Source: a virus | Strand: one strand, 5' to 3' | Length of the DNA: 25,760 nucleotides | IMG/VR virus record: IMGVR_UViG_3300034404_000004 | Location: 1-25,760 of that record | Part shown: positions 1 through 25,760 of the stretch, piece after piece | Numbering within the stretch: the first letter of the stretch is position 1 | Layout: each line of letters opens with the position of its first letter | The notes under the pieces: model-generated | The model's input: the letters and a program-made list of their open reading frames with translations, nothing else | Told to the model about the DNA's origin: nothing | Databases searched by the model: none | Made by a program: the position numbers and the translations under genes

Positions 1-104
1 CTGACCTCTGCGTCAAATATAAGCACAGAGAGTTTTAAGAGGTCCGCACCAGTTCCCTGTATGGGATAATTGACCGCGTCTGGGAAAGTGTGGGCGGAAT
101 AATT
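1..104 (-). pseudogene. polA: Family A DNA polymerase (polA-type) fragment, interrupted by the prophage
   Basis: Reading the minus strand from about base 104 to base 3 gives an uninterrupted stretch containing FPDAVNYPIQGTGADLLK followed by LSVLIFDAEV. This matches the helix-Q region of family A DNA polymerases, where Taq has NMPVQGTAADLMK, just before the catalytic motif C. The frame leaves the window at base 1, so the C-terminal part lies outside. On the other side the polymerase-like wording stops by about base 90-104, where the phage terminal repeat starts. I infer that the prophage inserted into this gene. It is more likely a host gene than a phage gene because it lies outside the terminal repeat. 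The exact junction cannot be fixed without the right end and its target duplication. Confidence 0.8.
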
Positions 105-123
105 TGACAAAAAAATGGGACAC
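105..123 (+). repeat. Terminal 19-bp repeat, copy 1 (transposase-site candidate)
   Basis: The sequence TGACAAAAAAATGGGACAC occurs here and, without mismatch, at 255-273 and 306-324. This outermost copy abuts the polA fragment and starts with TG, the usual terminal dinucleotide of Mu/Tn552-type elements. I infer that it is the end-proximal binding site for the DDE transposase. Confidence 0.7.
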
Positions 124-137
124 CCTTTGCGGGTTCC

Positions 138-172
138 GGGACATAGGGGGACATTGCGGGACTTTCTGGGAC
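138..172 (+). repeat. GGGAC repeated at exact 10-bp intervals
   Basis: GGGAC occurs at 138-142, 148-152, 158-162 and 168-172, one copy per helical turn. The same pentamer is part of the 19-bp end repeat (117-121). The motifs therefore lie on one face of the DNA, between the outer and inner end repeats. A protein-binding array is plausible but not proven. Confidence 0.55.
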
Positions 173-207
173 GCTTGAAAATCAAGGGCTTCAAATGGTG
201 GGGTTTT

Positions 208-221
208 CTGCAATTTTGCAG
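208..221 (+). repeat. CTGCAATTTTGCAG palindrome, exact copy (phage end)
   Basis: This exact copy lies in the non-coding end region, 7 bp before the 228-273 inverted end repeats. It is the only exact copy outside a gene. Confidence 0.8.
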
Positions 222-227
222 TCTGGG

Positions 228-246
228 GTGTCCCATGATTTTGTCA
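228..246 (-). repeat. End repeat, inverted copy
   Basis: This is an inverted copy of the 19-bp end repeat with 17 of 19 matches. Together with the direct copy at 255-273 it forms a large palindrome with an 8-bp loop (247-254). Confidence 0.7.
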
Positions 247-254
247 AACTTTTC

Positions 255-273
255 TGACAAAAAAATGGGACAC
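255..273 (+). repeat. End repeat, exact direct copy 2
   Basis: This is an exact copy of the 19-bp repeat at 105-123. It is the right arm of the 228-273 palindrome. Confidence 0.75.
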
Positions 274-305
274 TTTTTCATGGTGTTTTGGATTGGGTAA
301 GAATT

Positions 306-324
306 TGACAAAAAAATGGGACAC
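306..324 (+). repeat. End repeat, exact direct copy 3
   Basis: This is an exact copy of the 19-bp repeat, 201 bp inside copy 1. The four bases before it (AATT) also match those before copy 1, so the functional unit may be longer than 19 bp. Confidence 0.75.
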
Positions 325-355
325 CCCCCCTTCTGGGCTTGTTGATTTTCTAAGT

Positions 356-374
356 TTGTCCCGCATCGTTGTCA
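356..374 (-). repeat. Degenerate inverted end repeat
   Basis: The two ends of the 19-bp repeat (TGTCCC and TTGTCA) are kept at the right spacing in inverted orientation, but the middle seven bases differ. It lies just before the stop of the outermost gene. It may be a weak site or chance. Confidence 0.4.
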
Positions 375-379
375 AACTT

Positions 380-937
380 TCACTGCTCTCTAATCTTCTT
401 TCTCACGAGGTCTCTCAGTGCTTCTCCGTAGTAGCTCATCAGCTCCTGCCCCAGTCTTGAGGTAAGGAACTCTACAAATAACCCTCGCCTGATAACCTCT
501 TCTATAATCATCTCCACCACCCCTTCTGCAAAATGTTTCTTGCCCCAAACCCACTTTTGGTGTGGTAGTGGCTGTGGGGGTTTGGATGGGCTTTCGTTCT
601 CTGTTTCTTCTTCTGTATTCCTTTTGGGTTTCCTTCTCTTTCGCTTGCTGAAAATATCCTCATACCTTAGGAGTGATTGGGCTTTTGGTTTTTCTTCTAT
701 CTCACAGTGCCAGCCCTTCACTGCCTCTGCCAGCCATTCCATATCTACAATCTTACACCCGCCTTTCTTCCACACCTGCTTAGCATATTTCAAGTCTTCT
801 ATATAGGTATATGTAAGCGTGTATCTGATGTTGAACTTCTCAAGCTCCTCTTGAGTTTCTCTTGTTGCGTCAAGAAGCATCCGATCGGAGAGGACGACTA
901 CCTTCTTGTTTTCTCTCTCAAGGAAGTATAGCCACAT
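380..937 (-). CDS. Unknown protein, last gene of the head-lysis operon
   Basis: This 185-residue protein is the gene closest to the phage end. Its ATG follows directly on the stop codon of the endolysin gene, and GGTGGAG lies upstream as a ribosome binding site. It is soluble and charged, with no signal peptide or membrane segment. The middle (about residues 90-125) is a Lys/Arg run followed by a Glu/Pro-rich linker, separating an alpha/beta-looking N-terminal part from a helical C-terminal part. I do not recognise the family. In Mu-like phages this terminal slot often holds accessory genes such as DNA modification or host-interaction factors, but nothing in the sequence shows such a function. 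Confidence 0.75.
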   Translation of the reverse strand: MWLYFLERENKKVVVLSDRMLLDATRETQEELEKFNIRYTLTYTYIEDLKYAKQVWKKGGCKIVDMEWLAEAVKGWHCEIEEKPKAQSLLRYEDIFSKRKRRKPKRNTEEETENESPSKPPQPLPHQKWVWGKKHFAEGVVEMIIEEVIRRGLFVEFLTSRLGQELMSYYGEALRDLVRKKIREQ

Positions 938-1540
938 CTACCAATATCTCCACCGCCCGTCTGGCCCACGGCGGTATTTGTCTGCGTATCTATATATCAA
1001 TAAGGAATATTCATAGTTGATTTCACAGGCACTCCTATATTGCTTGCATTCCGTCCTTACCCTCCACACACACACTTGTCCCCTTCTGCAATTTTGCAGA
1101 CAGCTTTTCCATTCCCACGCACCTGCTCGTCTGCATTCTCGGATAACCCAATCACCTCCGTTATAGCGTTGATAGACAATCCAGAGGCGGGAGGTGGGGT
1201 TGCTTTGGATAAGTGTGTTCAGATAATAGGTAAAGGCATAGAAGTGGTCTTTGCTGTGTGGCTTTGTGTAATCAGGGAATAGTGGGCGTAGCAATGGGTC
1301 AAGGAATTTAGGTGTCAATTGGAAAAATCCGACTGAACCGTGTCCATCCGCACTCTCCTTCCACCGACAAGAAGTCTCTTTCTCGGCGGTAGCTACGTTA
1401 TAGTGGGCTGGGTAGTCTTTAGCTATGTATTTTTCTGTTGCTTCCCTTATGGCTGGTTCAAGCTTCAAGCATCTGGGATTAGCCCAGAGCAAAGACAAGA
1501 CCGATGTAAAGAAGTAGAACAATGCTATAAATCTTGTCAT
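938..1540 (-). CDS. Secreted endolysin of the lytic transglycosylase (SLT) type
   Basis: This 200-residue protein should cleave peptidoglycan at the end of infection. Residues 1-20 form a hydrophobic signal segment ending LLWA, so it can reach the periplasm through the host Sec system without a hole. The SLT fold is shown by the catalytic Glu candidate in AEKETSC (Glu55), the following GSVGFFQLTP (residues 68-77, equivalent to the GxxGxxQ motif) and YQRYNGG near residue 125 in the place of the usual AYNAG motif. Several cysteines beyond residue 140 suggest disulphides. GGAGA precedes the ATG. The start overlaps the end of the holin gene, and spanin genes lie just upstream, completing a lysis cassette. 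Confidence 0.85.
   Translation of the reverse strand: MTRFIALFYFFTSVLSLLWANPRCLKLEPAIREATEKYIAKDYPAHYNVATAEKETSCRWKESADGHGSVGFFQLTPKFLDPLLRPLFPDYTKPHSKDHFYAFTYYLNTLIQSNPTSRLWIVYQRYNGGDWVIRECRRAGAWEWKSCLQNCRRGQVCVWRVRTECKQYRSACEINYEYSLLIYRYADKYRRGPDGRWRYW
1086..1099 (+). repeat. CTGCAATTTTGCAG palindrome, exact copy (in endolysin gene)
   Basis: This is an exact copy of the dispersed 14-bp interrupted palindrome (arms CTGCAA and TTGCAG, spacer TT). On the coding strand it reads Leu-Gln-Asn-Cys. Confidence 0.8.
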
Positions 1541-1757
1541 AAGGGTCTCTCCAATCTATAAACCCGACTTTTAAAACTCTTGTGATGTAGTAATAGACCA
1601 AGCCAGCCGAGGCAAGGGCTACCTTTCTGGCTATCGCACTCAAAAGCGTGGGCTGGTCGTAGACATAGACAAAAGCTACAAGCATAAACACAATTGCAAG
1701 TGCTATATCAACGCTGTAATGCTTCAGTATTCTTCTTAGCAACTCTATTGCCTGCAT
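1479..1757 (-). CDS. Holin
   Basis: This 92-residue membrane protein has three predicted membrane segments: about residues 17-35, 43-60 and 75-91. A charged turn (WRDPYDK) lies between the last two, as in three-helix (class I-like) holins. It would form the inner-membrane lesion that triggers lysis. GAGGTG lies before the ATG. The gene overlaps the start of the endolysin gene by 62 bp and follows the spanin pair, which supports the assignment. Because the endolysin has its own signal, the holin could be a pinholin. The class call is an inference. Confidence 0.75.
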   Translation of the reverse strand: MQAIELLRRILKHYSVDIALAIVFMLVAFVYVYDQPTLLSAIARKVALASAGLVYYYITRVLKVGFIDWRDPYDKIYSIVLLLYIGLVFALG

Positions 1758-1993
1758 GTGTTAATCACCTCCCGCAGGATTTGGTTCTCCCTTTCAAGTC
1801 TGAACATGTAATTGAGTAAAGACTGCAATTTTTCAGTGTGTGGCTGGTCTGGTTTTATCACGGGTCTTTCTGTTTTTGGGATGTCGGGGACAGGGCATTT
1901 AACGATAACTTCCTTTTCTATCACTTGCACTTGTGGCTTCGTAGCACAGGCAAAGAGGAACAGACTAATTACTAAAACGCTTGCTCGCTTCAT
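1745..1993 (-). CDS. Outer-membrane spanin lipoprotein (Rz1-like)
   Basis: This 82-residue protein starts with a short lipoprotein signal whose lipobox is LFAC, so Cys15 would be lipidated and the protein anchored in the outer membrane. The mature part is proline-rich (about residues 34-53) and then helical, as in o-spanins. Its start lies inside the end of the preceding coiled-coil gene in another frame, the arrangement typical of Rz/Rz1 pairs. Together they fuse the inner and outer membranes in the last lysis step. GGAGATG precedes the ATG. Confidence 0.8.
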   Translation of the reverse strand: MKRASVLVISLFLFACATKPQVQVIEKEVIVKCPVPDIPKTERPVIKPDQPHTEKLQSLLNYMFRLERENQILREVINTCRQ

Positions 1994-2303
1994 CTATCAT
2001 CTCCTTTAACGCTTCGCATTCATTTGTATGCGGTGGGATGCTCACTTGTGGGATGGGTTCGGTGGCTTTTTTCAGGAGGGTAGCATATCTACGTTCTATC
2101 TTTCTTTTATCAAGTTCGCACTTGCTTTTTAGTTCAGAATAAAGCTGTGTGTATTTGACGAGGTTCTCTTGTGTGGATTTCAGTTCTGTTCTGCATTGAG
2201 ATAGTCTTTCAGTAGTTTGTAGATGCATTTTACGTTCAATAAGCAAGCCAACCGACAGAAGCCCACATACTACCAAAAGCGTAAAAGACAAAGCCCAGCT
2301 CAT
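1965..2303 (-). CDS. Inner-membrane spanin (Rz-like)
   Basis: From the ATG at 2303 this is 112 residues: one N-terminal membrane helix (about residues 3-22) followed by a long Lys/Glu/Gln-rich coiled coil. This is the usual i-spanin plan. An in-frame ATG at 2348 exists. I prefer 2303 because it overlaps the upstream stop as ATGA, like most genes of this operon, and places the membrane anchor at the N-terminus. Its 3' end overlaps the Rz1-like lipoprotein gene by 29 bp in a different frame, which supports both calls. Confidence 0.8.
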   Translation of the reverse strand: MSWALSFTLLVVCGLLSVGLLIERKMHLQTTERLSQCRTELKSTQENLVKYTQLYSELKSKCELDKRKIERRYATLLKKATEPIPQVSIPPHTNECEALKEMIDEASKRFSN

Positions 2304-2497
2304 GGGAACCTGAACCTCATTTTCCTTCTTACTGTGCCGCCAGACCACCCTACACTGCTACCGCCGAAATTCTGTAGCCAATCGTCTCTTCTCTTCTTGA
2401 CTGAAAACCTCAAGCTTCGTTTTACCACAACCTCGTTCCATTTTCGCCCTACTGAAAATCTCAAGCTTCGTGTGATTTGCACATCATAGTTTGCCAT
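2300..2497 (-). CDS. Small basic protein with a duplicated SLRFSV motif
   Basis: This 65-residue protein carries two copies of the hexapeptide SLRFSV about 17 residues apart (near residues 11 and 28). They are encoded by a 20-bp direct repeat with one mismatch (2400-2419 and 2451-2470). It is rich in Arg and Trp and ends with an Arg/Lys-rich tail. It sits between an unknown gene and the spanins, with GAGGTG upstream and a TGATG overlap with the preceding stop. I do not recognise it. A small structural or lysis-linked role is possible from position only. Confidence 0.65.
   Translation of the reverse strand: MANYDVQITRSLRFSVGRKWNEVVVKRSLRFSVKKRRDDWLQNFGGSSVGWSGGTVRRKMRFRFP
2400..2470. repeat. 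20-bp direct repeat inside the small basic gene
   Basis: Two 20-bp copies start with ACTGAAAA and end with AAGCTTCG. They lie at 2400-2419 and 2451-2470, differ at one base, and encode the repeated SLRFSV peptide. Confidence 0.75.
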
Positions 2498-2694
2498 CAC
2501 TTCACCTCGTAGACTATTTCGTTCCCGATCTCTCTGATTTTGTATATGCTTTCAAACTGAGTTTTAAGCTTTTCTTCTATCTCTTCCGCTGCAACGCCCA
2601 CCCACTCCTCTTTTCTTATCATGAAGCCTTCTTCAAGGCGAAGCTCGTAAGCCTCTTTAACCTTGCGGTCTTCAATCACAAACACATACTGCAT
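2497..2694 (-). CDS. Small acidic protein of unknown function
   Basis: This 65-residue, Glu/Lys-rich protein begins with QYVFVIEDRKV and continues as a helical EEI/EEKL stretch. It has no membrane segment or known motif. An in-frame ATG lies at 2700, but the strong AGGAGGT at 2702-2707 is only one base from it and 7 nt from the ATG at 2694, so I choose 2694. The gene lies directly after a virion protein gene and before the lysis cluster. I cannot assign a function. Confidence 0.65.
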   Translation of the reverse strand: MQYVFVIEDRKVKEAYELRLEEGFMIRKEEWVGVAAEEIEEKLKTQFESIYKIREIGNEIVYEVK

Positions 2695-2707
2695 ATTCAT
2701 ACCTCCT

Positions 2708-3265
2708 TTATGCTCTTGAGAGCTCTAATATGTAAGTAAATGTGATAGTGTCTCCGCTGGCGACATCAATTGGAGTATCAAGCACAGAACGATCAAAGAA
2801 GTGCCAAGCCCGCATATATTCGTTATAACTCCATACTGCATGTTCGGAAACGGTGGCTGATGCGGAGTATGAAAGTATGGCGATAGAACGCAGTCTGTAT
2901 GTTTGGCTTGTCGTGTCAAAGAAATAGTTGTAAGTGGAGGCACTTACGGGAGTTGTTTGTATCGGAGACTGTAGCGCAGTATCTGTAAAGCTTTCAGGGT
3001 TTGTCCCTGTTCCAGAAGTGTGCCCGATGGCTGTGCCCCATTGGTATGATCTTGTAAAATTATTGTCGTCGTTATGAAACGCCCCAAGCGCCTTCAGGAG
3101 TGTGATCATTCCTCTATTTGTTATAAGCTTTTGGCTTTGTAGCCCGTAATCAATTTCCTCTCCATCTTTCGTTATTTTCTTTGCGTAAAGCTTACTCCCC
3201 ACAACGAGCAGTTCCACCTCCGGCATTATTAGTTTTCTAAAAACTCTCAAAAGCTTGTGCCTCAT
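2708..3265 (-). CDS. Putative virion structural protein
   Basis: This 185-residue protein has a basic N-terminus and a Ser/Thr/aromatic-rich, beta-looking body from about residue 90. It ends with a pattern frequent in phage structural proteins: aromatic residues, FDRSV near residue 157, then an SGDTITFTY strand before the C-terminus. Its place after the head-tail connectors, and the lack of any catalytic motif, suggest a decoration, neck or fibre component. GGAGGTGG lies 8 nt before the ATG, which directly follows the stop of the preceding gene. The exact role is unknown. Confidence 0.65.
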   Translation of the reverse strand: MRHKLLRVFRKLIMPEVELLVVGSKLYAKKITKDGEEIDYGLQSQKLITNRGMITLLKALGAFHNDDNNFTRSYQWGTAIGHTSGTGTNPESFTDTALQSPIQTTPVSASTYNYFFDTTSQTYRLRSIAILSYSASATVSEHAVWSYNEYMRAWHFFDRSVLDTPIDVASGDTITFTYILELSRA

Positions 3266-3553
3266 TTATTCCACCTCCATAACTCTGATCTCTTTGTTGT
3301 TTGCATACACGTAAATCTCAAAGCCTGATAGGAAGTTAAAAGAGATGCTGTCTCCCGGGCTAAGCTTAAATCCGTTCGTGTTATTTACTGTGTTGTTTCC
3401 GATATAGACCTCCGCATCAGAGACATTCTGAATAATCACCCACCTCGCCTCAGGGTCAAGGTCTATCTGCACTCTACCGTTTACAGTTATTGCCCTCGTT
3501 CTGATTATTCTTCTCAAAGTTTCTTGACTTAGAGGTCTATACTCGTAGCTCAT
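3266..3553 (-). CDS. Small beta-rich virion protein (decoration or neck)
   Basis: This 95-residue protein has the pattern WVIIQNVSDAEVYIG, then GFKLSPGDSISF, then alternating hydrophobic strands. Such short beta-sandwich proteins are common in phage head or neck modules. It overlaps the stop of the preceding connector gene as ATGA, with AGGAGG upstream, so it is translationally coupled. The fold assignment is by pattern only, and I cannot tell decoration protein from neck protein. Confidence 0.6.
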   Translation of the reverse strand: MSYEYRPLSQETLRRIIRTRAITVNGRVQIDLDPEARWVIIQNVSDAEVYIGNNTVNNTNGFKLSPGDSISFNFLSGFEIYVYANNKEIRVMEVE

Positions 3554-3897
3554 AGTAGCCTCCTTTTAGCTTGCGCTTTAATCAAAGCAAACAGATAGAT
3601 GTCGTTGTTCGCATACTCAACAGAGAAGTCCGTTAACGGTAGCTTGCTGTAAAGTTTCTGCAAAACTGCATCTACTTCAGACTGAAACTCGTCAAACTGA
3701 GAAAGCTTCTTTTTGTGTGCTACGATGATAACAAAGCTTGAGATTGTGCTGTTTCTGTCTATCTGTTCTCTCTCTAAGAACACGCTCATGAGCTTTTGAA
3801 CGTCTGCACGGAGTTCTTCAGTGTTTTTGTATCCGAGAACGTGGGCGTAATCTGGGAACAGTCTGTTCAGTTCAGCATACAAGTCTAAAAGCCTCAT
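3550..3897 (-). CDS. Putative tail terminator or neck protein
   Basis: This 115-residue protein sits directly after the HK97-gp10-like and adaptor genes, the usual slot for a tail terminator. It has a helical N-terminus, a central strand (SSFVIIVAHKK) and a C-terminal half in which short strands alternate with a helix (FSVEYANNDIYLFALI). No catalytic motif is visible. ATGA overlaps join it to both neighbours. The role is inferred mainly from gene order. Confidence 0.55.
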   Translation of the reverse strand: MRLLDLYAELNRLFPDYAHVLGYKNTEELRADVQKLMSVFLEREQIDRNSTISSFVIIVAHKKKLSQFDEFQSEVDAVLQKLYSKLPLTDFSVEYANNDIYLFALIKAQAKRRLL

Positions 3898-4238
3898 GCC
3901 CTTTTCACCTCGTAGCTCTGAGGGTTTGTTCCAGCGGTGGTCATCGTCTTTCTGTTAAAAAGATTCTGCAGTTCGTTTTGCATCTTGAGATACATATCAG
4001 ACTTTTCGTAGTATTTGCTGTCTTCAGATTGTGCTAATCTAAGATACAGTCTTCTCAGTGCTACGATTTTTGCGTATTCCCTTGCCCACTCAAGCCCTGC
4101 GGAATTCAAATCTTCGGGCTGGACACCAAACAGGGCAAGTGTTCTTTCTGTAAAAACATTAGCAAAGCTTATATCGGTATCACTTGGGCTTATGGGTTCA
4201 TCTGTAAAGTCTGTGTGGGTGATAAACTCAAAACTCAT
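3894..4238 (-). CDS. Putative head-tail connector (adaptor) protein
   Basis: This 114-residue, mostly helical protein has a conserved-looking core of REYAKIVALRRLYLRLAQ followed by an amphipathic helix (KSDMYLKMQNELQNL). That layout resembles helical head-tail adaptors of the HK97-gp6 or Mu gp36 type. It is joined by ATGA overlaps to the gp10-like gene upstream and the putative terminator downstream. Family membership is an inference from shape and position. Confidence 0.55.
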   Translation of the reverse strand: MSFEFITHTDFTDEPISPSDTDISFANVFTERTLALFGVQPEDLNSAGLEWAREYAKIVALRRLYLRLAQSEDSKYYEKSDMYLKMQNELQNLFNRKTMTTAGTNPQSYEVKRA

Positions 4239-4681
4239 ATCACTCCCTCCAAAGCTTTCATAAACTCTACAGCTACCTTTTGTGCCCTATCTTGCAAGTT
4301 TGCAAAGAAGAATGGATAGGGCTTGCTTCCCGGGTGGCTGACTTTCTTTCTGAAGATGTAGCCCTCGGGAGTGGGAATTTTCAAGGCTTTCCTTCTTTTT
4401 GGTAGTATGGTATGTGGCTTAGTGCCAAACTCCACATACTTAGCATAATCCGCCTGTGCTATTATACGTGCGGACGTCTCCGACGCCATATACCAAGTAA
4501 TAGACCTTTGCAAGTTTCCAGTTCTCGGCGTAAAAGCCCGCCCGCTGTCTATCCAATCGTGAATGTCTTTCACATATGTCTCAGCTGCTATCATGATTGC
4601 TCTCCTAAGACTTTTTTCTACTGCGCCTTGTTGGAGTATCTGCGGGAGTTTCTTTATTTTCAGTTCTACCTTCATCTTCAA
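4235..4681 (-). CDS. HK97 gp10-like / Mu gpG-like neck protein
   Basis: This 148-residue protein carries the signature of this family: TPRTGNLQRSI near residue 52, then YAKYVEFGTKPHTILP near residue 80, and a late PYPFFF segment where family members have a similar aromatic patch. Such proteins help complete or join the tail to the filled head. A second in-frame ATG lies two codons downstream. Its start overlaps the preceding gene by 77 bp in another frame, which is unusually long for this otherwise tight operon. Confidence 0.75.
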   Translation of the reverse strand: MKMKVELKIKKLPQILQQGAVEKSLRRAIMIAAETYVKDIHDWIDSGRAFTPRTGNLQRSITWYMASETSARIIAQADYAKYVEFGTKPHTILPKRRKALKIPTPEGYIFRKKVSHPGSKPYPFFFANLQDRAQKVAVEFMKALEGVI

Positions 4682-4832
4682 TTACCTCTATTTGGTTTCC
4701 GTATATGGCTATGAGGCGCCTCAGGAGTTGCTCAGGGACGGGTCCCACAGATGCGCCGTCCTTAAAGTGTATAACACCCCCGGGGAAGTAAAGGGGGCTA
4801 TCTCCTTGCCACGGAATTCTCACTCTCTTCAT
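4605..4832 (-). CDS. Small protein after the major capsid gene
   Basis: This 75-residue protein has a beta-looking N-terminus (IPWQGDSPLYFPGG), a helix containing VPEQLLRRLIAIYG near residue 32, and a disordered Thr/Arg/Lys tail. It starts 2 bp after the capsid gene stop and shows no clear Shine-Dalgarno, so it may depend on translation of the capsid gene. The tail is encoded in the region that overlaps the gp10-like gene. Its position suggests a head-tail joining role, but I do not recognise it. Confidence 0.55.
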   Translation of the reverse strand: MKRVRIPWQGDSPLYFPGGVIHFKDGASVGPVPEQLLRRLIAIYGNQIEVIEDEGRTENKETPADTPTRRSRKKS

Positions 4833-4834
4833 GA

Positions 4835-5713
4835 TTAGTTATTGATGTTGATTATCTTAGCTACATCCCACTTGTTCTTAGATGCCATACTTACATACCA
4901 CTTCAGTCTCCACTTTCTTGCGTCCTTGTCTTGAACTTTACCGACTTCCTCTATCACCACGCCAGCGCTGTCTCCCATATACACGCCGTGCACTGCGGTT
5001 TGTCCAAGTCTCACTGCATACACGGAGGTCAGCCCTGAGGTGATTGGAATGTATTCATTTCTGAGGATTGGAATTCCGTTGTATGCCAGCACAGGTCTTC
5101 CGAAATTAGGCAACATCACTTGCTCAGGAGTGGTGTAAAGAGTTCTGAGTAAAGCCTTAATGGAAAGGTATGTTCTCGGATGGACTATAATCGCAGTGGG
5201 TTCTGCTCCGGCGGGGAACTTTTCAAGCAGCTGGTCAAACAACTGGAACGATATGGGAGCACCTCCCGATCCAGCATCAACCACCATACTCGGGTCTACA
5301 AACCTATCAAGCCCGTCGAACTCGTTGGGGTTTGCTTGAGATCCTGTGATGAACAATCTCTTGAATGCCCTTGTGATAGCTTCTGATGCGGCAAGTGTCT
5401 TCTCAAGTACACGGTCCACAAGCTGTTCCACTGCGGTAGCTTCAAAGTTGTAGACTACCACATCTGCAGCGATCATTGAAATCCTGTTCTGCATGACGGT
5501 GCCGACCGTGTCCACTTCAGGGATGGTTCCGTAAGGATCCACTACTGACGCCGTAGGAACATCGCCAGTCCTATACCAGCTGTAGATGTTCGTTTGGCTC
5601 TTGGTGAAAGGTAGTAAGGCAAATAGTTCATCCTTGTCTGCCATATACTCAATGACCGCCCTCTCGGTTGTCTCCGCGGAAAGCTTACCTGCTAAAACAC
5701 TCAACACACTCAT
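4835..5713 (-). CDS. Major capsid protein (HK97-fold type)
   Basis: This 292-residue protein follows the scaffold gene and has the make-up of phage coat proteins. It has a helical N-terminal arm, a central segment with ITRAFKRLFITGS where many coat proteins have a long spine helix, a PTAIIVHPRTYLSIKALL segment, and a C-terminal beta region (GVYMGDSAGVVIEEVGKV). AGGAGG lies 6 nt before the ATG. A 13-codon mini-ORF ends across this ATG, so capsid translation may be coupled to it. No protease domain is fused to it and no separate head protease is visible in the window. Confidence 0.8.
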   Translation of the reverse strand: MSVLSVLAGKLSAETTERAVIEYMADKDELFALLPFTKSQTNIYSWYRTGDVPTASVVDPYGTIPEVDTVGTVMQNRISMIAADVVVYNFEATAVEQLVDRVLEKTLAASEAITRAFKRLFITGSQANPNEFDGLDRFVDPSMVVDAGSGGAPISFQLFDQLLEKFPAGAEPTAIIVHPRTYLSIKALLRTLYTTPEQVMLPNFGRPVLAYNGIPILRNEYIPITSGLTSVYAVRLGQTAVHGVYMGDSAGVVIEEVGKVQDKDARKWRLKWYVSMASKNKWDVAKIININN

Positions 5714-5751
5714 TTCACGCCTCCTTTAGGTTTTTTAGGCTTCTTTGCCAT
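5710..5751 (-). CDS. 13-codon Lys/Pro-rich mini-ORF coupled to the capsid gene
   Basis: Between the scaffold and capsid genes lies an ATG with its own GGAGGT 8 nt upstream. It reads MAKKPKKPKGGVK and ends in a TGA that overlaps the capsid ATG (ATGA). The GGAGG that serves the capsid gene is inside this mini-ORF, encoding GGV. It could be a translational coupler that raises capsid expression, or a small cationic peptide. It is too short for family recognition, and similar leader ORFs can be chance. Confidence 0.5.
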   Translation of the reverse strand: MAKKPKKPKGGVK

Positions 5752-5753
5752 GT

Positions 5754-6308
5754 TTATGCACCTCCTAAAAGTTTTCTCAGAGCTTGTTTTAAGCGTTCTT
5801 CAGGGCTTTGCGGTTCTGTCTTTTCTGTGGTGTGAGGAGAACCAGAACCGCCGACAGCTTTGACGAGGAAGGGGTTTTCATTCAAAAACTTCTCAATAGC
5901 AGTGTCAACATCCTCGCCGTCTATAAGCACCTTACCATCCTTGATCTGTATGGTCTTTTCTGCTTTCAGTAGCTTCAAAGCCTTGTCTGCGTCTATTACC
6001 TTGTCTGCAAGTTTGCTCTTGACCTTGTATTCAATCAGCAGTTCTTCTTTTTCTCTCTGCAGTTGCTTGAGTTGTTCTTTGTATTGCTTTTCTATCTCTT
6101 TAGCTTTCTTTCTCTCTTGTTCTAAAGCCTCGTAAAGCTTGCCCTTCTCTTCCAGAATCTTTGCTTGCAAGTCATCCCAGCTCTCAAACCCAAGGTATTT
6201 TGCCTGTTCGTCCAAATGCTTTTTAACGAGTTCATCTGCATTGACGGTTTCTACTTTCTGTTCAGTCTTTTGCTGTGTTTGTGTTTGCTGTTCTTGTCTT
6301 TCCTCCAT
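5754..6308 (-). CDS. Capsid scaffolding protein
   Basis: This 184-residue, very Glu/Lys/Gln-rich protein has a Gln/Thr-rich disordered start, a long coiled coil (about residues 50-105) and a short C-terminal helix (EERLKQALRKLL), the part that usually contacts coat protein. It lies immediately upstream of the capsid gene, the normal place for a scaffold. An upstream GTG at 6311 is in frame. The ATG at 6308 is better placed, 7 nt after GGAGGTGAT and overlapping the previous stop as TGATG. Confidence 0.75.
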   Translation of the reverse strand: MEERQEQQTQTQQKTEQKVETVNADELVKKHLDEQAKYLGFESWDDLQAKILEEKGKLYEALEQERKKAKEIEKQYKEQLKQLQREKEELLIEYKVKSKLADKVIDADKALKLLKAEKTIQIKDGKVLIDGEDVDTAIEKFLNENPFLVKAVGGSGSPHTTEKTEPQSPEERLKQALRKLLGGA

Positions 6309-6556
6309 CACTTATCACCTCCGCAGTATTTGTCGTATAACTCTTGTGCTTTTGCTTTAATGTTATCCTCTCCGTGCATGCCAGCTAAACGGATTGCAGA
6401 CCTCAGCATATAGCAATTGATGGAGCCGTCTTTGTTTTTATATGGATATCTGCGATTTTTCGGATCAAGGAAATAGTCTTCTGGGAGTTTTTCTCTTTCA
6501 CTCTCTCTATCCAGCCACTTCAGTCTGTCCGTCGGTATATTACGAACTTCGGGCAT
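6308..6556 (-). CDS. DUF6582-like head protein, first gene of late operon 1
   Basis: From the ATG at 6556 this is 82 residues. The core LPEDYFLDPKNRRYP, followed by a helix around MLRSAIRLAGMHG, resembles the small DUF6582-type proteins found near phage scaffold and capsid genes. The frame is open to an ATG at 6598. That ATG lies inside the late promoter box, and only 6556 has the promoter-to-ATG distance seen at the other two late operons. I therefore call 6556 the start of a leaderless mRNA. No Shine-Dalgarno is present at 6556, while all following genes but one have one. Confidence 0.65.
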   Translation of the reverse strand: MPEVRNIPTDRLKWLDRESEREKLPEDYFLDPKNRRYPYKNKDGSINCYMLRSAIRLAGMHGEDNIKAKAQELYDKYCGGDK

Positions 6557-6604
6557 GGAATAAAAAGATGGAACTAAGGGTTTTTGGTCTTTTCGCATTT
6601 TGCG
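6557..6604 (-). promoter_or_regulatory. Late promoter for head-lysis operon (leaderless)
   Basis: On the minus strand the box CGCAAAATGCGAAAA starts at 6604. A weak -10 (CATCTT) begins 34 nt after it, and the ATG begins 48 nt after it. The other two late operons have the same box, the same 34-nt distance and TATATT as -10. An 18-bp stretch including this box is identical to the one at 15417-15434. Confidence 0.65.
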
Positions 6605-6625
6605 AGGCTTATATTTTTACTTGGG

Positions 6626-6892
6626 ATGGGTTTAATTCACGACCTTGATGATGTGAAGAAGATTGAGAGAGAGCTTGATAAATACGACAGTTTATTTTTG
6701 AAAGCAAGTGAAGTTGCAAGGCTTTTAGGCGTCTCGGTGAGACTGATACACTATTATTGCCAGCGTGGGGAAATCTTCGCTGTGAAGTTAAGTCCGAGGA
6801 AAGGAGAGAAAGGAAAGGGAGGGAGCTGGTTGATTTACAAGGAAAGCTTGATAGAGTTCTTGCTTAGACGGAACAACTACGAGGTGCTTTGA
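6626..6892 (+). CDS. MerR/excisionase-type DNA-binding protein (candidate regulator)
   Basis: This 88-residue protein has a helix-turn-helix of the excisionase/MerR class: LKASEVARLLGVSVRLIHYY followed by a wing with RGEIFAVKL and GGSWLIYKESLIEFL. It is the only plus-strand gene in the left arm. It is divergent from late operon 1, so the late box lies between the two, and it is convergent with the DnaC-like gene (16-bp overlap). An in-frame ATG at 6584 would reach into the late box. I prefer 6626, which lies 8-10 nt after a TATATTTT -10 candidate and would also be almost leaderless. It could be the late switch regulator or an excisionase-like factor. Confidence 0.7.
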   Translation: MGLIHDLDDVKKIERELDKYDSLFLKASEVARLLGVSVRLIHYYCQRGEIFAVKLSPRKGEKGKGGSWLIYKESLIEFLLRRNNYEVL

Positions 6893-7518
6893 AGTCTGAG
6901 GTCTTTGTTTTCTTTGATTTTGATGAATTCACAGTATGATCTAAGCCTGCTAAGCAATGCTTCAGGTAGATATTTTGCAAGTTCTGTAAAGCTGTTTGAA
7001 GTGATGAACAAATATCTCTCCTGCAATTCTGCAAAATAGAGGATTTCAATGATTAGTTCAAGTCTGGGTTGTGGGAGGGCGGAGATGAGGTCATCTATCA
7101 TAAAGCAGTCGTATTCTTTGTATGAGTTGTAAATCGTTTTCAGGTCTGGGAAGGCTACGCACGAGAGATAGAGAGGGTTTGAGATTTCTCTATACTGAAG
7201 AAGTTTAGCGATCTTCCATGTGCAAGCAATGCTTTTCCCTACGCCGGGTTTGCCGTCAAGGATGACGCCTCTCTTCTTTACTTCCTTAATTTTCTTTATA
7301 GCTTCGGTCTCTTTCACTCCGTTGAGCGCAATGTTCAGATACTTTTCAGGAAAGCCGTTAGCAAGCATCGTGGTATATATTCTTTCCTTATTCAATGCCT
7401 TTGACAGGATGCTGACCGCTTTTCCGATCTCAACCATAAAGAAGTTTTCGAACTCATGTATTTTTGCGTCCGGGAATTTTTCTCTAACTTCTTCTATGCT
7501 TTTATATACCTTTTTCAT
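6877..7518 (-). CDS. DnaC/IstB-like AAA+ ATPase (helicase loader)
   Basis: This 213-residue protein has Walker A GKPGVGKS (residues 89-96), Walker B FMIDDL (139-144), sensor-1 FITSN (171-175) and an arginine-finger-like LLSRLRS near residue 190. This is the DnaC/IstB pattern. It would load the replicative helicase on the transposition-generated forks. The frame extends to 7554, but AGGAG lies 7 nt before the ATG at 7518, which also overlaps the previous stop as ATGA. It is separate from the MuB-like ATPase, so the phage encodes two AAA+ proteins. Confidence 0.75.
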   Translation of the reverse strand: MKKVYKSIEEVREKFPDAKIHEFENFFMVEIGKAVSILSKALNKERIYTTMLANGFPEKYLNIALNGVKETEAIKKIKEVKKRGVILDGKPGVGKSIACTWKIAKLLQYREISNPLYLSCVAFPDLKTIYNSYKEYDCFMIDDLISALPQPRLELIIEILYFAELQERYLFITSNSFTELAKYLPEALLSRLRSYCEFIKIKENKDLRLQSTS

Positions 7519-7796
7519 GTTTTCTCCTCCCACCACAGGTCTATAAGCTTCCATGGGTAGCCATCATTGCTGGCTGGCGATATTAGCTGGATAATAGCGT
7601 ACACAATGTATTCTCCCTCTGTGTCTTTGACCCGCACGGCAATTTTGTATATTCTGTCGTTGCTGTTTATCGTCTTAATCTCTAAGACTTCCTTTACGCC
7701 CTCTACCAGCTCCTCTTTTGCAATTTTGAAGAGGAGCCTTTTCTTCCATTCTTGTTTTTGTTTATTTTGATAGCCACGGGATTTCATCATCTTCAT
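7515..7796 (-). CDS. Small unknown protein before the DnaC-like gene
   Basis: This 93-residue protein has a basic N-terminus and then an alternating strand pattern (YKIAVRVKDTEGEYIVYAIIQLISPA), ending WKLIDLWWEEK. No motif is recognised. A G-rich GGGGGG lies just before the ATG at 7796, and two further in-frame ATGs lie three and four codons on. It overlaps the genes on both sides, placing it in the replication operon. It could be an accessory to the helicase loader. Confidence 0.6.
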   Translation of the reverse strand: MKMMKSRGYQNKQKQEWKKRLLFKIAKEELVEGVKEVLEIKTINSNDRIYKIAVRVKDTEGEYIVYAIIQLISPASNDGYPWKLIDLWWEEKT

Positions 7797-8289
7797 CCCC
7801 CCAAAGCTTGTTTTCTCCCTCTTCGTTTTCCCAACCTTTTAAGTAGAAATCCTTGCCTCGTTGGTTGTCCGGAGAGCTCCACTCGCTCCCTTTGGCATTT
7901 TTGATGTTGGGTAATTGTTGCCTGAATTGCAGTATTCCGTTCCACTGTTGACGGGACTGTTTGAATGCTTCGTAGTCCCGCTTTAGGTTCTCAATATTCT
8001 CTCCATTCCGTTCGTATATCTCTATCAACTCCCTCAGGTGCTTCCCGATTATGTATTTGTAGTCTGTAAATCTGTAGCTCTCCGGCGGCTGATTGTTCCA
8101 TATAGAGAGATACCATCCCATTAGGTGTTGTAGCTTCTTGCCGTCTTCTTTTTCCGTTTCCTTTTCCTTCATTTCCATCTCCAGTCTTGTCTTTAGTTCC
8201 ATTAGCACCTTGACCGCTTCCCTGATGTTTTTTTGCATAAGCAACTCTATAGCCTTCTCAATTTTTTTAAGGATTTGCCTCTCCGTCAT
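7762..8289 (-). CDS. Putative replication accessory protein
   Basis: This 175-residue protein starts with a helical, Glu/Lys-rich half (about residues 1-50). Then follows a region with YRFTDYKYIIGKHLRELI (near residue 72) and a long linker, ending in a Trp/Asp/Glu-rich acidic tail. The middle segment resembles primosome or replication-initiator accessory domains that pair with DnaC-type loaders, but this is a weak resemblance. ATGA overlap with the Zn-finger gene and overlap with the next gene place it in the replication operon. Confidence 0.5.
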   Translation of the reverse strand: MTERQILKKIEKAIELLMQKNIREAVKVLMELKTRLEMEMKEKETEKEDGKKLQHLMGWYLSIWNNQPPESYRFTDYKYIIGKHLRELIEIYERNGENIENLKRDYEAFKQSRQQWNGILQFRQQLPNIKNAKGSEWSSPDNQRGKDFYLKGWENEEGENKLWGDEDDEIPWLSK

Positions 8290-8804
8290 GCCACAGCCCT
8301 CCTTTGTCTCCTCATTTTTTTGAACTTACTTTTGATAGCCTCGGGGTGGCGGTTTAACTTTCTTGCGAGTTCCTGCAAAATTGCAGATTTGCATCCGTAT
8401 TGAGAAAGAGTTTCCCAGATAAGCTTCTCCTCCCACTCTTCATATCTCCGCCGTTCTTTCATCCCCTTTTCTCTCCGCATCTTCTCCAAAAACCTCTTCC
8501 TGTATTCCCTTTCGCATTGATTGCTGCAGTATTGGTCGCTGTTTTGGGTTGGAATGAATTTCTCTCCACAAATTCCGCATTTCCGCATCACCTTTTCTAC
8601 AGACTCGCCCGGAAAGCCAAACACGGGCGGGTCATCATTCAGGACTTGGAGGATGCCCGCCCTTACTTGTGCGTTTATCAGGCTCCTTACCTTCTCTTTT
8701 ACATACTGTCTGAGGAACGATGGCGGGTTGAGTTCCTTCAGCACCATCCACGGTGTGAAAGCCCTCAGTTTGAGCATGATTTCCCAGATCTTCCCGTCAG
8801 TCAT
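8286..8804 (-). CDS. DNA-binding protein with winged helix, zinc finger and SANT-like domain
   Basis: This 172-residue protein appears to have three parts. An N-terminal winged-helix-like part spans about residues 5-65. A zinc finger is formed by Cys76, Cys79, Cys93 and Cys97 (CGICG...YCSNQC), followed by a basic helix. A C-terminal helix-turn-helix of the SANT/homeodomain type lies around WEEKLIWETLSQYGCKSA and LARKLNRHPEAIKSKF. It lies between the MuB-like gene and the replication genes, with GGAGGTG before the ATG. A nucleic-acid-binding role in transposition or replication is likely, but the exact function is unknown. Confidence 0.65.
   Translation of the reverse strand: MTDGKIWEIMLKLRAFTPWMVLKELNPPSFLRQYVKEKVRSLINAQVRAGILQVLNDDPPVFGFPGESVEKVMRKCGICGEKFIPTQNSDQYCSNQCEREYRKRFLEKMRREKGMKERRRYEEWEEKLIWETLSQYGCKSAILQELARKLNRHPEAIKSKFKKMRRQRRAVA
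8373..8386 (-). repeat. CTGCAATTTTGCAG palindrome, exact copy (Zn-finger gene)
   Basis: This is an exact copy, reading CTGCAAAATTGCAG on the plus strand. On the coding strand it encodes Ala-Ile-Leu-Gln, a different frame from the copy in the endolysin gene. Confidence 0.8.
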
Positions 8805-8807
8805 GTT

Positions 8808-9497
8808 TCACCTCCCGAGGGCTTTGGCTATTTTGTCCAATGTTTCTGCCGTGGGTTCTAACTTCTGACTTTTTAAGGCTTGCAAGCAAATTGCTGTATC
8901 CAGTGTGGTCCAGCCTTTCTCTTTTGCAAAATTGAATATCTGCACTGGGTCTGCTTGTATGCGGTATTCTTTGACGAGGAAGGAGATTGTTTCTTGGGTC
9001 AATGGCTGTAATTCTTTTTTTATAGCGAACCGTTTGAATAAGCTGTGGTCGTGGGATGCGAGGAGTTTGGGAGTGGTCTGGTCTCCGAGGAAGAGGTAGC
9101 AAAAGCCCAATTCTTCATCTTCGGAGAGGTCTTTCAATTCATTCAGGATGTGCTGTTTTCTGAGTATTCTCTGTGCCTCATCCAATATAAGAATTGGTTT
9201 GAGGTTGTAATATAACAGGTGGTGTTTGATAAGGTCTAAGGTGCTTTCGTAGGTAGACCTCGCACCACACCCTAAGCTAAAGCCAATAAGCCGATATAAC
9301 CGCCCCATCGTTATCTCTCCGTCGGGGGCCTTCACATAGAATACGTCTGGCTCCCGTTTTGCTATCTTTTGTGCGGAGACAGTTTTACCTGTCCCCCATT
9401 TACCCCATATGATAGCGTGAAGGGGTATGGTTTGCTCTGCCCTAAGACGTCTTAGGGCTTGGATGGTTGTGGTTAGGACTTGTTCTGCGTGCGTCAT
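8808..9497 (-). CDS. MuB-like AAA+ transposition ATPase
   Basis: This 229-residue protein has Walker A GKWGTGKT (residues 32-39) and Walker B ILILDEAQRI (102-111), with a sensor region YLFLGD near residue 135. It follows the transposase gene, overlapping its stop as ATGA. This is the pattern of MuB/TnsC-type ATPases, which bind DNA, choose target sites and activate the transposase. It is shorter than Mu MuB (312 residues), and the first 25 residues leave little room for a separate N-terminal DNA-binding domain. GGAGGTGAGCA precedes the ATG in a 23-bp block shared with another early gene. Confidence 0.8.
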   Translation of the reverse strand: MTHAEQVLTTTIQALRRLRAEQTIPLHAIIWGKWGTGKTVSAQKIAKREPDVFYVKAPDGEITMGRLYRLIGFSLGCGARSTYESTLDLIKHHLLYYNLKPILILDEAQRILRKQHILNELKDLSEDEELGFCYLFLGDQTTPKLLASHDHSLFKRFAIKKELQPLTQETISFLVKEYRIQADPVQIFNFAKEKGWTTLDTAICLQALKSQKLEPTAETLDKIAKALGR

Positions 9498-9510
9498 TGC
9501 TCACCTCCTA
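9488..9510 (-). repeat. 23-bp translation-start repeat, copy 1
   Basis: A 23-bp block with GGAGGTGAGCA, ATG and the first codons (Met-Thr-His) is identical to 13388-13410, exactly 3900 bp away and in the same orientation. It is the start region of two unrelated early genes. Confidence 0.8.
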
Positions 9511-10912
9511 AAAAGAGTTTTATTGGGTCCAGCTCCTCCTCAGGTTGAGGAGCTGGTTGTGAGCTTGGCTCAGAACTGCTTAAAAGCTCTAAAAAGGTTG
9601 CGGTCTCTTTTTGTTGTTGTAGTTCTTGCTGTTCAATCTCAATTAGTTCTTCTTTTAGCTTTCTCTTTCTTCTTTCTATCCTCTTTTCCTTGTTCCTTAG
9701 TTCCTTTATCTCCGTTGGGTCAAGGCTGGGGACATCTTGAGAGATTAGGCGGGCTATTCCGAGGGGGCGGGTTTCTTTTTCGTCCCAGACTTCTAAGATT
9801 GTGGCGTTTTCAAGGTCCCGATAACAGACCACTTCAGGGCTCTTTCTCGTTCTACCTATTTCTCCAGCCCGCTCTTCAAATGGATAGACAAATTCATAAA
9901 CTAAGTTCTCAATTCTTATAGCGTTGTTCCTAACAGTCCTCACAAACCGTTCTCTGAAGGCTTTCCTGATTTCATCCTCTTCTACTTGTCTGTATTCAAC
10001 TGTTGAATGTAAAATTTCAGGGATTACGGGTTCGCTGAAGTGTTCAAATTTATGTTCAGACTTGTTATACATCTCCACAGCAGACCTTAAGGCGCCTTCA
10101 AATGTCGGGTGAGTGTTTGTGTAGTATCTCAGAAGGTCTTTTATATCTCTAAAGCTTCTCTCTATAAGCTTTTGATTTGGCGCATATGGTTTAGTTCTCA
10201 CTACTGGGATGTTTAAATACTCAAGCCCTCGTGTGATGAGTTCTGCCTTCAGGACTGCTTCGTTGTCTGTTATGATGCGTTCGGGTACCCCATACTCTCT
10301 AAATAGAGAGATTAAAAACCGTGCTACATCAAGTGAATTGAAAGCTTTGTTATAGTGTTGGGCTTGGGTGTCTTCTTTGACTTTTGCCACCATGCAGGAG
10401 AGGAAGCACCCGCTCCACCTCTCCCGCACGGCGAGAATAAAATACCTCTCCCCTCTCCATGAGTAGGCTGTGGCATCTATTTCCCATGTGGCTGGCTCCC
10501 TTTTTTGTTTCCCTTTTGGTTTTCTATACTCTGCCAGCTCTGACTTATCTCTTCGCTTTAACTCCAGTCTTTCCCAGCCGCCAAACCTCTCCTTAATTAC
10601 TTCCTCAAGCCTCCGTCTAAATGTCCGTTCACTCCTTATTCCTCTCGTTTGTAGATCAACTTCTAAAAGCTTGTATATTTGGACTATTGATAAAACCCTT
10701 GTTCTGCCTTTCTCTTCCTTGCTAAAGGTAAGAAGCTCTATCACCCTATCCCATATTTCGTCTTGGAGCACATCTTTTCGCTTCTGTTCTGCTTGTGATG
10801 GCTCCTTCACCCACCGTTCCACCGTGCTTTTTGGTATCCCTAAAACCCTTGCAATCCTCCTGATCGGGATACCAAGAGAGTAAAGCCGTAGGGCTTCTTT
10901 CCTCTTGTCCAT
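9494..10912 (-). CDS. DDE transposase (MuA/rve family)
   Basis: This 472-residue protein starts with a resolvase-like HTH (IPIRRIARVLGIPKSTVERW). It then has an RNase-H-fold integrase core with Asp146 (TWEIDATAY), Asp216 (IITDNEAVL) and Glu251 (NQKLIERSF). The spacing from second Asp to Glu is 35 residues, the classic D,D-35-E. The C-terminal part is basic, then Glu/Gln-rich, and may contact the MuB-like ATPase encoded next. It should cut and join the phage ends for integration and replicative transposition, acting on the repeats at 105-374 and at the unseen right end. TAGGAGGGCGG precedes the ATG. Confidence 0.9.
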   Translation of the reverse strand: MDKRKEALRLYSLGIPIRRIARVLGIPKSTVERWVKEPSQAEQKRKDVLQDEIWDRVIELLTFSKEEKGRTRVLSIVQIYKLLEVDLQTRGIRSERTFRRRLEEVIKERFGGWERLELKRRDKSELAEYRKPKGKQKREPATWEIDATAYSWRGERYFILAVRERWSGCFLSCMVAKVKEDTQAQHYNKAFNSLDVARFLISLFREYGVPERIITDNEAVLKAELITRGLEYLNIPVVRTKPYAPNQKLIERSFRDIKDLLRYYTNTHPTFEGALRSAVEMYNKSEHKFEHFSEPVIPEILHSTVEYRQVEEDEIRKAFRERFVRTVRNNAIRIENLVYEFVYPFEERAGEIGRTRKSPEVVCYRDLENATILEVWDEKETRPLGIARLISQDVPSLDPTEIKELRNKEKRIERRKRKLKEELIEIEQQELQQQKETATFLELLSSSEPSSQPAPQPEEELDPIKLFLGGEQ

Positions 10913-10922
10913 CTCCGCCCTC

Positions 10923-12578
10923 CTACCAGCCTCTTACAGCCTTTTTAGAGAACTCCTTCACTTTCTCGTAAATCTCATCTGCTATTTCAAACGCTTTTAC
11001 CCATCCCAACTTGACGCCCATATCCAATAGCAACTCTTCCAGTGCGTTCCTATACCAGTCTTCTATGTCCGGGGGTGGAGTTTTTTCTTTCTTTTCTTTT
11101 GCTTTTTTCTGCTCTTGTGCCTTCTTTTCAAGTTCTTCTTTATATCTCCTAAGGTCTTCCCAGTCCTCTTCGGTCATGCTTTCCTCTATTTCTTTCGCTA
11201 TTTGTTCTATCTTCGCCCAGTCTATTTGCGTTGTTTCTTCTGTTTCTTCTTTTAGCATCTCTTCTACCCTTTTTACTATCTCCTCTACCACCGCGTTAAC
11301 TGGTCTTAGCCTTTTCTCTTTAAGCTTTTGCAACACTCCTTCCTTTATCTTGGTTAACCTGCCCCACTTGTCTACATCCTTTACTTTCTCCTTTATTTCC
11401 TTCAACTCGTCTTCTGAGAGTGCGTCTGCTGTTGCCTCGGGGACTGCCTTATATACCTCCATCAATTTGTCTGCGTGTCTGTGGAGTATCTCCTCAATCT
11501 TCTCTTTGTTGATATACACAAATGTGTGGTCCATCCCTCCAAGTCTTGCCAAGTCTTCCCTTAATGTTCTCCACGTGTGGAATACATACTCAGGGTTAGC
11601 AAGGACTTTCTTAGCCTGTTCTAAAACTTCCCTCTCAAGCTTTTGCTCCTCTTCGTGTTCTTTCTTTAGTTTCTCCCATAAGGCTTGGGCTTTTTCAAAG
11701 AATACCTTGCGTGCTTTCAGGGATAGTTCTTTGTATGGATAGACGGTTATTAGGTAGTTTTTGACTTTTTCGTAGCTTGGACTGTCTATGAACCGTTTAA
11801 AATCTTTCCTAAGTGCCTCATTTAAAAACTTCAGAATGTCTCTGAGGTTCTGGTCTTTAACTACTTCGTTGAAGGGTTTGTCCTTTAACTCTCCCTCGTG
11901 TTCCTCTATGAACTCCGATAGGGCTTTAAAGCCCTCCTCGGTGGGGGTGCCGTCGGGGTTTATGAGGGTGGTGACAATCTGCAACTTTTGCAGGTTTTCA
12001 CCACTTCCCCCACCATACCACTTAACTATGGTAGAATGATCTACTCCAAGCATTGAAGCTATTTCTCTTGTGGATAAGCCCTGGTTCTTTAGTTCTAACG
12101 CTTGCCTTTTCAGTTCCTCATCCTTCGCCCTTCTCTTTACTCCCTGAACCCAATTGTAGATTGTCCGCTCTGAAACCCTAAACAGCTTTCTTAGCCTTTC
12201 TATCTCTACTCCGTCTGCATACAACAGCCTTGCCAGTTCTTTCTTTTCTTCCTTATCCAAGGGTATCCCATGGCTTGCGTTCTTCTCAATGGCCAATATG
12301 CGAGCTTCCAATTCGTTCTCCAGTTCTACCACTTCCGCTTTGATGGTGTCTTTCCCAAGCCTTTTGCTTGCAAGGAGTCTGTGCATGCCGTCAATAAGCC
12401 AGTAAATCCCATTTCCCTTATCCCATACTGTGATTGGTGGGAACTCCTGCCCTTCTGCCATCGCCTCTTGGTATTCCTGCACTTTCTCTTCTATGGTGTG
12501 GGTGTAAATACGGGGCAGTAAGCCCTGAATGACTTCAATTTTGGTTATTGGGACCTCAAAAACACCTTTGCTTCTCAT
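10923..12578 (-). CDS. ParB-like DNA-binding protein
   Basis: This 551-residue protein has an N-terminal ParB/Srx-like domain with LIDGMHRLLASKRLG (residues 61-75) and NASHGIPLDKEE (100-111). Two helix-turn-helices follow (LRKLFRVSERTIYNWV near 129-144 and LSTREIASMLGVDHSTIVKW near 168-187), then about 350 mostly helical, charged residues. The ParB-box Arg is kept in GMHR. It is much longer than usual ParB proteins (about 300 residues). It is the first gene after two terminators and directly precedes the transposase. It may organise phage DNA, regulate transcription or assist transposition. No ParA is visible in this window. GGAGGT lies 7 nt before the ATG. Confidence 0.75.
   Translation of the reverse strand: MRSKGVFEVPITKIEVIQGLLPRIYTHTIEEKVQEYQEAMAEGQEFPPITVWDKGNGIYWLIDGMHRLLASKRLGKDTIKAEVVELENELEARILAIEKNASHGIPLDKEEKKELARLLYADGVEIERLRKLFRVSERTIYNWVQGVKRRAKDEELKRQALELKNQGLSTREIASMLGVDHSTIVKWYGGGSGENLQKLQIVTTLINPDGTPTEEGFKALSEFIEEHEGELKDKPFNEVVKDQNLRDILKFLNEALRKDFKRFIDSPSYEKVKNYLITVYPYKELSLKARKVFFEKAQALWEKLKKEHEEEQKLEREVLEQAKKVLANPEYVFHTWRTLREDLARLGGMDHTFVYINKEKIEEILHRHADKLMEVYKAVPEATADALSEDELKEIKEKVKDVDKWGRLTKIKEGVLQKLKEKRLRPVNAVVEEIVKRVEEMLKEETEETTQIDWAKIEQIAKEIEESMTEEDWEDLRRYKEELEKKAQEQKKAKEKKEKTPPPDIEDWYRNALEELLLDMGVKLGWVKAFEIADEIYEKVKEFSKKAVRGW
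11979..11993 (+). repeat. Palindrome variant with 3-bp spacer (ParB-like gene)
   Basis: CTGCAACTTTTGCAG has the same arms as the dispersed palindrome but a CTT spacer in place of TT. Confidence 0.6.
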
Positions 12579-12611
12579 GTTCTATACCTCCTTTTTTGGT
12601 TTTTGCTTGAT

Positions 12612-12639
12612 AAAAAGCGGGAAGGCGTTGCGCCTTCCC
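12612..12639 (-). terminator. Intrinsic terminator 2 before the ParB-like gene
   Basis: A perfect 9-bp stem (GGGAAGGCG / CGCCTTCCC, loop of 3) at 12619-12639 is followed on the minus strand by CTTTTTA. It lies 34 nt upstream of the ParB-like start codon. Confidence 0.8.
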
Positions 12640-12674
12640 AAATGGCAACTGATAGGGAGGAAGAACCCTTTTGT

Positions 12675-12699
12675 AAAAAGGCGGGGCTTGGGACCCCGC
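12675..12699 (-). terminator. Intrinsic terminator 1 before the ParB-like gene
   Basis: A 6-bp GC-only stem (GCGGGG / CCCCGC, loop of 7) at 12681-12699 is followed on the minus strand by CTTTTTA. It is the first of two tandem terminators in the same gap. Confidence 0.75.
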
Positions 12700-12736
12700 A
12701 AGGGGAAGAGGGAGGAGGGGAGGGAAGCCATGAGCA

Positions 12737-13024
12737 TCATTTTCCCAGCCTGTAGAACAGGTGCCTCAACTTCTCGGCTAAATAGATGAGTTCCTGTTCG
12801 GATAGCTGGAAGTTGATTTTTGTGTATTCACCGCCCGTCCTTCCTTCGGTGATGGAGAGAATGACTTTAAACTCGCTTGATACCTGCACGCTAAGCTTTT
12901 TGTATGTGTCCCCACTTCCCTGATGGAAAAGGGATAAAATCTCTACCCACTTCCCGCCATCCTTCTTAGTCTCCTGCGGTTGTTGTGGCTGTGGCTGTTG
13001 CTGTGTGGGATATTTTTTGTTCAT
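12737..13024 (-). CDS. Unknown early protein with Gln/Pro-rich start
   Basis: This 95-residue protein has a Gln/Pro-rich disordered N-terminus. A compact domain follows, made of strands (YKKLSVQVSSEFKVILSITEG and YTKINFQLSEQEL) and one C-terminal helix. The strand-then-helix layout loosely recalls PC4-like single-strand DNA-binding domains, but this is only a shape guess. A GTG lies two codons upstream. The ATG at 13024 has AAGGAGG at 7 nt and overlaps the stop of the small membrane protein as ATGA, so I choose it. Tandem terminators follow the gene. Confidence 0.6.
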   Translation of the reverse strand: MNKKYPTQQQPQPQQPQETKKDGGKWVEILSLFHQGSGDTYKKLSVQVSSEFKVILSITEGRTGGEYTKINFQLSEQELIYLAEKLRHLFYRLGK

Positions 13025-13179
13025 TTGCACACCTCCTTAACTGTTTTACTTACTTCCTTAAGTATTGCCTCTGCCTGTCTGTTTTTGGCTTCAGCTATGA
13101 GGATTAACACAACAGAACAGAGAAGCATTAATAACGAAATAATCAATTGCAAGTCTCCTTCCTTCTCTGGAAGTCTCAT
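13021..13179 (-). CDS. 52-residue single-pass membrane protein
   Basis: This short gene fills the space between two early genes and is joined to both by ATGA overlaps, with GGGAGGTG before its ATG. It starts MRLPEKEGDLQ, has one hydrophobic helix (LIISLLMLLCSVVLILIA, about residues 12-29) and ends in a basic, helical tail. Such small early membrane proteins often act on host envelope functions or superinfection, but this one matches no family I know. The coupling on both sides is strong evidence that it is a real gene. Confidence 0.7.
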   Translation of the reverse strand: MRLPEKEGDLQLIISLLMLLCSVVLILIAEAKNRQAEAILKEVSKTVKEVCK

Positions 13180-13397
13180 GGTTTCACCTCCCATAATGGG
13201 ACAACCACCGCCAAGATACTGTCCCCGTCCCTTTCGTATTTCTTTACCTCATAAAGCCTTTCTCCAGAAGCATGCCTGACAGAAATGATTTCCCACGCCT
13301 TCACCCAGTGCCATTCATAGAATTGGAGATCTAAGACAAAAAATCTGTTGAACTGTCTTATCTTCAATGCTATATTATTCATATCTACGTGCGTCAT
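13176..13397 (-). CDS. Unknown small early protein
   Basis: This 73-residue protein is rich in aromatic residues (FNRFFVLDLQFYEWHWVKAWE) and ends in a strand-like DSILAVVVPLWEV. No motif is recognised. It is the second or third gene of the early transcript, with GGAGGTGAGCA in front. Its translation-start block is identical over 23 bp to that of the MuB-like gene. Its stop overlaps the start of the 52-residue membrane protein. Confidence 0.6.
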   Translation of the reverse strand: MTHVDMNNIALKIRQFNRFFVLDLQFYEWHWVKAWEIISVRHASGERLYEVKKYERDGDSILAVVVPLWEVKP

Positions 13398-13410
13398 TGC
13401 TCACCTCCTA
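13388..13410 (-). repeat. 23-bp translation-start repeat, copy 2
   Basis: This block is identical to 9488-9510. It covers the ribosome binding site, ATG and first codons. Confidence 0.8.
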
Positions 13411-13865
13411 TGAGAGGGTTTCCTCTCCCTCTCGGCTTTTTCTATGAGCTTCTTTTTCAGTTCGGCTTTCTTGAGTAGGAGTGTGTAAATAGCCTCCTCC
13501 ACTTCCTTCAAATCCTCTTCCAAGCTGTTGTCCTCGTCCACGAGCGCTTCTTCGGCGTCGTTGAGTTCTTTGAGGATTTCCTTAAATGGTACTTCCCTTT
13601 CCGCAGGGTATGGTTCAAGTTTATAACCAAGTCTATATGCCATTTCCTGCAGTGCCTTGAATGCCAACTCCGGCATGTGTTCGTGGATAATGAGTAGCGT
13701 GTCCATTGCATAGGACAGCGGGTCTCGCCTATGGAAGGGATTGTCCTCATCCATAGACCAGGCGTAAATAAGCTTTTCTGACCTCCCCAAACGGGAAGCC
13801 AACGGATACGGGCTTTTCTTCCGGAGGAACTCCCGGAAGACCCAGTTAAAGCTTGAGTGCCTCAT
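13401..13865 (-). CDS. Putative early regulator (CII/CP76-like)
   Basis: This 154-residue protein has an N-terminal part (about residues 15-80) with ASRLGRSEKLIYAWSMDE, a helix-turn-helix-like segment. A long helical, acidic tail (LKELNDAEEALVDEDNSL, then a Lys/Glu coiled coil) could oligomerise. The layout resembles phage CII-type (CP76) regulators. It is the second gene of the early transcript after the Cro-like gene, with AGGAGG 8 nt before the ATG. The assignment rests on the HTH-like pattern and position. Confidence 0.55.
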   Translation of the reverse strand: MRHSSFNWVFREFLRKKSPYPLASRLGRSEKLIYAWSMDEDNPFHRRDPLSYAMDTLLIIHEHMPELAFKALQEMAYRLGYKLEPYPAEREVPFKEILKELNDAEEALVDEDNSLEEDLKEVEEAIYTLLLKKAELKKKLIEKAERERKPSHRR

Positions 13866-13898
13866 GGTTTTACCTCCTTTATGGGATTTTGTTTTTTG

Positions 13899-14162
13899 CT
13901 ACCTTTTTTTGCTGGACGTAGGGTTAGCGGTCTTGTTTTCTACACGCTTAGTTCTTAAATATTCCTCGTAAACTTGCGGGAGGTCAGGAAGATGCAAAAA
14001 CTCTGCAATTTTGCAGACGAGAGGGCGGGAGATTTTCTTACCAGACAGCACACTAAACAAATAGACATGATTAACATTGAGAATGTTCGCCAGCTTGCTA
14101 AGACTTATTCCCTGCCTCTTACCTGCATCTTTTACAATATCCCTTATGAGGTTAGAACCCAT
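13899..14162 (-). CDS. Cro-like repressor, first early gene
   Basis: This 87-residue protein has a classic small HTH: GISLSKLANILNVNHVYLFSVLSG followed by KISRPLVCKIAEFLHLP. It is the first gene transcribed from the early promoter, opposite the CI-type repressor, so a Cro or Ner role fits. The ATG has no Shine-Dalgarno and lies 7 nt after the TATAAT -10, so its mRNA is probably leaderless. Confidence 0.75.
   Translation of the reverse strand: MGSNLIRDIVKDAGKRQGISLSKLANILNVNHVYLFSVLSGKKISRPLVCKIAEFLHLPDLPQVYEEYLRTKRVENKTANPTSSKKR
14003..14016 (+). repeat. CTGCAATTTTGCAG palindrome, exact copy (Cro-like gene)
   Basis: This exact copy lies inside the Cro-like gene, where the coding strand reads Cys-Lys-Ile-Ala. 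That is the third of the three possible frames used by copies of this motif. Confidence 0.8.
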
Positions 14163-14197
14163 AGGAGATATTATACCCCATCTGGGATGTTTGTCAA
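14163..14197 (-). promoter_or_regulatory. Early promoter (near-consensus sigma-70 type)
   Basis: On the minus strand TTGACA (14197-14192) and TATAAT (14175-14170) are 16 bp apart. The ATG of the Cro-like gene starts 7 nt after the -10, so transcription should begin at or next to the start codon. Confidence 0.85.
14174..14189. promoter_or_regulatory. Repressor operator O2 (imperfect palindrome)
   Basis: TACCCCATCTGGGATG fills the early promoter spacer and touches its -10. It matches O1 at 12 of 16 positions. A protein bound here would block early transcription. Confidence 0.7.
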
Positions 14198-14218
14198 GAG
14201 GAAGATGGTGGATATTAT
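14191..14218 (+). promoter_or_regulatory. Repressor-gene promoter, overlapping the early promoter
   Basis: TTGTCA (14191-14196) and TATTAT (14213-14218) are 16 bp apart on the plus strand. The -35 overlaps the -35 of the divergent early promoter almost base for base, so the two promoters compete. The predicted transcript starts about 15 nt before the repressor ATG. Confidence 0.65.
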
Positions 14219-14231
14219 CCCAAGTGGGATA
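14216..14231. promoter_or_regulatory. Repressor operator O1 (perfect palindrome)
   Basis: TATCCCAAGTGGGATA is a perfect inverted repeat (7-2-7). It overlaps the -10 of the repressor promoter, suggesting autoregulation. Its centre is 42 bp (four helical turns) from the centre of O2. Confidence 0.75.
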
Positions 14232-14240
14232 GGTGGAGGG

Positions 14241-14927
14241 ATGGACAAAAAAGCGGTAGGTGAAAGAATACGCTTAATCCGAAAGGCTTTAGGATTAACG
14301 CAGGCGGAGATGGGGGAAAAGATCGGGCGATCATGGAAGACGATCAACAGATGGGAGGCAGGAGAAAGAGATGTCCCCGACACTGCTTTAAAACTCATCT
14401 CCTCAACCTTCGGCGTCTCCTACCAATGGCTAAAAACAGGGCAGGGGGAGATGTGGGAGAGGAGAGAAAAAACACTATTAGAAGAGTTAGAAGCAAAAAC
14501 AAAAGAACTCCTCGAAAAGCTTGTGCGTATTCCAGTTGTAGGGCGTGCGGGGGCAGGATTTCCAGAAAGTCCCGCAGACATTGAAGCGGTGGGCTATGTT
14601 CTTGTTAGTAAGGAAACATTCCAGAAGGGCGGAAAGTTTTCAGTTCAAGTGTATGGCGATAGCATGGAACCTACACTGCACGATGGAGATTTTGTGGTGT
14701 TCAAGGCTTATGTGGGTGATGGGTCAGATATTCCGAGCGGGAAAGTGGTAGTCGTGCGGAATTACTCTGGGGAGTTGATTGTGAAAAGGCTTACAAGAGT
14801 GAATGGTTCCATTGTGCTAGCTTCTGATAATCCGAAGTATCCGCCCATTCTGCCAGAGCAGTTTAAAACTGAAGACTTGCGGATTGTAGGGGTAGCGGTT
14901 AAAATAGTAAGAGAAATTGAAGTGTAG
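14241..14927 (+). CDS. CI/LexA-type phage repressor (XRE HTH plus S24 peptidase domain)
   Basis: This 228-residue protein has an XRE helix-turn-helix at about residues 5-60 (LGLTQAEMGEKIGRSWKTINRW). The C-terminal S24 domain has a cleavage region GRAGAGFP (101-108), catalytic Ser141 in GDSMEPTL and catalytic Lys182 in LIVKRL. It should keep the prophage silent and self-cleave on RecA activation. The frame is open far upstream to 13974, but that stretch is the opposite strand of the Cro-like gene. I choose the ATG at 14241, after GGTGGAGGG and downstream of the predicted promoter. An in-frame ATG at 14205 is less likely because it lies between promoter elements. Confidence 0.85.
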   Translation: MDKKAVGERIRLIRKALGLTQAEMGEKIGRSWKTINRWEAGERDVPDTALKLISSTFGVSYQWLKTGQGEMWERREKTLLEELEAKTKELLEKLVRIPVVGRAGAGFPESPADIEAVGYVLVSKETFQKGGKFSVQVYGDSMEPTLHDGDFVVFKAYVGDGSDIPSGKVVVVRNYSGELIVKRLTRVNGSIVLASDNPKYPPILPEQFKTEDLRIVGVAVKIVREIEV

Positions 14928-14938
14928 GAGGTAGGGAG

Positions 14939-15397
14939 ATGTTTCTGTTTTCGTTGCTTTTACTGCTTTCTGTAGCCTTCGGGGTTGAAATCACAGAAAT
15001 GCTAACCTGCAGAGACAAGAACGGAAACATCATAACAGTAAAAACAAAGGGTGAAGCGGTTTGTCCTGATGGGTACGAGCCTGTGGTTGTGAGAACCTAT
15101 CCTGATGTATTCTCTTCTGTGCCGAAGGAAAAGAGGTCTGAGATTTTGAAGCTTTGCACTCCCCTTTACAATATATACTCCGCATGCTACGACGCTGGCA
15201 GAAGGAACCTTTCTTGCATCGCCGTGCGTAGTTTAACCTTCAGCGCAAGCAGGGAGGAACTTGGTTCTTTCTTTGATAGTGTTTCGTTAAAGATAGCAGA
15301 CCTGTGCGAGGTTGCGTGTCAAGAAGGTAAAAGAGACCCCAACGGCTACAGTAAAATGTCCTATAGCTACTTCTTCAACTACATCTGCAACAGATAG
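14939..15397 (+). CDS. Secreted cysteine-rich protein co-transcribed with the repressor
   Basis: This 152-residue protein has an N-terminal signal peptide (FLFSLLLLLSVAFG) and eight cysteines in the mature part, an even number that suggests disulphides in the periplasm or outside. It starts 11 bp after the repressor stop with TAGGAGG in front and no promoter or terminator between. It should therefore be made in the lysogen together with the repressor. This is the place of lysogenic conversion or superinfection exclusion genes. I do not recognise the family. Confidence 0.7.
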   Translation: MFLFSLLLLLSVAFGVEITEMLTCRDKNGNIITVKTKGEAVCPDGYEPVVVRTYPDVFSSVPKEKRSEILKLCTPLYNIYSACYDAGRRNLSCIAVRSLTFSASREELGSFFDSVSLKIADLCEVACQEGKRDPNGYSKMSYSYFFNYICNR

Positions 15398-15419
15398 TTC
15401 TACCCTCCTACCCCACCCT

Positions 15420-15467
15420 CGCAAAATGCGAAAACAATAAAGCCCTTCCTCTCTATATTCTCAAAGC
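15420..15467 (+). promoter_or_regulatory. Late promoter for tail operon (leaderless)
   Basis: The box CGCAAAATGCGAAAA (15420-15434) is followed 34 nt from its first base by TATATTC (15454-15460), and then by ATG at 15468 with no Shine-Dalgarno. Box and spacing match the other two late operons. Confidence 0.75.
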
Positions 15468-16199
15468 ATGAGTACAACGAAGGTTTATACACTTGGCAGA
15501 GGAATGTTGTTATTTAAGCCCGCAGGAGAGACAGGCTTTGAAGATTTTGGCAATGTCAAAGACTTCAGCCTAACGGTCAAAACAGAGAAGCTTGAACACT
15601 ACAGCACCGCATCGGGTATAAAAGTCAAAGATGCAGAGATAGTAAAATCGCAAGACTTCAATGTTAGCTTTGAGATTGACGAATTGAAGACTGAGACACT
15701 TGAAAAATTCGCCCTCGCAAGCAGAACAGACACAAGCATCACAGCAGGCACTGTAGCGGATGAGGCTATAAACAGCGTCAAGCAAGGCTTTTGGTATAAG
15801 CTTGCGCACGAGAAAATCAAAAGAACTCCAGCACCAGTGGTCACCAACGATGCGGCATCTACTACTTACACAGAAGGCACGGACTACATCCTTGATTACG
15901 AGGCAGGGGCAATATACATAGTCCATAACGGAAACATCGCAGACGGCACAAATCTGAGAATTGACTACTCTTATGATGCAATGACGAAGACAACGCTTCA
16001 ATCAGGGCAGAAATATCAAATCGTGGGAACCCTGTGGTTCAAAGGCGACCCACCTAAAGGACAGGTCTTAGACGTGATCGGAGATGTGTCTTTAACTCCC
16101 TCGGGAGAACTCAAGCTGATAGGCGACGACTGGTTAAGTGTGAAGTTTGAAGGGACCTTTACAACTAAACCTCAGATAATTAGCAGAGGAGTGAGGTAA
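15468..16199 (+). CDS. Major tail tube protein
   Basis: This 243-residue protein starts with a region typical of siphovirus tube proteins (RGMLLFKPAGETGFEDFGNV, then strands with FSLTVKTEKLEHYS). It contains an inserted segment (about residues 95-175) and ends with a beta-rich domain containing GDVSLTPSGELKLIGDDW. It is followed by tail chaperones and the tape measure, as expected for tube genes. The ATG has no ribosome binding site and lies 8 nt after the -10, so the mRNA is predicted to be leaderless. Its stop overlaps the next ATG as TAATG. Confidence 0.8.
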   Translation: MSTTKVYTLGRGMLLFKPAGETGFEDFGNVKDFSLTVKTEKLEHYSTASGIKVKDAEIVKSQDFNVSFEIDELKTETLEKFALASRTDTSITAGTVADEAINSVKQGFWYKLAHEKIKRTPAPVVTNDAASTTYTEGTDYILDYEAGAIYIVHNGNIADGTNLRIDYSYDAMTKTTLQSGQKYQIVGTLWFKGDPPKGQVLDVIGDVSLTPSGELKLIGDDWLSVKFEGTFTTKPQIISRGVR

Positions 16200-16636
16200 T
16201 GGCTTTTGGGTTTTATCTTGATGCAGATCTCACACAACCCGTTAATTTGAATACGCCAGTTAACGTAGTGCTAAACACCGCAGGAGGCGGTGCGTATGTA
16301 GACATACAGCTTTGGTTTGGTTCTCCAGACAGTGCAAAAAAATGCCAAGCTGCCTCCAACCCTGGTGTAGACCAAATCACGATTACGATAAATGACACCA
16401 ACCCAACCATACACCAGCCAGACGGGACGAATGGACCATATTGGGTTCTTGCATTGAATAGGTCAGAACTGGACACTAATCCAACGAACAACAGTATTAA
16501 CATCGGCACAGAAGTTCTTGGAGGTGTAGCAAACGCTTTAAGTTTCTGGCTACGCATATTTGAACCAGAGCAGGCGCCCGCAATTTGGGAAGACTGGATA
16601 CTCACAACAAACGCAATACTGGAGGTTGATGCATGA
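16199..16636 (+). CDS. Putative tail-associated structural protein
   Basis: This 145-residue protein is rich in Asn, Thr, Pro and Gly, with alternating strands (VNVVLNTAGGGAYVDIQLWFG, later VANALSFWLRIFEP). This suggests a beta-sandwich displayed on the virion. It is coupled to the tube gene (TAATG) and to the tail chaperone gene (ATGA). It may be a tail decoration or tube-capping protein. No family is recognised. Confidence 0.6.
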   Translation: MAFGFYLDADLTQPVNLNTPVNVVLNTAGGGAYVDIQLWFGSPDSAKKCQAASNPGVDQITITINDTNPTIHQPDGTNGPYWVLALNRSELDTNPTNNSINIGTEVLGGVANALSFWLRIFEPEQAPAIWEDWILTTNAILEVDA

Positions 16637-16974
16637 AGTATGAGACTGTGAAAACCGTCAGGCTTTCGGATGGTAGGGATGTGCAAGTGAGAAGTTTAAC
16701 ATTCAAGGACTTTATTAGATTTTCTGAACTCATATCCCAAGTCCTGAATGATATCCTACAAGGGCAATTAAAACCGTCCGCATACTTGCAGTCTTCGGTC
16801 CCTTTCATGAGTGCGATGACGGGCTTAGGGCAGAAAGAAATAGAAGACCTCAAACCCTCGGACGCACTGAAAATTTTCAACGCATGCGTAGATGTTCTAA
16901 AGGAGGACACGGATTTTTTTACAGAACTGAAAGCACTGCTTCAGAAGGCGAACGAACTACTCTCGCAGAAATAA
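16633..16974 (+). CDS. Tail assembly chaperone, unshifted form (gpG-like)
   Basis: This 113-residue helical protein begins with a short strand pair (VKTVRLSDGRDVQVRSL) and continues with FKDFIRFSELISQVL and other helices. It lies between the tube and tape-measure genes, the place of lambda G and T. Near residue 95 its codons GAT TTT TTT contain the slip site T TTT TTT (16914-16920). GGAGG precedes the ATG, which overlaps the previous stop. Confidence 0.7.
   Translation: MKYETVKTVRLSDGRDVQVRSLTFKDFIRFSELISQVLNDILQGQLKPSAYLQSSVPFMSAMTGLGQKEIEDLKPSDALKIFNACVDVLKEDTDFFTELKALLQKANELLSQK
16914..16920 (+). other. Slippery heptamer T TTT TTT for -1 frameshifting
   Basis: Seven T's are arranged as T TTT TTT in the chaperone frame, directly before ACA. 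This lets the ribosome move into the overlapping gpT-like frame. Confidence 0.65.
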
Positions 16975-17201
16975 TTGAAGAACTCATCAGTGCAAACCAT
17001 CAAGTCTTTGACTACCCTCTCCCATTCCTCCGTGAGATTATGTCTGCTTACTACAAACGCAAAATGCGGGAGTGGAAGGAATTTGTCTATCTTGTCAAGC
17101 TTGCGGTATGGGGTTCAAAGGAAGATATAGACAGCGTATTTGGAGAAGAAGAAGAAAGCATAGAAGAACTTTTAGAGGAGTTTGGCGATGGCGATAAGTG
17201 A
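16914..17201 (+). CDS. Tail assembly chaperone extension (gpT-like), made by -1 frameshift
   Basis: This frame is open from before the slip site to 17201 and carries a helical segment (LAEIIEELISANHQVF, DYPLPFLREIMSAYYKRK) ending in an acidic tail. It has no good start of its own; the ATG at 16884 gives an unlikely N-terminus and has no fitting position. The simplest reading is a -1 slip on T TTT TTT at 16914-16920, which yields a G-T fusion starting at 16633, as in lambda and many siphoviruses. The end overlaps the tape-measure start by 14 bp. Confidence 0.7.
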   Translation, partial: FFYRTESTASEGERTTLAEIIEELISANHQVFDYPLPFLREIMSAYYKRKMREWKEFVYLVKLAVWGSKEDIDSVFGEEEESIEELLEEFGDGDK

Positions 17202-19851
17202 ACAGCTTGTATTAGAGATCAGGGCAGAAGTCGGACAGCTAAGGGCACAGCTGGATGAACTGAGAAACAGACTACAGGGTATAGACACAAGCTGGACTGA
17301 AAATTTGCAGAAAAACATAGAACAAAGCACTCAGTCTGCTAAACAGCTTGCAAGTCAGTTTGAAAACATAGCATCTACTATACGGACAATAGCATTGTCT
17401 TTACCTTTTCTGGGCTTCATCAAAGAGGGTATTGAATTCAATAAACAGATAGAACAAAGTCGCATTGGCTTTGCGGGTATTCTTACATCTATCGCACAGA
17501 TAAGAAACGAGCAAGGCAGGCTTGTGGAGGGTGCAGAGAAATACGCAAACGCAGTCAAGCTGTCAAATCAACTTCTCAATGAACTACGCATTGCAGGGTT
17601 GCAGACTGTCCTAACCTTCCAAGACCTTGTTGAAATAGCCCAAGGTATAATGGCACCTTTTCTGTCGGCAGGCGGTAATCTGAAAGAGTTCTCTCAGTTT
17701 GTGGTGCTACTCTCTAACGCAGTTGCTGCCATAGGACTACCCATGAACCAAGTAGTGCAGGAGGCAAGAGACCTCTTAATGGGCACAATTGATATGAACT
17801 CTCAACTGGCAAGGTCCCTTGGGATTACCAACGAAATGGTCAATAGATGGAGGGAACAGGGAACACTCTTTCAAGAATTGACTGCAAGATTGCAGGGTTT
17901 TCAGTTTGCGGGTAAAGATGTAGAAGGAAGCTTTACAGGACTACTCGCTAAAGCTAAAGAAGTTTTTCAGGTCTTTGCGGGCATGGCTACTGCTAAAGTC
18001 TTTGAGGCTATAAAGAAAGACTTGGATGAGTTTATAGCGAAGTTTTTAGTAGTCAAAGACGGGAAAATAGAGCTCTCCGTTGAAGGGCAAGAACTCGTAG
18101 AGAAGATTTCAGAAACACTAACAAATCTTTATAACATCATAAGCACTCTCGTGAAAGTAGTAGGCACACTCACAGTAGAATTCGGCGGGTTTATAACAAA
18201 AGCATTAGAGATATACATCGTAATAAAAGCTGTTTCTGCTTTGAAGTCTGCTATTGAAGCCTTAATCGGGAGCATGAGAACTCTCGGCACGGTGGGCGCA
18301 ACTGCAATAACGGGATTAGGCGCTCTGTTCTCACGGCTAAATATCATAGTGGCAACTGCGCTTGTGGGCTGGAACTTGGGCGAGATGCTTCGGGAGTGGC
18401 TGGATGAACAGACTAAAGGAGCATTCACTAAGTGGCTAATCAGAATAGAGACATTCATTATAGATGGAATTAACAGGCTGAGGGCTTTGATTGGTAAAAT
18501 TCCCGGTCTCGGTCGCTTTCTCGGTATCTCGGAGGAGGAACTGCAGGAAAGCTTAAAAATCACTGCAAAGATGCGGGAGATGGCGGAGGAAGATGCAAGG
18601 AGATACAAAGAAGCACAGCAAAAAGCAGCGCAAGAGATAAACCAAGCAGGGCAGATAACCGCACAGGCTATAAGACAAGTCTCTAAACAGCAAGTAGAGG
18701 AGATTTTGAAGTCCCTCAAGGAGCAAGAGCAAACAATTGCAAAATTGCAAGAGATAAAGCAAAAACTGAAAGACAGTCTATCCCTTCAGGATGTTATGAC
18801 TGCATTACAAGATGAAACTAAAGCATTCTCTCAAAAACTTGAACTCTCTTTAGACACTTCAGATGTAGAAGACAGAATAGACACGCTAAAGAGAAAGCTT
18901 AGAGAACTGCAAGACTTGCTAAAAGAAAACTTAGAAGACGAAGCACGCAAGCAAGTGTTAAGAGAAATATTGCAAACTGAACTTGAGATAGCACAAGCTA
19001 CAGTGGAGGGCTATCAGAGGAGAAAACAGGCACTGGAAGAATTTCTCAGGGATGCTTGGGCTAAAGAACAAGACTACGCACGCAAGGTAGTAGAACTCAC
19101 AAGGGAAAGGAACAATCTACTCGCACAGCTTGAGAAAGAAAGGCAAGACCTAATCAGCAAGTTTATTCCAAAAGAACTGCAAGTTCAGCTTGGATTTACA
19201 ACACAACAAGAACCAATCACGCGAGTAGCAAACATCCTAAACCTCGTCCAACAGGCAAGAGATCTCGCAAGTCAAATACAGCAAGCAGTCGCACAAGGCT
19301 TAGCACCGCAACAGATAGAAATTCTCAAGATGCGATATCAAGATTTAGTTCAGCAAATCAGGGACGGTTTAAAACAGCTAACTCCTGAGGAGGTTATACA
19401 AGCCTATCAGTCGCTTACATACTCTTCTAAAGAATCACTCACAAGGCTGTTTACAAACATAACAGGAGATATGCAGAAGGCAAATCAGCTTGTAGAACAA
19501 CTGTATGAAATATACCAAAGGATGCCCACCTCTCTTGCAGCGGCAGAGGGTGTGGACTTTGGTAGGCTGTTTGGTGCTACTTTTGTTGATTCTGTAATGA
19601 AACAGCTACAGCAAATGCAAGCAAGCGTGTCTGATAGCTTCATACAACAAGCACAACAACTTGAGAACTTCTACGCACAGCAGGTAAGCAAGATTTCTCA
19701 GATGATTATACAACTTGAGAATTTGAAGCCTCGCATAGAACTTGACATGTCCGCCGCAGAAGCGCAGATACAAAGTTTGAACGGTAGAAAGATAGTGATA
19801 TATGCAGACATTGTGAATTCTCAAACGGGCGAAGCGTTGAGGGTGAGATAA
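17188..19851 (+). CDS. Tape measure protein
   Basis: This 887-residue protein is the longest in the window and follows the frameshifted chaperones. It has an N-terminal coiled coil and a tape-measure-type domain containing VVQEARDLLMGTIDMNSQLARSL (split here over residues near 190-215). A hydrophobic stretch at about residues 310-405 is followed by long Gln/Glu-rich coiled coils to the end. At roughly 0.15 nm per residue it predicts a tail of about 130 nm. A TTG at 17182 is in frame. I choose the ATG at 17188 because GAGGAG lies 7 nt upstream. Confidence 0.85.
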   Translation: MAISEQLVLEIRAEVGQLRAQLDELRNRLQGIDTSWTENLQKNIEQSTQSAKQLASQFENIASTIRTIALSLPFLGFIKEGIEFNKQIEQSRIGFAGILTSIAQIRNEQGRLVEGAEKYANAVKLSNQLLNELRIAGLQTVLTFQDLVEIAQGIMAPFLSAGGNLKEFSQFVVLLSNAVAAIGLPMNQVVQEARDLLMGTIDMNSQLARSLGITNEMVNRWREQGTLFQELTARLQGFQFAGKDVEGSFTGLLAKAKEVFQVFAGMATAKVFEAIKKDLDEFIAKFLVVKDGKIELSVEGQELVEKISETLTNLYNIISTLVKVVGTLTVEFGGFITKALEIYIVIKAVSALKSAIEALIGSMRTLGTVGATAITGLGALFSRLNIIVATALVGWNLGEMLREWLDEQTKGAFTKWLIRIETFIIDGINRLRALIGKIPGLGRFLGISEEELQESLKITAKMREMAEEDARRYKEAQQKAAQEINQAGQITAQAIRQVSKQQVEEILKSLKEQEQTIAKLQEIKQKLKDSLSLQDVMTALQDETKAFSQKLELSLDTSDVEDRIDTLKRKLRELQDLLKENLEDEARKQVLREILQTELEIAQATVEGYQRRKQALEEFLRDAWAKEQDYARKVVELTRERNNLLAQLEKERQDLISKFIPKELQVQLGFTTQQEPITRVANILNLVQQARDLASQIQQAVAQGLAPQQIEILKMRYQDLVQQIRDGLKQLTPEEVIQAYQSLTYSSKESLTRLFTNITGDMQKANQLVEQLYEIYQRMPTSLAAAEGVDFGRLFGATFVDSVMKQLQQMQASVSDSFIQQAQQLENFYAQQVSKISQMIIQLENLKPRIELDMSAAEAQIQSLNGRKIVIYADIVNSQTGEALRVR
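18737..18750 (+). repeat. Palindrome variant (tape-measure gene)
   Basis: TTGCAAAATTGCAA differs from the dispersed palindrome only in its two outermost bases, and the exchange keeps its symmetry. Confidence 0.5.
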
Positions 19852-19853
19852 AG

Positions 19854-20588
19854 ATGGCGGTGCAAATAGGAACTATAACGCTTAACGACGCTTGGATACG
19901 GAACAAGTGGGGTGGGCGGGTTTCTGCTTCTACTATCAAAAAACAAGCTACAACTCAAAAAATCAATTCACTCATCCTTCCACCGTGCAGCGCTAAAAGC
20001 AAAGAGGAAAGAAGGAGTGTTCTCTATGCAATAGACGGAACAGAATACATATCAAACTGCAATTCTGCAGTAGAAAGTTCGCCACCCACGGGTTCAGTGT
20101 CCGTGTATAGTTCATCTCCGGGCTCCGCACAGGTGGGAGAAAACATCCACATTGTGGTTAATATGGAATGGCTTATCTTCCGTGCAATAGACATATACGG
20201 CAGACTTTATAAACTCACAGAGTCAGACATAATCACAGTGAGAATCACAGACGAATACGATCGCTATGTGATGAAGTATGTATTCTGCAAAGAAGACGGC
20301 ACGGAATATTACAGAGGCTACATCTCTCTCAATGTGCAAATAGAAGAAGAAAGCAAAGACAGTTCAGAAAAGGAAGTCGTCATAAACACTTGCACAAGTT
20401 CGCAAGCGAGGGCGCTCGGGCTCATGCTGGGGACAAAGACTGTTATAGCTGACGAGGATGTGTCTTTCTATGCGCTGATCACTGAGGTCAACCTTGAGTA
20501 TGTAGCAGGCGATATGGTGGATACCGCAACAAGGATAAGGCAAGGCGTGGATATTTACAAGGGAACGGTAAGGTTTGTGGTGCTATGA
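19854..20588 (+). CDS. Putative distal tail protein
   Basis: This 244-residue protein occupies the slot right after the tape measure, where siphoviruses encode the distal tail (Dit) protein. It starts with a strand-rich segment (IGTITLNDAWIRNKWGGRV), has a Ser/Pro-rich middle and a C-terminal beta region. No motif proves the role. The stop overlaps the next start as ATGA, coupling it to the hub-like protein. Confidence 0.55.
   Translation: MAVQIGTITLNDAWIRNKWGGRVSASTIKKQATTQKINSLILPPCSAKSKEERRSVLYAIDGTEYISNCNSAVESSPPTGSVSVYSSSPGSAQVGENIHIVVNMEWLIFRAIDIYGRLYKLTESDIITVRITDEYDRYVMKYVFCKEDGTEYYRGYISLNVQIEEESKDSSEKEVVINTCTSSQARALGLMLGTKTVIADEDVSFYALITEVNLEYVAGDMVDTATRIRQGVDIYKGTVRFVVL
20057..20070 (+). 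repeat. Palindrome variant, one mismatch (distal tail gene)
   Basis: CTGCAATTCTGCAG differs from the dispersed motif at one position. Confidence 0.6.
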
Positions 20589-21955
20589 GTAGAAGCTTCT
20601 TCTTCCCTTGTCTGATAGACGGAGTTCCGAAGGACAGAACGATTTCAGTTGAAATTCAAGCGAGGGAGAATAGCTACTTCAAATCTGCGCAGATTGAGTT
20701 TATTAACTACACACCACCCGAGGAGGTAAGCATCAACTTTGCGGGGGCACATTTGTTTAGGGGTAGGTTGAAAAACACACAACAAAAGCCGTGTGGGAGA
20801 GTGCTTGCTTATTATGAAACGATTTTGAACTGTGCGGATATAAAGCCCACTATCATCATCACAAGGGAAGCGTTTAACATGCTTGTAAATCCAACTTTCA
20901 GACAAAGATTAGAAAGCCTTCTCGGTTTTTGGGGGTATGACACCGCAAGACAAACGGAAGGGAGAGAAAGTGCCAGCATACATACAGAAGAATTTGCGAA
21001 CTACCCGTGGAGAGACCCGCCAGGAGTGCTTTACAGATATTACTTTGATTACGCAAGTCAGACATATAGACCTTTCACAATCTACCTTGACTATTACGAC
21101 ACAGTCGCTAAAGCTGAATACTTTCAGTCCTCTTCTTTCTCTCTCCCTTTCCCGGACACGCCGTGGAATTTACCTTTGATTGTAAGAAGCAACACCCTCT
21201 CCTACCCACCCAACTCCCTCCTTGCTTTCAGAATTGCGAGAGTACTGTATAGATCGTCAATCACATTCCCATACACTGAATACACGCTCGGGTGGGTTTT
21301 TGTCTTTGAGAAGATAGTAGACGATGTGAGTGGTTATAGAGTGTTTTGGGATGCGCCGTTTGCTGTGCAGTGGTCTCCACCCTATCCCGTCAGGGTTTTT
21401 GATGTACTTGGTGCAATAGTGCAGACTTCCAGCACCGCAAAGTTTATTAAACCCATAATTGTCAACAACTTCACGGATGTAATCCAAGTCCTCCGCAAGT
21501 TCCCGCAAAACATCATCGTCAAAATCAACGAGGACGGCGTGCCCGTAGGCACTGATGTAGAATACATTCAAAACACCTTTGAACTTCCAGACTCTGTCGT
21601 GTTTGATTACACCCTACCCAAACTCAAACCCGTATCAATCACAATGAAAGCGGAAGGCGAAGGCTGGCGGTATAAGGTAGAAGCAAAAGATGAAAACTCC
21701 TGCCAGCTTGCCACACTTGAGATTAACAACTCCGATGTGATACTTGAGAATCAAGCAGATATAAACAGACTACTGAAGCACTTCAAGTTAAATTTACAAG
21801 AACGAGGATATTTAAAGTGCGTGCTACTCCCAGACCTTGATCTCTACCACAAGATCAGGTTTAAAGGTAAGGAATTCAGAGTTGTGGGATACACGCACAG
21901 AATTACGAAAGACTATGCAGTATCGGAATTAAATTTAGTTGAGGAGGTAAGTTGA
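20585..21955 (+). CDS. Putative tail hub / baseplate protein
   Basis: This 456-residue protein begins like hub proteins of the gp27 class (DGVPKDRTISVEIQARENSYFKS in two short strands). It ends with KIRFKGKEFRVVGYTHRI and a YAVSELNLVEE strand, a common C-terminal pattern of phage tail hubs. The middle is aromatic and Pro-rich. It follows the distal tail candidate and precedes tip proteins, which fits a ring that closes the tube and carries the tip. The assignment is by pattern and order. Confidence 0.6.
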   Translation: MSRSFFFPCLIDGVPKDRTISVEIQARENSYFKSAQIEFINYTPPEEVSINFAGAHLFRGRLKNTQQKPCGRVLAYYETILNCADIKPTIIITREAFNMLVNPTFRQRLESLLGFWGYDTARQTEGRESASIHTEEFANYPWRDPPGVLYRYYFDYASQTYRPFTIYLDYYDTVAKAEYFQSSSFSLPFPDTPWNLPLIVRSNTLSYPPNSLLAFRIARVLYRSSITFPYTEYTLGWVFVFEKIVDDVSGYRVFWDAPFAVQWSPPYPVRVFDVLGAIVQTSSTAKFIKPIIVNNFTDVIQVLRKFPQNIIVKINEDGVPVGTDVEYIQNTFELPDSVVFDYTLPKLKPVSITMKAEGEGWRYKVEAKDENSCQLATLEINNSDVILENQADINRLLKHFKLNLQERGYLKCVLLPDLDLYHKIRFKGKEFRVVGYTHRITKDYAVSELNLVEEVS

Positions 21956-22684
21956 ATGACGTGTATTGGAGGAGTTGTTTATAATTGCCAGTTGCCACCG
22001 CTTCCGCCACCTATTAATTATCCACCACGACCACAACAACCACCGCAAACACCTCCACCAAACCCACCGCCACCGAGGGCAAGCGTTGAGGAAAGGTATT
22101 TCTTGTCTTTTCCCATTTTCGTTGGAGTTAATGTTAAAGTCCTATGGGCTGACCTGTATAACAATGCACAACTCATTCCCTCTGCAAAACCAATAGCCTT
22201 ACAGTGGCAGCTTTATCCGTCCAGTGCGTTCACTCCACGTGTTTTCACAACTACAACAAACCAACTGCTTCACACGAGGCTAAGATCTCTCAGATACGAC
22301 ACCATATACTCCAGAGGCTACACAACAACTTATCTCTTGGATATAGGTGCTCCTCCCCCTTCAACTCCTTTATTAATCGCATATTTCTTATTTCACCAGC
22401 AAAGGTGGATTACTACCGTTCATGAAGTTTATTTCCCTCTTATGCCTGACCCACGATACGCTACCCCAGAAGACTATCGCCTTGCGTTGCAAAACAGAAA
22501 AGAAAAACTCGTAGTGTTCTACGATTCCGCACTGAATGGATTCGGTTATTTTTCACATCGTCATTTAATAATAGAACTTTCGCCTACAGAGGCTTCTATC
22601 CAGGAGAGCTTCTGGCCGTATCCAAGATACTACATACAACCCACCTGGAATACTGCTTATTGTATGTTCATGTCATTTAGATAA
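21956..22684 (+). CDS. Tail tip protein with poly-proline N-terminus
   Basis: This 242-residue protein starts with a short cysteine-containing segment and then about 30 residues dominated by Pro (runs of PPP, with Gln and Asn). These should form a stiff poly-proline II rod. The rest is rich in Tyr, Phe, Thr and Pro and looks beta-structured. Its place after the hub gene suggests a fibre or tip that reaches outward. GGAGGTAAG precedes the ATG. No enzyme motif is seen and no family is recognised. Confidence 0.6.
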   Translation: MTCIGGVVYNCQLPPLPPPINYPPRPQQPPQTPPPNPPPPRASVEERYFLSFPIFVGVNVKVLWADLYNNAQLIPSAKPIALQWQLYPSSAFTPRVFTTTTNQLLHTRLRSLRYDTIYSRGYTTTYLLDIGAPPPSTPLLIAYFLFHQQRWITTVHEVYFPLMPDPRYATPEDYRLALQNRKEKLVVFYDSALNGFGYFSHRHLIIELSPTEASIQESFWPYPRYYIQPTWNTAYCMFMSFR

Positions 22685-22698
22685 GGAAGGGGACGAGC

Positions 22699-23274
22699 AT
22701 GGGTTCGCTAATTTTCCCTTACTATATTACCCAAGAGATAAGCTACTACGAAGACATTTACCCCAATAAACTCACTGTCTACGACAACGGAAATTACTGG
22801 TTTGTAAGTTATTTAGACATTTACACCTTCAACGTCATTGAATACTACTTCCCTACTGACCCACTTGCCACTTTCAACTTCCCCTACCAAGCGAGCGCTA
22901 AACTCCGCATTTTTGCAGACAACACCAACTACGCCTCCGCCCGTCTCCGCATATACACCGCAAACTCCATACAAGCCAAGCTAAGAATACAAACAGATAG
23001 CAAAATACAAGCAAAGCTAAGAATTCAAACCACCGGACCCGCACAAGCAAAGCTGTATATAATGACACTCCGTGCATCCCCACGCCCACAAGCCCGTTTG
23101 CGCATTGTTGCAGACAATAGCAATTATGCATCTGCTTTACTGAGAATAGAGACAAAAAGATTAGAGCCCGCACAAGCAAAGCTAAGAATTAGAACCCGCA
23201 CATACAACAGAAGAATCTCAATGCCCGACTACTACGCTTTTTATAACATAAACACCTTCGGCTTCCTACCATAA
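22699..23274 (+). CDS. Repeat-rich putative tail fibre
   Basis: This 191-residue protein contains eight copies of a short beta repeat with the core xAxLRI between residues 65 and 165, spaced 12-15 residues apart. The LRI elements lie at 69, 83, 95, 107, 119 (LYI), 134, 148 and 162. The periodicity suggests a beta-solenoid or stacked-strand fibre. A longer unit (RIxADNxNYASAxLRI) occurs twice, showing a past block duplication. It is the last gene before late operon 3, with AAGGAAGGGG upstream of its ATG. A role in host adsorption is likely from position. Confidence 0.65.
   Translation: MGSLIFPYYITQEISYYEDIYPNKLTVYDNGNYWFVSYLDIYTFNVIEYYFPTDPLATFNFPYQASAKLRIFADNTNYASARLRIYTANSIQAKLRIQTDSKIQAKLRIQTTGPAQAKLYIMTLRASPRPQARLRIVADNSNYASALLRIETKRLEPAQAKLRIRTRTYNRRISMPDYYAFYNINTFGFLP
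22897..23190 (+). repeat. Imperfect tandem repeats coding xAxLRI units
   Basis: The DNA carries repeated blocks such as CAAGCAAAGCTAAGAATT (near 23007 and 23171) encoding QAKLRI, giving eight protein repeats. Such arrays can change length by recombination. Confidence 0.7.
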
Positions 23275-23278
23275 GCCA

Positions 23279-23325
23279 CGCAAAATAGGAAAACTCGCCA
23301 AGCCATCGCTTCTATATTCCATCAT
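23279..23325 (+). promoter_or_regulatory. Late promoter for packaging operon (leaderless)
   Basis: The box CGCAAAATAGGAAAA (23279-23293) has TATATTC starting 34 nt from its first base (23313) and an ATG at 23326 without a Shine-Dalgarno. This is the same layout as the tail promoter. Confidence 0.75.
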
Positions 23326-23535
23326 ATGCGTATTACTGCAAAGCGGGTATGTGAGTTTTTACGCAGGATGAAAGAACTGCAAAATTGCAGTTTCCGGACA
23401 GAGAGATTGTCTGAAAAAGAAAAGCTTGTCTTCCTCACAGTGCAAATTTCAGACCGAGAATACGAAGGAGTAGGCATCACCGCTCGCTTGGCTTTAGAGG
23501 ATTTGATGAGGAATGTCTTAGAGGTGGAAGAGTGA
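23326..23535 (+). CDS. Small unknown protein, first gene of late operon 3
   Basis: This 69-residue protein has a basic start (MRITAKRVCEFLRRMKEL), a strand-like middle (KLVFLTVQISDREYEGVG) and a C-terminal helix. The ATG has no ribosome binding site and lies 7 nt after the -10, so it is probably translated from a leaderless mRNA. It contains an exact copy of the dispersed palindrome (23377-23390). Its stop overlaps the next start (TGATG). No family is recognised. Confidence 0.65.
   Translation: MRITAKRVCEFLRRMKELQNCSFRTERLSEKEKLVFLTVQISDREYEGVGITARLALEDLMRNVLEVEE
23377..23390 (-). repeat. CTGCAATTTTGCAG palindrome, exact copy (operon 3 first gene)
   Basis: This exact copy reads CTGCAAAATTGCAG on the plus strand and codes Leu-Gln-Asn-Cys. 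Confidence 0.8.
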
Positions 23536-23846
23536 TGGAACAGCTTTTGACACATCCCGCTATTATCGTCTTTGCAGTCTCCTCGTTCGTGGCAATCGTG
23601 ATCAACTACGCAATCATAAAGACTACGATGGCAAACATGATGACAACGCTGGAACAACTTCAAAAAGGCTTAGAGGAAGAAAAGGAAAAGAGCGCAGAGA
23701 TTGAGAAGATGATGTTGAAAGAGTATCTGAGAAAAGAAGACTTTCTCGCATTCCAGAACAAGGTAGAGGCACGCATGGAGATGAAGTTGGAGAGGCTGGA
23801 GGAAAAGATAGAAAGACTTTTATACAAGCTGGAGGCTAAGCAATGA
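23535..23846 (+). CDS. DUF2730-like membrane-anchored coiled-coil protein (Mu gp25/26 region)
   Basis: This 103-residue protein has one N-terminal membrane helix (IIVFAVSSFVAIVINYAII, about residues 8-26) and then a long Glu/Lys/Met coiled coil. Mu-like phages encode a protein of this shape just before the winged-helix and terminase genes, and the same order follows here. The in-frame GTG at 23532 precedes the ATG I use. GAGGTGG lies upstream. The function in the family is not known. Confidence 0.7.
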   Translation: MEQLLTHPAIIVFAVSSFVAIVINYAIIKTTMANMMTTLEQLQKGLEEEKEKSAEIEKMMLKEYLRKEDFLAFQNKVEARMEMKLERLEEKIERLLYKLEAKQ

Positions 23847-24130
23847 GAAAGCAAGTCAATTATCTCATTTTGAAGTTTCTTGAACAAGTGTATCCGGACA
23901 GCTTGACAGTCAAAATGATTGAAGCGCTACTGGCGGACTGGAGGATATTCACAGACAGTAAAAAACTGCTTGAGAAGAACATCAAATACTTACTTGAAAA
24001 AGGCTACATAGAAGTGCTTGAAGTTGAACTGCCCGCCCATCAAACAAAAATCCAAAAACTAAGACTAACCGCCAAGGGCAAAGCTTTGATGGAAAAGGAG
24101 TTCATAGATGAACAAGTGGAGGAAGTCTAA
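23843..24130 (+). CDS. Winged-helix protein before terminase (Mu-like conserved gene)
   Basis: This 95-residue protein looks like a winged helix: NYLILKFLEQVYPDSLTVKMI, then a recognition-helix-like segment (SKKLLEKNIKYLLEKGYIEV), then a wing and LRLTAKGKALME. Mu-like phages carry such a small winged-helix protein between the DUF2730 and small terminase genes. It is coupled by ATGA to the previous gene and by TAATG to the next. It may help recognise phage DNA for packaging or regulate late genes. Confidence 0.65.
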   Translation: MRKQVNYLILKFLEQVYPDSLTVKMIEALLADWRIFTDSKKLLEKNIKYLLEKGYIEVLEVELPAHQTKIQKLRLTAKGKALMEKEFIDEQVEEV

Positions 24131-24639
24131 TGCCCAGAAGGCACTCTCTTGATAGATACCCTGAAGCGAAAGAATACGCAGTAAAGGAATACGAAAGAGG
24201 GAAAACCCTTAGAGAATTAGAACAAGAGATAAAAATCAAGTTCCCACAAGCCCAAGCATCCAGATCCTCAATTCACAGACTAATCAGAAAGCTAAAGCCC
24301 CTGCTGGAACTTAAAAGAAGCGGACTACTGTCTGATGAGGACCTTGATACATTCCAACAATCCCAGACCCTTGCAACTATTGCAACAGGCTTGCTTTTAG
24401 AGGTCATAGCAGAATGGCAAGAGAAGGGAGAGGTGGAAGACGCAAAGATAGATGCACTCATGAGGCTTGTGCATACTGCAAGCAATCTCTCACGGAGCAG
24501 TGCATACATAGAAAAGACAAAAACTCAGCTAATAGAACACACAGAAAAGGTGCTTGAAAAAGTAGCAAAAACTTTAGCAAAACACTTAGATGAAGAGCTT
24601 GCAAAACGCATCATTGCGGAGCTAAAGCATGAGCTATAA
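24130..24639 (+). CDS. Small terminase subunit (DUF3486 / Mu gp27-like)
   Basis: This 169-residue protein starts with a basic segment and an HTH-like region (YPEAKEYAVKEYERGKTLREL, SRSSIHRLIRKL), followed by a helical oligomerisation part (LATIATGLLLEVIAEWQ). That plan and the place just before the large terminase fit the DUF3486 small terminases of Mu-like phages. It would bind phage DNA and dock the large subunit for headful packaging. GGAGGAAG precedes the ATG, and the end overlaps the large subunit start by 11 bp. Confidence 0.75.
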   Translation: MPRRHSLDRYPEAKEYAVKEYERGKTLRELEQEIKIKFPQAQASRSSIHRLIRKLKPLLELKRSGLLSDEDLDTFQQSQTLATIATGLLLEVIAEWQEKGEVEDAKIDALMRLVHTASNLSRSSAYIEKTKTQLIEHTEKVLEKVAKTLAKHLDEELAKRIIAELKHEL

Positions 24640-25760
24640 GGAAAAGGCGGTCAGCAGAGTTTTAGAGAGAGTTCTCATTTCAGAGGCGGACAAAGATAGA
24701 AAAGAGCGAGCAAGGAACGACTTTGCTTTCTTTTGCCAAACCTACCTTCCGCACATCTTCAGAAAACCTTTTGCACCATTTCAGTTAGAAATCATCAGCT
24801 TTTTAGAGAACCCAGACATGAAAAGAGTAGTTGTGGCAGCGCCGAGGGAACACGGAAAGACATCTCTCATATATCTGGGCTATGTTTTATGGTCTATCCT
24901 CTACGGAAAGCACAAGTTCATAGTCTGCATCGGAGCATCAGAACAGAGGGCGAAGGAACAACTGGAGGATATTCGGTTAGAGCTTGAAAACAATCCTGCA
25001 ATTTTGCAGGATTTCGGAGAGGTGATAAAGCGGGCTACAGTGGAGAGGATAGACACGGTGCACACTACAGTGATTTCACGAGGTGCAGGGCAGAAGCTGA
25101 GAGGTTTAGTCAAGCGTGGAGAAAGACCCGATTTAGTCATACTTGACGACATAGAAAGCGAAGAACACGCAAACTCTAAATCTCTCAGAGACAAGCTAAA
25201 GAAGTGGTTTTATAGGGTGGTGATGGGTTTATCTCAGAACGCAAAAATCTTTGTGATCGGAACCATCCTTCACTACGACTCACTGCTTAACGAACTCATC
25301 ACAAGAGGACAGGAGCTTGGCTGGTTTGCTAAGAAATACAAAGCCATCACCGACGAGGGCAAGCCCTTGCATCCATACCTTTGGACACTGGAAGCACTGG
25401 AGAAAAAGAAGCAAGAAATCGGAAGCTATGCGTTTGCTTCTGAGTATATGAACGAGCCCCTGTCCGACGAGGACAGAATTTTCAGACCTGAATGGATTAA
25501 GTATTACGAGGAAAAACTTGACTTAAGCAAGCTTGACATCGTGGCGGGCGTAGACCCAAGCACGGGTAAGGAAAAGGGAGACTACACCGCAATAGCGGTG
25601 CTTGGTAGGGACAGGGAGACAGGACACCTATATTCCTTGTTTATATATAATAAGCGTGCCACTCCTAACGAGCTGATAGACACCCTCATCTCCGTCCAGC
25701 TAACCTTTAAACCTTCCCTCATCGTCTTTGAAGAAGTAGCTTTTCAGGAGGTATACAGAA
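24629..25760 (+). CDS. Large terminase subunit (Mu gp28-type), 5' part
   Basis: The window holds the first 377 residues and no stop codon. The ATPase half has Walker A APREHGKTS (residues 71-79), Walker B DLVILDDIE (168-176) and a coupling segment FVIGTILHYDS (208-218). The nuclease half begins with AGVDPSTGK (Asp309) and has LIVFEEV (Glu368/369) as the second acidic site. It is the motor that pumps DNA into the head and cuts it. The gene carries an exact dispersed palindrome at 24996-25009. The portal and other head genes should follow outside the window. Confidence 0.85.
   Translation, partial: MSYKEKAVSRVLERVLISEADKDRKERARNDFAFFCQTYLPHIFRKPFAPFQLEIISFLENPDMKRVVVAAPREHGKTSLIYLGYVLWSILYGKHKFIVCIGASEQRAKEQLEDIRLELENNPAILQDFGEVIKRATVERIDTVHTTVISRGAGQKLRGLVKRGERPDLVILDDIESEEHANSKSLRDKLKKWFYRVVMGLSQNAKIFVIGTILHYDSLLNELITRGQELGWFAKKYKAITDEGKPLHPYLWTLEALEKKKQEIGSYAFASEYMNEPLSDEDRIFRPEWIKYYEEKLDLSKLDIVAGVDPSTGKEKGDYTAIAVLGRDRETGHLYSLFIYNKRATPNELIDTLISVQLTFKPSLIVFEEVAFQEVYR
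24996..25009 (+). repeat. CTGCAATTTTGCAG palindrome, exact copy (large terminase gene)
   Basis: This exact copy codes Ala-Ile-Leu-Gln in the terminase frame. Confidence 0.8.

Follow-up and report, generated by a model that had tools for sequence, protein, structure and literature searches.

Several transposase sites per end, non-equivalent left and right ends, and a DDE transposase accompanied by an AAA ATPase (MuA/MuB) are found in the transposable phages Mu and D108, and the phage described here resembles them, as a class, in each of these respects. Scanning the ends of Mu with a MuA consensus gave two plus-strand sites in the left end; in the right end, R3 lay on the plus strand and, opposed to it, R2 and R1 on the minus strand, so that R3 and its neighbor R2 make an inverted pair across 6 bp. 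The legend of a review figure states that the two Mu ends differ in site spacing and orientation (PMC3562280). Mu-like phages are reported to start with TGT, and those of Pseudomonas aeruginosa to have three sites per end, with R1 inverted relative to R2 and R3 (PMC4378225); Burkholderia phage KS10 is described as having a head module interrupted by transposition and regulation genes, and termini that lack TG...CA (PMC2628397). The original prediction for our locus had assumed that Mu ends hold direct sites only and had taken copies in both orientations as a new architecture. Neither statement holds, since R3 already opposes R1 and R2 in Mu, and R1 is already inverted in the Pseudomonas phages.

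Among 50,697 phage records, the transposase of our phage matched only that of Thiobacimonas phage vB_ThpS-P1 (31% identity over 26% of the protein), and a literature search found no described phage of this kind. In vB_ThpS-P1, as here, a ParB-like gene directly precedes the transposase-matched gene, but no comparable end repeats were found in its deposited ends.

We refer to the whole stretch of DNA that was analyzed, an IMG/VR fragment of 25,760 bases that stops inside TerL and holds no right end, as the window. Its features are:

1-97, minus strand: foreign DNA (host or other replicon) with a fragment of an interrupted family-A DNA polymerase gene (PDB 8jrb match)
98-104, plus strand: element tip AATAATT (in relatives TAT, TGT or AAT followed by AATT), from a comparison of 22 tips
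105-123, plus strand: site L1, in 11/11 left ends
138-172, plus strand: four GGGAC words at exact 10-bp steps (138, 148, 158, 168), candidate packaging site, from end comparison and shuffles
175-187, no strand assigned: short palindrome CTTGAAAATCAAG, candidate accessory-factor site, from end comparison
208-221, no strand assigned: palindrome CTGCAATTTTGCAG, candidate site of a ParB-like protein or accessory factor, from end comparison
228-246, minus strand: site L2, inverted, in 11/11 left ends
255-273, plus strand: site L3, in 11/11 left ends, forming a 46-bp palindrome with L2
306-324, plus strand: site L4, inside a stretch that shares homology with right tip R1, from comparison of ends
356-374, minus strand: site L5, degenerate and inverted, counterpart of right-end R2, from comparison of ends
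8808-9497, minus strand: AAA+ ATPase, MuB/TniB-like (Pfam TniB 25.3 bits, cut-off 22.4; phrog_296 DNA transposition protein)
9494-10912, minus strand: DDE transposase with invariant D146, D216 and E251 (phrog_310 transposase, E 4e-18; alignment; Foldseek)
10923-12578, minus strand: ParB-like/HTH protein adjoining the transposase (phrog_1033, E 2.4e-12)

The window is a Mu-like transposable phage. Its DDE transposase gene lies next to that of the AAA+ ATPase, and the same element encodes structural and packaging proteins (MCP, phrog_212; tail, phrog_807; TerL, phrog_38) along with a LexA-like repressor in mid-genome. Site repeats occur at both non-equivalent ends, the right end being seen in relatives only and the transposase sites being predicted, and insertions were found at many host sites (a polymerase gene, the panB operon, tRNA-Ser and others), with one strongly preferred locus. 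The catalytic residues were invariant in 11 aligned transposase sequences. The predicted transposase model was of modest confidence (pLDDT 65.7); its top twelve Foldseek matches comprised TnsB of ShCAST, the MuA transpososome, TnsB of Tn7 and IstA, with the ShCAST protein ranking first (E 9e-10 for this model of modest confidence), and VIA-align with residues 138-309 ranked retroviral integrase cores (Z ~11). By its predicted TnsB-type fold, a Tn7-like trait read from the same modest-confidence model, and by its TniB-like ATPase, the phage would resemble the TnsB/TniA elements Tn7, Tn5053 and type V-K CAST. It differs from them in being a phage with capsid, tail and terminase, and in that Pfam matched the TniQ family in none of 21 window proteins and 7 right-arm proteins.

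The length of the element can be estimated from contig G004, a phage of the same type, in which the run of genes that starts with the repressor and ends with TerL matches the window (protein identity 52-97%) and is followed by a portal gene (phrog_145), head-morphogenesis genes, the right end and then foreign DNA. In G004, the TerL stretch at which the window stops lies ~5.9 kb from the right tip, which gives ~31.5 kb for the whole element.

The relatives fall into two phage types that share the ends and the transposition module, one comprising the window, G030 and G005, and the other G013, G019, L027, G001, G025 and L020; in the latter, the module has the opposite orientation with respect to the ends, and no match was seen for most of the window's structural genes. 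In G005 (17672-20664), the tape-measure gene changes strand part-way, through either an inversion or an assembly fault. ARAGORN listed tRNAs with unusual anticodons inside phages near the right end, namely tRNA-Asn(att) at 906-999 of L020 and tRNA-Tyr(ata) at 10645-10738 of L021. A transposase search of genome contigs returned one contig, from a MAG filed as Bathyarchaeota; contigs L036 and L053 of this archaeal MAG (WUQU01) are fragments of the present phage group and may therefore be mis-binned. The IMG/VR sample names suggest hot springs, and the host may be a member of the Aquificota.

We place the left tip of the window, by comparison of tip sequences, at about base 98 and not at 105; the original prediction had staked itself on a boundary close to 105, and the tip lies within a few bases of it. 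TAATT stands directly before TGAC in all 22 tips compared (the window and its relatives). One base further out, at position -6, A occurs in 18 and G in 4, and at position -7 T occurs in 18 and A in 3 (n = 21). No base dominates beyond -7, so that the consensus ends 7 bases outside TGAC (21 ends) and the flanks differ from there on. On the other side of this junction, the 32-aa minus-strand translation of bases 3-98 matches DNA polymerase I (PDB 8jrb, E 4e-11), the match starting at query residue 2 from the junction, and this homology ends where the tip consensus ends. The outermost triplet is TAT in 14/21 tips, TGT in 4/21 and AAT, as in the window, in 3/21; a canonical 5′-TG is thereby present at only 4/21 tips, which comes near the TGT start of Mu-like phages without strictly following it.

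Exact copies of TGACAAAAAAATGGGACAC lie on the plus strand at 105-123, 255-273 and 306-324, with an inverted copy at 228-246 that is 17/19 identical (2 mismatches). At up to three mismatches, the window holds four matches against 0.02 expected, and none of 100 shuffles gave four. The repeats had been proposed from the letters alone, and this search bears them out, as it does the palindrome with an 8-bp loop: the inverted pair spans 46 bp at 228-273 with a gap of 8 bp. A degenerate fifth site at 356-374 had also been proposed; it is indeed weak as a 19-mer, but its orientation had to be corrected to inverted, the minus strand reading TGACAACGATGCGGGACA with both half-sites, TTTGAC and GGGACA, kept. 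The left end consequently has three direct and two inverted sites. The word GGGAC occurs 38 times in the window (both strands), nine of them within 117-362.

A viral contig scan with the 19-mer identified 20 contigs, to which the tip pattern added a few and a transposase search further ones; two further viral contig scans gave no additional end. We counted an end only if its outermost and inner sites were both present, which left 11 left ends, the window included, and 11 right ends. Excluded were L013, in which an L4-like site touches a second right end; L011 and G007, where a right tip stands alone within a different phage; L038 and L040, which gave one pattern match each, with no match to window proteins in the first 3,000 bases of L038; and L053, a contig edge with just L3 and L4. 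All 11 left ends showed the same order and orientation: plus at 0, minus at 124-128, plus at 150-154, plus at 201-205 and minus at 252-257. All 11 right ends had plus sites at 0 (the tip, R1) and 96 bp inward (R3), and in 10/11 an inverted site without the spacer was present at 60 (R2), which for want of that spacer may not be a transposase site. The expectation of a phage end with several transposase-site candidates is thus matched at the relatives' right tips, and the 19-mer, whose absence from the right end would have counted against the original prediction, is present there in the relatives, the window itself having no right end.

The left ends are as little as 78% identical overall (n = 11), with spacings that are nearly constant (L2-L3 26, or 25 in one end; L3-L4 51; L4-L5 51-52), and 75/95 columns inside the sites are invariant versus 109/182 outside. 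Because two pairs are highly similar (L022 and L024, 97%; L012 and L018, 94%), these are not 11 independent cases. Counted from L4 and from R1, the first ~45 bp of the two ends align, and L5, whose spacer is poorly conserved, lies at R2's place; the left end thus repeats the right tip internally in degenerate form. At 1351-1369 of L011 (IMGVR_UViG_3300042858_000011, 88 kb), a solo right tip of ~80 bp (R1 and R2) was found past a Gp23-like capsid gene in a large phage unrelated to this group, with no other part of the element present. In L013 (5504-5573), a tip-like TATAATT accompanies an L4-like site that stands, inverted, against the interior of another right end; this junction is either an insertion into a sister phage or a chimera.

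The five-site left-end layout is a conserved new variant of an arrangement whose use of both orientations was already known. Like Mu, the phage has an inverted site within an end, as R3 is to R2 across the 6-bp gap, but Mu has three left sites where five are found here, the site sequence differs, and the inverted pair is back-to-back in Mu and tip-to-tip here. The TAT/TGT/AAT tip, the inner right-tip copy and a repressor in mid-genome instead of at the left end also set it apart from Mu. The P. aeruginosa Mu-like phages (Casadabanvirus and the B3 group) share the possession of one inverted site but differ in site sequences and spacings, and the sections of PMC4378225 used here report no five-site end. 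KS10 shares the interrupted head module and the non-TG...CA termini, but only four direct sites are reported in the corresponding sections of PMC2628397. The present ends differ from those of Mu and the Pseudomonas phages in the number of sites (five), the tip-to-tip polarity of L2 and L3, and the nested copy of the right tip.

Taken from sequence comparison, bases 98-374 are very probably the true left end of a Mu-like transposable phage of ~31.5 kb, carrying sites that its transposase is predicted to bind. The palindrome at 228-273 might instead be read as an RNA hairpin, for example a terminator against transcription entering from the host, with its likeness to the tip site secondary. The plus strand folds at -26.6 kcal/mol (z -6.06; 0/200 shuffles equalled it), and TTTTT follows L3 in 11/11 left ends. 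Any inverted pair of sites would fold in this way, however, and across 10 distinct left ends 0/17 pairs had changed on both sides and three were broken (in 9/10, 3/10 and 1/10 left-end rows); since 14/17 pairs never vary, there are few changes to judge by and the covariation test is suggestive only. The half-sites are kept in both L2 and L3, the L2 spacer being variable and the L3 A-tract kept, and the same site is found singly at L1, L4, R1 and R3. A terminator pattern scan had no entry at 228-273. No pair showed the compensatory changes by which a rho-independent terminator hairpin would be conserved, and the terminator reading stays a minor alternative. We consider a hairpin very improbable, and these comparisons suggest that the L2-L3 palindrome comprises two independent bipartite protein sites, not a conserved hairpin.

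It is also unlikely, if less so, that only L1, R1 and perhaps R3 work as transposase sites, L4-L5 being a relic of a right-tip duplication and L2-L3 having some other role. The alignment of L4-L5 with R1-R2 over ~45 bp and the varying degeneracy of the sites would fit such a history, but not the near-constant L2-L3, L3-L4 and L4-L5 spacings in left ends that have diverged so far, nor the excess of invariant columns inside the sites. That the sites serve as operators, bound by a phage regulator or by the ParB-like protein, and lie at the tips by chance, is likewise very improbable: although the phage encodes a LexA-like repressor, a ParB-like protein and HTH proteins, the 19-mer stands at the physical tip in 22/22 ends, it does not recur elsewhere in the window at up to three mismatches, whether at the repressor or at the early promoters, and the palindrome that is scattered over the genome is a different one, CTGCAAWWTTGCAG.

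This palindrome is present in 11/11 left and 11/11 right ends (one with an extra base) and occurs exactly six times in the window (208, 1086, 8373, 14003, 23377 and 24996); at up to two mismatches there are 16 occurrences against 0.63 expected, mostly within genes. We regard it as a candidate site of the ParB-like protein. The core TTGAwwwTCAA of the shorter palindrome at 175-187 was found in 10/11 left and 10/11 right ends.

The last three rungs of the GGGAC ladder are present in 11/11 left ends and the ladder in 0/11 right ends; searched for across the viral collection, the ladder pattern matched only the known left ends. It resembles the left end of Mu, where GGA occurs at 34, 44, 54 and 64; an exact 10-bp ladder of four arose in 0/2000 shuffles for the window and 0/2000 for Mu. 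A GGA ladder of four with 9-11 bp steps was found at the B3 end (28/2000 shuffles), adding to the likeness with the P. aeruginosa phages, and one with a missing rung in D108; none was seen in the ends of D3112, DMS3 and ThpS-P1. The Mu packaging site (pac) lies in the ladder part of the left end, and by analogy with this position the GGGAC ladder may be a packaging site.

Insertion sites were read from the DNA outside the tips. All six right ends with at least 18 bases outside the tip lie just past the 3′ end of a tRNA-Ser, in one orientation, with gaps of 7, 10, 10, 15, 30 and 32 bp; the remaining five right ends have at most 11 bases outside. ARAGORN found a full tRNA-Ser(TGA) in four of these flanks (L008, L014, L021 and L050), that of L006 is cut by the contig end, and G001 keeps only the last bases; another listing of the six gives L005, L006, L008, L014, L021 and L050. 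L006 and L021 have a common tRNA flank and lie 2 bp apart, yet only 241 bp of their first 3.5 kb can be matched, most of it belonging to the end itself, so they are different phages at one place. Ten left ends have at least 18 bases outside. Four of them (L012, L015, L017 and L018) run up against the start of a 106-aa ORF, which in L015 lies before panB, with endpoints nested over ~15 bp in one orientation. In three of these four flanks we found TTTTTGTCAAA(T), a sequence similar to the tip of the element. The other six left flanks include the polymerase gene of the window, a position ~300 bp from a tRNA-Leu (L010), and that of G005, presumably the end of an IS transposase gene as read by eye. 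Scans for the panB-side and tRNA-Ser-side flanks returned only ends already known and gave no link between the two sides at a single locus. The oriented clustering at tRNA-Ser may reflect either targeting or the survival of harmless insertions.

A mechanism built on the observed repeat geometry and its conservation, the tip position, the presence of sites at both ends, and the transposase and ATPase genes would run as follows. The DDE transposase would bind the bipartite site TTTGAC-(7-8 bp)-GGGACA at L1 (the tip), L2, L3, L4 and L5 and, at the right end, at R1, R3 and possibly the shortened R2. L1 and R1 would fix the cleavage points, and the inner sites in both orientations, by analogy with L2/L3 and R2/R3 of Mu, would recruit more subunits, whose count we infer, into a paired-end complex. 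The ATPase would supply target DNA, insertion would produce a target duplication, and the GGGAC ladder between L1 and L2 would start packaging. The transpososome may have a distinct geometry, as originally suggested. A broader proposal, drawn by analogy and in our view rather doubtful, is that of a Mu-type prophage lineage that transposes in fixed orientation beside one tRNA-Ser, in a Tn7-like manner through a ParB-like or ATPase selector, and also elsewhere, its composite left end combining a five-site transpososome platform, an inner right-tip copy and a helically phased packaging ladder.

These findings describe a conserved end anatomy for a group of transposable phages that is known, in the data searched here, only from metagenome contigs. 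The points of interest are the fixed five-site layout, the nested right tip, the GGGAC ladder and the tRNA-Ser insertions. As the transposase is far from known ones, Mu-type paired-end assembly becomes comparable across a deep divide, and the proteins are possibly heat-stable. The ladder, in a position common with that in the left end of Mu, is a candidate for how such phages mark the packaged end, and the oriented tRNA-Ser insertion, should it reflect targeting, would make the distinction between random Mu-type and targeted Tn7-type transposition less sharp.

Follow-up and report, generated by a model that had tools for sequence, protein, structure and literature searches.

Dispersed 14-bp palindromes in a Mu-like prophage of the Aquificaceae, probable binding sites of a ParB-like protein with two HTH motifs

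What does a temperate phage do with a 14-bp palindrome that recurs, letter for letter, inside genes, in an intergenic gap and in the non-coding end of its genome? The question is raised by a stretch of 25,760 nucleotides (hereafter the window), a virus record whose first ~100 bases belong to the host gene polA and which then continues as a Mu-like phage. In this study, we propose from comparison of ~40 related viruses and prophages that the phage's own ParB-like protein probably binds the palindromes, with strong nested sites in the parB gene and at some phage ends. The gene order runs from the end repeats through a lysozyme-like gene, a MuB-like ATPase, a MuA-like transposase, the ParB-like gene and small early genes to a divergent CI-like repressor and the structural genes. 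The MuA-type transposase and the MuB-type ATPase (moderate family matches), together with transposase repeats at the ends, place the phage among the Mu-like phages; the window covers the greater part of its genome, a transposable prophage of Thermocrinis/Aquificaceae, which are hot-spring bacteria. The host gene flanking one relative matches Thermocrinis, and a complete relative is present as a 31-kb prophage in genome G048. A tandem array of ~11 copies of a unit of ~24 bases (TCGGGGTGACAGA...) was also seen, at L213:6145-6400.

The motif has a 6-2-6 structure, CTGCAA-NN-TTGCAG, with TT or AA at its centre. The six exact copies reported in a preliminary description of this DNA were all recovered (Table 1); none appeared in 100 dinucleotide shuffles of the window, of which the motif is the most over-represented 14-mer (6 seen vs 0.001 expected, order-2 Markov). 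At up to two mismatches there are 23 strand-matches vs 0.29 expected, and of the 4,096 possible six-base arms with a 2-nt spacing CTGCAA ranks first. The copies had been described as lying in both orientations; the sites are real, but the orientation merely reflects whether the centre of the dyad is TT or AA. Among 222 sites the centre is TT in 84 and AA in 62 (146 of 222 together), and site 208 has TT in some phages and AA in others, which fits a DNA dyad rather than a protein or RNA feature. Of the near copies listed, those at 1823 and 20057 each have 11 of 12 arm bases; the list missed the site at 17882 (CTGCAAGATTGCAG), whose arms are perfect, and it counted as a plain near copy the site at 11979, which is a 15-bp variant with a 3-nt centre and forms the core of a larger element. 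Placement within genes holds for four of the six exact copies, which read LQN, KIA and AILQ as had been claimed; sites 208 and 23377 lie outside genes. In the muB-muA-parB operon (window 8387-14002) the 14-mer is absent except for the nested site in parB. Relatives keep the sites of the window at an identity of 0.929 vs 0.808 for nearby 14-mers, a value reached by 0 of 300 null sets that take related phages as independent, and 47 of 58 homologous places in relatives are still sites.

The 14-mer is a phage feature, absent from bacterial chromosomes save for rare copies. The 64 Aquificaceae genomes hold eight exact copies, six of them in the G048 prophage, one in a phage remnant in G013 and one in G051. 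Counting the motif in a host chromosome, as the preliminary description had advised, gave 18 sites in the 31-kb prophage of G048 vs 6 in the remaining 1.7 Mb (at most one arm mismatch), which marks it as phage-specific. The 14-mer or a 1-mismatch form is present in 11 of 11 contigs found via the transposase, and the motif core in 16 of 17 further contigs found via ParB; ParB as a query against the genome contigs gave no matches. In G013 the genome's only exact 14-mer is borne by a ~1.9-kb element (L111:568-2460) that carries the repeats of the two phage ends together with a few genes of the left end, beside a tRNA gene, and that is a mini version or remnant of the window phage. Two features had been overlooked, namely the nested element in parB and the sites at fixed places close to the ends of the phage. 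The left end of the window phage, G002, G006 and G148 has a 14-mer at 105-107 bp from the terminal repeat; at the right end of G001, G004 and G048 there is one ~146 bp in.

Table 1. Positions of the palindromic sites and of the genes and elements discussed in the text (window coordinates).
Feature	Position	Strand	Remarks
Transposase-type end repeats TTTGACAAAAAAATGGGACAC	103..324		103(+), 228(-), 253(+), 304(+)
Exact site	208..221	+	Left phage end, between terminal transposase-type repeat (103) and next (228); non-coding
Exact site	1086..1099	+	Within lysozyme-like gene 938-1540
Site, 11/12 arm bases	1823..1836	+	99% identical in 8 relatives
Exact site	8373..8386	-	Within gene 8286-8804; 96% identical in 14 relatives
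MuB-like AAA ATPase	8808..9497	-	
MuA-like transposase	9494..10912	-	Next gene after parB, same operon
ParB-like protein, proposed binder	10923..12578	-	ParB/Srx N-domain, HTH1, HTH2, long helical C-part
Nested site in parB	11968..12004	-	Outer arms GTGGTGA/TCACCAC, inner CTGCAA-AAG-TTGCAG; poorly predicted linker
HTH2, residues 153-187	12018..12122	-	Proposed reader of outer arms
HTH1, residues 126-146	12141..12203	-	Proposed reader of CTGCAA/TTGCAG
Exact site	14003..14016	+	Within small HTH (Cro-like) early gene 13899-14162
Probable repressor operator TATCCCAAGTGGGATA	14216..14231		Unlike dispersed motif
CI-like repressor (HTH_3 + S24 peptidase)	14241..14927	+	Rejected as motif binder
Site, 11/12 arm bases	17297..17310	+	
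Site, perfect arms, centre GA, CTGCAAGATTGCAG	17882..17895	+	
Site, 11/12 arm bases	20057..20070	+	
Exact site	23377..23390	-	Intergenic
Exact site	24996..25009	+	Within terminase-like gene

Three candidates had been put forward for the motif (a parS-like site for the ParB-like protein, repressor stoperators and a host-wide signal), and it is the first, as a putative binding site, that is supported by covariation with HTH1. Both fold and family comparison assign a ParB/Srx N-domain to the protein. Its N-terminal 210 residues, modelled with a pLDDT of 82, match Noc (Z 15.4 over 96 residues, the N-domain), ParB and KorB (Z 14.0 over 136 residues, HTH1 included). Since it scores 21.7 bits against the curated TIGR00180 cut-off of 58.45, we call it ParB-like and not a standard ParB. 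The CTP-motif positions, GERR and NxxR in ParB, read GxHR and NxxHG here, and both are invariant in 25 relatives. No ParA ATPase partner was found among the proteins scanned, the window stopping short of the right end of the phage, and named phages yielded only two weak matches to the ParB-like protein.

Every motif-bearing phage with a readable HTH1 has the helix [SA][EQ]RTxY[NY]W, and motif-less relatives have SERTIYR, SLRTVYNW, SSDTVRKW or SDRTIRRW. The preliminary description held that relatives keeping ParB and lacking the motif would speak against the pairing; such phages do occur (G055, G164, G101, G141 and G028c), but the recognition helix of HTH1 is altered in their ParB proteins, as are the inner arms in parB wherever the site can be found, which favours the pairing over its refutation. 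The inner arms go with the type of HTH1, being CTGCAA/TTGCAA in general, TTGACA in G055 and G164, TTTGAAA in G101 and TTACC in G144, G078 and, more weakly, G092. In the motif-less relatives the inner arms of the parB site are not comparably dispersed, G144 with its few TTACC sites excepted, and when these phages were searched de novo for dispersed palindromes of another sequence, weak candidates alone came up; dispersal is therefore a feature of the motif-bearing clade. In G144 TTACC-type sites also lie just upstream of the repressor gene, and a pair of them elsewhere, 47 bp apart, has a spacing like that of the pair in parB (L190:1751, 15365, 15412; L189:16176, 16223, for all of these sites).

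The larger element that contains site 11979 lies in parB itself. Its general core is the 15-bp CTGCAA-AAA-TTGCAG (or TTGCAA variants) flanked by outer inverted arms, the centre thus being 3 nt long as against 2 nt in the 14-mer. It follows directly after HTH2 in 22 of the 22 parB genes of motif-bearing phages that have that stretch, G163 being left out because its contig stops before it. The element reads LQKLQ or PAKIA, depending on the frame, and encodes a linker (residues 189-203) of low model confidence. The mean best nested-palindrome score is 11.2 in parB vs 6.6-7.6 in muA, muB or an ATPase gene; the site is weak in the parB of G092, G094 and G141 and was not found in that of G028c.

The outer arms covary with the HTH2 helix, with a partial Mantel r of 0.36 exceeded in 0 of 20,000 permutations (1 of 20,000 without three duplicates), in a test that takes related phages as independent and whose input sequences were entered by hand; N-domain identity has an r of -0.03 with the outer arms. 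The strongest cases are pairs of phages that agree in HTH2 helix and outer arms and differ in HTH1 and inner arms, namely G003 and G101 (QGTISKW, TATTCC) and G148 and G164 (PKQT, AGTCC), and further G002 and G157, which come from different ParB lineages and both combine VGRxTISDW with TTGGCGG. As the HTH2 DNA adjoins the nested site, linkage could yield part of this covariation. However, nested copies with the same outer arms are found elsewhere in the same phage in G158 (35 of 35 bases), G152 and G156, and these copies, at the phage ends, are not explicable by linkage. One end site of G158 has the outer arms of the parB site of G154, and G154 has one whose arms are close to those of G158 (L209:233, 307; L202:315, 18950); these end sites are possibly a case of cross-recognition between phages.

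Taken together, we propose that HTH1 of a ParB dimer would read CTGCAA-NN-TTGCAG and HTH2 the additional outer arms of the nested site. On this view the nested site, which is found in parB and in several relatives also close to the ends, would be a strong, phage-specific loading site. The 14-mers have no outer arms and would be weaker sites, read by HTH1 only, at which ParB is held or re-loaded along the phage DNA; it may slide there as a CTP clamp, in the manner of KorB or Noc.

Binding of the 14-mers by another shared phage protein, such as MuA, MuB or the 172-aa zinc-finger protein, is improbable. It would agree with the position of the 14-mer among the transposase repeats of both ends and with the MuA tree, in which the motif-bearing phages form one clade (support 0.974). 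The ParB tree does not show them as one clade, so that common ancestry and function are told apart only in part, and the trees likewise single out ParB over MuA as the tracking protein only in part. Against such a binder, the end repeats differ by subgroup (TTTGACAAAAAAATGGGACAC vs TTTTTCAAAAAAATGCAACAC) while the motif is unchanged, and the site inside parB would be left unexplained by MuA, MuB or the zinc-finger protein. Moreover, G160-162 keep the motif with a ParB 0.71-0.73 identical to that of other motif-bearing phages, whereas their MuA, MuB, repressor and other shared proteins, the zinc-finger protein among them, are only 0.35-0.54 identical and nearly as diverged as those of motif-less phages.

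It is rather less likely still that the CI-like repressor binds the 14-mers as stoperators and blocks transcription across the prophage. Mycobacteriophage L5 has such stoperators, many dispersed sites on a temperate phage that are asymmetric and bound by the repressor. An HTH_3 repressor could read a 14-bp dyad and the early control region holds one site (14003), but the repressor helix and the probable operators change across phages and the 14-mer stays constant. These operators are TATCCCANNTGGGATA in the window phage and G001, TACACNNNNNNGTGTA in G002, TRYGCAANNTTGCRYA in G003, G006 and G048, and quite different palindromes in G153, G156 and G157. Within window 14163-14240 and its counterparts in relatives, the probable operators shift in step with the repressor helix in three clear classes. 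The dispersed sites thus do not match the repressor's own operator.

An RNA or single-strand hairpin in place of a protein site is a shade more doubtful again. The nested arms pair in every copy, as an RNA stem would, and the copies in parB share one orientation. However, the dispersed 14-mers have outer arms hardly more often than chance (3.6% vs 2.3%), they lie on both strands relative to genes and also in untranslated ends, and the outer arms track the HTH2 helix. Lastly, a host-wide signal (uptake, recombination or a HIP1-like palindrome) is next to impossible, as 61 of the 64 Aquificaceae genomes lack any exact copy, host density is near zero and no point in its favour was found.

Several known systems come close to the one proposed here. 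To our knowledge, KorB has neither nested outer arms nor a site in its own gene that is swapped together with an HTH. KorB of plasmid RK2 likewise belongs to the ParB family and has its OB sites scattered over a mobile element, though with one HTH in the matched region and a 16-bp OB, as against two HTHs and 14-bp sites here (PMC11790492). Noc, a ParB relative, has ~70 discrete NBS palindromes, but on the host chromosome of B. subtilis, with a role in cell division, a 16-bp NBS and a single HTH (PMC4331003, PMC8429893). In P1 ParB/parS two different DNA motifs are likewise read by two modules, the second by a dimer domain rather than a second HTH and at a single plasmid locus (PMC5002424). In the ParB/Noc specificity switch the choice of palindrome depends on few HTH residues, as we suggest for HTH1, but there is no second, independently varying HTH (PMC7383237). 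Mu-like phages such as vB_ThpS-P1 have the same parB-muA-muB order, with a ParB in a transposable phage, and no sites are described there (PMC5488378). A limited search of the literature found no earlier description of such sites, and on the sequence comparison our best reading is that a tandem-HTH ParB with nested and dispersed sites would be a new variant among ParB/parS-type systems.

With regard to its role, we rank self-marking in transposition first and KorB-like transcription control close behind. A coat of ParB may label the phage DNA as self while it transposes replicatively, a tentative view taken because parB shares an operon with muA and muB and because the 14-mer is fixed among the transposase repeats of both ends. 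Transcription control of the KorB type, somewhat less likely, is suggested because the operon has its nested site in parB, upstream of muA and muB. A part in partition or in some other process seems less likely again. In an equally speculative extension, a two-HTH ParB would tell its own genome from others through a constant inner code (HTH1) and a fast-changing outer code (HTH2) whose site travels with HTH2 in the parB gene; sites at the ends would carry its own code and those of other phages, and dispersed HTH1 sites would coat the genome against self-integration.

The protection of the whole Mu genome from self-integration is a subject on which there is 'clearly more to be learned' (PMC7350765). 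Protection by a ParB coat, if true, would bear on this 'Mu genome immunity', which becomes testable in a phage where the sites of a single protein are mapped over the whole genome. The proposed sites also suggest a function for the ParB-like genes found beside muA and muB in certain transposable phages, and two HTH helices varying with two nested sets of arms may serve as a natural data set for the protein-DNA recognition code.

Follow-up and report, generated by a model that had tools for sequence, protein, structure and literature searches.

A ParB-type gene fixed beside MuA/MuB-like transposition genes, and a dispersed palindrome as its candidate site, in a group of transposable phages

The parB-MuA-MuB locus

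The stretch of DNA analyzed here, referred to as the window, is 25,760 bases long and makes up an entire IMG/VR record. It comes from a Mu-type transposable phage, as it carries a MuA-type DDE transposase, a MuB-type ATPase and repeat-bearing ends that lie at different host DNA; the virus probably infects hot-spring bacteria, with Aquificota as the putative host group. The transposition module and its surroundings comprise the following features.

8808-9497, minus strand: MuB/TniB-like AAA ATPase, 229 aa (phrog_296, 8.3e-12; TniB, 1.2e-5)
9494-10912, minus strand: MuA-like DDE transposase, 472 aa (phrog_310, 4e-18)
10923-12578, minus strand: ParB-like gene (parB), 551 aa, an open reading frame without internal stop
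12618-12699, minus strand: tandem pair of terminator-like hairpins, immediately 5' of parB
13899-14162, minus strand: 87-aa HTH (Cro/Ner-like) gene, a rival candidate for binding the palindrome treated below
14170-14197, minus strand: early promoter-like site TTGACA-16-TATAAT, a perfect match
14241-14924, plus strand: CI/S24-type repressor (ORF listed from 13974)

The acidic residues of the transposase, assigned by eye as the triad D146, D216 and E251 (D-35-E), are invariant in all nine aligned sequences. Its gene begins 10 bp past the parB stop and is followed by the MuB/TniB-like gene, so the ParB-like gene does directly precede the transposase, as a preliminary description of this DNA had stated. 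The absence of ParA noted there was likewise upheld: neither the window nor any of 11 related records, some of them fragments, matched the PF13614 profile (0 of 12), while all 14 control genomes were positive, and the ParA partner gene that marks a ParABS partition system was not found in these records. A Mu gp27-like small terminase is encoded at 24130, and the protein encoded at 22699-23274 is built of repeated AKLRI-type units, with DNA repeats at 22969, 23005 and 23170.

The description of parB as the first gene of its operon could not be sustained, because the early promoter-like site (14197-14170) and several small genes precede it; parB is instead the first gene past the two tandem hairpins. 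Among 19 records examined, G000-G005 and G013p have both hairpins; one or both were found in G008, G014, G015, G016 and G036, and none in the remaining seven. Stem changes between records, compared by eye, mostly preserve pairing. These conserved hairpins separate the early leader genes from parB-MuA-MuB and suggest antitermination or attenuation of the transposition genes. The interval between CI and the early genes holds palindromes of its own, ACCCCA-NN-TGGGAT (14175-14188) and TATCCCA-NN-TGGGATA (14216-14231), which are likely CI operators; the CI recognition helices differ strongly among relatives.

Within the ParB-like protein, the following parts can be distinguished, all encoded on the minus strand.

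12264-12578: residues 1-105, predicted ParB/Srx-type nucleotide-binding domain (fold match and residues invariant in 24 of 24 sequences)
12129-12254: residues 109-150, HTH1, recognition helix VSERTIYNW, proposed palindrome reader
12009-12128: residues 151-190, HTH2 (HTH_23), with a variable recognition helix
11079-11966: helical insert of ~250 aa, within residues ~205-500, in long ParBs only
10926-11066: conserved C-terminal module ending ..GW..RGW, from comparison of relatives

Profile searches matched residues 5-142 to PHROG_1033, a ParB-like family of phages (E 2.4e-12), and gave a weak match to PF02195 (E 0.019; in genome mode 20.3 bits and E 1e-5, below the Pfam cut-off of 26.3). An AlphaFold2 (AF2) model was built on an alignment of 24 sequences (mean pLDDT 82.5) and compared with VIA-align. 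Noc 7ng0 aligned with residues 4-103 (Z 15.1; rmsd 1.6 for 96 residues) and Noc 7nfu with residues 3-148 (Z 13.2); KorB 8qa9 aligned with residues 5-147 at Z 11.8 (138 residues). Structure prediction, proposed earlier as a check on the CTP pocket, thus assigns to the N-terminal part of the protein a ParB/Srx-type nucleotide-binding fold. Residues 205-551 are modeled almost entirely as helix, and Foldseek searches of PDB and BFVD with this tail, folded by itself, listed no match at E<=0.001. The open reading frame, the PHROG_1033 match and the model agree with the earlier picture of a 551-residue ParB-like protein with two HTH motifs and a long helical tail. HTH2 is similar to the HTH at the N-terminus of the MuA-like transposase.

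All 24 sequences share, among other invariant residues, Q18-G19..P22-R23, D63-G64..H66-R67 and I97..N100..H103-G104.P106-L107, groups that by eye can be read as boxes I (QGLLPR), II (the P motif, D-G-M-H-R, of GxxR form) and III (IEKNASHGIPL). Both G64 and R67 of the P motif are invariant (24/24). Where canonical ParB has GERR, the motif retains only the GxxR form, and box III is different as well; the D-G-M-H-R form presumably resembles that of StrR-type regulators. GxxR is the form of the P motif given in a passage of a 2025 survey of orphan ParB folds (PMC12704722). As reported in that part of the survey, binders of CTP, ATP and GTP all occur among such folds, 17 of 28 tested proteins bound none of them, and sequence is not a reliable guide to the nucleotide bound (PMC12704722).

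Linkage and ParB length among relatives

Related records were gathered with ParB and MuA queries, and 38 records were searched with both profiles; they are kin to one another and many are fragments, which affects all counts given for them. In each of the 28 records that cover the place, parB adjoins MuA (27 with both genes, G006 with MuA preceded by the end of parB), and the same is true of all 18 records found with MuA as the sole query. This count leaves out G034, which has 47 bases upstream, and four records broken inside MuA. In G022, 181 bases separate the two ORFs; elsewhere there is no room for another gene. The survey of fixation beside MuA-type transposases suggested in the preliminary description therefore found no covering relative with the same transposase that lacks the gene, and the parB-MuA/MuB linkage is fixed in this phage group.

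The protein had also been called oversized, a term that suits some clades and not the family. ParBs of 540-600 aa occur in the window clade and in G015, G016 and G013p, while those of relatives range from 300-340 aa (G008, G017-G024 and G036) through ~395 aa (G025 and G026) to ~445-470 aa (G027-G029). The 551 aa of the window protein result from the ~250-aa insert between HTH2 and the conserved C-terminal module; the length does not define the family. The tree of the ParB N-domain conflicts with that of MuA for G015, G016 and G013p, which indicates that ParB modules move between phages.

With tblastn, P0001 had no match in 50,697 phage records and none in genome contigs, where the MuA query had one match, in a bin labelled Bathyarchaeota that is probably misbinned. 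Two contigs of the phage group, L018 and L111 (C111), are binned in a Bathyarchaeota-labelled MAG, probably through misbinning. In G025 (L085 19096-19999), a TnpB-like ORF (identified by eye) and other foreign ORFs immediately precede parB, which looks like the entry of an insertion sequence into the early operon.

The dispersed palindrome and the phage ends

The dispersed palindrome is the striking part of the system. Copies in the window lie at the following positions.

208-221: CTGCAATTTTGCAG, inside the phage end; the inverted end repeat at 229 follows 20 bp after the start of its TGCAA core
1086-1099: copy
4293-4304: core TGCAANNTTGCA
8373-8386: copy, inside a coding gene (8286-8804, minus strand)
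14003-14016: copy, inside the 87-aa HTH gene
17882-17895: copy, inside an 889-aa gene (17182-19851)
18738-18749: core TGCAANNTTGCA
23377-23390: copy
24996-25009: copy, inside the large-terminase-like gene

The palindromes mentioned in the preliminary description were confirmed by counting: the window has seven exact CTGCAANNTTGCAG sites, against none in 100 shuffles, and nine TGCAANNTTGCA cores, against 0.05 expected. The density of sites in the phage is 3-5 per 10 kb. Without any prior motif, this palindrome is the commonest of its length in the window (seven copies, at most two for any other), and TGCAA-2-TTGCA ranks first in most related records. Set against a first-order Markov null, 32 of 35 related records (G002, G006, G011 and W01 used in part, G013 as one contig) contain an excess of TGCAANNTTGCA with P<=4e-4; the excess is strongest in G021, with 17 sites against 0.14 expected (P 5.6e-30). 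The three records without enrichment are G025 (none in 27.5 kb), G026 (none in 18.8 kb) and G013p (one site).

Conservation was compared over 830 site-partner pairs, which are not independent, with one of 189 sites dropped for its short flank and pairs kept at 65-97% identity. The ten fixed palindrome columns differ at a rate of 0.052, against ~0.19 in the flanks, and all ten fixed bases are kept in 620 of the 830 pairs. Most sites (168 of 189) fall within ORFs, where they occupy all three frames and encode 52 different peptides, a pattern of selection on the DNA and not on the protein. Chance or codon bias as the source of the palindrome was ruled out by the shuffles, the Markov null, the flank comparison and the frames.

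Two other roles were considered and set aside. Although the copy at 14002-14017 scored as terminator-like, the spacer of two bases and the absence of a regular run of Ts, judged by eye, speak against terminators. A CI operator is contradicted by the varying CI helices and by the gap between CI and the 87-aa HTH gene, which has its own palindromes, TATCCCA-NN-TGGGATA among them.

To gauge specificity, 79 stretches among the matches listed were examined, including L140 from a known record and ten that are family-like, of which L125 and L147 are only distantly so. Among these listed matches, all viral and all with the exact 14-mer, 69 are unrelated (633 kb); 68 of them have no second core site and one has two. 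The eight close family stretches have one to five core sites and the two distant ones have one and two. Of the seven core sites in a 2.4 Mb MAG, two contigs that belong to this phage group account for five, and two Aquificota plasmids (89 kb) contain none. Across the viral stretches, the MAG and the plasmids compared, the multi-copy state is specific to this phage group.

The motif is also placed regularly in the phage ends, one of which is present in the window.

96-375: phage end with TTGACAAAAAAATGGGACA repeats (direct copies at 104 and 305, inverted copies at 229 and 357) that are presumed to bind the transposase

Window bases 3-95 code for a DNA polymerase I motif (8jrb as the best match in PDB, 6e-11), and the phage starts at ~96. 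In all five ends of this type (G000, G002, G003, G014 and G033; G030 starts too near the repeat and was left out), the palindrome core starts 20-21 bp ahead of the first inverted repeat. In the four ends of the other type (G005, G006, G010 and G012), it begins 50-63 bp past the start of the second direct repeat. The end repeats of the low-GC clade differ (TTTTTCAAAAAAATGCAACA), yet in the alignment of G017, G019 and G021 a palindrome occupies the same position. G021, with both ends present, has 24 sites when spacers of 2 and of 3 bases are counted, and six of these are no more than 400 bp from an end (P 1.3e-5). Given these fixed places in both end types, the motif is a part of the transposition ends and not of the genome body alone.

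Contigs break off at the phage ends, and the host DNA that adjoins these ends differs. In the window, the host flank (1-96) indicates an insertion that interrupts a polA-like gene, and G003 and G033 share a common site. Three phages from both GC clades end directly downstream of tRNA-Ser(TGA) (L067 27-115 in G010; L068 2556-2643, minus strand, in G012; L080 12-98 in G022), and G005 (start of L066) begins with the same 3' end sequence. A target preference beside tRNA-Ser is possible.

Candidate reader, proposed role and known systems

Among the phage HTHs compared, that of ParB HTH1 has the most constant recognition helix. Its mean pairwise identity in motif-carrying records is 0.80 (25 sequences), compared with 0.53 for the MuA HTH (29), 0.43 for ParB HTH2 (25), 0.41 for the 87-aa HTH (21) and 0.36 for CI (16), with G025, G026, W01 and cut rows left out of the comparison. 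A constant motif fits a constant helix and HTH1 alone is constant; ParB, acting through HTH1, is therefore the likeliest putative reader of the palindrome, which becomes a candidate parS-like site. Evidence against this reading comes from G025 and G026, whose HTH1 is the same or nearly the same as that of the motif-rich G030 and which have no TGCAANNTTGCA sites. These two records also differ in the ParB C-terminus and in MuA, where they form the deepest branch, and we take their lack of sites as loss or absence in one lineage, a real exception nonetheless.

Another protein (the 87-aa Cro/Ner-like HTH protein, the transposase or a host protein) might instead bind the palindrome, leaving ParB with a separate role; this we consider unlikely, though less so than the alternatives weighed further on. 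The 87-aa HTH is very different in G026 and other genes occupy its place in G025, the two records without the motif; however, its helix varies elsewhere while the motif stays constant, and G028 and G029 retain the motif despite divergent 87-aa HTHs. A part for the transposase would agree with the palindrome copies in both phage ends, where MuA acts, and has a parallel in Mu, where the N-terminal domain of MuA binds the enhancer. Yet the MuA helix also varies, as does that of CI, and the end repeats, which are probably the MuA sites, differ between clades whereas the palindrome does not. A host binder is somewhat disfavored by the two Aquificota plasmids, whose 89 kb lack any core site.

As a whole, the findings are best explained by ParB loading at the end and internal sites and thereby marking phage DNA for MuA/MuB, an explanation that we hold tentatively and to which we give somewhat less than an even chance. 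An orphan ParB-type protein would then be the third part of a transposition module, parB-MuA-MuB. Its HTH1 would read the 12-bp palindrome TGCAANNTTGCA, HTH2 and the tail would contact other DNA or partners, and the N-domain, by analogy with ParB, Noc and KorB, would probably serve as a nucleotide-gated clamp. Loading would take place at the palindrome fixed inside each phage end and at the copies across genes, a few kb apart; candidate loading sites number nine cores in the window and up to 24 in a relative when the 3-base spacer is counted. ParB so loaded may label or compact phage DNA in replicative transposition, and its most likely use would be to let MuA/MuB distinguish phage from host DNA, so that the ends can find one another and insertions are kept off the phage's own copies. 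Against this explanation stand G025 and G026, the departures of the P motif and of box III from canonical ParB, the nine alphaproteobacterial phages described below, whose genes hold no comparable palindrome, and Mu, D3112 and B3, which do without an annotated ParB.

A stronger version holds that a ParB clamp starting from end and gene palindromes coats the phage DNA and confers whole-genome immunity to self-insertion, with the motif copies in structural and other genes maintained at the DNA level for that purpose; we regard it as rather improbable. To our knowledge, no dedicated protein for such whole-genome immunity has been described in Mu. The part of the literature on Mu genome immunity consulted attributes its bulk, over a 37-kb genome, to factors other than MuB (PMC7350765), and a factor of this kind is therefore wanted.

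Two further explanations compete with the marking of phage DNA for MuA/MuB. ParB could be a long-range gene regulator like KorB or VirB that loads at palindromes, slides and switches phage promoters, in keeping with the KorB 8qa9 match and with the two conserved terminators before parB, which suggest regulated expression; KorB reportedly slides and silences at a distance. Nevertheless, 168 of the 189 sites are within ORFs rather than at promoters, the fixed copies in both phage ends are left unexplained, and parB lies in the early lytic module opposite CI and is therefore probably off in the prophage, all of which makes a regulator distinctly unlikely. Still less credible is partition or packaging, with the sites as a diffuse centromere or a packaging mark. 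The ParB fold and the scattering of sites over the phage genome would suit it, and ParB-CTP is said to condense DNA; against it, transposable phages sit in the chromosome, as the contigs broken at phage ends beside different host DNA illustrate, and Mu-type packaging begins at one end. Partition itself was rejected for the lack of ParA in the 12 records.

What emerges is a phage group in which ParB is fixed beside MuA/MuB and one DNA signal is selected both in the ends and genome-wide. This yields a concrete two-component hypothesis, open to binding and mini-transposition tests, and a possible function for orphan ParB folds, which according to a passage of the 2025 survey are common on mobile elements (PMC12704722).

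The placement of ParB beside MuA, regarded in the preliminary description as unfamiliar among transposable phages, is already known. A tblastn search with the vB_ThpS-P1 ParB, together with annotated records, showed that nine transposable phages of alphaproteobacteria (vB_ThpS-P1, vB_PeaS-P1, vB_RhkS_P1, RcapMu, RcWaterboi, RR1-B, POA1180, Aussie and StopSmel) have a ParB-like gene just upstream of their transposase genes: in three it directly precedes them, and in six one or two small genes intervene. A passage of a 2017 paper already prints the order parB-transposase A-transposase B (PMC5488378). These modules resemble that of the window in having a ParB-like gene upstream of A and B, a repressor nearby and no annotated ParA; in contrast, their ParBs are ~270-325 aa long, and no comparable dispersed palindrome was found in the genes of the nine phages, the repeats of RR1-B, POA1180 and RcapMu being intergenic. 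In the open-access literature searched, no paper came up that treats dispersed palindromes or the function of ParB in transposable or Aquificota Mu-like phages.

Mu itself, with MuA/MuB target immunity and Mu genome immunity, has the same kind of transposase and ATPase and the same self-insertion problem, but no ParB is annotated in the records of Mu, D3112 and B3; any parallel with Mu is thus functional only. KorB of plasmid RK2 shares the ParB fold and HTH, resides on a mobile element and is not a plain partition protein. It is a regulator with promoter-linked sites, whereas the phage sites lie mostly in genes and transposon ends. Noc of Bacillus and Geobacillus likewise has a ParB-type fold with an HTH, functions without a ParA partner and has many short palindromic sites across the genome; the phage ParB differs from it in its second HTH, in the long helical insert of this clade and in having a transposase as its neighbor.
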